Shown: positions 1 through 64,000 of the stretch, in pieces
Numbering within the stretch: the first letter of the stretch is position 1
Layout of the letters: the number at the start of each line of letters is the position of its first letter
Origin: Pararhizobium sp. IMCC3301
GTDB lineage: Bacteria; Pseudomonadota; Alphaproteobacteria; Rhizobiales; GCA-2746425
DNA length: 64,000 nucleotides
Assembly (NCBI RefSeq): GCF_030758315.1
Contig: NZ_CP132336.1
Location: 310,001-374,000, forward strand
Reading direction: 5' to 3'
Notes under the pieces: model-generated
The model's input: the letters and a program-made list of their open reading frames with translations, nothing else
What the model was told of the DNA's origin: nothing
Databases searched by the model: none
Program-made: the position numbers and the translations under genes

Positions 1-207
1 GATCATATCGGCCTGATCGACACCGGCCTGGGCCAATGTATCGGGATGCGCCCCATGGCCGACAATGCCGCGCACATCCAGATGGTCACGTACTGCCTGG
101 ATGAGCCTCGGCGAATTGTCGATCACGGACACATCATTTTGTTCCGATGACAATCGTTCTGCAATGCCGTAGCCAACCTGGCCCGCACCGCATATGACAA
201 CCTTCAT
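1..207 (-). CDS. trkA: Trk potassium uptake protein TrkA, N-terminal part (cut by window edge)
   Basis: Translating the minus strand from the ATG at 207 gives 69 residues that run off the left edge. They begin MKVVICGAGQVGYGIAERL, a Rossmann GxGxxG NAD(H)-binding motif, followed by an acidic residue at the end of the second strand (SVIDNS). This is the start of the cytosolic regulatory subunit of the Trk potassium uptake system, which binds nucleotide and gates TrkH or TrkG. It lies 83 bases downstream of ntrX on the same strand, the arrangement known from many alphaproteobacteria (ntrBC-ntrYX-trkA). Only the first RCK half-domain is visible, so integrity of the rest cannot be judged. Confidence 0.85.
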   Translation of the reverse strand, partial: MKVVICGAGQVGYGIAERLSSEQNDVSVIDNSPRLIQAVRDHLDVRGIVGHGAHPDTLAQAGVDQADMI

Positions 208-290
208 ATTAGACTAGCCTTAGCTCTTGCCCGCCGATGTGCGGTAGACATACAGGGTTAGCCAGGCAAATCCAATTCTTTTCAGATGCC

Positions 291-1661
291 TCAGCCAATA
301 TTGAGAGACTTGAGTTTGCGATGCAGGGCCGACCGTTCCATACCGACAAATTCGGAGGTCTTGGAGATATTTCCGCCAAAGCGGGCGATCTGCGCGGTCA
401 GATACTCCCGCTCGAAAATCTCTCTGGCCTCGCGCAACGGCATTGACATGAGATGTTCCGCTTCCCGGCCGCCTTCAGACGCGGATGGCAGCAATTCCCC
501 GATTTCCTTGGGCAGCAGGTCGGCCGACAGCACGGCTTCCTGATCGCCCCGGGTCAGAATCAACAGCCGCTCCAGATTGTTTCTGAGCTGACGAATATTG
601 CCCGGCCAGGGATGGGCCTGAAGCACCGCCAACGCATCACTTTCCAGAGCGCGGACCGGCATGCCGACGGAGTTCGCAATCTGTGCAATAAAGTGTTCCA
701 CGAGCATCGGGATATCTTCCCGGCGTTCAGACAGAGACGGCACTTTCAGTGGCACCACTGCTAGACGGTGATAAAGGTCCTCACGAAAATGTCCTGCAGC
801 AATCTCGTCGTCCAGATTATGCGCTGTGGAGGACAGAATCCGGACATCGACATTGACCTTTTTATTTCCCCCCACCCGCTGGAAACTCTGATCCACCAGA
901 ACGCGCAAAATTTTATTCTGGGTGTCGCGCGGCATTTCGGCGACCTCGTCCAGATAAAGGGTGCCGCCATGGGCTTCCTCAAGAGCCCCGACAGACCGGC
1001 CACTGCCATTTTCCACCTCGGTGCCAAACAAGGCAATCTCGGTCATCTCCGGCGTCAGTGCTGCAGAATTGAGACAGACAAAGGGCCCCTTTTCCCGCGC
1101 AGAATTCTGGTGCAGCGTCCGCGCAACCAGCTCTTTACCACAACCGGAGGGTCCGAAAATCATCACCCGGCTATTTGTTGGTGCTATCTTTTCAATGGCT
1201 CCGCGCAACTGCATCATGGCCGGAGACTCGCCGATCAGCTCCGCGGCATCCACACTCTTTTGGCGCAGCTCAACGACTTCTTTCTTCAACTTCACATTTT
1301 CAAGAGACCGCTCGGCGACCAGCACCAGGCGGTCCGCCTTGAACGGTTTTTCGATATAATCATAGGCACCGCGTCTGATGGCGGACACAGCAGTTTCAAT
1401 ATTTCCGTGGCCTGAAATGATGACGACAGCGAGTTCCGGATGCTGCTCCTTGATTACATCAAGCAGCGCCAGACCGTCGAGACGGCTGCCCTGCAGCCAG
1501 ATATCCAGAAACACCAGACTTGGGCGGCGGTCGTCGATCGCAGCAAGTGCGGTATCACTGTCCTGCGCGGTTCGCACTTCGTATCCCTCGTCCTCCAGAA
1601 TACCCGCGACCAGATCGCGAATATCCGCTTCATCGTCTACAATAAGTATGTCTGAAGCCAT
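291..1661 (-). CDS. ntrX: Nitrogen-responsive response regulator NtrX
   Basis: 456 residues: receiver domain (1-120, phospho-acceptor D53 in LVFLDIW), AAA+ domain (about 140-370) and a C-terminal Fis-type HTH. It is the cognate regulator of NtrY, whose stop codon abuts this start (1662/1661), so the two are co-transcribed and probably translationally coupled. The Walker A reads GPSGCGKE. The loop that normally carries the sigma54-contacting GAFTGA is replaced by TEVENGSGRSVGALEE. NtrX proteins of alphaproteobacteria are known to lack GAFTGA, so activation of sigma54 promoters is unlikely and DNA-binding control of ordinary promoters more likely. Family roles include nitrogen, redox and envelope control. 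Confidence 0.93.
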   Translation of the reverse strand: MASDILIVDDEADIRDLVAGILEDEGYEVRTAQDSDTALAAIDDRRPSLVFLDIWLQGSRLDGLALLDVIKEQHPELAVVIISGHGNIETAVSAIRRGAYDYIEKPFKADRLVLVAERSLENVKLKKEVVELRQKSVDAAELIGESPAMMQLRGAIEKIAPTNSRVMIFGPSGCGKELVARTLHQNSAREKGPFVCLNSAALTPEMTEIALFGTEVENGSGRSVGALEEAHGGTLYLDEVAEMPRDTQNKILRVLVDQSFQRVGGNKKVNVDVRILSSTAHNLDDEIAAGHFREDLYHRLAVVPLKVPSLSERREDIPMLVEHFIAQIANSVGMPVRALESDALAVLQAHPWPGNIRQLRNNLERLLILTRGDQEAVLSADLLPKEIGELLPSASEGGREAEHLMSMPLREAREIFEREYLTAQIARFGGNISKTSEFVGMERSALHRKLKSLNIG

Positions 1662-3917
1662 CTAGTTTTCTTCTTTGTTTTGCGAGTCAACATCAACTGC
1701 AGTCACCGGCATTGTCAGTCGGACCATTGCGCCGAATTGATGTCCGTCCCTGTCAGTGGGCGCATCCAGCAATTCAATTCCGCCGCCATGTTCTTCAAAA
1801 ATCTTCCTGACTATGGCCAGACCAAGTCCGGTACCCTTTTCCCGGGTCGTCATGTAGGGTTCAAGCAATTTACTTCTGTTCTCATTCGGCAGTCCAATTC
1901 CATTGTCGGTCACGGTAATCTGAAAAAGATCGCCGATCTGGAACGCTTTGACATCGATCCTGCCGGGACGGTCGGCCTCTGCAGGAACTGCAGAAATACT
2001 CTCGGTGGCATTCTTGACGATATTTGTCAGTGCCTGGGAGATCAGCCGGTGATCAAAACGTCCGACCAGTTCTGATTCCGGCAGGTCTGTCTTGAAGGTG
2101 ATTTCCGGATGCGCCACTTCCTGCAGAAAAACCGCCTCTTTTATGGCATCTGACAGGTTGCGTTCCACCATAACCGGCTGCGGCATACGCGCGAATGATG
2201 AAAACTCATCCACCATCCGGCCGATATCTCCAACCTGTCGTATGATCGTATCAGTGCATTGATCGAAAACCTCGCGATCAGATTCCAGCTTGCGGCCGTA
2301 TCGGCGCTGCAGCCGTTCGGCAGACAGTTGGATCGGTGTCAGCGGGTTTTTGATTTCATGGGCGATGCGCCGCGCGACATCAGCCCATGCCGAGCGTCTT
2401 TGCGCCGCAATCAAATCGGTAATCTCATCCAGTGTAATGACAAAACGGTGGTTCTCATCGTCGGATTGTTCCATGGTAATCCGGACATTCAGCGTGCGCT
2501 CGTCACCCTTTCGCTTGATGCTGATCTGGTCCTGGTGAAGGGGCCGCTGATTGGCCAGCGCAGCAGATACTGTGATCGCCAGTTCCGGAATGGCATCCGC
2601 CACGTTTTCCAGTATCAGTTTTGTTCTGTCGACGTCCAGAATGCGCAAGGCCGAGCGGTTGACGAGACTGATTGTCCCATCCGATTCAATGCCGATCACG
2701 CCTGCAGTCACACCGGCAAGCACCGCTTCGTTGAAACGGCGCCGTTCATCAACCTGATCCTTGGCGAGAATGAGATCATCGCGCTGGCTTTGCAGTTGTT
2801 CCGACATGGTGTTGAAGGTTTGCGACAAAGTGCCCAGATCGCCTTCCCTCTTGTGCCATGGCACCCGGACACCCAAATTTCCCGACGAAATCTCGGTTGC
2901 CGCATTCATCAATCGCCGGATTGGAGAGACCAGCCGGTTGGCAAAATTGATACCAAGCCAGATTGCCGACAGCAAAACAATCAGTGCTATCCCGATATAG
3001 AGCAGACCAAACGCAATCTGGACACTGAAACGGGTGCGTTCAAGCTCCTGATATTCTGCCGCCCTTTCATTCACCAGAAGCACATATTCAAGCACTTCCG
3101 GATTCAGCGCGCGCACCAAATAGAGATAGGTATCTTCCGGAAACGACGGCAACTTCATCGCAGCCCCGGCGACATTTGACAGGCCCCGGTTTTGCAGCGC
3201 TACCTCATCTTCCGCCAGATCCTGCAGTGCGGCGGCGCTGGGAATGGGCAGCTTTTCAGTTTCCGGCCCGCCGGCACTGCGCGCCACAACTTCAGCCTTT
3301 GCGTTGAGCAGCAAAATGGCGGTCAACCGCCTCAGCCGGGCCTGGGTAGTCAGATAGGTTGGTATCCGGTTCTGATCGAATGTCAGATTGCTTCCCGCCC
3401 TGCTGAATTCCGCCGCGATGGTGATGACATCATTGGCCAGAACCCGGGTATGCTCCTGAACATAAGCCTGGGCTACAGAGCGTGATGTGTTGACAATTTC
3501 CTTGGTGCGGGTGTCGAACCATCGGTCCAATCCCCTGTCCAAAGTGACGCCGGCAACGATGGCAACAAGAATGGCAGGCGCCGCAGCGACCAGACTGAAC
3601 AAGGCGACAACACGAACATGAAGACGCGCCGCCGCGCGTCGGTGCCGGCGCGCCTGCCAGATACCGGACAACTCCCAGATAATAGCTCCGGACAAAATGC
3701 TGACGAGCAAACCATTGACGACCAGCGCGACCTGCACTGTCGCCTGATTCGGCTCAATCGAGGTAAACCCCATCAACACCATGAACGACACGGCTGCGGA
3801 AATCAGCGCCAGAATAGCGGCCAAAAACCCGACAACCCGGATCAGCCTTGGCCGGTCCGGTGCACTATGGGCCGGTAGACTGGTCGTCCCGCCAGAGGTG
3901 ATGTCCAGTTGGGTCAT
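1662..3917 (-). CDS. ntrY: Membrane sensor histidine kinase NtrY
   Basis: 751 residues. Hydrophobic segments around 28-50, 62-85 and 100-125 precede a periplasmic region and another membrane segment near 310-330. HAMP (RLVSPIRRLMNAATEI), a PAS domain, HisKA with the H-box [13 protein letters not shown], and a HATPase domain (NIVKNATES; GTGLGLAIVRKI) follow. It autophosphorylates and signals to NtrX, which starts one base after its stop. The gene begins 127 bases after the end of ntrC; that gap shows only a short GTGGC/GCCAC inverted repeat and no convincing terminator, so read-through from ntrBC is possible. The length is typical for rhizobial NtrY. Confidence 0.93.
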   Translation of the reverse strand: MTQLDITSGGTTSLPAHSAPDRPRLIRVVGFLAAILALISAAVSFMVLMGFTSIEPNQATVQVALVVNGLLVSILSGAIIWELSGIWQARRHRRAAARLHVRVVALFSLVAAAPAILVAIVAGVTLDRGLDRWFDTRTKEIVNTSRSVAQAYVQEHTRVLANDVITIAAEFSRAGSNLTFDQNRIPTYLTTQARLRRLTAILLLNAKAEVVARSAGGPETEKLPIPSAAALQDLAEDEVALQNRGLSNVAGAAMKLPSFPEDTYLYLVRALNPEVLEYVLLVNERAAEYQELERTRFSVQIAFGLLYIGIALIVLLSAIWLGINFANRLVSPIRRLMNAATEISSGNLGVRVPWHKREGDLGTLSQTFNTMSEQLQSQRDDLILAKDQVDERRRFNEAVLAGVTAGVIGIESDGTISLVNRSALRILDVDRTKLILENVADAIPELAITVSAALANQRPLHQDQISIKRKGDERTLNVRITMEQSDDENHRFVITLDEITDLIAAQRRSAWADVARRIAHEIKNPLTPIQLSAERLQRRYGRKLESDREVFDQCTDTIIRQVGDIGRMVDEFSSFARMPQPVMVERNLSDAIKEAVFLQEVAHPEITFKTDLPESELVGRFDHRLISQALTNIVKNATESISAVPAEADRPGRIDVKAFQIGDLFQITVTDNGIGLPNENRSKLLEPYMTTREKGTGLGLAIVRKIFEEHGGGIELLDAPTDRDGHQFGAMVRLTMPVTAVDVDSQNKEEN

Positions 3918-4044
3918 AAATCTAAATCAGGCTCACTTGGTGTGATGCAAATATACAACAATTGCTCTTACTGGCAAAGACCGTGAGTGTGGCTGAATTG
4001 TGGACAATGTGCCACAGAGGGCAAATTAGTCTGCCAGTCTGTGT

Positions 4045-5484
4045 TTAAACCGATTTCAAAATCTTTATGTCTAATTCTTTGATTTTTTTCCGCAAAGTAT
4101 TCCGGTTCAATCCCAGAATATCAGCGGCTTTGATCTGATTGCCACCGGTATGGGCCAGCGTTGTGCTGATCAACGGTTTTTCCATGCGATGCAGGACAGA
4201 TTGATATAATTGCTGCGGTATTCCGGAAGGCGCCTCTGCAAACGCCGACTTGACGAGCGTTTCCACCATCAACGACAGGTCCTGCGGCTGTTCATTGACC
4301 GATACATCGCTGGTGCTGATATGAGCCTTGCCAAGTTCATGATCGACGATGCTGTGGCTTATCACATCCTGCGGGTACAGCGCCGCCAACCGCCGAACAA
4401 CATTCTCCAGTTCCCGGACATTGCCGGGCCAGCTGTGCTGGCGCATTCGGGCCAGGGCCTTGCCGTCAATCTGCTTGGCACCCAACCCCTCTTTCGCCGC
4501 GAGATTGAAAAAATGCCGCACCAGATCGTCGATATCTTCCAGCCGGTCCCGCAGGGATGGCAACCGGATGGGAATGACGTTCAAGCGATAATAGAGATCT
4601 TCGCGAAACCGCCCTTCCCCGATCAGATGGTGCAGATCCTTGTTCGTGGCGGCCACAATGCGCACATCGGTCCGGATTGGTTTTCTGCCACCGACCGTCA
4701 TGTACTCGCCCTGTTGCAGCACTCTGAGCAGCCGGGTCTGTGCATCCATCGGCATATCACCGATTTCATCCAGAAACAGGGTTCCGCCTTCTGCTTGCTC
4801 AAACCGCCCGCTGCCCCTGTTATGAGCACCTGTGAAGGCGCCTTTTTCATAACCGAACAGCTCGGCTTCAATCAGGTCTCGCGGAATCGCTGCCATGTTG
4901 ATGGCAACAAATGGCCCGCCCTTACGTTTACCGTAATCATGCAGCGCTCTCGCGACGAGTTCCTTGCCCGTTCCTGACGCACCCTCGATCAGAACGGTCA
5001 GATCGTTCTGCATCAGACGTGCAAGAACCCGGTAGATTTCCTGCATTGCCGCTGAGCGTCCGACCAGAGGGATATCATCTCCGCCTCGCTCTGCAACTTC
5101 GGGTACATCCGCCGTATTCCGCTCAGACAAGGCACGCTCAACGATCGAAACAAGCTCGCGCAGATCAAACGGTTTGGGCAGATAATCATATGCACCGCGC
5201 TCAGAAGCAGTGATAGCCGTCATGAACGTATTCTGTGCGCTCATCACCAGAATCGGCAGACCGGGACGGATATTCTTGATGCGCGGCAGCAGGTTAAAGG
5301 CATTGTCATCGGGCATCACCACATCCGTGATGATCAGATCGCCCTCATTCTGGCTGGCCCAGCGCCACAATGTTCCCGCTGTCCCGGTGAGTCGGACCTG
5401 ATAACCGGCCCGGGTCAGAGCCTGATCAAGAATAGTCCGGATTGCGGCATCATCATCGGCTACAAGAATTGTTTCACCGGCCAT
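4045..5484 (-). CDS. ntrC: Nitrogen regulation response regulator NtrC
   Basis: 479 residues from the ATG at 5484. I prefer it to the ATG at 5499 because GGAGG lies just upstream of it and the protein then starts [12 protein letters not shown], as in rhizobial NtrC. The receiver has D54 (IITDVV). The sigma54 AAA+ domain has Walker A GASGTGKE and an intact GAFTGA motif. The C-terminal Fis HTH reads [16 protein letters not shown]. Phosphorylated by NtrB, it activates sigma54 promoters of nitrogen-assimilation genes. The start lies within the end of ntrB (11-base overlap), so the two genes are coupled. Confidence 0.95.
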
Positions 5485-6628
5485 TTGCAAAACCTCCACT
5501 CAACGGGGATTTCTGGTCCTTGAAAGCCGGAAGCAGAATTTTGAAAACTGTACTTCCCTTGCGGCTTTCACAGTCAATCACACCGCCATGATCGCGGACG
5601 ATTTTCGCAACCAGAGCCAGTCCCAGGCCGGTGCCATTGGTTTTCGTCGTAATGAACGGATCAAACAGATGCGGCAGCAGATCCTCGGGAATGCCCGGCC
5701 CGTTATCTTCGACACTGAATTCCAGCGGCAGGCTCATGCGGTTGCTTGTGCCCGGCAGGGCCAACCGGATGCCGGGCCGAAAGGCAGTCCGCAAGGTAAT
5801 TTCAGGAGCCTCTTGATCTTTCAGCGCGTCCGCAGCGTTTTTGACCAGATTGAGGAAAATCTGGATCAGCTGATCGTGGTTCGCATAGACGAATGGCAGT
5901 GACGGGTCATAGCGTTCCGTCACCTTGATGCCACGTCCGAAACTGGATTTGAAAACCGACTTAACGCGCTCCAGAACAACATGAATATTCACAGGCGCAC
6001 GCTCAACAGGGCGCTCATCGGAAAACACTTCCATGCGGTCCACAAGGCGCACAATACGATCCGCCTCATCACAGATCAGGCGCGTCAGGGCCCGGTCATT
6101 TTCGTCCGCGGCAGTCTCCAGAAGCTGTGCCGCTCCGCGGATGCCAAAAAGCGGATTTTTAATTTCATGAGCAAGCATGGCCGCAAGACCGGTGACGGTC
6201 CGCGCTGCGCCGCGATGGGTCAGCTGGCGATCAAGTTTTTCCGTCATGGTGCGTTCCAGAAACATCAGCACCAGACCGGGCACGTCTTCAGACAGCGGGA
6301 CCGCATTGACATCAATCCGCCGTTCATCCGGACGGCCGTGAAATCCAATGGCGACGCGATATTCAAAAACCGGCACATTGCGGTCGATCGCCTGCTGTGC
6401 GACCTCAATCACCGGGCTGCCAAATGGCAGAAGCGATGCAAGCGGACGTCCTTTCAGAACCACCGAACTGCTTTGAAAAAAAGTCTCCGCTTCCTGGTTC
6501 ATCATCTGAATTTGCAGATCGGCGTCCAGAAACAGCACCGGGTGCGGCAAGGCGTTGAGAATGGCATGGGCCGAAGGTGCATCCTGAGCGATGGCAGCAT
6601 TGAGCAATGATCCGGCAATTCCGGTCAT
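5474..6628 (-). CDS. ntrB: Nitrogen regulation sensor kinase/phosphatase NtrB
   Basis: 384 residues, cytosolic with no membrane segment. An N-terminal PAS domain ([18 protein letters not shown]) is followed by HisKA with the H-box [20 protein letters not shown] and a HATPase domain ([29 protein letters not shown]). It phosphorylates or dephosphorylates NtrC in response to PII signalling. Its ATG overlaps the dusB stop as ATGA (6625-6628), and ntrC begins inside its 3' end. This gives the classical nifR3(dusB)-ntrB-ntrC operon of alphaproteobacteria. Confidence 0.94.
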
Positions 6629-7635
6629 GCTGCCGCTTCCAATTCACCCGGCGTATTTGCAGCTTCCCGAAAGCTGTCAGCGAGCGCCTGCAACACGGTT
6701 CTGCAATCGGTCCCGGTCATGATCCGGCGGCGCGCGGCCGAACCCGATATTCCAGCATCATCCAGATACCAGCCAAGATGTTTGCGCGCCGCCCGAATGC
6801 CGATATCGATGCCGTAATGAGACAGAATGGCGTCGTAATGTTCTGCGGCCAACTCATGTTTTTCCATCAGCGTCGGCTCCGCCAGTGGCGTCGCATCGGA
6901 TGCCAGGCGGCTGCGCACATAGCCCGGGAACCAGGGCCGCCCGTAAGCGCCGCGGCCGATCATGATGCCATCCGCACCAGACAGCGCCAGCACGTCATCG
7001 ACCTGGTTCATGTTCACAATATCGCCATTGGCGATCACTGGAATATCGACCTGCTCGGACACACTCCGTATCGCCGCCCAGTCTGCCCTTCCCTTATAGA
7101 ACTGATTGCGGGTGCGGCCGTGAATGGTGACAAGCTGAATACCTGCATTCTGCGCGCGGCGGGCAATTTCGCCGGCGTTGATGGAGTTTTCATCCCAGCC
7201 AAGGCGCATTTTCAGACACACCGGCAGTGCGGTGGCCTCCACCGTTGCCTCAATCAGCCGCAAAGCATGATCCGGGTCCTGCATCAGCGCTGACCCGGAA
7301 TATCCATTAGTCACCTTGCGTGCGGGACAGCCCATATTGATGTCCAGAATGTCTGCCCCGCAGGCAGCGGCAATGCGCGCGCCTTCCGCCATCCATTTTT
7401 CTTCCCGCCCGGCCAGTTGCACAACATGAATGCCAACGCCTTCACCCTGGGCGCGCGTTGCCATTTCCCGGCTGTTATTCGCCAATGCTTCGCAAGCCAC
7501 CATCTCGGAAACCACCAGCCCTGCCCCATACCGCCAGGCAAGCCGGCGAAACGGCAAATCCGACACGCCTGACATCGGTGCAAGGAATACGGGACACGCA
7601 ATTTTATGGCGTCCGATGGAAATGGGCTGTATCAT
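6625..7635 (-). CDS. dusB: tRNA-dihydrouridine synthase DusB (NifR3 family)
   Basis: 336 residues if started at the ATG at 7635; a TTG three codons upstream is in frame but less likely. An FMN-binding TIM barrel carries the Dus signatures [15 protein letters not shown] and [11 protein letters not shown] (catalytic Cys), the tRNA-contacting region [14 protein letters not shown], and IANGDI and MIGRGAYG near the FMN phosphate. It reduces uridine in the tRNA D-loop with NADPH. It is the first gene of the dusB-ntrB-ntrC operon and overlaps ntrB by four bases. A 128-base divergent intergenic region separates it from ispDF. Confidence 0.94.
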
Positions 7636-7682
7636 GAAGCTCAATATTTTGACTATATTTTGAGCAGTTTATAACACTGCAT

Positions 7683-7706
7683 GTAATTTAGGCAATTGTA
7701 AATTAC
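7683..7706. promoter_or_regulatory. Inverted repeat in the dusB/ispDF divergent promoter region
   Basis: A perfect inverted repeat, GTAATTTA - 8 bases - TAAATTAC, lies between the divergent dusB and ispDF genes, in AT-rich sequence unlike its surroundings. It is the size of a dimer-binding operator and could act on either gene. I do not recognise the regulator; only the symmetry is observed. Confidence 0.35.
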
Positions 7707-7763
7707 CAGAACGGTCAAATGCGGCTTTAAGGCCGGTTCGTAAAGCAGCGGGATAACGCAGAC

Positions 7764-9008
7764 ATGGCACATGAACAACCGCCTCAGGTTGCAGTATTGA
7801 TTGTCGGGGCGGGAAAAGGCAGCCGTGCCTCTGAAGAAACCGGTGAATTGCCCAAACAATTCTTTCCGATTGACGGCAAGACACTGTTTCAGCGCACTGT
7901 GGACGCATTCGCGGCTGTGCCGCAAATCAGTCAGATCGTCTGCGTCATTCCGCAAGATACCGATCCAGGCCTGATCCCGACATGCCGGTTGATTGAAAAT
8001 GGGATCAACGTCCTCACTGTCAATGGCGGTGCCAGCCGCCAGCTATCGGTGTTAAATGGTTTGGAAATGCTGGACCGCATGGCTACCAACTGGGATATTG
8101 TGCTGGTGCATGATGCCGCCCGGCCATTTGTTTCGGCAGATACCATCGAGGCGGTCATTGCAAAGGCCCTGACACATGGCGGATGCATAGCCGCCGTCCC
8201 GGTGGTCGACAGCCTCAAGCAGGCCGAAAGTGGAACAAGCTGGGATGAGGATATCACCTGTGTCAGTGGCTCCATCCGCCGTGACGGCATATATCAGGCT
8301 CAAACTCCGCAGGGATTTCGGTTTGCCAAACTCCTCAGCGCCCATAAGCAGGCATTGGCAGAGGGCCACAGCGACTGTTCAGATGACTCCGTCATATATG
8401 AAAACTATGCCGGACCGGTGGTCATTGCCGAAGGCGACCGAAATAACTGGAAAATCACTGAGCCAGAAGATTTCGCAACGGCCAGACATCTGTTACGCGC
8501 AAAACGGGAGGCAGTTCTGGTGCCCGATATTCGAGTTGGCCACGGCTATGATGTGCATGCATTCGAGGCAGGCTCAGATGTCATGCTTTGCGGCCTGAGT
8601 GTGCCCCATGACCGGTCCCTAAAAGGCCATTCAGACGCAGATGTCGGCCTCCATGCCCTGACCGATGCGGTTCTTGGTGCATTGGCGGACGGGGATATCG
8701 GAAGCCATTTTCCGCCTTCTGATCCAGAGTGGAAGGCTGCGGCTTCTGACCGATTTCTGGCTTTCGCCATATCACTGGCCGGAAAACGCGGCGCGACAAT
8801 TACCCATCTCGACGTCACTCTGGTCTGCGAAGCACCCAGAATCGGTCCTTACCGCGAGCCAATGCGCGAGCGCATTGCACAAATCACCGGGCTCAGCCGG
8901 GACCGCATCAGCGTAAAGGCCACTACCAGCGAGAGACTGGGCTTCACCGGGCGCAAGGAGGGCATTTCCGCCTTTGCCACCGCGACGCTTGTATTTCAGG
9001 AAACCTGA
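7764..9008 (+). CDS. ispDF: Bifunctional IspD/IspF enzyme of the MEP isoprenoid pathway
   Basis: 414 residues in two fused parts. Residues 1-235 are IspD (2-C-methyl-D-erythritol 4-phosphate cytidylyltransferase), with nucleotide-binding VGAGKGSR, VHDAARPFV and the late EGDRNNWKIT stretch. Residues from about 255 are IspF (MEcPP synthase), starting VGHGYDVHAF with metal ligands D and H, then HSDADVGLHALTDAVLGA and KATTSERLGFTGR. The fusion is well known in alphaproteobacteria and performs the third and fifth MEP-pathway steps. pncC follows after five bases, so the two are likely co-transcribed. Confidence 0.95.
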   Translation: MAHEQPPQVAVLIVGAGKGSRASEETGELPKQFFPIDGKTLFQRTVDAFAAVPQISQIVCVIPQDTDPGLIPTCRLIENGINVLTVNGGASRQLSVLNGLEMLDRMATNWDIVLVHDAARPFVSADTIEAVIAKALTHGGCIAAVPVVDSLKQAESGTSWDEDITCVSGSIRRDGIYQAQTPQGFRFAKLLSAHKQALAEGHSDCSDDSVIYENYAGPVVIAEGDRNNWKITEPEDFATARHLLRAKREAVLVPDIRVGHGYDVHAFEAGSDVMLCGLSVPHDRSLKGHSDADVGLHALTDAVLGALADGDIGSHFPPSDPEWKAAASDRFLAFAISLAGKRGATITHLDVTLVCEAPRIGPYREPMRERIAQITGLSRDRISVKATTSERLGFTGRKEGISAFATATLVFQET

Positions 9009-9013
9009 CAGAC

Positions 9014-9514
9014 ATGCCGGATGACCGACTGCAAAAGAGCGCCATCAAAACCCTCAAAATTTGCGAGGCGGCGCAGGTCATGCTTAGCACAGTGGAATCC
9101 TGTACCGGTGGGCTGATCGCTGCCAGCCTGACTGAAATTCCCGGTTCCTCTGCGGTTGTCGAGGCCGGTTTGGTGACCTATTCCAACGCCGCCAAAACAC
9201 GCCTGGCGGGTGTGCCCGAACCTCTCATCATTCAGCACGGAGCTGTCAGTCAGGCAGTCGCCATGGCAATGGCTGAAGGCGGTCTGAGGATAACCGCGGC
9301 AGATGTCGCAATAGCAGTCACCGGTATTGCCGGTCCCGGCGGCGGTTCAACAGAAAAACCCGTCGGTACGGTCCATTTGGCCTGCGCTGTCAAAGGCCGC
9401 GCAACACGGCATGTAGTCCGCAATTATGGCGCAATCGGCCGCAGCGAAATCAGAACCCGTACTGCGCTTGATGCCTTGGCGCTGGTTCAGTCCTGTCTGG
9501 CAGAAGAAGCTTGA
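9014..9514 (+). CDS. pncC: CinA C-terminal-type nicotinamide-nucleotide amidohydrolase (PncC)
   Basis: 166 residues forming only the CinA_C domain (ESCTGGLIAASLTEIPGSS; GIAGPGGGSTEKPVGTVH). It lacks the N-terminal molybdopterin-binding-like part of full CinA. This family deamidates nicotinamide mononucleotide to nicotinate mononucleotide in NAD salvage. It starts five bases after ispDF and overlaps the convergent COQ10-like gene by 28 bases at its 3' end. Annotation pipelines often call this form CinA family protein. Confidence 0.88.
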   Translation: MPDDRLQKSAIKTLKICEAAQVMLSTVESCTGGLIAASLTEIPGSSAVVEAGLVTYSNAAKTRLAGVPEPLIIQHGAVSQAVAMAMAEGGLRITAADVAIAVTGIAGPGGGSTEKPVGTVHLACAVKGRATRHVVRNYGAIGRSEIRTRTALDALALVQSCLAEEA

Positions 9515-9969
9515 TAGACGGTATCCGCCCTGTCTTCAAACGCTTCGGCAAACTTCCTGAAAGCCCGGTCAAACATTGATCCCATCAGCAGACCCAGGGT
9601 GCGTGACTTGAATTCGTAATCAATCTTGAAATTTACCGTGGAGGTCTCTTTTGTACCGGCGTTGTCGCGGTCGATAAAACTCCACTGATTGTCGAGATGA
9701 GAAAACGGACCCTCAAGATAAGTTGCATCGATGGTCAGTGCGGGCCGGTTCAAAACGACGCGGGTCACAAATGTCTCACGCACCGGACCATAGGCGACGG
9801 ACATGTCGGCGACCAGAATTTCGGTGCCATCCGCCTGCAGTTCGCGGCCGCGCACAGACAGGTTCTGGCACAACGGCACAAACTCCGGATAACGCTCAAC
9901 ATCTGCGACAAGAGCATACATTTTTTCTGCTGAATGATGGACCAGCCGGGACGTGTGAAAATGCGGCAC
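9487..9969 (-). CDS. RatA/COQ10-type START-fold protein (putative ubiquinone-binding)
   Basis: 160 residues with no signal peptide. It is recognised by the family start (HTSRLVHHSAEKMYALVADV, then ERYPEFVPLC) and the lipid-binding SRPBCC fold. Bacterial relatives are annotated as RatA toxins or coenzyme Q-binding COQ10. In a respiring alphaproteobacterium a quinone-handling role seems likelier than a toxin, especially without a RatB partner. The start is a GTG at 9969 with GAGG about nine bases upstream, and it gives the canonical N-terminus. The 3' end overlaps pncC, which is convergent, and lipA ends 14 bases upstream on the same strand. Confidence 0.8.
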   Translation of the reverse strand: MPHFHTSRLVHHSAEKMYALVADVERYPEFVPLCQNLSVRGRELQADGTEILVADMSVAYGPVRETFVTRVVLNRPALTIDATYLEGPFSHLDNQWSFIDRDNAGTKETSTVNFKIDYEFKSRTLGLLMGSMFDRAFRKFAEAFEDRADTVYQASSARQD

Positions 9970-9983
9970 AATATCAGCCTCTA

Positions 9984-11024
9984 TCAGGCAGCACTGTCGA
10001 GCTTGGCCGCCCGTGCAGCCCGCAGCCGGGCGAAATCTTCGCCGGCGTGATGCGAAGACCGGGTCAACGGGCTCGATGACACCATCAGAAAGCCTTTCGA
10101 ATAGGCTACGGTTTCAAAGGCGTTGAATTCATCCGGAGTAACGAATTTCAGGATTGCATGGTGTTTGCGCGTAGGCTGCAGATACTGGCCAATGGTAATA
10201 AAGTCGACATCGGCTGATCGCAGATCATCCATCAACTGCAGCACTTCGTTGCGCTCTTCGCCAAGCCCCACCATGATTCCGGATTTTGTGAATATGGTCG
10301 GATCAAGTTCTTTGACCCTCTGCAACAGCCGGATGGAATGGAAATAGCGTGCGCCGGGACGCACCGTCAGATAGTTCGAAGGCACTGTTTCCAGATTGTG
10401 GTTGAAGACATCGGGTTTTGCAGCGACGACAATTTCCAGGGCACCTTCTTTGCGCAGGAAGTCCGGTGTCAGGATTTCAACCGTAGTTTGCGGGCTTTGC
10501 AGCCGTATCGCATGAATGACATCAGCAAAATGCTGCGCTCCGCCATCGGCCAGATCATCCCGATCAACAGACGTGATCACCACATGATTCAGGCCCAGCT
10601 TTGCCACCGCCTCTGCAACATTGGCCGGTTCACCAGCATCCAGCGGCAAAGGAATCCCGGTCCGCACATTGCAAAACGCGCAAGCCCGGGTGCAGGTGTC
10701 ACCCATGATCATAAAGGTGGCGTGTTTCTTCGACCAGCACTCGCCAATATTGGGGCAGCCGGCTTCCTGGCAGACGGTCACAAGATTATTGGCGTTCACA
10801 ATCGCCTGTGTCTCTTTGTAGATGTCTGCGCCAAGCCCTGTGCCGGGAGCTTTGACACGAATCCAGTCGGGTTTTCTCAGGATTTCCGTATCCGGTTTGT
10901 GTGCTTTTTCCGGATGGCGCTGCCTGGCCACGCGCCCGCTCTCCGCATGCCCCGTCACGGCACCTGCAGCAGAAGGGTTTGCGGTTGAAGTGTCATCTTG
11001 CGATGTATCTATGAGTGTAACCAT
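9984..11024 (-). CDS. lipA: Lipoyl synthase LipA
   Basis: 346 residues. A radical-SAM cluster motif [10 protein letters not shown] and the family-specific auxiliary 4Fe-4S site [13 protein letters not shown] are both present, with the C-terminal [15 protein letters not shown] near-invariant in LipA. It inserts two sulfurs into protein-bound octanoyl groups to give lipoyl cofactors. It lies directly downstream of lpdA and the pdh genes, whose E1-beta and E2 lipoyl domains are its substrates. An N-terminal extension of roughly 40 residues, rich in S, T and A, is common in rhizobial LipA. Confidence 0.96.
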
Positions 11025-11129
11025 ATCTATCCCGGTCTATCGAACTTCATTATCCATGCAGGCATGTCGGCAGCCATCGTTCAAATTTTTCAGGCCATCT
11101 CTACCGGCGAACCTTCGTCTTCCCGCCGA

Positions 11130-12569
11130 TCAACTGTGGATCGCACGCCCGTAAGCATCCAGCACGCTTTCATGCATCATTTCCGACAAGGTCGGATGCG
11201 GGAACACTGCATGCATAAGCTCTTCTTCGGTGGTTTCAAGGTTCATTGCCACCACATAGCCCTGAATCAGCTCCGTGACTTCCGCCCCCACCATATGGGC
11301 CCCGAGCAACTGTCCGGTTTTCTCGTCAAACACAGTCTTCACCATGCCGTCCGGCTCGCCCAGAGCAATTGCCTTGCCATTGCCGATGAATGAAAAGCGA
11401 CCCACTTTGACCTTGTAACCAGCAGCTTTGGCAGCCTCTTCCGTCAATCCCACCGAGGCGACTTGCGGATTGCAATAGGTGCAGCCCGGTATCATCTTCT
11501 TGTCCATCGGATGCGGTTTCTTGCCGGCTATCGCTTCCACACAGATGACGCCCTCATGTTCGGCTTTATGCGCCAGCATCGGCGGCCCCGCGACATCGCC
11601 AATGGCATAGATGCCGGCGACGTTGGTGTTGCCGAAACCGTCGATCACAATGCAGCCGCGCTCCGTTTTAACGCCCAGCTTTTCCAGACCGAGACCCTCT
11701 ATATTGCCTTGGACACCGACTGCGGAAATAAGCTTTTCAGCGGTAATTTCCTGTGTCTTGCCGTCCTTTGTTTCCACAGTGGCTGTCACCGAGCCTTTGC
11801 CTTTTGTCACCTTGGTGACTTTGGCTTCGGTGAGGATTTTCATGCCCTGCTTTTCAAACCGCTTGCGCGCCAGTGCGGAAATCTCGGCATCTTCGACCGG
11901 CATCACCCGCGGCATCAACTCAACCACCGTAACCTCAGCACCCATTGTCCGGAAAAACGAGGCAAATTCAATGCCGATGGCGCCGGACCCCATGACCACA
12001 AGCGATTTGGGCATGGAAGGCGGCACCATGGCTTCAAAATAGGTCCAGATCGAATCCCCATCCGGTTCGATACCCGGCAGGGCACGCGGCCGGGCGCCGG
12101 TAGACACTATGATATGTTTTGCCGAATAAACCCCCTCGCCCAATGTACCCTTAGGTGCAGGATGTTGCGGTTCAACCGCTTTCTTCTTCGGTTTGCCGAC
12201 TTTCACTTCTCCCGGTTTGGTGATCTCGGCTTCACCCCAGATGACGTCGACCTTGTTCTTTTTCAGCAGAAACCCGACGCCGCCATTCAATTGGCCGGAA
12301 ACACCCCGCGAGCGCTTTACAATTGCCGCCATGTCAAATCCGAATTTATCCGCGCTCAGGCCATAATCCTTGGCATGCTCCATATAGTGATAAACTTCCG
12401 CAGACCGCAAAAGTGCCTTGGTCGGAATACAGCCCCAGTTCAGGCAGATACCGCCCAGATGCTCGCGCTCCACCACTGCTGTCTTCAGACCAAGCTGGCT
12501 GGCACGAATGGCAGCCACATATCCGCCCGGACCACCACCAATTATGATCACATCGTAGGAATTCGCCAC
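11130..12569 (-). CDS. lpdA: Dihydrolipoyl dehydrogenase (E3) of pyruvate dehydrogenase
   Basis: 479 residues. FAD-binding IIGGGPGGYVAAIRA, redox disulfide GGICLNWGCIPTK, NAD-binding GSGAIGIEFASFF, second FAD motif YAIGDVAG and C-terminal catalytic His-Glu (AVFPHPTLSEMMHE). It reoxidises the dihydrolipoyl groups of the complex. The start is a GTG at 12569 preceded by AAGGAG at good spacing. An insert around 125-145 with KPKKKAVEPQHPAPKG is seen in alphaproteobacterial PDH-linked Lpd. It is in line with pdhCBA upstream; the 145-base gap (12570-12714) shows no clear terminator. Confidence 0.95.
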   Translation of the reverse strand: MANSYDVIIIGGGPGGYVAAIRASQLGLKTAVVEREHLGGICLNWGCIPTKALLRSAEVYHYMEHAKDYGLSADKFGFDMAAIVKRSRGVSGQLNGGVGFLLKKNKVDVIWGEAEITKPGEVKVGKPKKKAVEPQHPAPKGTLGEGVYSAKHIIVSTGARPRALPGIEPDGDSIWTYFEAMVPPSMPKSLVVMGSGAIGIEFASFFRTMGAEVTVVELMPRVMPVEDAEISALARKRFEKQGMKILTEAKVTKVTKGKGSVTATVETKDGKTQEITAEKLISAVGVQGNIEGLGLEKLGVKTERGCIVIDGFGNTNVAGIYAIGDVAGPPMLAHKAEHEGVICVEAIAGKKPHPMDKKMIPGCTYCNPQVASVGLTEEAAKAAGYKVKVGRFSFIGNGKAIALGEPDGMVKTVFDEKTGQLLGAHMVGAEVTELIQGYVVAMNLETTEEELMHAVFPHPTLSEMMHESVLDAYGRAIHS

Positions 12570-12714
12570 CTTAACATCTCCTTATGACAGGCACCCTGTT
12601 CGGATTGCCTCAGGATGTCACGCCGTTTTCAAACGCCAGCATCCTTTATGTATTGTTCAACCGCCATAGCCATGCAGCAGACCTGAGCAAGCCTGTTCAG
12701 GCCGGTTCAGGCAG

Positions 12715-14046
12715 CTAGACCAGCATGCTCATCGGCTTCTCGATAAACCCTTTGAAGGCCTGCATCAGTTCCGCGCCCAAAGCACCGTCGACCGCTCTGT
12801 GATCGGTAGACAGCGTCACCGACATGATGGTTGCCGCTGCAACCGCTCCGTCCTTGATGACCGCTCTCTGCGTGCCTGCACCGACAGCCAGTATCGATCC
12901 GTGCGGCGGATTGACAATGGCGGCAAAATCCTTGACGCCGAACATGCCAAGATTGGAAACCGCCGACGTCCCGCCCTGATATTCCTGAGGCTGCAATTTC
13001 CGCTCTCTTGCGCGTTTTGCCAGATCCTTCATTTCATTTGAAATGGTCGAGAGCGGCTTCTCATCCGCGTGGCGTATGATCGGAGTGATCAGACCGCCCG
13101 GAATGGTAACAGCAACGCCGATATCAGCATGCTTGTGCTGCAACATGCCGCCGGAACTCCACGACACATTTGCGCTGGGCACTGCGCGTAGTGCCAGCGC
13201 ATGGGCTTTGATGACCAGATCATTGACAGAAATCTTGTATGCCGGCTTGCCATCTGCGTCTTTCGGTGCGGCCTCGTTGAGCTGCGAGCGCAATGCCAGT
13301 AACTCATCCAGATCGCAGTCAATTGTCAGATAGAAATGCGGGATCGTCTGTTTGGCTTCCGTCAGGCGTGCGGCAATGGTTTTGCGCATGCCGTCATGCG
13401 GGATCAGCTCATAACTGTCTTCTGCATACAGCTTCAACACTGCATCATCGGACATTGACGAGGCAATAACCGGGCCCGCCGCAGCAGCGGATTTTGCCGG
13501 AGCCGCAGAAGTGCCCCCGGCCATCGCTGCCTCAACATCCCGTTGGACCACCCGGTTCCGCGGACCCGAGCCCTTGATGTCGGATATGTCCAGGTTGTTT
13601 TCCTTGGCCAGCCGCCGTGCCAAAGGCGACGAGAACACACGTCCGCTGCTACTGTCCGAGGTTTTTTCGGACGATTTCGGTACAGCAGCTGCAGCAACTG
13701 GCTTGTTGTCTTCGGCTTTGGCTTCCACCGCCTTCTCGTCAGTCGGCTTCTTGGCCGGTGCGGCTGCCTCCGGCGCATCCGCAGATATGGAAGAAGCGTC
13801 TTCACCGTCCTCAAGAATGACGGCGATCCGGGCATTCACCTTTACGCCCTCCGTGCCTTCCGCGACGAAAATCTTTCCGATCACACCCTCATCGATGGAT
13901 TCCACTTCCATCGTGGCCTTGTCTGTCTCGATTTCAGCAATGACATCACCAGACGACACGCTGTCACCTTCCTTGACATGCCATTTTGCAAGATTGCCCT
14001 CTTCCATGGTTGGAGAGAGAGCCGGCATCAAAATATCAATTGGCAT
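12715..14046 (-). CDS. pdhC: Dihydrolipoamide acetyltransferase (E2) of pyruvate dehydrogenase
   Basis: 443 residues from the ATG at 14046, giving [21 protein letters not shown] lies eight bases upstream, and an ATG one codon earlier is also possible. Domains: N-terminal lipoyl domain (lipoyl-lysine in [10 protein letters not shown]), a long A/K/E/P-rich linker (80-130), an E1/E3-binding domain (FSSPLARRLAKENNLDI) and the catalytic acetyltransferase domain ending in STDHRAVDGALGA with the catalytic HxxxD. It starts 13 bases after pdhB and is co-transcribed with it. Confidence 0.95.
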   Translation of the reverse strand: MPIDILMPALSPTMEEGNLAKWHVKEGDSVSSGDVIAEIETDKATMEVESIDEGVIGKIFVAEGTEGVKVNARIAVILEDGEDASSISADAPEAAAPAKKPTDEKAVEAKAEDNKPVAAAAVPKSSEKTSDSSSGRVFSSPLARRLAKENNLDISDIKGSGPRNRVVQRDVEAAMAGGTSAAPAKSAAAAGPVIASSMSDDAVLKLYAEDSYELIPHDGMRKTIAARLTEAKQTIPHFYLTIDCDLDELLALRSQLNEAAPKDADGKPAYKISVNDLVIKAHALALRAVPSANVSWSSGGMLQHKHADIGVAVTIPGGLITPIIRHADEKPLSTISNEMKDLAKRARERKLQPQEYQGGTSAVSNLGMFGVKDFAAIVNPPHGSILAVGAGTQRAVIKDGAVAAATIMSVTLSTDHRAVDGALGAELMQAFKGFIEKPMSMLV

Positions 14047-14059
14047 CATTTTTCTCCAA

Positions 14060-15469
14060 TCAGTCGGTGTAGGTAACAGCCTTGGCCGCATCAATCACTT
14101 CGCCCACATTCGGCAGGGCGAGTTTTTCAAGATTGGCTGCATAAGGCATCGGCACATCCTTGCCGCAGACCCGCAGCACCGGCGCATCAAGGAAATCAAA
14201 CGCCTTCTCCATCAGTTGAGCGACAATCTCCGCCCCGACACCTGATTGAGGGAAACCTTCTTCCACAGCGACGCAGCGCCCGGTTTTCTGAACGGATTTA
14301 ATGACACTATCAATATCCATCGGACGAAGGGTGCGAAGATCTATGACTTCCGCCTCAACGCCCATTGCGGCCAGTTCTTCCGCCGCCTTCAAGGCATAGC
14401 TCATGCCAATTCCGAACGACACCAGCGTAACATCGCTGCCGGTGCGCGCAATCCGGGCCTTGCCGATCGGCAGAACCAGATCTTCCATATCCGGCACATC
14501 AAAAGACTGGCCGTACAGAATCTCGTTTTCCAGAAATATGACCGGATTGGGATCACGAATGGCAGCTTTCAGCAAGCCCTTTGCATCCGCTGCCGAATAC
14601 GGCATCACCACTTTCAGGCCAGGCACATTGGAATACCACGCGGCATAATCATGACTGTGTTGCGCCCCCACCCTTGAAGCCGCTCCATTGGGCCCGCGAA
14701 AGACTATCGGCGCGCCCATCTGGCCGCCGGACATGTAAAGCGTCTTGGCGGCAGAATTGATGATATGGTCAATTGCCTGCATGGCGAAATTAAAGGTCAT
14801 GAATTCGACGATCGGCTTCAGACCGGCCATCGCCGCACCGACACCCAGGCCGGCAAAGCCATGTTCGGTAATGGGCGTATCCACAACGCGCCGGGCGCCA
14901 AATTCCTGCAGCAGACCCTGGGTGATCTTATAGGCACCCTGATATTCAGCCACTTCCTCGCCCATGACGAAAACGTCCTCGTCCCGGCGCATCTCTTCGG
15001 CCATCGCATCGCGCAATGCTTCTCGAACGGTGGTTGACACCATTGCTGTGCCCTCCGGAATTTCCGGATCAGACGGTGTTTTCGCCGCCGCTGGCTGGGC
15101 TGCGACCGGAGCCGATGCAGAAGCTGCGGCTGGGTCAGCGTCATCGGAAGCTTCAGATGAGTTGGATGCAGCAGAGCTGCTGGAACCCGCAGAGGTTTCA
15201 GAACTGGAAATTGAATCAGCGCTTTCGCCATCTTCCAGAATAACCGCAATTCGGACGTTCACCTTGACGTTTTCAGTTCCCTCTTCGACGAAGATTTTAC
15301 CCAGAACGCCCTCGTCAATGGCTTCCACTTCCATTGTCGCCTTGTCAGTCTCGATTTCGGCCAACACGTCACCGGAGGAAACCTTATCGCCCTCCTTCTT
15401 CAACCATTTAGCCAGTGTGCCTTCTTCCATGGTCGGGGAAAGCGCGGGCATCAAAATATCAATAGGCAT
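14060..15469 (-). CDS. pdhB: Pyruvate dehydrogenase E1 component subunit beta with N-terminal lipoyl domain
   Basis: 469 residues from the ATG at 15469 (GGGGAG about eight bases upstream); an upstream in-frame start at 15505 would overlap pdhA and lacks support. Residues 1-80 form a lipoyl domain ([15 protein letters not shown]) very like that of PdhC. An S/A-rich flexible linker (85-130) and the transketolase-type E1-beta domain ([42 protein letters not shown]) follow. Lipoylated E1-beta is a known feature of alphaproteobacterial PDH. It sits 14 bases after pdhA. Confidence 0.95.
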
Positions 15470-15483
15470 ATGTCTTGCTCCCC

Positions 15484-16569
15484 TTAGCGGTAAATATCTG
15501 TCCAAAGCTCAGATGCATCCGGTTCCGGATTTGCTTGAGCATATTCCGCAGCCTCGGCAACGATGGAACGGACTTCCTTGTCGAATTCTTTCAATTCGCT
15601 CTCCTTGGCCCAGTCTTTTTCAAGCAGACGCTTGCGGACCTGTTCAATCGGATCCTGCTCATCACGCATTTTCTGAACTTCTTCTTTGGAACGATATTTC
15701 GCCGGGTCAGACATCGAATGACCGCGATAGCGATATGTCAGCATTTCCAGGATCATCGGCCCCTTGCCACCGCGGCACCAGTTCACCGCTTCATCGCCGA
15801 GCGCTTTCACCGAGCGCACATCCATGCCGTCGACCTGTTTGCCGGGCACGCCAAAACTTTCTCCGCGTTTGTAGAAATCGGGCTGCGAGGAAGATCGCGC
15901 CACAGAAGTGCCCATCGCATAGCGGTTATTCTCGATGATATAGATGCAGGGCAGTTTCCATAGCTCAGCCATATTCAGGCTTTCATAGACCTGGCCCTGG
16001 TTCGCCGCACCATCCCCGAAATAGGTCAATGTCACCCGGTCATTCTTGCGATACCGGTTCGAGAACGCCAGTCCGGTTCCCAGCGACACCTGCCCACCGA
16101 CGATGCCATGACCGCCATAGAAATCTTTTTCTTTCGAGAACATGTGCATCGAGCCGCCTTTGCCGCGGGAGTATCCACCGCTGCGGCCAGTCAACTCTGC
16201 CATCACACCCTTGGGATCCATGCCGCAAACCAGCATATGTCCATGATCCCGGTAACCTGTAATAACCTGGTCGCCGTCCTCAATCGCCATCTGCATACCG
16301 ACAACAACCGCCTCCTGCCCGATATAGAGATGGCAGAATCCGCCAATCAGGCCCATTCCGTAAAGCTGTCCGGCTTTCTCCTCGAACCTGCGAATAAGGA
16401 GCATGTCCCTGAAGGCCTTGACCTCCTGATCCTTGTTAAACTCGGCTATTGCCGGTTTTGTGGATTTGCTTCTGGTTTTTCGTGCATTTGGTGTCGCGGC
16501 AACGCGGGACCCGGTCGCTTTTGCAGCGGATGTCTTCGCGCGAGATGTCGATTGCTTTGCGGCAGCCAT
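15484..16569 (-). CDS. pdhA: Pyruvate dehydrogenase E1 component subunit alpha
   Basis: 361 residues from the ATG at 16569. A GGGGAGG Shine-Dalgarno lies nine bases upstream, and the longer in-frame start at 16587 would place that SD inside the gene. After a basic, A/K/R/T-rich N-terminus of about 45 residues comes the ThDP-binding E1-alpha domain with [15 protein letters not shown] (ThDP/Mg) and [16 protein letters not shown] (phosphorylation-loop region). It decarboxylates pyruvate together with PdhB. First gene of pdhABC-lpdA-lipA on the minus strand. Confidence 0.95.
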
Positions 16570-16623
16570 ACGTATGAACCTCCCCATCTTGTTTATTGGT
16601 GATATTCATTCATATAGAAATAT

Positions 16624-16652
16624 GTGCCGAAAATCAAAGCAGAATTCGGCAC
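16624..16652 (-). promoter_or_regulatory. Perfect hairpin/inverted repeat between ftsB and pdhA
   Basis: GTGCCGAA - 13 bases - TTCGGCAC, an exact eight-base inverted repeat, lies 55 bases before the pdhA start and about 80 bases after the ftsB stop. On the minus strand it is followed by an A/T-rich run without a clean U tract. It could be a weak ftsB terminator or an operator for the pdh operon; the sequence alone does not decide. Confidence 0.4.
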
Positions 16653-16732
16653 TAAATGACCACATAAGTCATTGTTAATTAGCAAGAAATTGATGTTAAC
16701 TGAATTTTGATTAATTGGTGCAGAGCAGCATT

Positions 16733-17047
16733 TTAGCGATCAAAATAGATCAACAACTCATCTGAACGGACATAACCCAGAAGCTGTCTGGCGCGCTCAT
16801 CAAGCAGATCGGGATCAATCGCAGCCAGCTTCAGCAAGCTTGCCCGCTCACGCTTGGCTCGGCGTTCATCAAGCAGATTACTGCGCCGCTCCTGCAGTTC
16901 AGATATCCGCAATTGCTGAGTTTGCAAAGCTCGGTAACCGTAACGGCCGGTCAGGGCATGGAAGGCAAAATAGCTGAGCACAAGTGCAGTCAGCAAAGGT
17001 AGAAAAAGCCGACCATACAGGCTTTGTCTTCTGTATCGAGTGGACAT
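16733..17047 (-). CDS. ftsB: Septum formation initiator FtsB/DivIC family protein
   Basis: 104 residues from the ATG at 17047. A short basic N-terminus, one membrane helix (FLPLLTALVLSYFAFHAL, about 16-34) and then a leucine-rich coiled coil (about 45-75, QLRISELQERRSNLLDERR) make the bitopic FtsB architecture. It belongs to the FtsQBL divisome complex. The position between eno and pdhA is the usual one in Hyphomicrobiales. The gap to eno (190 bases) holds the eno-side hairpin listed separately. Confidence 0.85.
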   Translation of the reverse strand: MSTRYRRQSLYGRLFLPLLTALVLSYFAFHALTGRYGYRALQTQQLRISELQERRSNLLDERRAKRERASLLKLAAIDPDLLDERARQLLGYVRSDELLIYFDR

Positions 17048-17181
17048 TGGCAAAACGCGCCTAAACTAACGAGCGGTACGCGGGACTTGAAGCCGCCCTC
17101 AGAAAAGACATTAGGTGCTGAGGGTTAAAAAAAACTTTCCGGAATCCATTTACCGGACTGCAAATTCGCTATCAACCGGCC

Positions 17182-17215
17182 TGCCCGGCACGAGCGGCCT
17201 GAAAAGTGCCGGGCA
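17182..17215 (-). terminator. Probable enolase transcription terminator (hairpin)
   Basis: TGCCCGGCAC - 14 bases - GTGCCGGGCA is an exact ten-base stem beginning 23 bases after the eno stop on the minus strand. It is GC-rich and well placed for a terminator, but no clear U tract follows it, so it may be a Rho-assisted or mRNA-end structure. Confidence 0.45.
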
Positions 17216-17237
17216 TTTCAATTTTTCAGCTACTGAT

Positions 17238-18524
<1,287 letters not shown>

Positions 18525-18648
18525 TCAGGTTGAACGTATTTTTCTGATTTGACGATTGTTGTAGGCAACTCTTGGTCAAATGCCAAGTTGACGGAGCTGG
18601 ATTTTGCGGAGATGGAAACAAATTCTGCGTTGCCGCATTACAGCAAAA

Positions 18649-18678
18649 TTGCAATGCGCGACTGGGGGGTTATATAAT
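18649..18678 (+). promoter_or_regulatory. Candidate promoter of hspQ
   Basis: TTGCAA at 18649-18654 and a consensus TATAAT at 18673-18678 are separated by 18 bases. The -10 lies 24 bases before the hspQ ATG, with AGGTGAG between as Shine-Dalgarno. The -10 match is exact and stands out in the region. Whether the housekeeping or the heat-shock sigma factor uses it cannot be told by eye. Confidence 0.5.
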
Positions 18679-18702
18679 GGGATCAAAGAAAGATCAGGTG
18701 AG

Positions 18703-19062
18703 ATGACCCAGACTGAGACACGAAAAAGTGCACTGACCGGGCGCGCTGCGAAATTCAGCATTGGCGATGTTGTGAAACATCGTATCTATGCCTTTCGCGG
18801 CGTAATTTTTGACGTCGATCCGGAATTTTCAAATACGGATGAATGGTGGGATTCCATTCCCGAAGATGTCCGACCCAGCAAGGACCAGCCATTTTATCAT
18901 CTTTTCGCTGAAAATGATGAGACTGAATATGTGGCTTATGTCTCTGAACAGAACCTTTTGCCGGATACCAGTGGCGACCCCGTGCGTCATCCCCAAGTGG
19001 CAGAAGTGTTTGAAAACATCAAGGACGGGCGCTATCAACCCTTTGATATTCTGAAACACTGA
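18703..19062 (+). CDS. hspQ: Heat shock protein HspQ (YccV/hemimethylated-DNA-binding domain)
   Basis: 119 residues from the ATG at 18703, preceded by AGGTGAG; the upstream in-frame extension to 18604 would cross the promoter and is not used. Domain signatures: AKFSIGDVVKHRIYAFRGVIFDVDPEF, read as a small beta-barrel, then DQPFYHLFAEND and YVSEQNLLPD. HspQ in enterobacteria is a Lon substrate and specificity-enhancing factor induced by heat and negatively charged phospholipids. In alphaproteobacteria the role is less studied. It stands alone between its own promoter and terminator. Confidence 0.88.
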   Translation: MTQTETRKSALTGRAAKFSIGDVVKHRIYAFRGVIFDVDPEFSNTDEWWDSIPEDVRPSKDQPFYHLFAENDETEYVAYVSEQNLLPDTSGDPVRHPQVAEVFENIKDGRYQPFDILKH

Positions 19063-19097
19063 AGGGTTTTCCGCGTTCTGAATTCGGAAAACCCTTC
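19061..19097 (+). terminator. Terminator of hspQ
   Basis: GAAGGGTTTTCCG - 11 bases - CGGAAAACCCTTC is a perfect 13-base stem that overlaps the hspQ stop codon. It is followed by AATTATCTACTGTTT on the plus strand. The perfect symmetry and position support a terminator, possibly bidirectional, because the IalB-like gene converges on it from the other side. Confidence 0.75.
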
Positions 19098-19162
19098 AAT
19101 TATCTACTGTTTCGAACCAGCGAAAGCCTGACGAAAATCAGTCAGAAAATTCGACAACCAAA

Positions 19163-19789
19163 CTAATTCTTAGTCGCGTCTTCCTGCTGCTTGATGAGGT
19201 TATCTCTGGCCGCTTTGGCCTTTTCAGCCAGTTCCTGTTGAATTTTTTCACGCTGCGCCTTGATTTCTGCCGGATCAATCGGATCACCATCATAGCTTGA
19301 TGTGAATCCCGCCAGCGTCAGTTCAAAGCCGATCGCCTTTCCCTGCTGGCTGAATGCGGTAACAACAAGCTTTTCACCACCCTTCATTTCCGCAATGAAG
19401 TTCGGTTTTATGGCCAGTTCCGAATAGCAGTATTTTGGAAAACAGATACCATATTTGACTTCTTGCTCTTCGTGGTCATCGACTTGCAGGCGCATGCCGG
19501 GCTGCAGCAGCATTCCCGGTGGAACCGAAACAACCACAGTCTGTTTTTCCGGGCCGTTGATTTCGCGAACGGCAACAGACGCCAGAAACTGACCGGTCGC
19601 AGAGCGGATTTCCTGGGTGACCAGACAAACCTTCGTTTTGGACTTTTTTTCAACCGTACAGAGTTTGGTCCATTGATTGCCAGGTGCACTTGTTTCCTGA
19701 GCAAAAGACGCTCCGGAATTCGCTGCTGCAAGCAGCAGACCGACAACCGGTAGCAGTCTAGTGAATATCTGTGTGTTCATAAGAGCCAT
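19163..19789 (-). CDS. Invasion-associated locus B (IalB) family secreted protein, copy 1
   Basis: 208 residues from the ATG at 19789; an ATG three codons later is equally possible. An N-terminal signal peptide (LLPVVGLLLAAANSGASFAQ) precedes the IalB core with paired cysteines (WTKLC, KVCLVTQE, YGICFPKYCYSEL) and the signature VPPGMLLQPGMRLQVDD. A charged C-terminal helix (AEIKAQREKIQQELAEKAK) ends the protein. It is paralogous to the next gene, about 100 bases away on the same strand. The family is named for Bartonella IalB; most relatives in free-living Hyphomicrobiales have no known function. Confidence 0.8.
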   Translation of the reverse strand: MALMNTQIFTRLLPVVGLLLAAANSGASFAQETSAPGNQWTKLCTVEKKSKTKVCLVTQEIRSATGQFLASVAVREINGPEKQTVVVSVPPGMLLQPGMRLQVDDHEEQEVKYGICFPKYCYSELAIKPNFIAEMKGGEKLVVTAFSQQGKAIGFELTLAGFTSSYDGDPIDPAEIKAQREKIQQELAEKAKAARDNLIKQQEDATKN

Positions 19790-19892
19790 TGTAAAGGAAG
19801 ACTTTCGTTTTTTTACCAGGATATTCCGAGATTTTAACACACCACAATGAGGGGTCCGGCCGCAGGCACCTGCTTGCGGCCGAAAGCACCGA

Positions 19893-20516
19893 TCAATTCG
19901 CTGCGGGCTTTTGCTGCTGTTCAATCAGGCGCTGGCGCGCAGCTTCAGCCTTCTGCTGCAATTCTTCGCGCAGTTTCTCCTGCTGAACCTTCAACTGAGC
20001 CGGATCGATCGGGCTGCCGTCATAGCTTGCCGTAAACCCGACCAGAGTAAGTTTGAAATTGATCGCTTTGGCCTGTTGATTAAGCGTTGTCAGGATCAAC
20101 TCGTTGCCCCGCTTCATTTCAGCCACCACTGCTGGATCAATCGGCAGTTCCGCATAACAGGCGTTTGGGAAACAAATACCGTATTTGATTTCCTTCTGCT
20201 TGTTCTTGTCGACCTGAAGCCTCAGCCCCGGCTGGATAAGCATCCCCGGCGGCACAGCAATCACCAGGCTCTGTTTCTCGTTGCCGCCAATCTCGCGCAC
20301 GGCGACTGACGCCAGAAACTGACCGGTGTCGGCACGGATTTCCTGGGTGGTTAAACAGACATCCTTTTCGGAATTCGGATCCTTGTTACACACCTTCACC
20401 CAGGCGGTCTCAGCTGGAGTGTTTTCCTGGGCATGCGCAGCCCCGCCAAAGCCAACAGCCAGAACAGCTGCTGCAATCGTCGTTGCGGTTGCGATTTTCT
20501 GATTTAAAAGGGACAT
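19893..20516 (-). CDS. Invasion-associated locus B (IalB) family secreted protein, copy 2
   Basis: 207 residues from the ATG at 20516. A signal peptide (TTIAAAVLAVGFGGAAHA) precedes the same cysteine pattern as copy 1 (WVKVC, DVCLTTQE, YGICFPNACYAEL), VPPGMLIQPGLRLQVDK, and a Gln/Ala-rich amphipathic C-terminal helix (QEKLREELQQKAEAARQRL). The two copies align without gaps over most of the mature protein, so they arose by tandem duplication. The product is likely periplasmic. No operon partner other than copy 1. Confidence 0.8.
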   Translation of the reverse strand: MSLLNQKIATATTIAAAVLAVGFGGAAHAQENTPAETAWVKVCNKDPNSEKDVCLTTQEIRADTGQFLASVAVREIGGNEKQSLVIAVPPGMLIQPGLRLQVDKNKQKEIKYGICFPNACYAELPIDPAVVAEMKRGNELILTTLNQQAKAINFKLTLVGFTASYDGSPIDPAQLKVQQEKLREELQQKAEAARQRLIEQQQKPAAN

Positions 20517-20827
20517 GTTCACTGCTCTTGGTTCGACTGGGTGCCATATGATGGCAGGAATGTTCTATCTATACATAGCAAAGATATTGCTGTGTTTCGC
20601 AAATTTGCCGCCAGGTCGCAAATTGAAATTTTGTCATGTTTGACAAAGTTCAGCTTTCAGCCTGCGTGAGGAACAAATAAGGCAATATCTAGACGCTGGC
20701 GGTGGTAACGAGGCTCCAGACAACAATTATCGGCCCGCATTGCAAGCTGCTTCATGGATGCGCCATACTCCTTCGACAGATTGATCGATGATTCGAGTGT
20801 TGGTTTTTTGGAATTCAGGAGGATAGT
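20517..20827. other. Intergenic region with a TTTGTCA-N4-TGACAAA palindrome
   Basis: About 310 bases between the divergent IalB-like and solute-binding genes contain no gene that I can support. At 20630-20647 lies a perfect inverted repeat TTTGTCA-TGTT-TGACAAA, resembling a dimer-binding operator of CRP/FNR-type geometry though not the canonical TTGAT-N4-ATCAA. A TCGCAAATT direct repeat lies just upstream (20597-20625). An AGGAGG Shine-Dalgarno near 20818 serves the next gene. Confidence 0.4.
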
Positions 20828-22726
20828 GTGATTTCCACTGTAAGGCCGGTTTTAACAGGCAACAATGGCTGGTTCACCAGGTTGAGCCTGTTTTTTATTC
20901 TGCTGTATCCCATGGCCGGCGGCCCGGCATCTGCGGCTGAGCGAGCGCAGGACGCTCCCGTCGGACCGGAATACACCGGTGAGGTTGCCAACCCGCCGCA
21001 TGGCCTGGCCATGCATGGCCAGCCCGAATTACCTGCCGATTTTGAGAATTTTTCCTACGTCAATCCCGATGCGCCGCAAGGTGGCCGCATCTCTTATGGC
21101 TTTAACGGCTCATTCGACAGTCTGAATCAGTTTATTGTCCGCGGAGTTGCACCTCGCGGTCTGATGGACGGCGTTCTGGGATCAAATGTCTATGAAGGCC
21201 TGATGTACCGCAATCGCGACGAAGCCTTCACCATGTATGGTCTGATTGCAGACACGATCAAGACCGACCCGGAGCGCACATTCCTTGAAGTGACCATCCA
21301 CCCGGATGCGAAATTTTCCGATGGTGAGCCGATCAAGGTGGAAGATCTTCTGTTTACGATTGATCTGTTCCGCGAAAAAGGCCGGCCACCTTACAGCCGC
21401 TGGATGCAGGCGATTGAGAGCGTGGAACGCATTGGTGAGCGCGGTGTCCGGATGAATCTGGGCGATGGACAGAATCGCGAATTACCGCTGCTGCTGGGAA
21501 TCATTCCGATCCTCCCAAAACACGCCATCGACTTTGACACCTTTGATCAATCAAATCTGACGCCAATCCTCGGTTCCGGTCCCTATGTGATTTCCGACGT
21601 GAACCCGGGCACCCGGGTAGTGTTGAAGAAGAACCCGGATTATTGGGCCAGGGATCTTCCGGTCCGAATTGGCTTTGATAATTTCGATGAAATTATTATT
21701 GATTATTATCGCGAGGAAAGCTCCCGCTTTGAGGCTTTCCGCAAGGGCCTGTTTGACACCAATCCGGAAGGCAATCCGGCACGTTGGTCGGGTGATTATG
21801 ATTTTCCGGCGGTGCGCAATGGCCAGATCGTACTGGATACCTACCAGACCGCCACCCCGTCCGGTATGCAGGCGATAATTTTCAACACAAGGCAGGATAA
21901 ATTTGCCGACAAGCGCGTGCGCGAGGCCTTCACCTATCTGTTCGATTTTGAATGGGTCAACACAAATCTGTTTGCCGGGGCCTATGAACGCACCGCGAGT
22001 CTGTTTCACAATTCCGAATTATCGTCCTATCAGCGCCCGGTCGAAGAAGCCGAAAAGGTGCTTTTGGGGACTTATATCGACCAGGTTTCTCCGGACATTC
22101 TTGACGGAACCTATGCACCACCCAGCAGCGATGGCAGCGGCGGCGACCGCAAAAACCTGCGCAAGGCCGTCCAATTGTTCCGCGACGCCGGCTACGTGCT
22201 GAAAGACGGTAAAATGGTCAATGCCGAAACCGGCGAACAGCTGTCTGTTGAATTCATGAGCAAGGCTCAGCAGGAGGAACGGCTGGCCCTGGCGCTGCAA
22301 CGCAATGTCGAGCGCGTCGGCATTGAAATGACCATCCGTACGGTTGATTCCGCGCAATATTGGGAACGCTGGAAACGCTTCGACTTTGATCTGCTGATCC
22401 ATACCTACACGGCATCCCTGTCGCCCGGATCCGAGCAATATGGTCGCTGGGGACAGGTGGCCGCGAACTCAGAGGGCAGCCTCAATCTGTCTGGTGCCAG
22501 CGATCCGGCGATTGATGCGATGATCGACGCACTGGTGGCCGCACGAGACCGCGAGGATTTCGTCACCGCTGTACGGGCCTTTGACCGCATGGTTGTTTCG
22601 GGAACTTATTTCATTCCCCTGTTTCACACACCCGGCCAGTGGCTTGCACGGCGAACACGTATTGCAGTACCGGAAAAAACGTCCATCTATGGGTATCAGC
22701 CGGCCACATGGTGGGCCGCACAATAA
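20828..22726 (+). CDS. Family 5 extracellular solute-binding protein (YejA/peptide type)
   Basis: 632 residues from a GTG at 20828 (AGGAGG just upstream). A signal peptide with hydrophobic core LSLFFILLYPMAGG precedes a SBP_bac_5 fold: HGLAMHGQPELPADFENFSYVNPDAPQ, YEGLMYRNRDE, PDAKFSDGEPIKVEDLLFT and LGSGPYVISDVNPGT. The opening stretch and length are typical of YejA-like periplasmic proteins for oligopeptides or microcin-type uptake. No permease or ATPase genes are adjacent, so it is an orphan that must borrow a transporter. The next gene, 72 bases on, is an unrelated thioredoxin-fold protein. Confidence 0.85.
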   Translation: MISTVRPVLTGNNGWFTRLSLFFILLYPMAGGPASAAERAQDAPVGPEYTGEVANPPHGLAMHGQPELPADFENFSYVNPDAPQGGRISYGFNGSFDSLNQFIVRGVAPRGLMDGVLGSNVYEGLMYRNRDEAFTMYGLIADTIKTDPERTFLEVTIHPDAKFSDGEPIKVEDLLFTIDLFREKGRPPYSRWMQAIESVERIGERGVRMNLGDGQNRELPLLLGIIPILPKHAIDFDTFDQSNLTPILGSGPYVISDVNPGTRVVLKKNPDYWARDLPVRIGFDNFDEIIIDYYREESSRFEAFRKGLFDTNPEGNPARWSGDYDFPAVRNGQIVLDTYQTATPSGMQAIIFNTRQDKFADKRVREAFTYLFDFEWVNTNLFAGAYERTASLFHNSELSSYQRPVEEAEKVLLGTYIDQVSPDILDGTYAPPSSDGSGGDRKNLRKAVQLFRDAGYVLKDGKMVNAETGEQLSVEFMSKAQQEERLALALQRNVERVGIEMTIRTVDSAQYWERWKRFDFDLLIHTYTASLSPGSEQYGRWGQVAANSEGSLNLSGASDPAIDAMIDALVAARDREDFVTAVRAFDRMVVSGTYFIPLFHTPGQWLARRTRIAVPEKTSIYGYQPATWWAAQ

Positions 22727-22798
22727 ACCGGACTTCAGACTGTTGAACTTCAGACTGTTGGCCTCAGAACCAGCCGGTTCAAACAGAAGGATGTTACT

Positions 22799-23455
22799 AT
22801 GCACAACGTCAGGGTCGATATCGTATCGGACGTGATGTGTCCCTGGTGCTATATCGGGAAAAAGCGGCTTGATCTTGCAAGCGAATTGCTTGATGGCATT
22901 CATCTGGATGTGCACTGGCTGCCTTTCCAGCTGGATGGCACGCTGCCGAAGCAAGGCAAACCCAGAGCGGATTATCTGGCAGGCAAATTCGGCGGCAAGG
23001 AGCGCGCCCAGATTGCCTATTCTCAAATCGAGGAAACCGGCGCGGCGATGGACATTCCCTTTGCGTTTGACCTGATCGAATATTCCTCAAATACGCTTGA
23101 CGCACACCGTCTCATCCATTGGGCCGAGCAAGAGGATTTGCAAAACCAGATGGCCGAGCGCCTGTTTCAGGCCTATTTTCTCGAGGGTCAGAATATCGGC
23201 GATGATGATGTGCTGGCAGCCTTGTCGGGTGAGGTCGGCATGGATGATGATGAAATCCTCGACAGGCTGCATACGGATCTGGCAAAAGACATTGTAAAAC
23301 AGCAGATCGGCGAATCCCAGAAACTCGGAATTTCCGGCGTTCCCTGCTTCATTCTTGGCCAGAAATATGCGGTCATGGGCGCACAGGAGCCCGAAACCCT
23401 GGCAGAAGCGATCACCCGCACGGCAACGGAAGCCTCGGCTCAGGCCGCTTCCTGA
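22799..23455 (+). CDS. DsbA family (FrnE-like) cytosolic thiol oxidoreductase
   Basis: 218 residues without a signal peptide. It starts VRVDIVSDVMCPWCYIGKKRL, with the CPWC active site, and has the conserved cis-Pro region GISGVPCFIL plus an inserted alpha-helical domain. This is the FrnE/2-hydroxychromene-2-carboxylate isomerase-like DsbA subgroup, linked in other bacteria to oxidative-stress resistance. AGAAGGA precedes the ATG. The 3' end overlaps the convergent mfd gene by 16 bases. Confidence 0.85.
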   Translation: MHNVRVDIVSDVMCPWCYIGKKRLDLASELLDGIHLDVHWLPFQLDGTLPKQGKPRADYLAGKFGGKERAQIAYSQIEETGAAMDIPFAFDLIEYSSNTLDAHRLIHWAEQEDLQNQMAERLFQAYFLEGQNIGDDDVLAALSGEVGMDDDEILDRLHTDLAKDIVKQQIGESQKLGISGVPCFILGQKYAVMGAQEPETLAEAITRTATEASAQAAS

Positions 23456-26400
23456 TCGCCATCTTCAGCAATTCCTGCCAATTGTGACAGGGCCACGGCA
23501 GCACCTTTCAGCCGTTGCAGTGGTTTTGGCCAGTCGCGGATCAACACGATTTTCTGATCCGGTCGGATTTTGGAGAGCGTCCCCTGATCTGCAATATACT
23601 GAATAAGGCCGGCAGGATTGGGAAATGTCCCATTGCGCAGTGTGAAGACCATGCCTTTGGGTCCGGCATCGACCTTTTCTATGTTGCAGCGTCGGCAGAG
23701 CTGCTTGACGAATACCAGTTTCAGCAGATGGTCGACCTCTTCGGGAAGCGGTCCGAAACGATCAATCAGTTCAACGCCGAAATCATCAATTTCCTGCGCT
23801 GTTTCCAGTGCTGACAGGCGCTTGTAGAGCGACAGCCGCAATTGCAGATCCGGCACATAGCTTTCTGGAATCATGACCGCAAGACCAAGCGTGATCTGCG
23901 GTGACCAATGATCCGGGATTTCCGAGTCCAGATCACCGGATTTCAGACCGGCAACCGCTTCTTCCAGCATTTGCTGATACAGCTCAAATCCGACTTCGCG
24001 GATATGCCCGGACTGTTCCTCGCCAAGCAGATTGCCAGCACCACGGATATCCATGTCATGACTGGCCAATTCAAAACCGGCACCCAGACTGCTGAGTGAC
24101 TGAAGCACGCGCAACCGGCGGTCTGCTGTAGATGTCAGTTTCATGTTGGTCGGTACGGTAAAAAGCGCATAGGCGCGTGTCTTGGAACGGCCGACGCGGC
24201 CCCGCAACTGGTACAATTGTGAAAGACCAAACATGTGCGCGCGATGGATAATCAGCGTGTTGGCAGTTGGAATGTCGAGGCCGGATTCCACAATTGTCGT
24301 CGACAGAAGCACATCGTACTGCCCGTCATAAAATGCGTTCATCACGTCATCAAGCTGGCGCGGAGGCATCTGCCCATGGGCGACAACTGCCTTGATTTCC
24401 GGGACATGCTGCTCCAGAAACGCTTTCCGGTCTGCCAGATCTGAAACCCGCGGACATACATAGAAACTCTGCCCACCGCGAAAATGCTCGCGCAACAGGG
24501 CTTCGCGAATGGTCACAGGATCGACCGGTGACACAAAAGTGCGGACGGCCAGACGGTCGACAGGCGGAGTGCTGATCAGGGACAATTCGCGAACCCCGGT
24601 CAGCGCCAGTTGCAGGGTGCGCGGGATCGGCGTTGCTGTCAGCGTCAACACGTGAATATCGGACTTCAGCTCTTTCAGCCGTTCCTTGTGCCGCACCCCG
24701 AAATGCTGTTCTTCATCAATGATCAACAAGCCCAGATCCCGGAACTGGATCGATTTTCCGAGGAGTGCATGGGTTCCCACAACAATGTCGACCTCGCCGG
24801 TTGCAAGCTCGGCCTTGGTTTCGTTCAAATCCTTGGCAGGAACCAGGCGCGAAGCGTGCCGCACCTTCACCGGCAATCCGGAAAACCGATCGGCAAAGGT
24901 CTTGAAATGCTGGCGCGCCAGCAAAGTCGTCGGCACGACAATCGCAACCTGCCGACCCGACATCGCCGCGATAAAAGCCGCGCGCAGCGCAACTTCGGTC
25001 TTGCCAAAGCCGACATCACCGCAAACCAGACGATCCATCGGACGGCCTGAGCCCAGATCATCTGCGATTGCATCAATTGCCGACAATTGATCATCGGTTT
25101 CGTCATAGGGGAACCGTGCGGCAAACTCGTCATAAACGCCATCATCCAGGGTCAGCGGCGTGGCGGTTTTCAAAGCGCGGGCGGCAGCAACCTTGATCAA
25201 AGCTTCCGCCATATCGCGAATGCGTTTTTTCAACCGTGATTTGCGAGCCTGCCAGGCCACACCGCCCAGTTTGTCGAGAACTGTTTCGCTGCCCTCAGAA
25301 CCGTATCTTGTCAGCAGTTCGATATTTTCAACGGGCAGAAACAGTTTGTCACCGCCCGAATAGATGAGTTCCAGGCAATCATGCGGTGCACCGGCCGCCG
25401 TAATGGTTTGCAGTCCGGCAAATTGCGCAATGCCGTGTTCCACATGCACAACAAAATCGCCCTCATTGAGGCTGGCCGCTTCGGTCAGGACATCGGCATC
25501 ACGGCGTTTGCGCTTGCCTTTGCGCACCAGCCTGTCGCCCAGCACATCCTGTTCGCCGATGAAGGCAAAACCATCAAAGGAAAATCCGTTTTCGACTTCC
25601 AGAACGGACAGGCCGACAGTGCCGTTCTGCAGGCCCTTGGCTTCGGTCCACGAATTGATCAGACGCTGCCGCGTCAGACCGTGATCCTGCAACACCTGGG
25701 CCAACCTGTCCCGCGAGCCTTCGCTCCATGATGCGATCAAAACCCGGTTCTTGGCCTCTGCGAGGCTGGTCACATGGGCAATCAGCGCATCAAACACGTT
25801 TTGGTCGCTGGCGGCGCGTTCTGCGGCGAAAGTTCGGCTCTGACGCCCGCCCATCAGAACAACCTTGCCGGCATGGCTTTCCTGCGGCACATCGAAGGGC
25901 GTGACTGATACAGTCCGGTGCTGTTGCAGCAATTCGCTCCAACTGGCGGAATTCAGATACAGCAGATCAGGCTCGGAGGGGCGGTAAATGGCGCCCTCCC
26001 CCTTGTGCTCCAAACGGGTCTGGTAATGATCTTCGATCTGGCTGGAACGGTCGTCCAGAGCATCATCGAGCAAATGGTCGAGCACAACCGGCGCTTCGGG
26101 CAGAAAACTCAGGACCGGGACGAGCTCGGGCTCGAGATAACCGAGCCAGTGTTCCAGCCCCGGATAGCGCCTTCCTTCACTGACGGCTTCATACAGCGGA
26201 TCGTCCTTCGTGACCGTACCGTTGGCAGCGCGGTAATTCTGGCGGAAACGCTGGATTCGGTCCTCATCGAGGATAGCTTCGCTGGCAGGAACAAGATTGA
26301 GTTCGGGAAGGGCTTCGGTGGTGCGCTGTGTTTCGGGGTCGAAATGGCGCAGCGATTCCAGCGTATCGCCAAAGAAATCCAGCCTTATCGGCGCTGCATC

Positions 26401-26946
26401 TCCCGGCGGGAACAGGTCCAGAATGCCGCCCCGAACGGCATATTCGCTGGTTTCGCGGACCGTTGGCACGCGTAGAAACCCGTTACCTTCCAACCATGCC
26501 ACCAGATCGCCCATGGGAACGATTTGCCCAGGTTTGGTACGCCACACACGTTTGGGAATGACACTTGGCGGAAGCGATTTTTGCAGCGCTGCATTGGCGG
26601 TCATCAGAATGATCCGCTGAATACCTTTGCCCGGCGATGCCTGCAGCCGCGCCAGCGCGGTCATGCGTTGAGCGCTGACCTGCGGCGTTGGCGAAACCCG
26701 GTCATAGGGCAGACAGTCCCAGGCCGGGATAAAAACAACTTCGGCGGAGGGCGCAAAGAAATCCAGCGACTGGCGCAGCAACTCCGCCCGACGGCTGTCG
26801 CGCGCCACATAACACCATTCCGCGATTGACGGATTGTGGCTGAGCATTTCCGCCAGAACATACCCTTCCGCGCCGTCAGCGACGCCACTCAGAGTAACCC
26901 GCTCACCGCTTTGGAAAAGCGTCTTCAGTTTCAGTCGCATCGACAT
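23440..26946 (-). CDS. mfd: Transcription-repair coupling factor Mfd
   Basis: 1168 residues. An N-terminal UvrB-homology module is followed by the RNA-polymerase-interaction domain (about 485-560, EGDFVVHVEHGIAQFAGLQT). The SF2 translocase has Walker A CGDVGFGKTEVALRAAF, DEEQHFG box, TATPIPRT and QLRGRVGRS, and a TRCF C-terminal domain follows. It displaces stalled RNA polymerase and recruits UvrA. Length and all motifs are intact. sdhE lies 23 bases upstream on the same strand, so they may share a transcript. Confidence 0.96.
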   Translation of the reverse strand: MSMRLKLKTLFQSGERVTLSGVADGAEGYVLAEMLSHNPSIAEWCYVARDSRRAELLRQSLDFFAPSAEVVFIPAWDCLPYDRVSPTPQVSAQRMTALARLQASPGKGIQRIILMTANAALQKSLPPSVIPKRVWRTKPGQIVPMGDLVAWLEGNGFLRVPTVRETSEYAVRGGILDLFPPGDAAPIRLDFFGDTLESLRHFDPETQRTTEALPELNLVPASEAILDEDRIQRFRQNYRAANGTVTKDDPLYEAVSEGRRYPGLEHWLGYLEPELVPVLSFLPEAPVVLDHLLDDALDDRSSQIEDHYQTRLEHKGEGAIYRPSEPDLLYLNSASWSELLQQHRTVSVTPFDVPQESHAGKVVLMGGRQSRTFAAERAASDQNVFDALIAHVTSLAEAKNRVLIASWSEGSRDRLAQVLQDHGLTRQRLINSWTEAKGLQNGTVGLSVLEVENGFSFDGFAFIGEQDVLGDRLVRKGKRKRRDADVLTEAASLNEGDFVVHVEHGIAQFAGLQTITAAGAPHDCLELIYSGGDKLFLPVENIELLTRYGSEGSETVLDKLGGVAWQARKSRLKKRIRDMAEALIKVAAARALKTATPLTLDDGVYDEFAARFPYDETDDQLSAIDAIADDLGSGRPMDRLVCGDVGFGKTEVALRAAFIAAMSGRQVAIVVPTTLLARQHFKTFADRFSGLPVKVRHASRLVPAKDLNETKAELATGEVDIVVGTHALLGKSIQFRDLGLLIIDEEQHFGVRHKERLKELKSDIHVLTLTATPIPRTLQLALTGVRELSLISTPPVDRLAVRTFVSPVDPVTIREALLREHFRGGQSFYVCPRVSDLADRKAFLEQHVPEIKAVVAHGQMPPRQLDDVMNAFYDGQYDVLLSTTIVESGLDIPTANTLIIHRAHMFGLSQLYQLRGRVGRSKTRAYALFTVPTNMKLTSTADRRLRVLQSLSSLGAGFELASHDMDIRGAGNLLGEEQSGHIREVGFELYQQMLEEAVAGLKSGDLDSEIPDHWSPQITLGLAVMIPESYVPDLQLRLSLYKRLSALETAQEIDDFGVELIDRFGPLPEEVDHLLKLVFVKQLCRRCNIEKVDAGPKGMVFTLRNGTFPNPAGLIQYIADQGTLSKIRPDQKIVLIRDWPKPLQRLKGAAVALSQLAGIAEDGDQEAA

Positions 26947-26969
26947 GGAGATCTGTCAGCCTTCGCCTG

Positions 26970-27278
26970 TTACAAAATGTGCTGCTGTTTGGATTTGCGC
27001 ATCTGATAGGCGACCCAGCGCTGAAACAGGGATGTGTCATAATTCCCCGGAACAGGCAGGGTCCCCGTCACCCATTTATAGATATCCCAGTCCGGCGCTT
27101 CCATCAGGTATTCCAGATCATCCATATCTGCATCTGAGAATCCGTGAATCATGTGTTCGACAAAGCCGCCCAGAAGAATATCCATTTCGCGCGTACCGCG
27201 ATGTGTGGCACGGAAAATCGCCTGGCGTTTGCGCGGGCTCAGGCTGCTGTGATCCGGTCGTTTTTCAGATGTGCTCAT
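26970..27278 (-). CDS. sdhE: FAD assembly factor SdhE (succinate dehydrogenase flavinylation)
   Basis: 102 residues with the compact all-helical SdhE core: RKRQAIFRATHRGTREMD (the RG(x)xE signature contacting the flavoprotein) and DLEYLMEAPDWDIYKWVTG. It promotes covalent FAD attachment to SdhA and relatives. It is divergent from recG and just upstream of mfd, an arrangement recurrent in Hyphomicrobiales. The C-terminal tail RKSKQQHIL is not conserved in the family as far as I know. Confidence 0.88.
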   Translation of the reverse strand: MSTSEKRPDHSSLSPRKRQAIFRATHRGTREMDILLGGFVEHMIHGFSDADMDDLEYLMEAPDWDIYKWVTGTLPVPGNYDTSLFQRWVAYQMRKSKQQHIL

Positions 27279-27418
27279 GATCAGCCTTTCTGGTCTCCGG
27301 GATGCGATCTATAACCAAGCCACCGCAATTTGTCAGCCTGAACCTGCAGATATGCAATAATCCGCCTGAAATGAACACCGATCTTGCGAGCCCGCTGAAA
27401 AAACGGCATCAACGGCTT

Positions 27419-29524
27419 ATGCGCCCGGAAATTCTGACACCTCTTTATCAATCGGTTCAAGTCTTGCCCAAAATCGGCCCCAAGCTGGCTGGTCTGCTGG
27501 GCCGGCTCACCCGTGGCACCGATGGTGACGAAGCCAGGGTGATCGATCTGCTGTTCCACCGTCCCTACAGCCTGATTGACAGGCAGCGCCAGCCGGGGGC
27601 GGCGAATGCGGTGGATGGTGAGATTGCAACCTTCGAACTGCATATCGATCAACACATGGCACCGCCTCCCGGCAACAAGAGGCTGCCATACCGGGTGACC
27701 GGTCATGACCGGACCGGCGAGATGGATCTGGTGTTTTTTCATGCCCATGCGGCCTATCTGGAAAAAACATTGCCGGTCGGCGAAATTCGCTATGTCAGTG
27801 GCACCGTCGAATGGTTTCGCAACATCCCCCAGATGGTACATCCCGATCACATCGTCAGTGCCGAGGATTTCGCTGTCATGCCCCTGGTGGAGCCGGTCTA
27901 CCCGATGACCGGTGGCCTGTCGCGTAAAGTGTTCGGGCGGGCCGTCAGCTTTGCCGTGGATCTGGTACCCAAATTGCCAGAGTGGCTGGATAAGACCGTC
28001 CTCGAGCCGCGAAACTGGCCGGAGTTTCAACAAGCGTTGATTCAGCTGCATAACCCCAAAGCTCTTTCTGATCTGGAGCCGACCAGCCCGCATCACAGCC
28101 GCCTTGCCTATGATGAATTGCTGGCAACCCAGCTTGCCCTGGCTATTACGCGGCAGAAAATGAAAAAGCAAAAAGGCGTCTCAAGAGAGTTTTCCGGCAA
28201 CACAGGCCGGAAAATCATTGCGGCCCTGCCGTTTTCTCTGACCCATTCGCAAACCACAGCAATTGCTCAGATACAAGCGGATCTGCGCAAGCCCGAACGC
28301 ATGCTGCGCCTGCTTCAGGGCGATGTCGGGTCGGGCAAAACCCTGGTTGGTCTGATGGCAATGGCCGACGTGGTTGAGGCTGGCTTTCAGGCAGGTTTCA
28401 TGGCCCCGACAGAACTCCTTGCCCGCCAGCACTTCCAGACAATGCAGCCACTTTGCGCTGCCGCAGGATTGCGTATCGCCATTCTCACCGGCAAAGACAA
28501 ACAGTCACACCGCAAAGCGGTTATCGCCGGATTGGAGGCCGGGGAAATTGATATTCTGGTTGGCACTCATGCCCTGTTTCAGGAGAGTGTCGCCTTTCGC
28601 GATCTGGCACTGATCGTCGTCGATGAACAACACCGCTTTGGTGTCCATCAGCGTCTCGCCCTGTCTGCCAAGGGCATCGCGGTCGATGTGCTTGTGATGA
28701 CCGCTACACCGATCCCCCGGACGCTGGTGTTGACCTATTTCGGCGATATGGATGTATCGAAGCTCATGGAAAAGCCGGCTGGGCGTCAGCCAATTGACAC
28801 CAGATCAGTATCGCAAGAGCGGATTGATGATGTCATTACCGGTCTGCAGCGCGCCCTTGCGAACGGACAGAAAGCCTATTGGGTATGTCCGCTGGTGGAA
28901 GAAGCTGAAATTCTTGAGCTGACTTCGGCAGAAGAACGTTTCGCCGCCCTCAAATCTGTGTTCGGTGACGGCATTGGTCTGGTTCACGGTCGCATGACAC
29001 CGGCCGAGAAAGATGCCGCCATGGCATCTTTCAAATCCGGTGAAACCAGAATTCTGGTGGCAACCACTGTCATTGAAGTTGGCGTGGATGTACCCGATGC
29101 CACGATTATGGTGGTGGAACATGCCGAACGCTTCGGCTTGTCGCAACTTCACCAATTGCGCGGACGTGTCGGGCGCAGCACCGGAAAATCCTCGTGCATT
29201 TTGCTGTATAAGGCACCATTGGGCGAAACCGCCAAGGCGCGGCTGAATATCCTGCGTGAAACCGAAGACGGTTTTCGCATTGCCGAAGAGGATTTGCGGC
29301 TGCGCGGAGAAGGCGAAGTTCTTGGCGTTCGCCAGAGCGGGGCGCCGACGTTTCGCATTGCCGATCTGCAGGTTCATGCAGATTTGTTGGAAATGGCCAG
29401 GAAAGAGGCACGGCTTATTCTGCAGCGCGATCCGGACATGCAGACACAACGCGGCCGCGACTTGCGTATATTATTGTATTTGTTCGGTCTGGATGAGGCG
29501 ATCCGCTATCTGAAGGCCGGATGA
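27419..29524 (+). CDS. recG: ATP-dependent DNA helicase RecG
   Basis: 701 residues from the ATG at 27419 (MRPEILTPLYQSVQVLPKIGPK matches the family start). In-frame ATGs at 27371 and further upstream would add residues not seen in relatives. It has a wedge/OB domain, then an SF2 helicase: QGDVGSGKTLVGLMA, PTELLARQH, DEQHRFGV, TATPIPRT and QLRGRVGRS. It remodels stalled forks and branched recombination intermediates. The 3' end comes within four bases of the convergent DUF502 gene. Confidence 0.94.
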   Translation: MRPEILTPLYQSVQVLPKIGPKLAGLLGRLTRGTDGDEARVIDLLFHRPYSLIDRQRQPGAANAVDGEIATFELHIDQHMAPPPGNKRLPYRVTGHDRTGEMDLVFFHAHAAYLEKTLPVGEIRYVSGTVEWFRNIPQMVHPDHIVSAEDFAVMPLVEPVYPMTGGLSRKVFGRAVSFAVDLVPKLPEWLDKTVLEPRNWPEFQQALIQLHNPKALSDLEPTSPHHSRLAYDELLATQLALAITRQKMKKQKGVSREFSGNTGRKIIAALPFSLTHSQTTAIAQIQADLRKPERMLRLLQGDVGSGKTLVGLMAMADVVEAGFQAGFMAPTELLARQHFQTMQPLCAAAGLRIAILTGKDKQSHRKAVIAGLEAGEIDILVGTHALFQESVAFRDLALIVVDEQHRFGVHQRLALSAKGIAVDVLVMTATPIPRTLVLTYFGDMDVSKLMEKPAGRQPIDTRSVSQERIDDVITGLQRALANGQKAYWVCPLVEEAEILELTSAEERFAALKSVFGDGIGLVHGRMTPAEKDAAMASFKSGETRILVATTVIEVGVDVPDATIMVVEHAERFGLSQLHQLRGRVGRSTGKSSCILLYKAPLGETAKARLNILRETEDGFRIAEEDLRLRGEGEVLGVRQSGAPTFRIADLQVHADLLEMARKEARLILQRDPDMQTQRGRDLRILLYLFGLDEAIRYLKAG

Positions 29525-29528
29525 GGCA

Positions 29529-30311
29529 TTATTCCGCCGGTTCGATTTCCCGAGCGGCCTTTTCCAGCGTTTCCTTGGCGGCAACGGCATCATCGCCCTT
29601 GACGCCGACGACATTGTCCGGACCGGCGACGACACCGGTCTTGGATTTGTCCGGATTGACTAGACCGGCGGATATCACCAGTTTGGCCGCCTGCTCTACC
29701 GACATATCCAGGATCAGCAGATCCTTGCTTGGCACAAACAGCAAAAACCCGGAAGTCGGGTTCGGTGTGGTTGGCAGGAAGATTGACACCATGTCGTCAT
29801 CCACCAGTTCACCCAGCTTGCCTTTGACCTCGCCCTTCGTGTCTGTCGATATGAATACAATCGCCCACAGGCCGCGCCGCGGATATTCCAGCAAAGCCGC
29901 TTTTTGAAACGACTTGGAACTGTCCGACAGCACCGTTTCAAAAATCTGTTTCAGACCCTGATACAGATTTCGCACGAATGGCATACGACCAAGCAGCGTT
30001 TCGCCGTAGCGGATAATGGTTTTGCCAACCAGTCCGGCTGTAAAGAACCCCAGCAGTGTGATCGCCAGGAACGCAAACAGCAGTCCGCCGCCCGGCACTG
30101 TGAACGGCAGATAGGTATCAGGATTATAGACTGAGGGGATCAGCGGTTTTACCCAGCCATCAATCCATTGAATGAACGTCCAGGTCAGATAAATCGTAAT
30201 GCTGACAGGGGCTGCAATCACCAGGCCGGTCAGAAAATAGTTGCGCAGGCGCAAGCCCGGACTCAGGCGTCTGCGGGCGTCTCTTCCGGATTTTGGTTTT
30301 TTCGGGGCCAT
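29529..30311 (-). CDS. DUF502 family membrane protein
   Basis: 260 residues. A basic N-terminus (KKPKSGRDARRRL) is followed by a membrane segment around 27-48 (YFLTGLVIAAPVSITIYLTW) and another around 78-100 (LLFAFLAITLLGFFTAGLVG). A soluble domain with the family motifs MPFVRNLYQGLKQIFETV and PRRGLWAIVFIS follows, then an A/E-rich tail. DUF502 proteins are widespread inner-membrane proteins of unknown function; plant relatives include the COV proteins. Location next to recG is common in Hyphomicrobiales. No function is assigned here. Confidence 0.82.
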   Translation of the reverse strand: MAPKKPKSGRDARRRLSPGLRLRNYFLTGLVIAAPVSITIYLTWTFIQWIDGWVKPLIPSVYNPDTYLPFTVPGGGLLFAFLAITLLGFFTAGLVGKTIIRYGETLLGRMPFVRNLYQGLKQIFETVLSDSSKSFQKAALLEYPRRGLWAIVFISTDTKGEVKGKLGELVDDDMVSIFLPTTPNPTSGFLLFVPSKDLLILDMSVEQAAKLVISAGLVNPDKSKTGVVAGPDNVVGVKGDDAVAAKETLEKAAREIEPAE

Positions 30312-30425
30312 CTTTGTCCATCAACAAAGCCGCAAATCATGTTTTGCAGCTTGCCAACAACATAATTCTGAATTGTGAAAGCGCAATGGCAGGCAGCGCA
30401 TTCGGAGGTGATAAATCAGTCAATC

Positions 30426-32252
30426 TCACTCCACTGTGACAGATTTAGCGAGATTTCGAGGCTGATCCACGTCAGTTCCCATGAAAACCGCGGTGTGATA
30501 AGCCAGAAGCTGGATCGGAATGGAATAGACCAGCGGTGCGATAGCGGGGTGGACGTCCGGCAGCACGATGGTTTTCCGGGTTTCAACTTCCGCCTTTGCC
30601 GCGCCGGCAGCATCGGTAAACAAGATGATCTGACCGCCTCGCGCCGCTACTTCCTGCATGTTGGAAACGGTCTTTTCAAAGACATTGTCATGGGGCGCGA
30701 TGACAATCACCGGCATGTCTTCGTCAACCAGCGCGATCGGACCGTGTTTCAACTCGCCGGCCGCATAGCCTTCTGCATGGATATAAGAGATTTCCTTAAG
30801 TTTCAGAGCGCCTTCCTGGGCAAGCGGAAAATTGGTTCCCCGGCCAAGATAGAGCGCATGACGGGCTTTCGACAACTCGCGGGCAAGGCTTTCGATCTCC
30901 TCGTCCTGAGCCAGCGCCATTGATGTCAATCTGGGTGCAGCGGACAGTGCCGCGACAATGTCCCGTTCGGCATCCGCATCAATATGACCCCTCTCGACCC
31001 CTGCCCGAACGGCAAGCGCTATCAGCACTGACAACTGGCAGGTAAATGCCTTGGTCGAGGCGACACCAATTTCCGGACCGGCCAGAGTTGGAAAAACCAC
31101 GTCGGATTCCCGGGCAATCGTGCTTTCAGTGACATTGACGATACTGGCAATGGTCTGGCCGTTCTGCTTGCAATACCGCAGCGAGGCCAGTGTATCCGCG
31201 GTTTCCCCGGATTGCGATATGAACATCGACAGGCCGTTTTTGTCGAGCGGCGCCTCGCGGTAGCGAAATTCCGAGGCGACATCGATGTCCACCGGCAAAC
31301 GGGCCAGCCGTTCGAACCAGTATTTGCCGATCAAACCGGCAATATAAGCCGTTCCGCAGGCTGTGATGGTGATGCGGCTCAAATTGGCGAACTCGAATGG
31401 CAGGTCCGGTTCTTGAATGGCCTTGCCTACGGCAAAGTCCAGGTAGTGGCTCAGCGTATGACTGATGACCTCGGGCTGTTCATAAATCTCTTTCAGCATG
31501 AAATGCCGGTAATTGCCCTTATCCACCATCAGAGCACTTGAACTGGAGCGCTGCATGGTGCGGATCACCGGCTTGCCGTCACTGCCCATGATCTCCACCC
31601 CGGCCCGGGTGACAACCGCCCAGTCACCATCGTCCAGATAGGTGATCCGGTCGGTAAATGGCGACAGCGCAATCGCGTCTGAGCCGATATACATTTCCCC
31701 ATCGCCATGGCCTATGGCAATAGGACTGCCGCGACGGGCTGCGATCAGAAGATTGTCATCGGCCTTGAACAGAACGGCCAGAGCAAAGGCCCCCTGCAGA
31801 TTTTTCAATGTGTTGAAAACAGCATCTCTTGGCGCGATACCCTTGCCGAGTTCGCGCGAAATCAGATGGGCAATCACTTCGGAATCCGTGTCAGATTCAA
31901 ATTCGACACCCTCGGCGAGCAATTCCTGGCGCAACGCGTTGAAATTCTCGATAATGCCGTTGTGAACAACAGACACATCAGATGATCCGTGTGGATGGGC
32001 ATTGCGCACTGTTGGTGCGCCGTGGGTCGCCCATCTTGTGTGGCCGATGCCGGCAAGGCCATCCAGCGGCGCATTGCGAATATGCTGTTCCAGATTGACC
32101 AGTTTGCCCTCGGCCCGGCGCCTGTCCAGAGTGCCATGGTGAATTGTCGCAATTCCCGCGGAATCATAACCCCGGTATTCAAGCCGTTTGAGCGCATCCA
32201 CCAGTAGAGGAGCTACCGGCCGCGTACCCAGAATGCCAACAATGCCACACAT
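30426..32252 (-). CDS. glmS: Glutamine-fructose-6-phosphate aminotransferase (isomerizing)
   Basis: 608 residues. The N-terminal class II glutaminase begins MCGIVGILGT with the catalytic Cys2, then HTRWATHG. Two SIS domains hold FISQSGETADTLASLR and GRGTNFPLAQEGALKLKEISYIHAEG, and the protein ends LAKSVTVE as is typical. It makes glucosamine-6-phosphate for peptidoglycan and LPS. glmU is not adjacent in the window. The 201-base gap to the divergent mttB1 marks the left edge of the methyl-transfer island. Confidence 0.96.
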   Translation of the reverse strand: MCGIVGILGTRPVAPLLVDALKRLEYRGYDSAGIATIHHGTLDRRRAEGKLVNLEQHIRNAPLDGLAGIGHTRWATHGAPTVRNAHPHGSSDVSVVHNGIIENFNALRQELLAEGVEFESDTDSEVIAHLISRELGKGIAPRDAVFNTLKNLQGAFALAVLFKADDNLLIAARRGSPIAIGHGDGEMYIGSDAIALSPFTDRITYLDDGDWAVVTRAGVEIMGSDGKPVIRTMQRSSSSALMVDKGNYRHFMLKEIYEQPEVISHTLSHYLDFAVGKAIQEPDLPFEFANLSRITITACGTAYIAGLIGKYWFERLARLPVDIDVASEFRYREAPLDKNGLSMFISQSGETADTLASLRYCKQNGQTIASIVNVTESTIARESDVVFPTLAGPEIGVASTKAFTCQLSVLIALAVRAGVERGHIDADAERDIVAALSAAPRLTSMALAQDEEIESLARELSKARHALYLGRGTNFPLAQEGALKLKEISYIHAEGYAAGELKHGPIALVDEDMPVIVIAPHDNVFEKTVSNMQEVAARGGQIILFTDAAGAAKAEVETRKTIVLPDVHPAIAPLVYSIPIQLLAYHTAVFMGTDVDQPRNLAKSVTVE

Positions 32253-32431
32253 AAAACTGTTGCTCCTCCACGAACCCGATCAGACAGATCTGTGACCTGA
32301 GCCCGATGCCCGTGATGTGCCAAAAAGCTCCGCCATAGCCAAATCAAGTCATATGTCGAAATATTGCCAATGGAAGCCGGATGTCCGCCTTTCCAAATCC
32401 GCAAAATAGCGTCAGTGTTTGTGGGAGGAAA

Positions 32432-32444
32432 CGTTCTAAGAACG
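32432..32444. promoter_or_regulatory. Candidate GntR operator upstream of mttB1
   Basis: CGTTCTAAGAACG is a palindrome with six-base arms around a central A. It lies nine bases before the mttB1 ATG and just after GGAGGAA. The stretch ACGTTCTAA recurs exactly (reverse strand) in the large inverted repeat upstream of the GntR gene at 43548-43580. Shared control by that GntR protein is an inference from this match. Confidence 0.45.
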
Positions 32445-32453
32445 GGTTAAGAC

Positions 32454-34043
32454 ATGTCGATCTCTGGTGAAGATGATGCAGGTTCTTCAAATATCGTTAC
32501 CGGAAAAACAATTGCTCACAGAGCTCGGCGGGGCGGCCACGCAATGCGGGAAAAACCGGGTCTGACGCAAAAGCCATTTCGCCAGCCGCGTCTGCATTAC
32601 GGCCCCGTGGATGTCATCAGTGCTGATGAGCTGGACGCCATTCATGACGCGTCATTTGATGTGCTTCAGGAAATCGGGGTCGAAGTTATTCATGAGCAGG
32701 CAAAGCGCTATTACGCCGCCGCAGGCGCGGAAGTGGAGCCTGATGGCAACCGGGTCAGATTTCCCAAAGGACTGATCGAACAGCTCATCACCACCTGCCC
32801 TTCCAGTGTCACACTCCATGCCCGAAACCCGGCGCATAATATTCATGTCGGCGGCAATCATGTGTTCTTCAGTCAGGTTGCCAGTGCGCCGAACTGCACA
32901 GATCTGGATCGCGGCCGCCGTCCTGGCAATCTTGAGGATTACAGGGACCTTGTGAAACTCGGGCAAAGTTTCAATATCATCCATGTCAATGGCGGTTATC
33001 CGGTCGAGCCGGTCGATATTCACGCCTCCATCCGCCATCTGATCTGCCTGTCTGATTGTGTGAAACTGACCGACAAGGCGTTCCACATGTATTCCCTCGG
33101 CAAGGAACGTAACCGCGACGGACTTGAGATTGTCCGTATTGCACGCGGCCTCACCCATGAGCAACTTGATGCGCAATGCTCGTCCATGACCATCATCAAC
33201 TCCTCATCGCCATTGCGGCTGGATACACCGATGATGCAGGGCATTATTGAAATGTCGAGCCGCAACCAGTTGGTAGTGATGACGCCATTCACGCTGGCTG
33301 GAGCGATGGCCCCTGTTACCATTGCCGGGGCTCTGGTGCAGCAAAATGCCGAGGCGCTGGCCGGTATCGCGCTGACGCAATTGGTGCGTCCGGGCGCACC
33401 GGTGATGTATGGCGGCTTTACGTCCAACGTCGATATGAAATCGGGCGCCCCGGCTTTCGGCACGCCGGAGGCCATGAAAGCGGCCCATGTCGGTGGCCAG
33501 TTGGCGCGGCGCTACAAGCTGCCTTACCGCTCGTCCAATGTCTGTGCTGCCAATTATCCCGATGCACAGGCCGCCTATGAATCGGTGTTTTCCCTGTGGG
33601 GTGCCATTATGGGGGGCGGCAATCTCATCAAACATGCAGCTGGCTGGCTTGAAGGCGGCCTGAGCACCTCTTTTGAGAAATTCATCATCGATGTCGACAA
33701 TCTGCAGATGGTGGCGGAGTTCCTCGATCCGCTGGTGGTTGACGAAGGCAGTCTGGCAATGGAAGCAATCCGCGATGTCGGACCGGGCGGGCATTTTTTC
33801 GGCACGCCGCACACCCAGGCGCGCTACAGGGACGCGTTTTACGCGCCAATCATTTCTGACTGGCGCAATTTTGAATCCTGGGAGGAAGCCGGACGTCCCA
33901 CAGCTGAACAGAAGGCAAACCGGATTTGGAAAGAAACCCTCGCCGCCTATGAAAAGCCGCCACTTGATCCGGCAATTGAAGAAGAACTCGACGCATTTGT
34001 CGCAAAACGCATCGAACAAGGCGGAGCCCCTACCGATTTTTAG
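32454..34043 (+). CDS. MttB-family corrinoid-dependent methyltransferase (glycine-betaine/quaternary-amine type), copy 1
   Basis: 529 residues of the trimethylamine:corrinoid methyltransferase superfamily. Seen: ISADELDAIHDASFDVLQEIGVEV, VRFPKGLIEQL, TLHARNP, GAMAPVTIAGALVQQNAEAL, RPGAPVMYGGF, SGAPAFGTPE and KHAAGWLEGGL. The frame is open without an internal TAG, so it lacks pyrrolysine and belongs with MtgB-like proteins; those transfer a methyl from glycine betaine or other quaternary amines to a Co(I) corrinoid. The N-terminus is basic (HRARRGGHAMR), as in copy 2, which supports the ATG at 32454. An FAD demethylase gene follows after 21 bases. The substrate is not known. Confidence 0.85.
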   Translation: MSISGEDDAGSSNIVTGKTIAHRARRGGHAMREKPGLTQKPFRQPRLHYGPVDVISADELDAIHDASFDVLQEIGVEVIHEQAKRYYAAAGAEVEPDGNRVRFPKGLIEQLITTCPSSVTLHARNPAHNIHVGGNHVFFSQVASAPNCTDLDRGRRPGNLEDYRDLVKLGQSFNIIHVNGGYPVEPVDIHASIRHLICLSDCVKLTDKAFHMYSLGKERNRDGLEIVRIARGLTHEQLDAQCSSMTIINSSSPLRLDTPMMQGIIEMSSRNQLVVMTPFTLAGAMAPVTIAGALVQQNAEALAGIALTQLVRPGAPVMYGGFTSNVDMKSGAPAFGTPEAMKAAHVGGQLARRYKLPYRSSNVCAANYPDAQAAYESVFSLWGAIMGGGNLIKHAAGWLEGGLSTSFEKFIIDVDNLQMVAEFLDPLVVDEGSLAMEAIRDVGPGGHFFGTPHTQARYRDAFYAPIISDWRNFESWEEAGRPTAEQKANRIWKETLAAYEKPPLDPAIEEELDAFVAKRIEQGGAPTDF

Positions 34044-34064
34044 AGCCCAGCGGGAGAATCCAAC

Positions 34065-36500
34065 ATGAAAACTACTGCCCAGGTTGTCGTGATCGGCGGC
34101 GGCGTTGTCGGCTGCAGTGTGCTGTACCATCTGACAAAAGCCGGCTGGCGCGACGTGATCCTGCTGGAACGCGATGAACTGACCTCCGGCTCCACCTGGC
34201 ACGCGGCGGGCGGCTTTCACACTTTGAACGGTGATCCCAATGTTGCAAAGCTCCAGAGCTATACGATTGAACTTTATGAGGAACTGGAGCGCGTCTCCGG
34301 TCAGTCCTGCGGCCTGCATCTAACCGGCGGCCTGCAACTGGCAGATACGCCGGAACGTATGGATTTCCTCAAACTGGCCCATGCCAAGGGCCGCTATCTG
34401 GGGATGGAAACCGAAATCATTTCAGCCAGCGAGGCGCGGAGACTGTTGCCGCTGATTGATGAAAGCAAATTTGTCGGCGCGCTGTGGGACCCAATGGAAG
34501 GCCATCTTGATCCCTCCGGAACAACCCATGCCTATGCCAAGGCGGCCCGCCTTCAGGGCGCGCATATTGAACGCTTCTGCAAGGTTGAGGACCTGCAGCA
34601 GCGCAGTGATGGCGGCTGGGATGTGATCACCGATAAAGCCACCATCAGAGCCGAACATGTCGTCAATGCCGGTGGTCTGTGGGCACGCGAAATCGGACGT
34701 ATGGTTGGTCTGGAACTGCCGGTTCTGGCGATGGAGCATATGTATCTGCTGACCGAAGACATGCCAGAGGTCAAAGCCATTAATGAGGAAACCGGCAAGG
34801 AAGTTGTCCACGCAATTGATTTCAAAGGCGAACTTTACCTGCGACAGGAGCGTGGCGGCATGCTGATGGGGACGTATGAACAAAACTGCCGGCCGTGGTC
34901 GCCGAAACAGACGCCGTGGGATTTCGGTCATGAGCTGCTGGAGCCGGACCTGGACCGCATTGCGCCCTCGCTGGAAGTTGGATTTGACCATTTCCCAGCC
35001 TTTCAGACTGCCGGCATCAAGCAGATTATCAATGGACCATTCACCTTTTCACCGGATGGCAATCCTCTGGTCGGGCCGGTTCCGGGTCTGAGCAATTTCT
35101 GGTGCGCCTGCGCGGTGATGGCCGGTTTCAGCCAGGGTGGCGGCGTTGGCCTTGCCCTGTCGAACTGGATGGTCGATGGCGATCCGGGCTTTGACGTCTG
35201 GGGCATGGACGTTGCGCGTTTCGGCAATTGGGCGAGCCGGGGCTACACCAACGCCAAAGTGCGGGAGAATTATCAGCGCCGCTTCCGCATCAGATTTCCC
35301 AATGAAGAACTGCCGGCCTGCCGCCCGATGCAGACCACGCCGATCCATGACCTGCAATTGCAGGCGGGCGCGGTGATGGGCGCGTCCTGGGGCCTGGAAA
35401 CACCGTTGTGGTACGCGGAAGATGGCGAGCTTGCCGAAGATATCGTCTCGTTCCGCCGTTCAAATGATTTTGAGTCGATCAAGCGGGAATGCAAAGCCGT
35501 TCGCCAGTCCGTTGGAATCACGGAGATTTCCAACTTCGCCAAATATGAGATCACCGGACCGGGTGCCGCAGCCTGGCTGTCCCGCATGATGGCCAACAAC
35601 ATCCCACGGCTTGGCCGCATCATCCTCACCCCGATGCTGAATGAGCAGGGCCTGATTATCGGCGATTTCACCATTGTCCGGGCCGCGGAGGAGCGGTTTT
35701 ACATGTTCGGCTCAAGCCAGGCGCAAATCTACCACATGCGCTGGTTTGACCGGCATCTGCCGAAAGATGGCTCCGTCACCATAACGAACATCGATCTGGG
35801 GCTTGTCGGCCTCTCGATTGCCGGGCCGAATGCGCGCAAGGTGCTGGCCAAACTGAGCGATGAGGATGTCTCGGGTAAGTCCTTCAAATTCATGGATTTT
35901 CGCGAGAGCGATGTCGCCGCAATACCGGCAAAAATCAACCGCGTCAGCTACACTGGTGATCTGGGCTATGAGATATGGGTCGCTCCGGAATATCAGCGTC
36001 GGCTCTATCTGGAACTGCTGCAAGCTGGTGGTGAATACCAGATCAGGCATTTCGGTATGCGCGCCCTGCTCTGCCTGCGGCTTGAAAAGAACTTTGGAAC
36101 CTGGTTTCGGGAATTCCGACCGATTTACAGTCCCTTTGAAGCCGGTCTTGACCGCTTTGTTGCTCTGTCCAAACCCGACTTCATCGGCCGGGCGGCTGCC
36201 CTCAGAGCGCGCGACGACGGGCCCAAACTGGCACGAGTCTGCTTTGTTGTTGATGCCCTTGATGCCGATGTCATGGGCGATGAGCCAATCTGGAAAGACG
36301 GCAAGGTGATTGGCTGGGTCACGTCCGGCGGCTATGCGCATAATTACGATTGCTCGCTGGCCCAGGGATATGTCCCGCGCGCCTGCGCCGAAGACCTTGC
36401 GCCCGGTGCCTTCCAGATTGAAATTCTGGGCGAGATGTGCGCCGCCCGCATCCAGCTGGACCCCCTGTTTGATCCGAACGGTGAAAGAATGCGCGCATAA
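34065..36500 (+). CDS. FAD/GcvT demethylase of the dimethylglycine/sarcosine dehydrogenase family
   Basis: 811 residues. The N-terminal FAD domain (VVVIGGGVVGCSVLYHL; SGSTWHAAGGFH, the site of covalent FAD in relatives such as dimethylglycine dehydrogenase) carries on to about 430. A folate-binding GcvT-like domain (about 440-800) contains NFAKYEITGPGAAAWLSRM, YTGDLGYEIW and GMRALLCLRLEKNFGTW. Such enzymes oxidise an N-methyl group and hand the C1 unit to THF as 5,10-methylene-THF. Its place 21 bases after mttB1 fits the next demethylation step after betaine demethylation. Sarcosine or another N-methyl compound is an alternative substrate. Confidence 0.85.
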   Translation: MKTTAQVVVIGGGVVGCSVLYHLTKAGWRDVILLERDELTSGSTWHAAGGFHTLNGDPNVAKLQSYTIELYEELERVSGQSCGLHLTGGLQLADTPERMDFLKLAHAKGRYLGMETEIISASEARRLLPLIDESKFVGALWDPMEGHLDPSGTTHAYAKAARLQGAHIERFCKVEDLQQRSDGGWDVITDKATIRAEHVVNAGGLWAREIGRMVGLELPVLAMEHMYLLTEDMPEVKAINEETGKEVVHAIDFKGELYLRQERGGMLMGTYEQNCRPWSPKQTPWDFGHELLEPDLDRIAPSLEVGFDHFPAFQTAGIKQIINGPFTFSPDGNPLVGPVPGLSNFWCACAVMAGFSQGGGVGLALSNWMVDGDPGFDVWGMDVARFGNWASRGYTNAKVRENYQRRFRIRFPNEELPACRPMQTTPIHDLQLQAGAVMGASWGLETPLWYAEDGELAEDIVSFRRSNDFESIKRECKAVRQSVGITEISNFAKYEITGPGAAAWLSRMMANNIPRLGRIILTPMLNEQGLIIGDFTIVRAAEERFYMFGSSQAQIYHMRWFDRHLPKDGSVTITNIDLGLVGLSIAGPNARKVLAKLSDEDVSGKSFKFMDFRESDVAAIPAKINRVSYTGDLGYEIWVAPEYQRRLYLELLQAGGEYQIRHFGMRALLCLRLEKNFGTWFREFRPIYSPFEAGLDRFVALSKPDFIGRAAALRARDDGPKLARVCFVVDALDADVMGDEPIWKDGKVIGWVTSGGYAHNYDCSLAQGYVPRACAEDLAPGAFQIEILGEMCAARIQLDPLFDPNGERMRA

Positions 36501-36513
36501 GGAAATCTTTATG
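36496..36513. promoter_or_regulatory. Near-palindrome upstream of the homocysteine methyltransferase (SahR-like site?)
   Basis: CATAAGGA-AA-TCTTTATG has eight-base arms with one mismatch. It begins at the stop of the FAD demethylase gene and lies 71 bases before the next ATG. The same element, with perfect seven-base arms, occurs at 48929-48944 before the pterin methyltransferase. From memory it resembles sites of SahR, the ArsR-type SAH-responsive regulator of methionine-cycle genes in Proteobacteria; that identity needs checking. Confidence 0.5.
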
Positions 36514-36584
36514 TCTTTAATTCTTTGATTGACATTTGCCGCGCATGGCGCGATTTCAGGGAAAACATCCATTGGATTTTCGCC

Positions 36585-37592
36585 ATGACCGCCACGACAC
36601 TTGCCGGCCTGCTGGACCAAAAGCCTGTTCTTCTGGCGGATGGTGCCACCGGCACCAATTTCTTTGATCTGGGCCTTGGACCGGGCGATCCGCCGGAATT
36701 CTGGAACCTCGACGCGCCCGAGAAGGTAACAGCCCTGCATCAGGCATTTGTCGATGCAGGCTCTGACATTATCCTCACCAACACTTTTGGTTCAAATGCG
36801 CCGCGCCTGAAGCTGCACAAGGCTCAGGACCGGGTGTTTGAATATAATGAAGCCGGAGCCCGGCTTGCTCGCGCAGTGGCCGACGAGACCGATCGGCCGG
36901 TAGTGGTTGCCGGGTCAGTCGGACCGACCGGCGAATTGTTCGAGCCGCTTGGCGAAATGACCTATGATGATGCCGTCAAAGCCTTTGTTGACCAGATGCT
37001 GGGTCTGAAGGCCGGCGGTGCCGATGTTGCCTGGATTGAAACCATGTCTGCCAAAGAAGAAATGCAGGCTGCTGCAGATGCCGCCAATATTTGCGACCTG
37101 CCCTATGTGGTTACCGCCAGTTTCGATACAGCCGGCATGACGATGATGGGCCTGCCGCCCTCTGAAATGCCGCATCTGCTGGATAGCATGGAGACGAGGC
37201 CAGTGGCGGTCGGCGCCAATTGCGGTGTTGGTGCCTCTGATCTGCTGATGTCGGTTCTGTCCATGTCAGAGCAACCCGGTGACATGGTCATCGTCGCCAA
37301 GGCCAATTGCGGCATTCCCCAGGTCAGAGGCGATCAGGTCGAATATACCGGCACACCGGATCTGATGGCCGATTATATCAGGCTTGCGGTTGACGCTGGC
37401 GCACGCATTATCGGCGGCTGCTGCGGCACCTCTCCGCTTCATCTGGCGGCGATGCGCCAGGCCCTCGACGCTCACCACAAGGGCGACCGGCCGGATGAAG
37501 CCATGATAGTCGAAACCATCGGCCCCATCATCAACCCGGTCTCAACAGGTGCCGGAAAGACAGAGCGGCGGCCGCGACGGCGCGGACGTTAA
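36585..37592 (+). CDS. Homocysteine S-methyltransferase domain protein (BHMT/MetH module 1)
   Basis: 335 residues from the ATG at 36585; the longer in-frame start at 36525 would put the palindrome close to the ribosome site and adds a non-family sequence. The Hcy-binding TIM barrel has LLADGATGTNFFDLGL, ILTNTFGSN, AGSVGPTGE and the zinc ligands C213 (GANCGVG), C279 and C280 (GGCCGT). It moves a methyl group to homocysteine. As there is no other MetH module in it, the donor could be a betaine or the methyl-corrinoid protein of this island. The C-terminus ends in an Arg-rich tail (KTERRPRRRGR). Confidence 0.88.
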   Translation: MTATTLAGLLDQKPVLLADGATGTNFFDLGLGPGDPPEFWNLDAPEKVTALHQAFVDAGSDIILTNTFGSNAPRLKLHKAQDRVFEYNEAGARLARAVADETDRPVVVAGSVGPTGELFEPLGEMTYDDAVKAFVDQMLGLKAGGADVAWIETMSAKEEMQAAADAANICDLPYVVTASFDTAGMTMMGLPPSEMPHLLDSMETRPVAVGANCGVGASDLLMSVLSMSEQPGDMVIVAKANCGIPQVRGDQVEYTGTPDLMADYIRLAVDAGARIIGGCCGTSPLHLAAMRQALDAHHKGDRPDEAMIVETIGPIINPVSTGAGKTERRPRRRGR

Positions 37593-37621
37593 GGCACTTC
37601 GCGCACCAAAGCCGGTAAGCA

Positions 37622-39148
37622 TCAATCCAGCAGGCTGTCTTTCATGCGTTGCACTGTTTCCGCCGGCGCATCGTTTTCCGCCATCAGGCGGAACAGGGCT
37701 GCGTTGAGCCGCTCAGTGACCTGCGGATCATCGATCGGTGTCGTCTGGCCCGGATCCGTCTCCAGATCATAAAGCACCGTCGTCGTATCCAGCATTTTCT
37801 CCGGAAAATGATAGGAATGGGTTTTGGTATCGGCTTTCGATCTGTGCGCGACACGCAACAGCGGCACACCCTTGGTAAAATCGAACGGCCCTACCAGGCT
37901 GGCGCTCTTCAACTCGTCCACCGTGAACATTTTCGTCATGTGGGTCGGCATCAGAGTATATTGATAAAGCTCCTGGTTCTGCATGTCTTTCGGGTAACAG
38001 AAATAGGTATAGCGCCCGTCGACCACATTGATGCCGCCGCCCCAGTAGCCGAAAATCGCGGCCTCACGATCCGACTCGTCTTTTTCCAGCAGACGCAGGA
38101 GAGACTGGCCGGCCACTTCTGCCGGAATTTCGGCCCCGTGAATTTCGCAGATCGTTGGCATCAGATCGATTGTCTGGGTCAGGCTTTTGCGGCGCTGGCC
38201 CGCCTTGTCCTTGTGGTCGGGGTGATAGACGAACAGCGGGATGTGGGAAATCTCCTCATACATCGGCATCCGGTTCTTGGCCCACCAGTCATGTTCGCCC
38301 AGCAGAAAACCGTGATCGGTGGTCAGGATCAGTGCGGTGTCCTTCCACATGTCATGTTCGTCGAAATAATCCAGAAACTTGCCCAGCAATTCATCGCACA
38401 GGGTCAGCAGCGCCATGTAATTGGCGCGAAGTTCATCGATCTCGTCCTGGGGCTCGCTCACGCGTTCATAGCGCGGCCAGTCAAGGATCGGGCCCTCATA
38501 GTCGGTTTGAAACTTTTCCTTGAGCCGCGCGGGCGCAAAAAACGGCTCATGCGGATCAAAGGTTTCAATCTGCAAAAACCAGTTATCGGCGTTGCGGTTC
38601 TTGTCGAGAAATTCATATCCGGCGGCGAAACACTTCACCGATGGAAAATCCGCCTCCTCTTTGATGAATTCCCGGTTGATCATGTAATGATACGGGTTCT
38701 GTTTCGAAGCCGGATCGTTCTGGCTGGGATGATATTGTTCCCGGATCCGGTCAATCGGTGCCTCAAGCATCACCTTCCAGGGATCGGATTCCTGACCCCT
38801 GATAAAATCAAACGAATTGTAGCGGGTGTGGTAGGTCGCCCCGCCATCCTCAAAATAATGGTAGTGGTCCGAAATAAGATGCGAATAGGACCCGGAGGAT
38901 TTCAAAAGCTCGGGAAACGAATTGTCAAATGGCTCCAAAGGCCCCCATGAGCGATGCAGGAACGTATGCCGCCCGCTTTGCATATCGCGCCGCGCGGGCA
39001 TGCACGGCATGGAGCCGATATAATGATTGTCAAATGTCACCGAACGCTCGGCCAGACGTTTGAAATTCGGTGTTTTGAGCAACTCGCCACCATAAGGCTC
39101 CAACATCAGCCTGTTGACGGAATCAAACAGCAGGAAAACGGTTTTCAT
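37622..39148 (-). CDS. Type I sulfatase (formylglycine-dependent), substrate unknown
   Basis: 508 residues, no signal peptide, so cytosolic. Sulfatase signature C49-M-P-A-R53 (SMPCMPARRDMQSGR), where C49 would become formylglycine, with metal ligands at the start (FLLFDSVNR) and in TTDHGFLLGEHDWWAKN. It hydrolyses a sulfate ester after import by the adjoining CUT1 transporter, of which it is the last gene (30 bases after the ATPase). It is unlike choline sulfatase BetC, which has CSPSR. No sulfatase-maturing enzyme is in the window. Substrate class is inferred only from context. Confidence 0.85.
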   Translation of the reverse strand: MKTVFLLFDSVNRLMLEPYGGELLKTPNFKRLAERSVTFDNHYIGSMPCMPARRDMQSGRHTFLHRSWGPLEPFDNSFPELLKSSGSYSHLISDHYHYFEDGGATYHTRYNSFDFIRGQESDPWKVMLEAPIDRIREQYHPSQNDPASKQNPYHYMINREFIKEEADFPSVKCFAAGYEFLDKNRNADNWFLQIETFDPHEPFFAPARLKEKFQTDYEGPILDWPRYERVSEPQDEIDELRANYMALLTLCDELLGKFLDYFDEHDMWKDTALILTTDHGFLLGEHDWWAKNRMPMYEEISHIPLFVYHPDHKDKAGQRRKSLTQTIDLMPTICEIHGAEIPAEVAGQSLLRLLEKDESDREAAIFGYWGGGINVVDGRYTYFCYPKDMQNQELYQYTLMPTHMTKMFTVDELKSASLVGPFDFTKGVPLLRVAHRSKADTKTHSYHFPEKMLDTTTVLYDLETDPGQTTPIDDPQVTERLNAALFRLMAENDAPAETVQRMKDSLLD

Positions 39149-39178
39149 ATGCGGGCCTCAACTCTTGTGGTGTTCATT

Positions 39179-40246
39179 CTATCCGATCTCGATGCGCGTC
39201 CGGCTTTCCGGATCAAACAGGTGGATTTGCCCGGGATCAAATTTCAAATTCAGCGCAGCGCCATCATTGATCCGGCGCACTTCCGGCAGCCTGACCTTGA
39301 TCATGTCAACTCCGTAGAGGCAGTTTAAAAGCATGCCCTCGCCAAGGTTTTCCGACAGATAAAGACTGGCCTTCAGACCACTATCCGACAGCGTGATGTG
39401 GCTCGGTCGAATTCCCAGGATAACCGGTCCCGGCGGCCGCGTATTCTGGCCTGGCAAAGCCAGCCGGTAATCGCCAATCCGAATTTCTGAACCATCCAGT
39501 TGTGCGGCGATCAAATTCATCGGAGGACTGCCGATAAAGGCAGCGACAGCCATATTGGCGGGCTTGTTGAATACCTCGTCCGGAGTTCCGATCTGGGCAA
39601 TCTCGCCGTCCAGAAAAACCGCCATCCGGTCCGCCAGCGTCATCGCTTCTTCCTGATCATGGGTCACATAGACCGCAGTCACGTCGAGTTCGCGTTGCAG
39701 CTTTTTCAGCTCAACCCGGGTTTCAAGGCGCAACTGGGCGTCCAGGTTGGACAGCGGCTCGTCGAGCAGGAAAAGTTTTGGCTGGCGCACAATGGCACGG
39801 GCCAGGGCGCAGCGCTGCTGCTGTCCGCCGCTCAATTGGCCGGGTCGGCGATGCAACAGATGGTCAATCTTGACCTTCGCTGCCGCTTCACGGACACGGC
39901 CGGGAATGTCTGCCTTCGGCACTTTGTCCATCTTCAGCGGAAAGCCGATATTTTCAGCCAGTGTCATATGCGGATAAAGCGCATAGTTCTGGAACACCAT
40001 CGCCACGTCGCGCTCGCCGGGTGGGCCGAAGGTGACGTCCTCATCGTCGACAAAGATCGCGCCATCATCGGGCGTTTCGAGGCCGGCAATGACACGTAAA
40101 GTCGTGCTTTTGCCCGATCCTGAGGGCCCGAGCAGTGCGAAGAACTCGACCGGTTCGATTTCCAGATCTATGGATTTCAGCGCTTCGAAACTGCCGAAGA
40201 CCTTGCGCACGCCGCGCAGGGAGATGCGGCCCTTTTTGTTACTCAT
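39179..40246 (-). CDS. CUT1-type ABC transporter ATP-binding protein (UgpC/MsmK-like)
   Basis: 355 residues from the ATG at 40246, which overlaps the permease stop (ATGA). Walker A GPSGSGKSTT, Q-loop (VFQNYALYPHMT), signature LSGGQQQR, Walker B LFLLDEPLSNLD and H-loop (YVTHDQEEAM). A C-terminal TOBE-like regulatory domain (GIRPSHITL) follows. The ATPase of an importer for sugars, glycerophosphodiesters or similar compounds. The exact solute is unknown; the downstream sulfatase suggests a sulfate ester. Confidence 0.92.
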   Translation of the reverse strand: MSNKKGRISLRGVRKVFGSFEALKSIDLEIEPVEFFALLGPSGSGKSTTLRVIAGLETPDDGAIFVDDEDVTFGPPGERDVAMVFQNYALYPHMTLAENIGFPLKMDKVPKADIPGRVREAAAKVKIDHLLHRRPGQLSGGQQQRCALARAIVRQPKLFLLDEPLSNLDAQLRLETRVELKKLQRELDVTAVYVTHDQEEAMTLADRMAVFLDGEIAQIGTPDEVFNKPANMAVAAFIGSPPMNLIAAQLDGSEIRIGDYRLALPGQNTRPPGPVILGIRPSHITLSDSGLKASLYLSENLGEGMLLNCLYGVDMIKVRLPEVRRINDGAALNLKFDPGQIHLFDPESRTRIEIG

Positions 40247-41097
40247 CGTCTGCCTCCGCCTTTGACCGCACCCACGGTCAGGCCTTTTACAATCTGCTTT
40301 TGCGCAAACACGCCAATCAGGATCATCGGGATCATCGCAATCAGGGCTGCAGCGCTGAGCTTGGCCCACAGGGTCTGTTCGACAGACACAAAATTATACA
40401 TCGCCACGGTCACCGGACGCACAGTGTTGCCGCCCAGTTGAACTGCAAACAAAAACTCATTCCAGGCGTTGAGGAAGACGAAGATGACCGTCACCGCGAT
40501 GCCGCCACGCACCTGCGGCAGGATAACGTGCCAGAGGGTTTGCAAACGGCTGGCCTTGTCCAGAAATGCAGCCTCTTCCATTTCGAAGGGAATATCTTCC
40601 ATGTAGGAAACCAGCAGCCAGATCGCAAAAGGCAGCGAAAACGTCAGATAAACGGTGACCATACCCTGATACGTATCCAGCCAGCCGACCTTGTTGAGGA
40701 TCAGAAAATAGGGAATCACCAATCCCACCGGCGGCACCATTTGCGTCGCCAGCGTATAAAACCCCAAAGCCGCCTTGCCGCGCAGTTTCAAGCGGGCAAA
40801 TGCATAGGCAGCAGGTACGGCCATGGCGATTGTCAGGATCGTCGTGGCGGTGGCAACGATCACGCTGGTCACCAGGCTGGGGAGAATCGATATCCCGCCA
40901 AACAGCGCATCCTTGTAATTCTGCACGGTCGGCTCGAAAATGACCCGTGGCGGATAGGCCATCACCTCGGCTTCAGACTTGAGCGACACCAGCACCGCCC
41001 AGAACAGCGGAAAAACCCATATGAACAGCAGAATTGAAGCGATCGCAAAAAGCACTGTGCTGCGCATCAGTCTTTGTCGTTTTCGGTTGGAGTTCAT
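40243..41097 (-). CDS. CUT1-type ABC transporter permease (MalG/UgpE-like)
   Basis: 284 residues with six predicted membrane helices, the first at about 12-33. The EAA loop (EMEEAAFLDKASRLQTLWHVILPQVRG) contacts the ATPase and is followed by a membrane helix. Co-translated with the ATPase through an ATGA overlap and starting three bases after the other permease. It belongs to the second-permease class by its length and the short basic N-terminus. Confidence 0.9.
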   Translation of the reverse strand: MNSNRKRQRLMRSTVLFAIASILLFIWVFPLFWAVLVSLKSEAEVMAYPPRVIFEPTVQNYKDALFGGISILPSLVTSVIVATATTILTIAMAVPAAYAFARLKLRGKAALGFYTLATQMVPPVGLVIPYFLILNKVGWLDTYQGMVTVYLTFSLPFAIWLLVSYMEDIPFEMEEAAFLDKASRLQTLWHVILPQVRGGIAVTVIFVFLNAWNEFLFAVQLGGNTVRPVTVAMYNFVSVEQTLWAKLSAAALIAMIPMILIGVFAQKQIVKGLTVGAVKGGGRR

Positions 41098-41100
41098 GAG

Positions 41101-41994
41101 CTAGCCTCGCCTTGCCGTGCGCAGATAGAACAACACGCCCGACACCGCCATGGTGATCACCAGAAGCGAGACGGCCAGCGCCGAACCGTAGCCGAAATTC
41201 AGTTCCACAAATGAAGTTTTGTAAGCATAGAGGTTGAGAATCTCGGTGGCAGTGCCGGGGCCACCACCGGTCGCCGCAAAGATTGCCGCAAAGGCCGACA
41301 GCGCGATCATCGAACGCATGATCACCACGATCACGATGGCCGGACGGATCAGCGGCAGGGTAATATGAATAAAGCGCTGTACCGGGTTGGCGCGGTCGAT
41401 TTTTGCAGCCTCGTAAAGATCCGGCGGCAGGGAGGCAAGGCTCGCCAGCAGCACCAGAAAGGCAAAGGGTGTCCATTGCCAGGTGTGAATGATGATCACC
41501 GAGATCAGCGCAGGAACCGGCGCGCCAAGCCAGTTGACGCTCTCAAATCCAAGCGCGCGAACAATGAAATCGACAATGCCGAAATTGGGCGCGAGCATCA
41601 ATGTGCGCCAGAACAGCCCGACCACAACCGGTGCCAGCACAATCGGCAGAATGGCAGCCAGCCGGAACACCCACTGCCCTTTTGGAATCTGGATCACCAT
41701 AAGGGCCAGACCCAGCCCGATAATCAGTTGCAGCGCTACTGAGCTCACGGTGTAAATCGCCGTCAGCTTGAGTGAGAACCAGAACTGGGTATCCCCCATC
41801 ATCCGGGCATAATTATCCAATCCGGCAAAGCCGTTGCTCCACGGCATCGCCAGATTGAGGTTCAGGAACGAGTTCCAGATCAGATAAGCCAGCGGAAACG
41901 TTGTCGTCAGGATCAGCACCGCTATTCCGGGGCTGACCATGAGCAGGGCAAAACCCCGCTCGGTGGAAAAATATCCGCGTTTACGCTGCGCCAT
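41101..41994 (-). CDS. CUT1-type ABC transporter permease (MalF/UgpA-like)
   Basis: 297 residues with six membrane helices (first FALLMVSPGIAVLILTTTF). The EAA loop (PDLYEAAKIDRANPVQRFIHITLPLIRP) matches the binding-protein-dependent transport signature. Twenty-one bases separate it from the solute-binding gene upstream. Together with the next permease it forms the membrane channel of the importer. Confidence 0.9.
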   Translation of the reverse strand: MAQRKRGYFSTERGFALLMVSPGIAVLILTTTFPLAYLIWNSFLNLNLAMPWSNGFAGLDNYARMMGDTQFWFSLKLTAIYTVSSVALQLIIGLGLALMVIQIPKGQWVFRLAAILPIVLAPVVVGLFWRTLMLAPNFGIVDFIVRALGFESVNWLGAPVPALISVIIIHTWQWTPFAFLVLLASLASLPPDLYEAAKIDRANPVQRFIHITLPLIRPAIVIVVIMRSMIALSAFAAIFAATGGGPGTATEILNLYAYKTSFVELNFGYGSALAVSLLVITMAVSGVLFYLRTARRG

Positions 41995-42015
41995 AACCTG
42001 ATCCGCCTGCCGAAC

Positions 42016-43443
42016 TTAGCCTTTCAGAATGCCATCGATTTTGGCCTGCGCTTCGTTCAACGCATCGCTCACACTGGACTGGCCGACAAGGCTGGCCTGA
42101 ATCGCCGTCGCCATCGTGTCACCAACGGCAGGCCATTGTGGCAGACGCGGCCGCCAGTCGACATCGGTATCTTCAGCAAAGGATGTTGTCACAGCTTCGA
42201 TGAAATTGTCACCGGCTGATCCCAAGACTGAGCGATAGGCATCAAGGTTCCACAACGATGTGCGGTTTGCGCCGCTGCGCTTGTAGGCACCCGGGAAGGC
42301 ATAGCTGGTTGCCGCCTGGGTTTCCCTGGAAGCCGCCCACTGAATGAACAGCCATGTTGCAGCCTTGTCTTTTTCGGATAGCGCAGCATTGATCGGAAAA
42401 CTCCAGTTCCAGATCGACGTGACGCGCTTGCCGGATGGCCCCTTGGGCCAGCGTGCAAAGCCGATTTTGCCGACAACCTTGGATTTTTCCGGGTTGGCTA
42501 TCACCGCAGCCGAGCCATGGGCGTCAATGTAAGAAGCCACTGTGCCCTGACCGAATGCATCAGCGATATCGGGCCAGTTCCAGTTCTCGACACCTTCGGG
42601 CGCATAATTGTTCAACAGGTTCACATACCATTCCAGCGCCCCGATGGCCTCTTCAGTGTTGACCGTCATATCGCCGGAACTGTTGAACCATTCACCGCCA
42701 AAGGCGCGGAAAATCGACGGGTAGATATACATGTTCTGCCCCGCACCTTTAAAGCCGCGCAGCGCCGCACCCCAGAGCCGGTTTGCCGGGTCATGGGCCG
42801 CCGCCGCATTGGAAGTGAATTGCTCCAAAGTATCGGCTGGCATCAATCCGCGTTCGTCAAAGACATCCTTGCGGTAAACCTGAATGGTGGCCTCGCCATC
42901 ATATGGAATGCCATAAGGGCGGCCATCGACCGACGTTGTGCCGCGCCAGCCCGCCAGAATATCCTCATAGCGGAACCAGTCATTATCGGTCAGCTTTGCA
43001 TCGCCCAGATAGCCATCAAGCGGGTCGACCCAGCCATTGGCAACGTATAGCGGATAATACATCGGATCCGCCGCATGACTGGCCCAGGTGCCAGTCCCGC
43101 TGGATAGATCAAGAACCGCCTTTTGCCGGATCTGGCCTGGAGGCGTCATTTCAAGCCGTGCGTTGACGCCGGTCAGTTCGACGAAATCTTCCAGAACAGC
43201 TTCGAGATTCTGGAAGTAACCGGCGGGTATCACGCCAATGGTGATGTTGGCACCTTCTGCTTGCCGCCAGTCAATTCCAGCCTGACGGAATGAATCCAGA
43301 TCCATATTTTTGCCTGCCGCATGGGCACCTTGCGTCAAAATGCCCGGCGCCGCCATCGTCGCCAGGCCTGCCGCTGTCACTTTCAAAGCCGTTCGGCGGG
43401 TCACAAATGGACTTTTCATTTTTTGCCGATCCTGATGTGTCAT
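42016..43443 (-). CDS. Extracellular solute-binding protein family 1 of the CUT1 importer
   Basis: 475 residues from the ATG at 43443 (GGGAGG about eight bases upstream); the longer in-frame start at 43524 is rejected on that ground. An N-terminal twin-arginine-like signal (FVTRRTALKVTAAG, then an A-rich hydrophobic stretch to about 43) indicates folded export. The mature part is a SBP_bac_1 fold (PYDGEATIQVYRKDVFDERG; WATWLFIQWAAS-like C-terminal region). First gene of the importer-sulfatase operon, divergent from the GntR gene and facing its operator. The ligand is unknown. Confidence 0.88.
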   Translation of the reverse strand: MTHQDRQKMKSPFVTRRTALKVTAAGLATMAAPGILTQGAHAAGKNMDLDSFRQAGIDWRQAEGANITIGVIPAGYFQNLEAVLEDFVELTGVNARLEMTPPGQIRQKAVLDLSSGTGTWASHAADPMYYPLYVANGWVDPLDGYLGDAKLTDNDWFRYEDILAGWRGTTSVDGRPYGIPYDGEATIQVYRKDVFDERGLMPADTLEQFTSNAAAAHDPANRLWGAALRGFKGAGQNMYIYPSIFRAFGGEWFNSSGDMTVNTEEAIGALEWYVNLLNNYAPEGVENWNWPDIADAFGQGTVASYIDAHGSAAVIANPEKSKVVGKIGFARWPKGPSGKRVTSIWNWSFPINAALSEKDKAATWLFIQWAASRETQAATSYAFPGAYKRSGANRTSLWNLDAYRSVLGSAGDNFIEAVTTSFAEDTDVDWRPRLPQWPAVGDTMATAIQASLVGQSSVSDALNEAQAKIDGILKG

Positions 43444-43547
43444 GTTGGTATTCCTCCCGAGTGAAAGCCCAGATCCCTTTCGGTTCTGGATAATTCGACT
43501 TGCAGCAATCGGCCACATTGGCATAGCTGCGCGAATAGGTTAGGTTT

Positions 43548-43580
43548 ATACGTCCTAAACGTACCTATTTTAGAACGTAT
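43548..43580. promoter_or_regulatory. Large inverted repeat between the importer operon and gntR (probable GntR operator)
   Basis: ATACGTCCTAAA - 9 bases - TTTAGAACGTAT has 12-base arms with one mismatch, centred between the divergent solute-binding and GntR genes. It lies about 105 bases before the SBP start and 30 bases before the GntR start. Such a site fits an autoregulated GntR/HutC repressor. Its element ACGTTCTAA recurs upstream of mttB1. Confidence 0.6.
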
Positions 43581-43609
43581 GTGCAAGAAGGAATGGGAAA
43601 GCAAGCGAA

Positions 43610-44332
43610 ATGTTCCGCAATACCCACATACCCAGATATGTTCAGCTTGCCGATGTCATGCGCAGCAGAATCCGTCGCGGCCAATGGAAGCCAAACGATA
43701 TTCTGCCATCAATTGAAGACCTTATGGCCGAATTTGGGACGGCTCGCGTCACCGTCAGACAGGCCACCAGAATCCTCTCCGACGAGGGGCTTTTGTCACC
43801 TCAGCGCGGACGCGGAACGTTTGTGACCGAGGCGGCAGGACGCAATCGCAAACTGGTGGTTGAAACCACACTGGACGATCTGGTTGAGATGTATCGCGGC
43901 GATATGCCCGATCTTTCCAATGTAGATGAAACGGAATTGCAACCGGTCCTGACCGACAATGACGGCGTCGCGGCGCCTCATTATACACATATGCGCCGGG
44001 TTCACTCGCGCGATGGCGAACCATATTGCGTTGTTTCGATTTTTCTCGATGACCGGGTGTTCGCGCTGGCACCCGACAGATTTCGCACAGAGGTTGTTCT
44101 ACCGCTGATAACATCGCTGCCCGGCGTGAATATCACCGGGGCGCGTCAGACCCTGTCGATTGCATCTGCCGAGATGGAAGTCGCGCGCAGTCTCGATATT
44201 CCACTGGGTTCGCCCGTGGCGGATGTGCGCCGGGTGCTTCTCGGGCCGGATAAAACAGTGCTGTATCTTGGCGAAGCGACCTATCGAGGGGATTACATCC
44301 GGCTGGACATGGATCTCAAACCCAGCCGTTAG
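43610..44332 (+). CDS. GntR-family (HutC/UTRA subfamily) transcriptional regulator
   Basis: 240 residues. N-terminal winged HTH (LADVMRSRIRRGQWKPNDILPS; FGTARVTVRQATRILSDEGLL; QRGRGTFV) and C-terminal UTRA effector-binding domain (about 90-235, PYCVVSIFLDDRVFAL; TYRGDYIRLDMDL). It is divergent from the ABC importer-sulfatase operon and sits beside its probable operator, so it is the likely regulator of that operon. A shared element suggests mttB1 as a second target. It ends ten bases before the convergent mttB2. Confidence 0.9.
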   Translation: MFRNTHIPRYVQLADVMRSRIRRGQWKPNDILPSIEDLMAEFGTARVTVRQATRILSDEGLLSPQRGRGTFVTEAAGRNRKLVVETTLDDLVEMYRGDMPDLSNVDETELQPVLTDNDGVAAPHYTHMRRVHSRDGEPYCVVSIFLDDRVFALAPDRFRTEVVLPLITSLPGVNITGARQTLSIASAEMEVARSLDIPLGSPVADVRRVLLGPDKTVLYLGEATYRGDYIRLDMDLKPSR

Positions 44333-44342
44333 ACGTCAGACC

Positions 44343-46007
44343 CTATTTCTCCTTGCCGTCTTTCAATCCGAATGATTCTCGCATCGCGGCACTGCGCACT
44401 TTCATCGAGCGGGCCATGGCATCTTTTTTAGGATCCTTCGGCGCAAAGGCGTCTTCCACGCCGTCCTTTTTACGGGCAATGAAATCGGTCAGCGCTTCTT
44501 CGATGCCCTGATCCAGCGCCGGCGCTTCATAATCCTGCAGCATTTTCTTCCACAGGCCATTGGCCCGCATTTCGGCAGTCTTTTCCCCGTCGGCCTGCCA
44601 TTGCTCAAATGAATTATTGTCAGCAATTTTAGACCGGTAGAAGGCATTTTCGAAATTGGCCTGGGTATGTTCGCAGCCAAGATAATGGTGGCCTGGTCCG
44701 ACCTCGCGGATGGCATCGAGGGCCTGCCCCTGTTCAGACAGATCAACGCCCTGGGCAAAGCGCTGCATCATCGCCAACTGGTCGCAGTCCATGACGAATT
44801 TCTCGTAGGACGAGGCGAGCCCGCCTTCCAGCCATCCGGCAGCATGCAGCACGAAATTCACCCCGCCCATGACCGTCGGCAGCAGAGTCTGTGCACTTTC
44901 ATAGGCTGCTTGCGCGTCACAGACTTTGGAGCCGCACAGTGAGCCGCCGGAGCGGTAGGGAATACCCAACCGCCGGGCCAGTTGCCCTGCCCCGTACAGC
45001 ACCAGCGACGGCTCCGGCGTGCCGAAGGTCGGCGCGCCTGATTGCATGGAGATGGAACTTGCAAACGTGCCGAACACCACCGGCGCGCCGGGGCGGCAAA
45101 GCTGCGTGAATGCCGCACCTGCCAGCACTTCCGCCAATATCTGCGTCAATGTGCCCGCGACCGTCACCGGAGACATCGCCCCGGCCAGGATGAAGGGCGA
45201 AATCACCGTTGCCTGTCCGGCCCGCGCATAGACTTTCAGCGCGCCCAGCATGGTGGAATCGAACACCATCGGCGAATTGGCGTTGATCAGGTTGATCAGC
45301 ACGCAATTATTATCGACAAACTCGTCACCAAATACCAGCTTGGCCAAGGCAACGGAATCTTCGGCCCGCTCCGGGTGAGTCACCGACCCCATAAACGGTT
45401 TGTCGGAATATTTGACATGCGCCATCACCATATCCAAATGGCGTTTGTTGACTGGCACATCGACTGGCTCACACACTGTGCCGCCGGAATGGTGCATGGC
45501 CGGTGCCAGATAGGCGAGTTTTACAAAATTGTGAAAATCCTCCAGCGTTGCATAACGCCGACCGCCATCCAGATCCCGGACAAAGGGCGGCCCGTAAACC
45601 GGGGCGAACACTGTCGTTTTGCCGCCAATCTGAACAGAGCGTTCCGGATTGCGCGCAAATTGGGTGAATTCACACGGCGCGGTCTCAAGCAGTTTACGGC
45701 ACAGGCCTTTGGGAAAACGCACCCGCTCGCCCTGCACATCCGCGCCGGCGTCACGCCACATCTGCAGCGCCTCCGGATCTTCGCGAAATTCAATGCCGAT
45801 TTCCTGCAGAATAAGATCCGCATTGGTTTCAATCAGCGCGAGGCCTTCTTCATCCATGATTTCCACGGTTGGAATCTCGCGCAAAATGGCCGGCATCTGA
45901 GGGTCCCGCCGGTTGGCGCGCAAGGCCCGGCGGCCATCCATCCCACCGGCGCGTCTGCGCCTTGCCGGGGCGCCAGTTGCTGCATTATACCGTTGACTGT
46001 CACTCAT
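44343..46007 (-). CDS. MttB-family corrinoid-dependent methyltransferase, copy 2
   Basis: 554 residues from the ATG at 46007. N-terminal Arg-rich segment (APARRRRAGG...RRALRANRR), then the MttB fold: IETNADLILQEIGIEF, VRFPKGLCRKLLETAP, FVDNNCVLINLINANSP, ILAGAMSPVTVAGTLTQ, RPGAPVVFGTF, AGWLEGGLASSYEKF. The C-terminus has an extra K/R/E-rich tail of about 40 residues. No in-frame TAG, hence not a pyrrolysine enzyme. It diverges from the corrinoid protein gene, a probable MttB:MttC-type pair. It differs widely from copy 1, so the two likely have different substrates or partners. Confidence 0.86.
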   Translation of the reverse strand: MSDSQRYNAATGAPARRRRAGGMDGRRALRANRRDPQMPAILREIPTVEIMDEEGLALIETNADLILQEIGIEFREDPEALQMWRDAGADVQGERVRFPKGLCRKLLETAPCEFTQFARNPERSVQIGGKTTVFAPVYGPPFVRDLDGGRRYATLEDFHNFVKLAYLAPAMHHSGGTVCEPVDVPVNKRHLDMVMAHVKYSDKPFMGSVTHPERAEDSVALAKLVFGDEFVDNNCVLINLINANSPMVFDSTMLGALKVYARAGQATVISPFILAGAMSPVTVAGTLTQILAEVLAGAAFTQLCRPGAPVVFGTFASSISMQSGAPTFGTPEPSLVLYGAGQLARRLGIPYRSGGSLCGSKVCDAQAAYESAQTLLPTVMGGVNFVLHAAGWLEGGLASSYEKFVMDCDQLAMMQRFAQGVDLSEQGQALDAIREVGPGHHYLGCEHTQANFENAFYRSKIADNNSFEQWQADGEKTAEMRANGLWKKMLQDYEAPALDQGIEEALTDFIARKKDGVEDAFAPKDPKKDAMARSMKVRSAAMRESFGLKDGKEK

Positions 46008-46135
46008 GATCCACGCCTTCAAAAGAAACCTGTAGCAAAGATGCCGCACAGAACCGATATGCCGCGTTCATATTGCGTCATACAGCACATGCTTTCGCGA
46101 CAGACTGTACCGTCGTTTTTATGATGCTGCAGGTC

Positions 46136-46229
46136 GTTTCCAGCAGCAGGAAACATAAAGCATTTGCGGAATACTCTTGCAATTCAATGCTTGGTGTCGC
46201 AGACGATGATCGAGTACTGACAACGTCAG
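46136..46229. promoter_or_regulatory. Divergent promoter region between mttB2 and the corrinoid gene, with two inverted repeats
   Basis: The 237-base gap 46008-46244 holds no gene. Two exact inverted repeats stand out: GTTTCC-AGCAGCA-GGAAAC at 46136-46154 and CTGAC-AAC-GTCAG at 46217-46229. The second lies 15 bases before the corrinoid-protein ATG and can act as operator or mRNA hairpin. The half-site ACATAAAG follows the first repeat but has no symmetric partner. Regulator unknown. Confidence 0.35.
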
Positions 46230-46244
46230 AGGGTGAGGTAGTTT

Positions 46245-46949
46245 ATGTCCGATGATGAAGATGACATCATACTGTCCGAGTTGAATGATGAAGAGCTCGT
46301 TCTGCAAATGCATGACGATCTGTATGACGGGCTCAAAGAAGAAATTGCGGAATCCGTAAATATTCTGCTGGCGCGGGATTGGACCCCTTACGAAGTTCTG
46401 ACCAAGGCTCTGGTAGAAGGAATGCGGATTGTCGGCATCGACTTCCGCGATGGCATCCTGTTTGTTCCCGAGGTTCTTCTGGCAGCCAATGCGATGAAAC
46501 AGGGCATGGGTATATTGCGCCCTTTGCTGACGGAAACCGGCGCGCCCAAAGTCGGCACCATGGTGATCGGCACCGTCAAGGGCGATATTCATGACATCGG
46601 CAAAAACCTCGTCGGCATGATGATGGAAGGCGCGGGCTTCGATGTGATTGATCTGGGCATCAACAATCCGGTCGAGGATTATCTGGCGGCCATCGAAGAG
46701 CACAAACCCGATATCCTTGGCATGTCTGCTTTGCTCACTACAACTATGCCCTATATGAAGGTTGTCATTGATACCATGAAGGAAATGGGTATCCGTGACG
46801 ATCATATCATCCTTGTCGGCGGCGCACCGCTGAATGAGGAATTTGGTCTCGCCATCGGGGCCGATGCCTATTGCCGCGACGCCGCTGTAGCCGTCGAAAC
46901 CGCCAAGGAATGGATGGCGCGCAAACACAATCAGCGGGCCACCGCGTAA
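46245..46949 (+). CDS. Corrinoid-binding methyl-carrier protein (MtbC/MttC, MetH B12-module type)
   Basis: 234 residues. An N-terminal helical cap (B12-binding_2, about 20-100) is followed by a Rossmann B12 domain with the ligand motif D114-I-H116-D-I-G119 (GTVKGDIHDIGKN), then SALLTTTMPYMK and VGGAPLNEEFGLAIGADAY. H116 would be the lower axial ligand of cobalt. It shuttles methyl groups between methyltransferases. It is the only corrinoid carrier in the window, so both MttB proteins, the pterin enzyme and the homocysteine enzyme probably share it. GAGGTAGTTT precedes the ATG. Confidence 0.93.
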   Translation: MSDDEDDIILSELNDEELVLQMHDDLYDGLKEEIAESVNILLARDWTPYEVLTKALVEGMRIVGIDFRDGILFVPEVLLAANAMKQGMGILRPLLTETGAPKVGTMVIGTVKGDIHDIGKNLVGMMMEGAGFDVIDLGINNPVEDYLAAIEEHKPDILGMSALLTTTMPYMKVVIDTMKEMGIRDDHIILVGGAPLNEEFGLAIGADAYCRDAAVAVETAKEWMARKHNQRATA

Positions 46950-46992
46950 TTCTGCCGGGAGTGTTGCGCCTCCCCGCCACGGGAGCTGACAC

Positions 46993-47652
46993 ATGCATCT
47001 TCCAAATGACAAGGTTCTGACGGAACAGGGTTTCGGAGAAGCCGGGACCGGCTCGATCCTGCTGATCGGCTGCGGCGCTCTGGCCCGCGAGATATTGGCG
47101 CTGAAAGCGGCTAATTCCTGGGACTACATGGTTTTGCGTTGTCTGCCAGCGAAGCTGCATCTTTATCCCGAGCAGATTACTCCTGCGGTGCGTGAGGCGA
47201 TCCGGAAAGGTCGCGCCGATGGTTTTCAAACCATCTATATCCTCTACGCTGATTGCGGCACTGGCGGTCATCTCGACACTTTATGTGCTGAGGAAGGCGT
47301 GGAGCGCATCGCCGGCCCGCATTGCTATTCCTTTTTTGACGGCAATGACGCATTTGCGGAACGGGCAGAGGCGGAAATGCGCGTGTTTTACCTGACCGAT
47401 TTTCTGGTCAAGCAGTTTGATGCCTTTGTCTGGAAACCGATGGGGCTTGATCGTCATCCTGAATTGCGTGACATGTATTTTGGCAATTATGAAAAACTGA
47501 TCTATCTGGCGCAAACCGAGGATCCCGCCCTCACCGCCAAGGCGGCAACCTGCGCTGACCGTCTCGGATTGCGCTTTGAACGCCGCGCATCCGGCTACGG
47601 CGATCTGGCAAGCGCCATGAAAAACCTTGCCGGAGGCAGAGTGAAAGCCTAG
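46993..47652 (+). CDS. DUF1638 protein, likely accessory of corrinoid methyl transfer
   Basis: 219 residues with conserved cysteines that look like a metal or cofactor site: C27 (LIGCGALARE), C50 (LRCLPAKLHLYPE), C88 (YADCGTGGHLD), C98 and C111 (GPHCYSFFDG). DUF1638 genes are known neighbours of corrinoid methyltransferases in methanogens and bacteria, but their activity is undefined. It follows the corrinoid gene by 43 bases and is cytosolic. A role in corrinoid or thiol chemistry is inference only. Confidence 0.75.
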   Translation: MHLPNDKVLTEQGFGEAGTGSILLIGCGALAREILALKAANSWDYMVLRCLPAKLHLYPEQITPAVREAIRKGRADGFQTIYILYADCGTGGHLDTLCAEEGVERIAGPHCYSFFDGNDAFAERAEAEMRVFYLTDFLVKQFDAFVWKPMGLDRHPELRDMYFGNYEKLIYLAQTEDPALTAKAATCADRLGLRFERRASGYGDLASAMKNLAGGRVKA

Positions 47653-47787
47653 AGGACGGTTCGCAGTTAGCCCGACAGCCGTAAAAATCCTTCAAATCGC
47701 TTGCGCAGTCGCATTCCCACAATGTCATGTCGCTGGCGACGCATCGCAAATCCCACATCAACCACATTGTCACATCAGGAGCAGCCA

Positions 47788-48102
47788 ATGGCACAGAAGA
47801 CCATCGTGTACTGGAAAGACATTCCGACGCAGATCATCGTCAAGGCGGGACGCAAGGCCGCCAAGCGGGAATTGCCGGAATATTTCATTCAATCGGTGGA
47901 CCAATGCGCCATGCGGCTTGGGGCCAAAGACAGTGATGCCTATCTGGAAGAATGGCGGCGCGGGTCGCCGGAAGAGGTGTCAGGTGATTTGGAAACAGAG
48001 GCGGATCAAGCGTTGGAAGCGCTGATTGCGGCCTACCCCAGGACGCGGCTCAAGGCTTTGATTGATGCTGGAGGCGTTGACCATGGAACTAACGGCCCTT
48101 AG
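47788..48102 (+). CDS. PF13769-type ('virulence factor') small protein coupled to MetF-like gene
   Basis: 104 residues, cytosolic, without signal peptide. VYWKDIPTQIIVKAGRKAAKRELPEYF and AMRLGAKDSDAYLEEWRR match the short domain usually labelled virulence factor. An AGGAGC lies before the ATG. Its last 20 bases overlap the MetF-like start in another frame, so the two are translationally coupled. Its place in a C1 operon argues for a role with the folate reductase or the corrinoid system rather than virulence. A 135-base spacer separates it from the DUF1638 gene. Confidence 0.7.
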   Translation: MAQKTIVYWKDIPTQIIVKAGRKAAKRELPEYFIQSVDQCAMRLGAKDSDAYLEEWRRGSPEEVSGDLETEADQALEALIAAYPRTRLKALIDAGGVDHGTNGP

Positions 48103-48967
48103 ACGGCGGCTCAAGATCACAATTGAGGCTTCGCCCAAACAGGTCTTGTCGACCGATGAAATGGGGTCATTGTTTCCCAAGGGAACCTGGGTCTATCTGA
48201 CGGATGTCGGTATTGATCCGCTCGAAACGATCATTGCGTCGGCGGCAAAGTTGCGTGCTTGCGGCTATGTGCCGGTGCCGCATATTCCGGCACGACGGAT
48301 CAAAAGCGCAGAGGCGCTGGAATTGCGGATTGCACGCCTCAGCGCAGAAGCGGACGTTGACAATGTGCTGCTGATTGCCGGAGAGGCTGAACGGCAGATG
48401 GGGCCCTACTCCGCCTCCATCGAGATACTGCGCAGCGACATTTTGAACCGCTACGCAGTCCGGCGCATCGCTGTCGCGGGCCATCCGGAGGGCAGCACCG
48501 TGATCCCAGCCGATATGGTGCGCGCAAGTCTGCTGGAAAAGGCCGACTACGCCAGCAATACCGATGCCGAAATGCGCATTGTCACCCAGTTTGGATTTGA
48601 TGCCCCGCGCTTCATCGCCTGGGCCGACAGTCTGCCGGCCAAGGGCATTCACCTGCCGGTTCACATGGGTATGGCCGGACCGGCAAAAATGACGACCCTG
48701 ATCAAATATGCTGCCATTTGCGGCGTCGGGGCCTCAATGGGTTTCCTGAAAAAGCGCGGCTCGGCTCTGGCCGCCCTGGCGATGGGCTTTGACCCGGACC
48801 CGATATTGCAGGCTGTGGAAGACCATATTACGCAAAATCCGTTTTCTCCGCTGCAAGCTGCACATATATTTCCGTTCGGCGGATTGAAAAAATCTGCGAA
48901 TTGGCTTGACGAACGGGGCCTTTGGGACATAAAGAAATCTTTATATCTTGATGCAAATGTGGTTTAA
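48083..48967 (+). CDS. Short methylenetetrahydrofolate reductase-like protein (MetF superfamily)
   Basis: 294 residues from the ATG at 48083, with GGAGG eight bases upstream inside the preceding gene. The N-terminal stretch TIEASPK resembles the MetF beta1 motif with its catalytic Glu. Later parts follow the TIM-barrel pattern (VPHIPARRIKS; LLIAGE; IAVAGHPEG; RIVTQFGFD; PVHMGMAGPAK). It would interconvert methylene-THF and methyl-THF. In this island it may oxidise methyl-THF from demethylation or supply methyl-THF for methionine. The 3' end contains the second near-palindrome. Confidence 0.8.
   Translation: MELTALRRRLKITIEASPKQVLSTDEMGSLFPKGTWVYLTDVGIDPLETIIASAAKLRACGYVPVPHIPARRIKSAEALELRIARLSAEADVDNVLLIAGEAERQMGPYSASIEILRSDILNRYAVRRIAVAGHPEGSTVIPADMVRASLLEKADYASNTDAEMRIVTQFGFDAPRFIAWADSLPAKGIHLPVHMGMAGPAKMTTLIKYAAICGVGASMGFLKKRGSALAALAMGFDPDPILQAVEDHITQNPFSPLQAAHIFPFGGLKKSANWLDERGLWDIKKSLYLDANVV
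48929..48944. promoter_or_regulatory. Perfect palindrome before the pterin methyltransferase (SahR-like site?)
   Basis: ATAAAGA-AA-TCTTTAT has exact seven-base arms. It lies inside the 3' end of the MetF-like gene, 57 bases before the next ATG. It matches the element upstream of the homocysteine methyltransferase (36496-36513) over a 22-base stretch with two differences. A common regulator is probable; SahR identity is my recollection of the motif. Confidence 0.55.
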
Positions 48968-49001
48968 CACACATAATTGCTAACAACATTGGAATTGTCC
49001 C

Positions 49002-49955
49002 ATGACCCAGACTGTTGTCGCGTCCCAAACGCGCACGGCCCTTATCGGCTTCGACCAACCATTCTGCGTGATCGGCGAACGGATTAATCCAACCGGCCGC
49101 AAGAAGCTTGCAGCCGAAATGCTGGCCGGCAATTTCGATACCGTAAAGGCCGACGCACTGGCGCAGGTCGCCGCCGGCGCCACCATGCTTGACGTCAATG
49201 CCGGTGTCACCAGCATTGATCCCAACCTGAGCGAGCCACCGCTGCTGGCCGCGACTATCGAATTGGTACAGTCGCTGGTTGATATACCGCTTTGTATCGA
49301 TTCCTCGGTTCCCGCCGCTTTGGCGGCAGCGCTGGCAGTGTGCAAGGGCCGCCCTCTCGTCAACTCCGTCACCGGAGAAGTCGACCGGCTCGAGCTGGTG
49401 CTGCCGCTGTGCAAGAAATACGATGTGCCGGTGATTGCCATTTCCAATGACGAAACCGGCATCTCGGAAGATCCGGACGTGCGCTTTGAGGTGGCCAAAA
49501 AGATCGTCGAACATGCCATGGATTACGGTATCAAGCCGCATGACATTGTTGTCGATCCGCTGGTCATGCCGATCGGCGCCATGGGCACGGCGGGTCTGCA
49601 GGTGTTCGCGCTTTTGCGCCGCCTGCGCGAAGAATTGAAAGTCAACACCAGCTGCGGCGCATCCAACGTCTCATTTGGTCTGCCGCACCGTCATGGTATC
49701 AATGCGGCGTTTCTGCCGATGGCGATTGCCTCGGGCATGACGTCTGCGATCATGAACCCCTGCCGCCCCGTAGAAATGGAAGCAATCCATGCGGCAAATG
49801 TGCTGATGGGCACAGATGCCAATTGCCAGACCTGGATTTCCACCTATCGCGATCATGTGCCGGGAAACACAACCTCACCGACTGCAGCACCGGCGGCTCC
49901 CGGCGGCCGCCGCCGCGGCGGTCGCGAAGCGCGGCGGCCCAGGGCAACTGCATAA
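49002..49955 (+). CDS. Pterin-binding methyltetrahydrofolate methyltransferase (MetH module 2 / AcsE-MtrH type)
   Basis: 317 residues. A DHPS-like TIM barrel with the methyl-THF signature VIGERINPTGRKKLAAEM, QVAAGATMLDVNAGVTS, CIDSSVPAALAA, VNSVTGE and NTSCGASNVSFGLPHR. It transfers methyl between THF and the corrinoid protein. After the barrel (about 280) it ends with an Arg-rich tail (PGGRRRGGREARRPRATA). It stands between the MetF-like and the activator gene, and the SahR-like site precedes it. A similar stand-alone module serves split MetH. Confidence 0.9.
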   Translation: MTQTVVASQTRTALIGFDQPFCVIGERINPTGRKKLAAEMLAGNFDTVKADALAQVAAGATMLDVNAGVTSIDPNLSEPPLLAATIELVQSLVDIPLCIDSSVPAALAAALAVCKGRPLVNSVTGEVDRLELVLPLCKKYDVPVIAISNDETGISEDPDVRFEVAKKIVEHAMDYGIKPHDIVVDPLVMPIGAMGTAGLQVFALLRRLREELKVNTSCGASNVSFGLPHRHGINAAFLPMAIASGMTSAIMNPCRPVEMEAIHAANVLMGTDANCQTWISTYRDHVPGNTTSPTAAPAAPGGRRRGGREARRPRATA

Positions 49956-49970
49956 ACCGGAGATGCTCAA

Positions 49971-52043
49971 TTGAGCGAGACATTGGCTGCCGACGCAACG
50001 ACAGAGCCTGACGTGGAAGAAGAAGCCCTGGTGCTCTTCATGCCATCGGGTCGGCGCGGAAATTTTCCGGTCGGCACGCCGGTTCTCGATGCCGCCCGCT
50101 CGCTTGGTGTCTATATTGAATCGGTCTGCGGCGGGCGCGGCATATGCGGGCGCTGTCAGGTTGTGGTCGCAGAAGGCCGGTTTGCCAAACACGGCATCAC
50201 CAGTTCAGCCGACCATCTGGCGGCATTCACCGATACCGAGGCGCGGTATCGCGCCAAACGTATACTGGCCGACGACCGCCGTTTGTCTTGCTCTGCGAAA
50301 GTCACTGGCGATATCGTTATCGACATTCCACAGGATGTCCAGACGCAGCGTCAGGTGGTCCGCAAACGCGCCGAAAACCGCCGCATTGAGCGCGATCCGG
50401 CAATCAGACTGCATTTTGTCCAGGTTGAAGAGCCGGATATGGAACAGCCGCTGGGCGATCTCGACCGGTTGCTGGCTGCGCTGAAGAGTGAATGGCAACT
50501 GGACCATCTTCAGATCGATACCTGGCTCTATCCGAAAATCCAGAGCATTTTGCGAAAAGGCCATTGGGAAGCCACTGCCGCCGTACATACCAGAGACGGC
50601 ATCTCGACGCTGATCGGACTATGGCCCGGCTTCCACGATCAATTCTATGGTCTGGCCTTCGATATCGGTTCCACAACCATCGCCTGCCATCTGTCAGATA
50701 TGATGAGCGGGCGCACAATCGCCTCCTCCGGCACGTCAAATCCCCAGATCCGCTTTGGTGAAGATCTGATGTCGCGCGTCTCCTATGTAATGATGAATCC
50801 GGGCGGTGAGGAACAACTGACGAAAACAGTGCGTGACGCGGTTCGCACCCTGATTGAAAAAGTCTGCACCGATGCTGCCATCAGCCGGCATGATATTCTG
50901 GATTCCGTTTTCGTCGGCAATCCGGTGATGCACCACCTGCTTCTCGGCATCGATCCAACCGAGCTGGGCGGTGCACCCTTTGCGCTGGCGGTTTCAGGCG
51001 CTCTTGATTTTCCGGCACGGGAGCTGGATCTTGACCTTCATCCCGGCGCGCGCACCTATATGCTGCCCTGTATTGCCGGTCATGTCGGGGCGGATGCGGC
51101 AGCTGTCACGCTGGCAGAGGCCCCACACAAGGAAGAGGACTACACTTTGGTGGTCGATGTCGGCACCAATGCTGAAATCATGCTTGGCAACAAACAGCGG
51201 GTCGTGGCGGCATCTTCGCCAACCGGTCCTGCCTTTGAAGGCGCGGAAATTTCCTGTGGCCAGCGCGCCGCTCCCGGAGCCATTGAACGGGTCCGGATTG
51301 ATCCGGTGACACTTGAACCGCGCATCAAGGTAGTCGGCGTCGACGAATGGTCTGATGATCCCGCTTTTGCCAGACATGTGGAAGCGGTGGGCGTTACCGG
51401 TGTATGCGGCTCAGGCATCATTGAAGTTGTCGGTGAAATGTTTCTGGCCGGGCTGATTGATGAAGATGGTGTTCTTCAGGGTGCGATGGCGGAAAAATCC
51501 GACCGGGTGATTTCGGATGGCCGCACCTTCAGCTACATTTTATGGCGCGACCGAGTTGAGCTGAAGATCACCCAGACTGATATCCGCTCCATTCAACTGG
51601 CCAAAGCTGCGCTCTATGCCGGTATTAGACTGTTGATGGACAAACTGGCTATTTCACAGATCCGCAAGATAAAACTCGCCGGGGCTTTCGGCAGTTATAT
51701 CGACCCGAAATATGCCATTCTGATCGGGCTCATCCCGGATTGTGATCTGACCAAAGTCTCCGGCGTTGGCAACGCTGCCGGCACCGGTGCGCGTATGGCT
51801 TTGCTCAATCGCGGACACCGGCTGGAGATTGAAAATCTGGTCCGCCGCATCGAAAAAATCGAGACAGCGCTTGAGCCCAAATTTCAGGAGCACTTTGTCA
51901 ACGCAATGGCCTTTCCCAACAAGGTCGATGCCTTTCCCAATCTGGCTCAGGCGGTGGAACTGCCCGTCAGAAAACAAACCACATCCGGCGACGCCGATGG
52001 CAGACCGGCGCGTCGGCGCCGGCGGTCTCGCCCGACAGCATAA
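49971..52043 (+). CDS. Corrinoid activation protein RACo/RamA-like (2Fe-2S plus ASKHA/DUF4445)
   Basis: 690 residues from a TTG at 49971, chosen because GGAG lies nine bases upstream and the ferredoxin domain needs residues before the next in-frame ATG (codon 24). Plant-type 2Fe-2S site C53-x5-C59-x2-C62 and C107; linker; ASKHA ATPase core (LAFDIGSTTIACHL; VGTNAEIMLGN; GVCGSGIIEV; KLAGAFGSYID). Relatives use ATP and reduced ferredoxin to return Co(II) to Co(I). It ends with an Arg-rich tail (GRPARRRRRSRPTA). An activator like this is expected in air, where Co(I) is often oxidised. Confidence 0.9.
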   Translation: MSETLAADATTEPDVEEEALVLFMPSGRRGNFPVGTPVLDAARSLGVYIESVCGGRGICGRCQVVVAEGRFAKHGITSSADHLAAFTDTEARYRAKRILADDRRLSCSAKVTGDIVIDIPQDVQTQRQVVRKRAENRRIERDPAIRLHFVQVEEPDMEQPLGDLDRLLAALKSEWQLDHLQIDTWLYPKIQSILRKGHWEATAAVHTRDGISTLIGLWPGFHDQFYGLAFDIGSTTIACHLSDMMSGRTIASSGTSNPQIRFGEDLMSRVSYVMMNPGGEEQLTKTVRDAVRTLIEKVCTDAAISRHDILDSVFVGNPVMHHLLLGIDPTELGGAPFALAVSGALDFPARELDLDLHPGARTYMLPCIAGHVGADAAAVTLAEAPHKEEDYTLVVDVGTNAEIMLGNKQRVVAASSPTGPAFEGAEISCGQRAAPGAIERVRIDPVTLEPRIKVVGVDEWSDDPAFARHVEAVGVTGVCGSGIIEVVGEMFLAGLIDEDGVLQGAMAEKSDRVISDGRTFSYILWRDRVELKITQTDIRSIQLAKAALYAGIRLLMDKLAISQIRKIKLAGAFGSYIDPKYAILIGLIPDCDLTKVSGVGNAAGTGARMALLNRGHRLEIENLVRRIEKIETALEPKFQEHFVNAMAFPNKVDAFPNLAQAVELPVRKQTTSGDADGRPARRRRRSRPTA

Positions 52044-52058
52044 TTCAGGTACCGCAGA

Positions 52059-52973
52059 TCACTGCGGCAACAGATTGCCCGGCATTTCGCGAAATTCACG
52101 GATCAACTCGTCGGCAGCCACCTGACCGGCTTCTCCCAGATTATCCTGTCTGCTGAGCGCAACCTGATAGGTGCCAAGTGATGGAAGGCCGGTTTCGGCT
52201 TCTGTCAGTTCCACCAGTGGACCATCCACCAGACTGGCAGGAAATGGTGCCACTGCCAGGTCTGCCAGCAAGGCGGCACGCTGGCCGGCACTGTGGGCGC
52301 TGATAAAAGCAGACCGGTAGGGAATACCTATGCGCTCAAGTGCCTGAACCGCATTGCCACGCCACGGACAATCCTGCTCCCACATGGATACCGGCAGCGG
52401 CCGCCGCTGATGCGCACATCCGCCCTTGAGCCCGGCCCAGATAAGGCGCTCTTCCAGAACGACGTTGCTGCCCGGCGGCAGATCGATGATATTTCCACAG
52501 GTGGTCAGTGTCAGATCCAGTTCCTCGCGCCGGAACCGTTTCATCAACTCAACACTCATATCAATGATGACATCCAGCCTGACCCCCGGATAACATTCCG
52601 CAAAGCGGCGCAGCACATTCGGCAACAGCCGGACACCGTAATCATCGGGAGCGCCGATCCGCACAACCCCTTCCAGTTCGGGCTTGCGAAACTGCAGAAC
52701 CGCTTCCCGGTTCAATGCCAGCAGACGGCGCGCATAGGCCAGAAACTGCTCTCCGTCGGGCGTCAGCGATACCTCACGCGAGGTGCGGAACAGAACTTTC
52801 GTCTCAAGCGCTTCCTCAAGTTTCTTGACCTGCATGGAAATCGCTGAGGGGGTGCGAAACACCGCTTCCGCCGCCCGTGTCAGATTGCCGGTTTCAGCAA
52901 TAGCCACAAAGCTGCGCAACTGATCCGGGTCGAGCAGCGGCAGCCGGCTCCGGGAAAGATCATCAATTGACAT
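52059..52973 (-). CDS. LysR-family transcriptional regulator
   Basis: 304 residues. N-terminal winged HTH (LLDPDQLRSFVAIAETGNLTRAAEAVFRTP region) and a periplasmic-binding-like effector domain (VRIGAPDDYGVRLLPNVLRRF). The RIGAPDDY stretch resembles LsrB/VtlR-type regulators of Hyphomicrobiales. It is convergent with the activator gene (15 bases apart) and divergent from a DUF1127-like gene at 106 bases, the pattern of LysR control of a small neighbour. Whether it controls C1 genes is unknown. Confidence 0.87.
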   Translation of the reverse strand: MSIDDLSRSRLPLLDPDQLRSFVAIAETGNLTRAAEAVFRTPSAISMQVKKLEEALETKVLFRTSREVSLTPDGEQFLAYARRLLALNREAVLQFRKPELEGVVRIGAPDDYGVRLLPNVLRRFAECYPGVRLDVIIDMSVELMKRFRREELDLTLTTCGNIIDLPPGSNVVLEERLIWAGLKGGCAHQRRPLPVSMWEQDCPWRGNAVQALERIGIPYRSAFISAHSAGQRAALLADLAVAPFPASLVDGPLVELTEAETGLPSLGTYQVALSRQDNLGEAGQVAADELIREFREMPGNLLPQ

Positions 52974-53079
52974 CGCTCATCCATAATACAGGTTTTCTGA
53001 TAGATAGATTAAGATCTTTTCGTTTTTCTTACAAGTCAGAAATTGCCATCTTGACGGTGAGAGCGAAAGGATCAGTCAG

Positions 53080-53343
53080 ATGACAATACAGGTAACCCAC
53101 GAATTGTGCTGTGAACCGCAGAGCCGCCAGGCAGGAGCCACCTCCAACTTTCTGAGGTGGCCCGCAAAGATGCTGTCGGGCCTGCATCTGCGCAAAAAGA
53201 AGTGCGCAGAGCTGCCCATTCATGATGCCAGAGCGATGGCGGATATCGGCCTGGGAATAAACGGCCGCGACGGATCGCTCACACGCATTGCGAAAGAAAT
53301 CCAGCGGCAGGAGATGATCGCAGTGAGTCTGATGGGGCGGTAG
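53080..53343 (+). CDS. DUF1127-like small protein
   Basis: 87 residues. After a basic first half (LRWPAKMLSGLHLRKKKCAEL) comes the DUF1127-like signature HDARAMADIGLGINGRDG. AAAGGA precedes the ATG at a good distance. DUF1127 proteins are short, Arg/Lys-rich, and in Brucella and Agrobacterium some are linked to LysR regulators and RNA or phosphate metabolism. It is divergent from the LysR gene. A short protein of low complexity, so confidence is moderate. Confidence 0.6.
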   Translation: MTIQVTHELCCEPQSRQAGATSNFLRWPAKMLSGLHLRKKKCAELPIHDARAMADIGLGINGRDGSLTRIAKEIQRQEMIAVSLMGR

Positions 53344-53493
53344 AGCGGATCAGATTGTCTGGTGTGTCGGGAATTAGAAACCGGTCCAGCCTGCAAACGT
53401 CCTGCTCTGCGGCGATCCAACGACTGGGTCCCTGGGACAAGCCGTTATGAATTCACGCCAGAACCTCGGCCTGAAATCAGCAGATCATGGATT
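53344..53493. other. 150-base gap with no recognised feature
   Basis: Between the DUF1127-like gene and the convergent GGDEF-EAL gene I see no gene, strong hairpin or promoter. Short frames here are not supported by any Shine-Dalgarno or recognisable sequence. Confidence 0.5.
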
Positions 53494-55908
53494 TCACGCC
53501 GCATGACTGGTTTTATGATTGAATTTACCGGCGGCAACAGCCCGTTCGTGCTGACGCGCCCATGTGACAAGTGCTGGAACTGTGAGACTTGGTGAAAAGT
53601 AATATCCCTGTAGAATATCGATCTTGTGCCGCGCCAGGAAATCAACTTCGCTTTGGCTCTCAACACCTTCGGCGACGGTTTTGCAATTGAGCGTTTTGGC
53701 CATCAACAACACACAATCCATCATCGCAGCAACTCGATCGTCTCGATGAGCCTGGGAAATTAGCGAGCGGTCGATCTTTAGAAAATCGACCTGCATCTGG
53801 CCCAGGCGGGCAATATTCGAATAACCGGTGCCAAAATCATCGATCGAAATCCGGAAGCCCTGCCGATGCAGGGCTTCCAAAACCTCATCGGCGCGACCAT
53901 CCGACGCAAATAGCGTATCTTCGGTAATTTCGATCTCCATATGACGGCAATCGAAATTTTTCTCTGCTGCCAAACGTGCCAGAGAGCTGGTAAATGTCTG
54001 ATTGGAAAAATGTCTCGCGCCAATATTGACTGCCACCGACAATTCCAGTCCTGCTCTCGTCCAATGTCCATGATCATCAATCGCCCTGGCAATCGTCCAT
54101 TCACCAAGCCGTTCCATCACGGGGGAATGGGCAATGGTTGGAATCCACTGATTGGGAAGCAGCCGGCCCAACGCCGGGTGATCCCATCTGACAAGCGCCT
54201 CCACGCCTTGAATCTGGTTCGTCCTTGCGTGCACTTTTGGTTGGTATTCCAGCACAAGCTCGCCATGTGCGATGGCGTAGTCGACCGCGACGCAAAGCTC
54301 TGCCGCGGTCATCATCCCCATCTCGGGAGCATATGTCTCAAACCGGTTTTTTCCCGATCTTTTCGCGTGATACATGGCAATATCTGCGCATTTAAGCAGA
54401 CTATCCAGATTTGTTCCGTCTTGCGGATAACGAGCGCAACCAATACTGGCACCGTGACGCGAGATTTCCGAAAAAACTTCTGATGGCGCTGACAACTCAT
54501 CCCGAACCAGGCTGAGAAATTCGTGAATGTCGCGCTTGTTCGTGAGGCCCGGTATGACGATGGCGAATTCATCTCCACCCACCCGCGCGACGATTGGAGC
54601 CGATTGACCAACGCTCTTTTGGGAAAGGTTCCGAGCGGCGCTCTGAACGAGCAATTCCAACCTGGCTGCGCAGGCGCGCAGAAAACTGTCACCAAATCTG
54701 TGTCCGTGGATGTCATTGATCTGTTTAAAATCATCAAGATCAATGAATACGACAATCCCACCCCAGGATTTTCGGCTGCAGTCAGCAAATAATTCGCAGG
54801 TGAGTTCCTCAAATCGTTTCCGGTTGAACAAGCCGGTAACGCTGTCAGAGAATGCCATCACCGACATTTTCTTATTGGCGGAAGCAACCCGGCCAACCAT
54901 GACGTTATAGCCCCGGTTCAACTGCAGAATTTCCCGCAACGGTATAACGCCGGGGCGGACTGACGTCGGGTTTAACCGGGTTTTCTGTGCATTTTTGTGG
55001 ATGGATTGCAGAAGTTGTTCCAGCGGCCTCACCAGTGAGTTGATGAACAAAAGAACAAAGGCGCTCGATATCGTCCAACCAATCAGCAACGCAACAAAAA
55101 TCGAGGCGCTGTCTATATGGGCCTTTTGGTAAATCTCCTCAACGGGCTGGGGGATCATAACTCCCCAGCCCGGACCGGGAACCGTCGTCAGACCGGCAAT
55201 CATGTCACCCTTCAGAGCGGGAGAGTAGAATTGTTCGATTCCCGTCTCCCCCTTCATCATACGGGCCACCGAAGAAATTCCCGCAATATTTTTGCGTGAA
55301 GCCACCCATTCCGGCAGCGGATGCGCAAGAACGTTCCCGGCCTTGTCGACGATCGCTGCATGCCCATTTTTCCCGAACGAAATCTGTTTTCCAAGTTCGA
55401 TGAAGTATTTTGTATTGACCAAAGCGATGGCCAGACTGTCGCCATACCGGCGCACACCGAGCAACACATTCCCGTGCCGCTCCATTTCTAGAACATTCGA
55501 AAAAACCACGTCTCCGGATTTCGCGATCGTTCTGGCAATAGTCTGGATGTCCTGGGCCATGGGCGTTACAGATGCTTCAACGGTCCCGTCGGTTCGCGCA
55601 ATCAGTTTGCCGGATGGCTCATCAACAACGAAGACACTGATGATATTCAAAGCAGACATCAAAGGTTTGAGATCCCTGGTCGTTGTATCTGCCAGCAATG
55701 CGGAGGAAATCGAATTAAAAGTACCGACCAGATCCGTGTGGTAGCGCTTCAGCGCAAAGCCCAGATTCTGCGCCAGCAGCAAATGCCGGTCTTTCACTTC
55801 TGCAAATTCCCGATTTACTGCATGATTATATGACCACCGTCCGAAGATAGCGGTGGGGAGAATAGCCACGGTCAGAAATGCAATTAGCAAAATGGTACGA
55901 ATGCGCAT
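53494..55908 (-). CDS. Membrane diguanylate cyclase/phosphodiesterase (dCache-GGDEF-EAL)
   Basis: 804 residues from the ATG at 55908 (AGGGG about eight bases upstream). Membrane helix near 5-25, a periplasmic double-Cache-type sensor to about 280, second helix (IFVALLIGWTISSAFVLLFI), HAMP-like segment, GGDEF domain with intact RVGGDEFAIV and EAL domain with GVEALVRW, NIGARHF, EITE, DDFGTGYSN, FLKIDRS and LQGYYFS. The catalytic residues of both are intact, so it can make and break c-di-GMP. There is no RxxD inhibitory site five residues before GGDEF. It is not clearly tied to the neighbouring sox operon. Confidence 0.9.
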   Translation of the reverse strand: MRIRTILLIAFLTVAILPTAIFGRWSYNHAVNREFAEVKDRHLLLAQNLGFALKRYHTDLVGTFNSISSALLADTTTRDLKPLMSALNIISVFVVDEPSGKLIARTDGTVEASVTPMAQDIQTIARTIAKSGDVVFSNVLEMERHGNVLLGVRRYGDSLAIALVNTKYFIELGKQISFGKNGHAAIVDKAGNVLAHPLPEWVASRKNIAGISSVARMMKGETGIEQFYSPALKGDMIAGLTTVPGPGWGVMIPQPVEEIYQKAHIDSASIFVALLIGWTISSAFVLLFINSLVRPLEQLLQSIHKNAQKTRLNPTSVRPGVIPLREILQLNRGYNVMVGRVASANKKMSVMAFSDSVTGLFNRKRFEELTCELFADCSRKSWGGIVVFIDLDDFKQINDIHGHRFGDSFLRACAARLELLVQSAARNLSQKSVGQSAPIVARVGGDEFAIVIPGLTNKRDIHEFLSLVRDELSAPSEVFSEISRHGASIGCARYPQDGTNLDSLLKCADIAMYHAKRSGKNRFETYAPEMGMMTAAELCVAVDYAIAHGELVLEYQPKVHARTNQIQGVEALVRWDHPALGRLLPNQWIPTIAHSPVMERLGEWTIARAIDDHGHWTRAGLELSVAVNIGARHFSNQTFTSSLARLAAEKNFDCRHMEIEITEDTLFASDGRADEVLEALHRQGFRISIDDFGTGYSNIARLGQMQVDFLKIDRSLISQAHRDDRVAAMMDCVLLMAKTLNCKTVAEGVESQSEVDFLARHKIDILQGYYFSPSLTVPALVTWARQHERAVAAGKFNHKTSHAA

Positions 55909-56042
55909 GTACAAACCCCTTTCACCAAAGGAGTTAGCACCGTTTCGCCACTAGGGAGTTAAGGCAAAACGGTTCTTGCAGATCTGGTAAACCGAACCTT
56001 CTGGTATTGGTGAATAATTAAACCAATGTGGTAGAATACTCC

Positions 56043-56693
56043 CTAAACCACAAGCCGTTCACCACCTGCAGGCTTCTCCTCTCTCATGCCAAACAGGCGC
56101 GCGGAGCGGGTAATGAGACACCACAGATAATCTGCCATAGAGGCACGGATGATCAGCCGAAAGGTCTCCGGCGCACCGGTATCGGTATGAAGCTGCCAGA
56201 CATGGGCATTGGCATGGCCGAAATTCGACCCCTTGACCTGCCCGGCAGCAAACCCGCGAGCGTGCATATCCAGTGTTGTCAGATTCATCAAGATCTCCCG
56301 GGTCTGGCATCCGCTGATATCAATGCAGCTATAATAATCAGTCACATTTGACAGTTGAAAATGCTGTCCGGTCAGCGCCTTCGACAGTTGAGCTTTCACC
56401 CTGGATTCGGCGTCTTTTTCGGTAACCAGCATCCATTCATCCGGTCCCAGCCACAAGATCGAAATCGCGCCATTTCCATAAAATGCCGTGGAACAGGGTT
56501 CTGTCGGCAGTCTGGCGCCCTTGCTGAGCTGGGTGAACAGCTCCTTTCCGATGGTCGCATCCACCCGCAGGATCAACTTTCCAAGATGAGCCGCTTCCTG
56601 CATGCTCAATCCATCGTCACCGAAGACCGGCAACCGATGCGACAGCACGCTTATGCGTTCCAGCGGCTCTCGCGTCACTTCAGATGGTGCCAT
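56043..56693 (-). CDS. soxG: Sarcosine oxidase gamma subunit
   Basis: 216 residues from the ATG at 56693; a GTG two codons earlier is possible. SoxG-type fold with LGKLILRVDATIGKEL, ISILWLGPDEWMLVT, TDYYSCIDISG and LIIRASMADYLW. Small subunit of the heterotetrameric sarcosine oxidase. It overlaps the soxA end by 14 bases, so it is last of soxBDAG. A short stem with A/T-rich sequence lies just after the stop (TGTGGT/ACCACA at 56027-56052) and may help end the transcript. Confidence 0.85.
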   Translation of the reverse strand: MAPSEVTREPLERISVLSHRLPVFGDDGLSMQEAAHLGKLILRVDATIGKELFTQLSKGARLPTEPCSTAFYGNGAISILWLGPDEWMLVTEKDAESRVKAQLSKALTGQHFQLSNVTDYYSCIDISGCQTREILMNLTTLDMHARGFAAGQVKGSNFGHANAHVWQLHTDTGAPETFRLIIRASMADYLWCLITRSARLFGMREEKPAGGERLVV

Positions 56694-59600
56694 CGTCACG
56701 CTCCTTCAGAAAGTCGGTGCCCACCACCCGCACAGCCATTGCCGGCTCGCCCTTGCGCGAGGCGTACAGGGTCTGGCCCATAAGGTTGCGCCCGCTTTCA
56801 ATCATCGCCATTGCAATCGACCGGCCCAGATTGGGGCTGAAATAGCTGGATGTAACATGCCCGAGCATCGGCACCGGAACCGCGCCCTCCTCCGGTGTCG
56901 CAATGATCTGAGTGCCTTCCATCAGAACGAAATCAGCCTGATCGGTCACCACACCAACCAGTTGCTTGCGATCCTGCCGCGCGGTGTCCGAGCGGCTGAG
57001 CGAGCGGCGACCGACAAAATTGCCGGATTTCTTGATGATCCAGTCCATGCCCAGATCAACCGGCGTAGCCGTGCCATCGGTCTCCTGACCGACAATGATA
57101 AAACCTTTTTCAGCACGCAGAACATGCATTGCCTCTGTGCCGTAAGGCGTGATGTCAAAAGCTCCGCCTTCGCTCTTGCCAAGAGCAAATATCCGCTTCC
57201 ACAGCCACAGTCCGTAGCTGGCGTCAATATTGATTTCGTAAGACAGCTCACCGGTGAAGGAAATCCGGAACACACGCACCGGGACACCCTGAATATGCCC
57301 ATCGCGCCAGTCCATAAACCGGAATGTTTCAGGATCAGGGTCCAGATCATCCAGCAATTGCGCAACCAGCCTGTCACATCCGGGACCGCAGATTGAGGCA
57401 ACCGCTGTCTGTTCGGTCGTTGTCGTCAGATAGACCTTCAGATCAGGCCATTCGGTCTGCAGATAATCTTCCAGATGTGCCAGCACATTGGCAGCGCCCC
57501 CGGTGGTGGTGGTCATGTGAAAATGATCATCGTCGAGACAGGCTGTCACTCCGTCATCCATCACCATGCCATCTTCCTTCAACATCAGCCCGTAGCGGCA
57601 TTTGCCGGGCGCAAGCTTGCTCCAGGCATTGGTGTAGATGCGGTTGAGAAATTCCCGTGCATCCGGGCCGCGCACATCGATCTTGCCAAGGGTTGAGGCG
57701 TCGAGCACACCGATAGCGGTACGCGCCGCATTGGTTTCGCGTTGAACTGCCTGATGAAAATCCTCACCGCCCTGCAGAAAGGCGCGCGGCCGCAGCCAGT
57801 CACCGACCGGCTCGAAAATCACGCCGCTTTGCGCCCGGTGCCAGGGATGCATGGCAGTGGTCCGCCGCGGCATGAAATGCGGCCCGACATGCTGACCGGC
57901 CAGAGCGCCCATAGTCACCGGCTTGTAGGGTTGCCGGAACGTGGTAACGCCAACCTCGGGAACAGACTTGCCGAGATGGCCTGCGATAAAGGCAAAGGCA
58001 TTCAAATTGGCAATCTTGCCCTGATCGGTGCCCATTCCAGTGGTTGTATAGCGCTTGATATGTTCGACAGAATGTAACCCTTCCTGGATCGCAATCCTGA
58101 TATCTTTCGTCGTCACATCATCCTGCAGATCCAGAAAGGCGCGTACTTTTCCGGCAGGTTTCGGCGATGGAATTTGTGGCAGAATATGAACATCCCTCTG
58201 CAGCAGCATGGTGTCAGAGGCGTTCAGCACCCGTGGAATACGTTTTTTGAATCCGGTTTCTGCAGCGGCGGCAGCACCGGCTTTGCGCCCCTCATCAAGG
58301 CAGATCTGCAAGTCATAGGCACCATTTGCAGCGCCGACCGAGCGCTCGTTCTGCCAGGATTTGCCCGGTCGGAACGCCTGCAGATCATCATCATAGAGCA
58401 ACTTGCCGCGCGACTGCGAAAACATCGCCACATTCGGTGCCCAGCCGCAGGAATTGGCAATCAGGTCACAATCCACCCAATTGGCATTTGATGCGATTGC
58501 ACCGCTCTCGTCGATCAGCCGGATATCAGCGGCAGCAACCCTGCTACGGCCTTTGGTCGCGACAATGGCTGAGCCGCTATAGATCGGAATCGCCCGTTCA
58601 GCCGCCATTTGCAGCAGATCTCCCGGCAATTTACGCCTCAGATCGACAATCGCGGCAATCTCCGCCCCGGCCGCTTGCAGATCGAATGCAGTCGCCCAGG
58701 CGGAATCATTATTGGCGAAGATCACCGCTTTGCGGCCGCATAAAACGCCATATCGGTGCAAAAAGCTGCGGACCGCGCCGGCCAGCATGATACCGGGCCG
58801 GTCATTGCCATCAAACACCATCGGCCGTTCCAGGCTGCCGGTCGCCAGGATTACCTGCCGGGCCCGGACCCGCCAGATCCGTTGCCGGGGTTGCAGAGAA
58901 TCCCGCTCCGACGGTGGCAGATGATCGGTCACACGCTCCCACAGACCGACAAAATTATCGCTATAATAGCCAAATGCCGTGGTCCGGGTCAGAAAGGTCA
59001 CTTCCGGATTGGCTTCCAGATCGGCGATCATCTTGTCAATTGCCGCGCTGGCCGGTTTGCCGCCCAGCAGCACGCTGCCATCGGGTTCTGACAATAGAGC
59101 GCCCCCCGCTGCATTGGTCTCTTCGGCCACAATCACCCGCGCACCGGCATCCGCTGCCGCTTTCGCCGCTGCCAGCCCGGCAGACCCCGCCCCCACAACC
59201 AGCACATCGGCATGGCGGTTGGTGGTGTCATATTGCGCCGGATCGCCGCCTGTCGGGGCGACACCAAGACCTGCTGCCTTGCGAATGAACGGCTCAAACC
59301 GCATCCACGACAGCGGCGGTCCCATAAAGGTCTTGTAATAAAATCCAGCCGGGAAAAAATCCGAAAAGGCATCATTGGCAATGCCGATATCAAAGGCGAG
59401 ACCAGGCCAGCAATTTTGCGCCTTTGCGGCCAGGCCATCATAAATTTCCTGCTCCGTAACCCGCGTATTGGGATCGGTTTCAACCGGGTCATTGCCGATC
59501 TGAACAATCGCCGCAGGATCTTCCGACCCGGCTGCGACAATACCGCGCGGTCTGTGATATTTGAAGCTTCGTGCCACCATATGCTGACCATTGGCGAGCA

Positions 59601-59733
59601 ACGCCGACGCCAGCGTATCCCCCTCAAAACCAGTCAGCACCTTATTTTCGAAGCTGAATCTGACCGGCCTGTCCCGGTTGATGCGGCCGCCTTTTGCTGT
59701 GCGCAAACTCTTGTCCTGTCCACGATCCGTCAT
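56680..59733 (-). CDS. soxA: Sarcosine oxidase alpha subunit
   Basis: 1017 residues, full length. N-terminal 2Fe-2S-like ferredoxin fold without the usual cysteines (FSFENKVLTGFEGDTLASALLANG), NAD(FAD)-binding domain (LVVGAGSAGLAAAKAAA) and C-terminal GcvT aminomethyltransferase-like domain with folate-binding (VSVLDASTLGKIDVRGPDA-like; YGTEAMHVLRAEKGFIIVGQETDG). It oxidises sarcosine with SoxB and gives methylene-THF and glycine. It overlaps soxD by ATGA and soxG by 14 bases. Confidence 0.92.
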   Translation of the reverse strand: MTDRGQDKSLRTAKGGRINRDRPVRFSFENKVLTGFEGDTLASALLANGQHMVARSFKYHRPRGIVAAGSEDPAAIVQIGNDPVETDPNTRVTEQEIYDGLAAKAQNCWPGLAFDIGIANDAFSDFFPAGFYYKTFMGPPLSWMRFEPFIRKAAGLGVAPTGGDPAQYDTTNRHADVLVVGAGSAGLAAAKAAADAGARVIVAEETNAAGGALLSEPDGSVLLGGKPASAAIDKMIADLEANPEVTFLTRTTAFGYYSDNFVGLWERVTDHLPPSERDSLQPRQRIWRVRARQVILATGSLERPMVFDGNDRPGIMLAGAVRSFLHRYGVLCGRKAVIFANNDSAWATAFDLQAAGAEIAAIVDLRRKLPGDLLQMAAERAIPIYSGSAIVATKGRSRVAAADIRLIDESGAIASNANWVDCDLIANSCGWAPNVAMFSQSRGKLLYDDDLQAFRPGKSWQNERSVGAANGAYDLQICLDEGRKAGAAAAAETGFKKRIPRVLNASDTMLLQRDVHILPQIPSPKPAGKVRAFLDLQDDVTTKDIRIAIQEGLHSVEHIKRYTTTGMGTDQGKIANLNAFAFIAGHLGKSVPEVGVTTFRQPYKPVTMGALAGQHVGPHFMPRRTTAMHPWHRAQSGVIFEPVGDWLRPRAFLQGGEDFHQAVQRETNAARTAIGVLDASTLGKIDVRGPDAREFLNRIYTNAWSKLAPGKCRYGLMLKEDGMVMDDGVTACLDDDHFHMTTTTGGAANVLAHLEDYLQTEWPDLKVYLTTTTEQTAVASICGPGCDRLVAQLLDDLDPDPETFRFMDWRDGHIQGVPVRVFRISFTGELSYEINIDASYGLWLWKRIFALGKSEGGAFDITPYGTEAMHVLRAEKGFIIVGQETDGTATPVDLGMDWIIKKSGNFVGRRSLSRSDTARQDRKQLVGVVTDQADFVLMEGTQIIATPEEGAVPVPMLGHVTSSYFSPNLGRSIAMAMIESGRNLMGQTLYASRKGEPAMAVRVVGTDFLKERDDGTI

Positions 59734-60098
59734 TCCAACGCCTCGCCGGGCTGCATCAGTTTGACAGCATCATTGCCCGATCCAATGGGGGCTTCGCCGC
59801 TGGGTGTAGCCGGTTCCACAGTCTGGATATCCGGCGGGCTTTCTCCCATTCGGTAAACTGCCAGAATCTGATCCGTAGCGGTATTGCGCAGAACATTGAA
59901 CCAGCGGCGGCATCCGGCGGCATGCGCCCAGCGTTCGGAATAACGCCCTTTTGGATTTTTGCGCATGAATACAAATTGCGCCCATTCTTCATCCGTCAGT
60001 TCAACCGACCCGTCAGGACGAACAATATGGGCTTCGCCACCGCAGGCGAATTCCGACATGTCGCGTTCGCCGCACCATGGGCATCGCAGTATAAACAT
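59730..60098 (-). CDS. soxD: Sarcosine oxidase delta subunit
   Basis: 122 residues from the ATG at 60098; a long in-frame upstream extension overlaps soxB and is rejected. It opens MFILRCPWCGERDMSEFACGGEAHIVRP, a zinc-binding CPWC...C...H site, then WAQFVFMRKNPKGRYSERW and HAAGCRRWFNVLRNT, as in SoxD. It has a 25-residue tail (EPATPSGEAPIGSGNDA) beyond the usual end. Ten bases separate it from soxB and the stop is shared with the soxA start. Confidence 0.88.
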   Translation of the reverse strand: MFILRCPWCGERDMSEFACGGEAHIVRPDGSVELTDEEWAQFVFMRKNPKGRYSERWAHAAGCRRWFNVLRNTATDQILAVYRMGESPPDIQTVEPATPSGEAPIGSGNDAVKLMQPGEALE

Positions 60099-60108
60099 GA
60101 CAGGCTCC

Positions 60109-61362
60109 CTAATGCGCCACGGCCGCGGCACCGTGTTCGGCCACAAGATCCCCGGTGACAAAGCGTTCCAGGCTGAAAGGCGCTGTAATTTCATTCGGCG
60201 TGTCATTGGCAACAAGGTCCGCAAACGCATGACCCGAGCCTGGCGTTGCCTTCCAGCCACCGGTGCCCCAACCAGCATTGATATAGAACCCTTTTACGCC
60301 GGTTTTCGATAGGATCGGGCTTGCATCCGGACACACATCAACAATGCCGCCCCACTGCCGCATCATCCGCAACCGCGAGAACATCGGAAACAGCTCCATC
60401 AACGACGCCATCTGATGCTCGATGATGTCGAAGCTGCCGCGCTGAGTGTAGGACACATACGGATCAATCCCCGCGCCGATCACCAACTCGCCCTTGTCGG
60501 ACTGGCTGACATAGACATGAACCGCATTCGACATCACCACACACGGGATCAGCGGCTTGAGCGGTTCGGAGACAAGCGCCTGAAGCGGATGGCTTTCAAT
60601 CGGCAGCCTGACATCAACCATATCTGCAATGATGGTGGAATGACCGGCTGCAACAGAGCCGATCTTTGGTGTTTTAATGCTGCCTCTGGTGGTTTCAAGG
60701 CCGACGACCTCGCCCGCCTGTGTGGTGATACCCGTCACTTCGCATTGCTGGATAATATCGACGCCCATCGCATCTGCTGCCCGCGCCAGCCCCCAAACCA
60801 CAGCGTCATGACGGTTGACACCACCGGAGCGCTGCAATGTAGCTCCGATCACCGGATAGCGCGCAGTCTCGTCAATGCTGATCGGAGGGCAGAACTCCTT
60901 CACCTGCCTGGCATCAAGCCATTCTGAATCCACACCATTGAGACGATTGGCCTCGACACGGCGTTTCAGGGTTCGTGCCTCACCCTCATCATGGGCCAGG
61001 TTCAGCACACCGCGATGGCTCATCATGATGTTGTAATTCAACTCCCGGCCAAGCGTGGTCCACAGCGCCAGAGCATGATTATAGATCGCCGCACTGGCAT
61101 CATAGAGATAGTTGGAGCGTATGATTGTGGTGTTCCGCCCGGAATTACCGCCGCCGATCCAGCCCTTTTCCAGCACCGCAATATTCGTCATGCCGTGGTT
61201 TTTGGCCAGATAATAGGCCGTCGCAAGCCCGTGCCCGCCGCCACCGATGATGACCGCGTCATAAGATTGTTTCAACTCCGGCTCGCGCCATTGCGCCTGC
61301 CAGCCCGTATGGCCCCGCAATCCTTCGCGAATGAGGTTGAACACATTGTAATTAGACGACAT
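60109..61362 (-). CDS. soxB: Sarcosine oxidase beta subunit
   Basis: 417 residues from the ATG at 61362, four codons after an ATG that has no spacing to a Shine-Dalgarno. FAD-binding [18 protein letters not shown] and covalent-FMN region of the DadA/SoxB family, with [16 protein letters not shown]. Flavoprotein subunit that oxidises sarcosine with transfer through covalent FMN. First gene of soxBDAG. A 142-base gap (61363-61504) to fhs on the same strand contains no gene. Confidence 0.92.
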
Positions 61363-61504
61363 CGCGCGAAGCATCTCCCGTTAGCCCAGAGCCAGACACC
61401 TGATGGCAAGGTCAGCGAACACTTTATTCGGTTCAATGTCCGGCATCTATCGTCAAGACGCTAGCGCAATTGTCTCTCTGCGACATCGAATTTCGCCAAA
61501 TTTG

Positions 61505-63184
61505 TCAGAACAGACCTTCGATCTGCCCCAGATCATTGAGGAATATCTTCTCCGAAGATGGTATCCGCGGCAGTCCGGGCATTGTCATGATGGCACCGGT
61601 TACAACAACTATAAAACCGGCACCTGCGGCCAGGCGGACTTCGCGGATGGGCACGACATGACCAGTTGGCGCCCCGCGCAAATTCGGATCAGTCGAGAAC
61701 GAATACTGCGTCTTCGCCATGCAGATCGGCAGATTGCCATATCCATTGGCCTCCCAGTCGCGCAACTGATCGCGGATAGATTTGTCGGCGATCACTTCCT
61801 CGGCACGATAAATCCGCTTGGCGATGGTTTCAATCTTGTCGAACAGAGGCATATCGTCGGCATAGAGCGGGGCAAATTGCGAGGCTCCCGACTCTGCCAG
61901 TTCGACAACTTTCCGGGCGAGATCTTCAATGCCTTCGGAACCAAGCGCCCAGTGCTTGCAAAGAATCGCTTCGGCACCCAGCGACGTGACATAAGTCTGA
62001 ATCGCAGCAATTTCCGCATCGCTATCCGACACGAAATGATTGATCGCGATCACGGCCGGCACGCCAAATTGCTTCACATTTTCAATATGTCGCCCCAGAT
62101 TGGCGCAGCCCTTGGTGACTGCCTTGACGTTTTCCGCTGCCAGATCATCCTTGCCGACGCCGCCATTCATTTTCAGGGCGCGAACTGTGGCGACGATGAC
62201 AGCAGCCGAAGGTTTCAGCCCGGCTTTGCGGCATTTGATATTGAAAAACTTCTCAGCCCCGAGATCCGCACCAAAGCCGGCTTCAGTGACCACATAATCG
62301 GCGATCCTCAGTGCTGTCGTAGTCGCCACAACCGAGTTGCAGCCATGGGCGATATTTGCAAACGGGCCGCCATGGACAAAAGCCGGATTGTTTTCCAGCG
62401 TCTGCACCAGATTTGGCTGCATCGCATCTTTCAGCAACACAGCCATTGCGCCATCAGCCTTGAGGTCGCGCGCATAGACAGCACTTTTGTCGCGCCGGTA
62501 GCCGATGATGATGTCGCCGAGGCGTTTTTCCAGATCTTTCAGATCGTTCGACAGGCACAAAATCGCCATTACCTCCGAGGCAACGGTAATATCGAACCCG
62601 GCCTCGCGTGGAAAACCGTTGGCAACGCCGCCAAGTGAACACACGATCTCGCGCAACGCCCGGTCATTCATGTCCATGACACGGCGCCAGGCGATTCTGC
62701 GTTGATCGATCCCCAGATCATTACCCCAGTAAATATGGTTGTCGATCATCGCCGACAGCAGATTGTGGGCCGAGGTGATGGCATGGAAATCGCCAGTAAA
62801 ATGCAGGTTCATATCCTCCATCGGGACGACCTGGGCATATCCGCCGCCTGCCGCACCGCCCTTGATGCCGAAACAGGGGCCGAGCGAGGCTTCGCGAATA
62901 CAGATGGCAGCTTTCTTGCCGATCCGGTTCAGCCCGTCCCCCAGTCCGACAGTGGTGGTCGTCTTGCCTTCACCGGCAGGGGTTGGATTGATGGCTGTCA
63001 CCAGGATCAGTTTGCCCATCTGATTGGCTTTCACAGATCGAATGAACTCAGCTGAAACCTTGGCCTTGTCGTGGCCATATGGCAGCAGATGCTCTGTGGG
63101 AATGCCAAGTTTGGCGCCAATTTCCTGGATCGGTTGTTTTGATGCGGCCCGTGCAATTTCGATGTCGGATTTAGGTGCGCTCAT
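61505..63184 (-). CDS. fhs: Formate-tetrahydrofolate ligase
   Basis: 559 residues from the ATG at 63184 ([15 protein letters not shown]); a longer in-frame start at 63238 has no support. ATP-binding [19 protein letters not shown], then [42 protein letters not shown] and [15 protein letters not shown]. It makes 10-formyl-THF from formate, ATP and THF, or runs the other way to gain ATP. Next to soxBDAG it handles C1 units released by demethylation. Length and motifs are complete. Confidence 0.96.
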
Positions 63185-63389
63185 GCTGGATCCCACTGTG
63201 ACAGATTGATTTGAAAAGACATGTTCGGGTGCAACCACTGCGGCAAATCACCGGTTCGCCGCAATTTGATTGACTAAACATAGCTTTCGCCTTAACCCGA
63301 AAATGCTTTAAATGCGACATCCTCTGGTACGAAACCTGCCAAATTTTCATGGTACCAGTTTTGCGGTGCCGATTTTATCGACGCACCGT
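63185..63389. other. Divergent intergenic region between fhs and the GbdR-like gene
   Basis: About 205 bases with no gene. The region is A/T-rich near 63255-63315 and likely carries the fhs and gbdR-like promoters; no consensus box stood out. In-frame ATGs at 63312 and 63390 and a TTG at 63426 are possible starts of the next gene. Confidence 0.4.
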
Positions 63390-64000
63390 ATGGTGTTATG
63401 CGAATTAGTGAGGGGCAACGAGTCTTTGAGACGGTTTGTGTTTCTGGCCCTACCCAATTTTTCGATGATCGCCTTTGCAACGGCGATCGAACCATTGCGG
63501 CTTGCAAACCGGTTTCTTACTGACGATTTTTATTCCTGGAGTGTGGTCTCCGCAAATGGCAATCCGGTGTGCGCCAGCAACGGACTGGAGATCGCGGTTG
63601 ACGGGTCTTTGGACACGATTGCCGAATTGTCGAATATGGATGACCGCCCGGACATGGTTCTGGTTTGTGCCGGCATTGATGTCGACCAGCTGGAAACAAA
63701 GCATACAAGGGCACTGATCCGCCGCCTCTACCGCACCGGAATTGCGATTGGCGGCCTGTGTACGGCCTCATGGGTGCTGGCGGAGGCTGGCCTGCTTGAC
63801 GACAGGCAATGCGCCATTCACTGGGAAAACCTGCCCGGGTTCATGGAGCGATTTCCCAAAGCCCATGTTCATGCCGATTTGTTTGAAGTGGATGGCAGAT
63901 TATATACCTGTGCCGGTGGCACAGCGGCGCTCGACATGATGCTCTACATCATTGCCCAGGATCATGAAGAATCCATCATCAACCGAATTTGCGAACAATG
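63390..64000 (+). CDS. GbdR-like GlxA/AraC-family regulator, N-terminal part (cut by window edge)
   Basis: About 203 residues visible, open to the right edge. DJ-1/PfpI-like sensor domain: FVFLALPNFSMIAFATAIEPLRLAN region, WSVVSANGNPVCASNG, IGGLCTASWVLAEAGLL, CAIHWENLPGFMERFP and CAGGTAALDMMLYIIA. These are hallmarks of GbdR, the glycine-betaine and dimethylglycine sensor of Pseudomonas that controls soxBDAG-type genes. The AraC HTH lies beyond the window. Start uncertain: ATG 63390 is used; ATG 63312 or TTG 63426 (AGGGG 10 bases upstream) are options. Placement next to fhs-sox fits betaine control. Confidence 0.82.
   Translation, partial: MVLCELVRGNESLRRFVFLALPNFSMIAFATAIEPLRLANRFLTDDFYSWSVVSANGNPVCASNGLEIAVDGSLDTIAELSNMDDRPDMVLVCAGIDVDQLETKHTRALIRRLYRTGIAIGGLCTASWVLAEAGLLDDRQCAIHWENLPGFMERFPKAHVHADLFEVDGRLYTCAGGTAALDMMLYIIAQDHEESIINRICEQ

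What the first reader, a model, noticed from the sequence alone, without database searches (positions are those of the whole stretch)
36585..52043. Dissected MetH plus RACo activator: a shared corrinoid methyl hub
Seen: separate genes for the homocysteine module (36585-37592, zinc ligands C213/C279/C280), B12 module (46245-46949, H116) and pterin module (49002-49955). A RACo/RamA-like 2Fe-2S ATPase (49971-52043) is present and no AdoMet activation domain. Established, from memory: split MetH with a RamA-like activator is reported for Rhodobacterales. Inference: here one corrinoid carrier joins methionine synthesis with MttB-dependent demethylation, so methyl groups could go straight from a quaternary amine to homocysteine or to THF. 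Having all parts in one 20-kb island is unusual.
Basis: partly seen in the sequence, partly recalled or inferred. Interest (0 to 1): 0.82.

Follow-up and report, generated by a model that had tools for sequence, protein, structure and literature searches.

The report
Split B12 methyl-transfer hub (MtgBCDE)
A bacterium carries, in one gene island, a taken-apart vitamin-B12 enzyme that probably makes methionine and also strips methyl groups from glycine betaine with the same B12 protein; this dual system has already been described by experiment in other bacteria, so it is real but largely known.

Summary
The window encodes separate homocysteine (MtgE), B12 (MtgC) and pterin (MtgD) modules with MetH-like active-site residues, a RACo/RamA-type activase, DUF1638, a MetF-like reductase and two MttB proteins, with dimethylglycine- and sarcosine-demethylation genes nearby. 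The 4.58-Mb genome shows one B12-cap protein, one homocysteine S-methyltransferase, two MttBs (both in the window) and no MetH activation domain, so one corrinoid carrier very probably serves both pathways. The main inference (a hub shared by methionine synthesis and quaternary-amine demethylation) is supported but already in print: Price 2018 (split MetH, RamA-like protein, DUF1638 in Phaeobacter) and Mausz 2025 (MtgC and MtgD needed for methionine and for glycine betaine use in Ruegeria). Co-location is not unusual: 43 of 65 related loci of 20 kb or more carry seven core genes. Still open: direct MttB-MtgC-MtgE transfer without folate. New here: a small PF13769 'virulence factor' protein occurs in 45 of 101 related genomes, all 45 with the RACo activase; it is a candidate unrecognised part.

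The parts
32454..34043 (+). MttB1: second MttB-superfamily methyltransferase (paralogue), substrate unknown
   Evidence: PF06253 E 1.7e-203; best solved match 4yyc E 2.6e-115; the tyrosine of the modelled betaine site is Ala143
34065..36500 (+). FAD oxidoreductase + GcvT fusion, dimethylglycine/sarcosine dehydrogenase kind (exact substrate inferred)
   Evidence: DAO, FAO_M, GCV_T, GCV_T_C
36585..37592 (+). MtgE: homocysteine methyltransferase module, zinc ligands C213/C279/C280
   Evidence: PF02574; 1q7m E 1.2e-39; residues; only PF02574 match in the genome
44343..46049 (-). MttB2/MtgB: probable glycine betaine:corrinoid methyltransferase
   Evidence: 4yyc E 1e-256, 2qne E 7.5e-127, 9yce E 7.6e-127; Y152, N256, R366, H402 (numbered from the start of this ORF) match the modelled betaine site of DhMtgB
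46245..46949 (+). MtgC: corrinoid carrier (cap + B12 domain, H116)
   Evidence: PF02607/PF02310; 1y80 E 1.3e-51, MetH 1bmt E 6.4e-29; only PF02607 match in the genome
46993..47652 (+). DUF1638 protein; its P. inhibens relative is needed for methionine synthesis
   Evidence: PF07796; PMC5764234 passages; invariant C50, H56, C88, H110, C111 in 56 sequences
47788..48102 (+). PF13769 'Virulence_fact' small protein, candidate accessory of the hub
   Evidence: PF13769 E 5.3e-25 (scanned from 47701); in 45 of 101 genomes, all 45 with RACo
48062..48967 (+). MetF2-like methylenetetrahydrofolate reductase (no Pfam match)
   Evidence: 7xg9 E 1.1e-42; weak TIGR00676/TIGR00677
49002..49955 (+). MtgD: methyl-THF:corrinoid methyltransferase (pterin module)
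   Evidence: PRK07535 E 7.7e-117; 4o0q, 2yci, 1q7m
49971..52043 (+). RACo/RamA-type 2Fe-2S ASKHA corrinoid activase
   Evidence: 3zyy E 2.1e-93; Fer2 + RACo_linker + Raco_middle + RACo_C_ter; Cys 53/59/62/107 (cluster-ligand role inferred)
37622..44332 (.). Block between mtgE and mttB2: sulfatase, Ugp-like ABC transporter, GntR regulator; not part of the conserved hub
   Evidence: sulfatase, both permeases, binding protein and GntR found in 0 of 80 loci and in none of 4 congener stretches
56043..63238 (-). Sarcosine oxidase gamma and alpha, a DAO protein and formate-THF ligase: downstream demethylation and C1 oxidation

Best explanation
This is an MtgBCDE system: a dissected, cobalamin-dependent methyltransferase in which one corrinoid protein (MtgC) takes methyl groups either from glycine betaine through MttB2/MtgB or from methyl-THF through MtgD, and gives them either to homocysteine through MtgE (methionine) or to THF through MtgD, followed by MetF2 oxidation. 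RACo/RamA, with DUF1638, restores cob(I)alamin. Shown here: gene content, active-site residues, one carrier, no MetH activation domain. Shown by others in other bacteria: mtgC and mtgD mutants lose both functions; RamA-like and DUF1638 mutants need methionine. Inferred: that this organism does the same, that MttB2 prefers glycine betaine, and any direct amine-to-homocysteine transfer.
For: Domain and residue matches. Own genome: one PF02607, one PF02574, two PF06253, no PF02965. Across 101 genomes including the own one: 26 of 49 with MtgC lack PF02965 against 5 of 52 without MtgC; Fisher p 2.9e-6, not corrected for kinship. A strong MtgE match occurs in 41 of 101, always with MtgC, and in 24 of the 26 MtgC+/PF02965- genomes. 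RACo is in 48 of 49 MtgC genomes and in 2 of 52 others. Genetics in other bacteria: PMC5764234 (passages) and PMC12478193 (Results and Discussion).
Against: A MetE-like 376-aa gene (C1 about 1.945 Mb) could make methionine without MtgC, though it scores far below every NCBIfam methionine-synthase cut-off that it matched; Mausz report that P. inhibens has a core-MetE homologue and is still auxotrophic when mtgCDE are mutated. 17 of 23 MtgC+/PF02965+ genomes also keep MtgE, so MtgE is not only a MetH replacement. Two MtgC+/PF02965- genomes lack a strong MtgE match (G020 and G065, 88% and 86% complete). Purified P. inhibens Bmt, the MtgE counterpart, used betaine and DMSP directly in vitro (PMC12366255), which does not need MtgC. 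No substrate was tested here.
Confidence: 0.87

Rival explanations
1. MtgE is a stand-alone betaine:homocysteine methyltransferase (as NCBIfam names it) and MttB2-MtgC-MtgD is a separate catabolic enzyme; the two do not share a carrier.
For: NCBIfam PRK07534 'betaine--homocysteine S-methyltransferase' above cut-off, 490 against 338 bits; in vitro betaine and DMSP activity of the P. inhibens counterpart (PMC12366255).
Against: Closer to MetH than to the BHMT of known structure (1q7m E 1.2e-39; BHMT 1lt7 E 7.2e-14); 0 of 41 genomes with a strong MtgE match lack MtgC; in P. inhibens and R. pomeroyi the corrinoid and pterin genes are needed for methionine; the same FEBS J paper says that Bmt did not replace DmdA in vivo in its dmdA mutant.
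Confidence: 0.1
2. The MttB proteins use other quaternary amines, or substrates released from sulfate esters taken up by the sulfatase/ABC block, and glycine betaine is minor.
For: Sulfatase, Ugp-like permeases, binding protein and GntR sit beside MttB2 in this genome and in none of 80 loci or 4 congener stretches; MttB1 lacks the tyrosine of the modelled betaine site; Mausz note up to seven MttB-type ORFs in marine bacteria.
Against: MttB2 stays next to mtgC in congeners that lack the block, matches 9yce 'glycine betaine methyltransferase' at E 7.6e-127 and keeps four of four modelled betaine-site residues; genes of the dimethylglycine/sarcosine oxidising kind lie in the same window.
Confidence: 0.2
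3. MtgBCD is only catabolic here and methionine is made by the MetE-like gene.
For: A 376-aa PF01717 protein exists.
Against: Its best NCBIfam score is 93.8 bits against a cut-off of 406; its neighbours look catabolic by my own reading of ORF starts, not by a domain scan.
Confidence: 0.08

Closest known systems
MtgBCDE of Ruegeria pomeroyi DSS-3 (Mausz et al. 2025, PMC12478193)
   Same: Same modules; MtgC and MtgD shared by methionine synthesis and glycine betaine demethylation; MetF2, RamA, DUF1638
   Different: In Ruegeria the genes are not together; here mtgE, mtgB, mtgC, mtgD and the activase lie in one island, as the paper reports for S. meliloti and as 43 of 65 loci show
Split methionine synthase of Phaeobacter inhibens (Price et al. 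2018, PMC5764234)
   Same: Three-gene MetH, RamA-like (DUF4445) activase, DUF1638, no PF02965 domain
   Different: The passages that I saw deal with methionine only, not with demethylation
Glycine betaine methyltransferase of Desulfitobacterium hafniense (MtgABC; MtgB structure 2qne)
   Same: MttB-family MtgB with a separate corrinoid MtgC
   Different: Its MtgA lacks sequence identity with known structures (abstract of PMC7154762 in the listing), whereas MtgD here matches MeTr and MetH; I saw no methionine branch reported for it
Classical MetH
   Same: Same three catalytic modules and ligands
   Different: Modules are separate proteins; no AdoMet activation domain; RACo present instead

Membership tests
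MtgBCDE dual methyltransferase | Separate MttB-family, corrinoid, pterin and homocysteine proteins | tested here: met
MtgBCDE dual methyltransferase | No MetH, as in most carriers, so that MtgC is left as the methionine-branch carrier | tested here: met
   No PF02965, one PF02607, one PF02574 in the genome
MtgBCDE dual methyltransferase | RamA/RACo activase and DUF1638 present | tested here: met
MtgBCDE dual methyltransferase | mtgC and mtgD mutants lose both methionine prototrophy and glycine betaine growth | not testable with these tools
   Shown in R. pomeroyi
MetH homocysteine module | Three zinc-binding cysteines | tested here: met
   C213, C279, C280 aligned to 1q7m; zinc binding itself not tested
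MetH (full-length, with AdoMet activation domain) | PF02965 domain | tested here: not met
Betaine-homocysteine methyltransferase (BHMT) | Betaine-binding residues of animal BHMT | not tested
   No alignment to 1lt7 was printed; Mausz state that S. meliloti and other marine homologues lack them
Glycine betaine methyltransferase MtgB | Y94, N199, R309, H345 of DhMtgB (modelled site) | tested here: met
   MttB2: Y152, N256, R366, H402, read by me; MttB1 fails at the tyrosine; the site comes from docking
RACo/RamA activase | N-terminal 2Fe-2S domain, linker, middle and ASKHA C-terminal domain | tested here: met
MttB with pyrrolysine | In-frame TAG read as pyrrolysine | tested here: not met
   Both MttB frames have no stop inside

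The most novel reading that the evidence does not exclude
The small PF13769 protein, known only as a 'virulence factor', is an unrecognised working part of corrinoid methyl transfer in these bacteria, most likely an accessory of RACo-driven corrinoid reactivation or of the MtgD/MetF end of the pathway. It tracks RACo in 45 of 45 carrying genomes, stays with metF2 and mtgD where mtgC has moved away, and is present in a genome without MtgC whose RACo sits in an MtaA/CmuA-like corrinoid cluster.
Probability: 0.6. Interest if true: 0.45.

Novelty: new member of a known kind. Interest (0 to 1): 0.36.

Why it matters
It supports, in a single-contig genome with no other B12-cap protein found, the recently published idea that B12-dependent methionine synthesis and osmolyte demethylation share one enzyme. 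With the hub in one island and no MetH background, such a genome is a clean setting for the open question of direct amine-to-homocysteine methyl transfer. The PF13769 link, if confirmed, would give a role to a family annotated only as a 'virulence factor'.

Tried and rejected
Considered and rejected: MetH fragments from a recent gene break (each module is a whole protein conserved in relatives); pyrrolysine MttB (no internal stop); an RNA switch controlling the island (no Rfam match at gathering threshold in the window); PF13769 as a dedicated partner of the MetF2 kind found here (51 of 66 PF13769 loci show no MetF2-like frame; in the three of these whose gene at that place I scanned, L056, L015 and L028, it is an ordinary PF02219 MTHFR; in L040 the spacing leaves no MetF between PF13769 and mtgD).

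Led nowhere: fold searches. DUF1638 (model pLDDT 92.9) and the PF13769 protein (87.6) gave no convincing PDB neighbour: DUF1638's best was a feruloyl esterase at E 9.2e-4 with TM-score 0.35 and 13.4 A rmsd; PF13769's best E was 0.74. phmmer found no solved DUF1638 relative at E up to 1. The term PF13769 is in no paper of the held library; 'virulence' does not occur in the main texts of PMC12478193, PMC5764234 and PMC10418091. Supplements were not searched.

Gene counts use tblastn at E 1e-8 and 40% coverage; a stricter recount with identity floors gave the same 43 of 65. metF2 is undercounted because other lineages have another kind of MetF. The ABC ATPase query has distant hits in 14 of 80 loci, as any ABC ATPase would. 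In 'mttB1 59' counts cross-hits to mttB2; by position mttB1 itself is in one of 80 loci, L038, and in one of four congener stretches, L090, though the stretches of G001-G003 reach well upstream of mtgE. L038 and L090 show identical identities and gene spacing and are probably the same assembly. PF02965 stands in for MetH. The Fisher test ignores kinship. Presence of MtgC and MtgE was cut by me at E 1.8e-107 and 4.5e-87, at the gaps in the lists. Alignments given to the folding tool: the window's protein plus 55 of 76 extracted DUF1638 frames, and the window's plus 36 of 62 PF13769 frames, picked by me without a fixed rule (some near-duplicates and frames of odd length left out).
Full report
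What is there. MtgE (36585-37592) aligns to the homocysteine module of 1q7m and keeps the three zinc cysteines C213, C279 and C280. MtgC (46245-46949) has the helical cap and the B12 domain with GDIHDIG, H116. MtgD (49002-49955) is of the methyl-THF:corrinoid methyltransferase kind. 49971-52043 has all four RACo domains. Between MtgC and MtgD lie DUF1638, a PF13769 protein and a MetF-like protein whose only strong solved relative is 7xg9. MttB2 (44343-46049) points away from mtgC; MttB1 (32454-34043) leads a run with a DAO/GcvT fusion and mtgE, 21 and 84 bases apart. Downstream are sarcosine-oxidase-type genes and formate-THF ligase. Together, by inference, these cover glycine betaine to dimethylglycine, sarcosine and glycine.

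Is it the cell's only such system? The window lies in a genome of 4,583,537 bases in one contig, rated 98.19% complete. Family searches of this genome give two MttB, both in the window, no MetH activation domain, one B12 cap and one PF02574 protein. PF01717 finds two pieces of one 376-aa protein; scanned whole it has 44.5 bits to PF01717 and lies far below the cut-off of each NCBIfam methionine-synthase model that it matches. So unless that gene makes methionine, MtgC carries both pathways.

Comparative test. In 101 genomes (own, 4 congeners, 96 of the same order) I scored MtgC as best E at or below 1.8e-107 (49 genomes), MetH as PF02965 (70), MtgE as E at or below 4.5e-87 (41), DUF1638 (44), PF13769 (45) and RACo (50). 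MtgC+/MetH+ 23, MtgC+/MetH- 26, MtgC-/MetH+ 47, neither 5. Each MtgE genome has MtgC (41 of 41); 24 of 26 MtgC+/MetH- genomes have MtgE, the other two being drafts of 88% and 86% completeness; 17 of 23 MtgC+/MetH+ genomes also have MtgE. Each DUF1638 genome has MtgC (44 of 44) and each PF13769 genome has RACo (45 of 45). This fits MtgE as a client of MtgC better than as a free-standing enzyme, but shared ancestry is not corrected for.

Is the island unusual? No. In 80 loci from named contigs the counts are DUF1638 79, MttB2 68, PF13769 66, MtgD 65, RACo 61, MtgE 53. Of 65 loci of at least 20 kb, 43 have all seven core genes, MtgC included. Congeners G001, G002 and G003 have mtgE, mttB2, mtgC, DUF1638, PF13769, metF2, mtgD and RACo in the same order; in G004 the contig stretch ends after mtgD. 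What sets this genome apart is a 6.7-kb block (sulfatase, Ugp-like ABC transporter, GntR regulator) between mtgE and mttB2: its sulfatase, permeases, binding protein and regulator were found in 0 of 80 loci and in none of the four congener stretches. Its G+C, 0.557, is near that of the window, 0.555. It may bring in a sulfate ester related to an MttB substrate; that is inference, and the sulfatase scores below the choline-sulfatase cut-off (103.7 against 433 bits).

Substrate. MttB2 matches the solved structure 4yyc at E 1e-256 and 2qne and 9yce at E about 1e-126 (that 4yyc is from S. meliloti is recalled). The four residues proposed from docking in D. hafniense MtgB (PMC6855144, passages) are Y152, N256, R366 and H402 in MttB2; in MttB1 the tyrosine is replaced by Ala143 (read by me from the alignments). 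A fifth position that the paper discusses, F353, is Gly in both, by the same reading. So MttB2 is the likely MtgB and MttB1 may act on another amine.

What is known. Price et al. 2018 (PMC5764234, passages) showed by fitness data that the three split-MetH genes, the RamA-like gene and DUF1638 of P. inhibens are needed for methionine. Mausz et al. 2025 (PMC12478193; Results and Discussion read) showed in R. pomeroyi that mtgC and mtgD mutants are methionine auxotrophs and cannot grow on glycine betaine, complemented mtgC, proposed the shared hub, and reported that S. meliloti has these genes together. The finding's central inference is therefore published. The FEBS J 2025 paper (PMC12366255; abstract, passages and one section read) reports direct betaine and DMSP use by the purified MtgE counterpart, which sits badly with the Mausz model and is unresolved. 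I saw no experiment on direct amine-to-homocysteine transfer through MtgC in the parts that I read.

What may be new. The PF13769 frame overlaps the metF2 frame in the window and lies upstream of mtgD on the same strand in 65 of 65 loci that have both. In five genomes whose mtgC locus has no mtgD within 10 kb (L008, L051, L053, L057, L077) it sits with metF2 and mtgD elsewhere (L092-L096). In G082 it lies with mtgD and RACo while mtgC is on another contig. In G015, which has no MtgC by my cut-off, it lies in a cluster with RACo, two corrinoid proteins about 40% identical to MtgC, two MtaA/CmuA-like URO-D proteins, a CobW-type GTPase and a MetF2-like protein. The MetF gene at that place differs: the 7xg9-like kind here, PF02219 in three loci scanned. 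This links PF13769 to RACo-dependent corrinoid chemistry more than to one MetF or one carrier. Against it: five RACo genomes lack it (G024, G026, G030, G050, G065), and among the controls B. subtilis rings for PF13769 but not for RACo, so the family has other uses. AlphaFold gives a confident small alpha/beta model for the best of five, but two of the five score only 66-68, with no PDB match.

Noticed in passing
window 37622-44332: Sulfatase, Ugp-like ABC transporter and GntR regulator between mtgE and mttB2, absent there in 80 loci and 4 congener stretches; substrate unknown.
   Followed up: partly
window 47788-48102: PF13769 'virulence factor' protein co-occurs with the RACo activase in 45 of 45 carrying genomes (of 101 searched); no paper in the held library names the family.
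   Followed up: partly
window 48062-48967: MetF-like protein without a Pfam match, close to 7xg9; three other loci scanned have an ordinary PF02219 MTHFR at the same place, an apparent gene replacement.
   Followed up: partly
L091:6878-8008 (own genome, C1 about 1,944,877-1,946,007): 376-aa core-MetE-like protein, far below methionine-synthase cut-offs, next to what looks like a catabolic operon.
   Followed up: partly
L103 (G015 C69:15000-32000): RACo-linked corrinoid cluster with MtaA/CmuA-like URO-D proteins, two corrinoid proteins, CobW-type GTPase, PF13769 and MetF2-like genes in a genome without MtgC.
   Followed up: partly
window 46993-47652: DUF1638 has invariant Cys and His residues (C50, H56, C88, H110, C111), as for metal or cofactor binding; confident fold model without a convincing PDB match.
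   Followed up: partly
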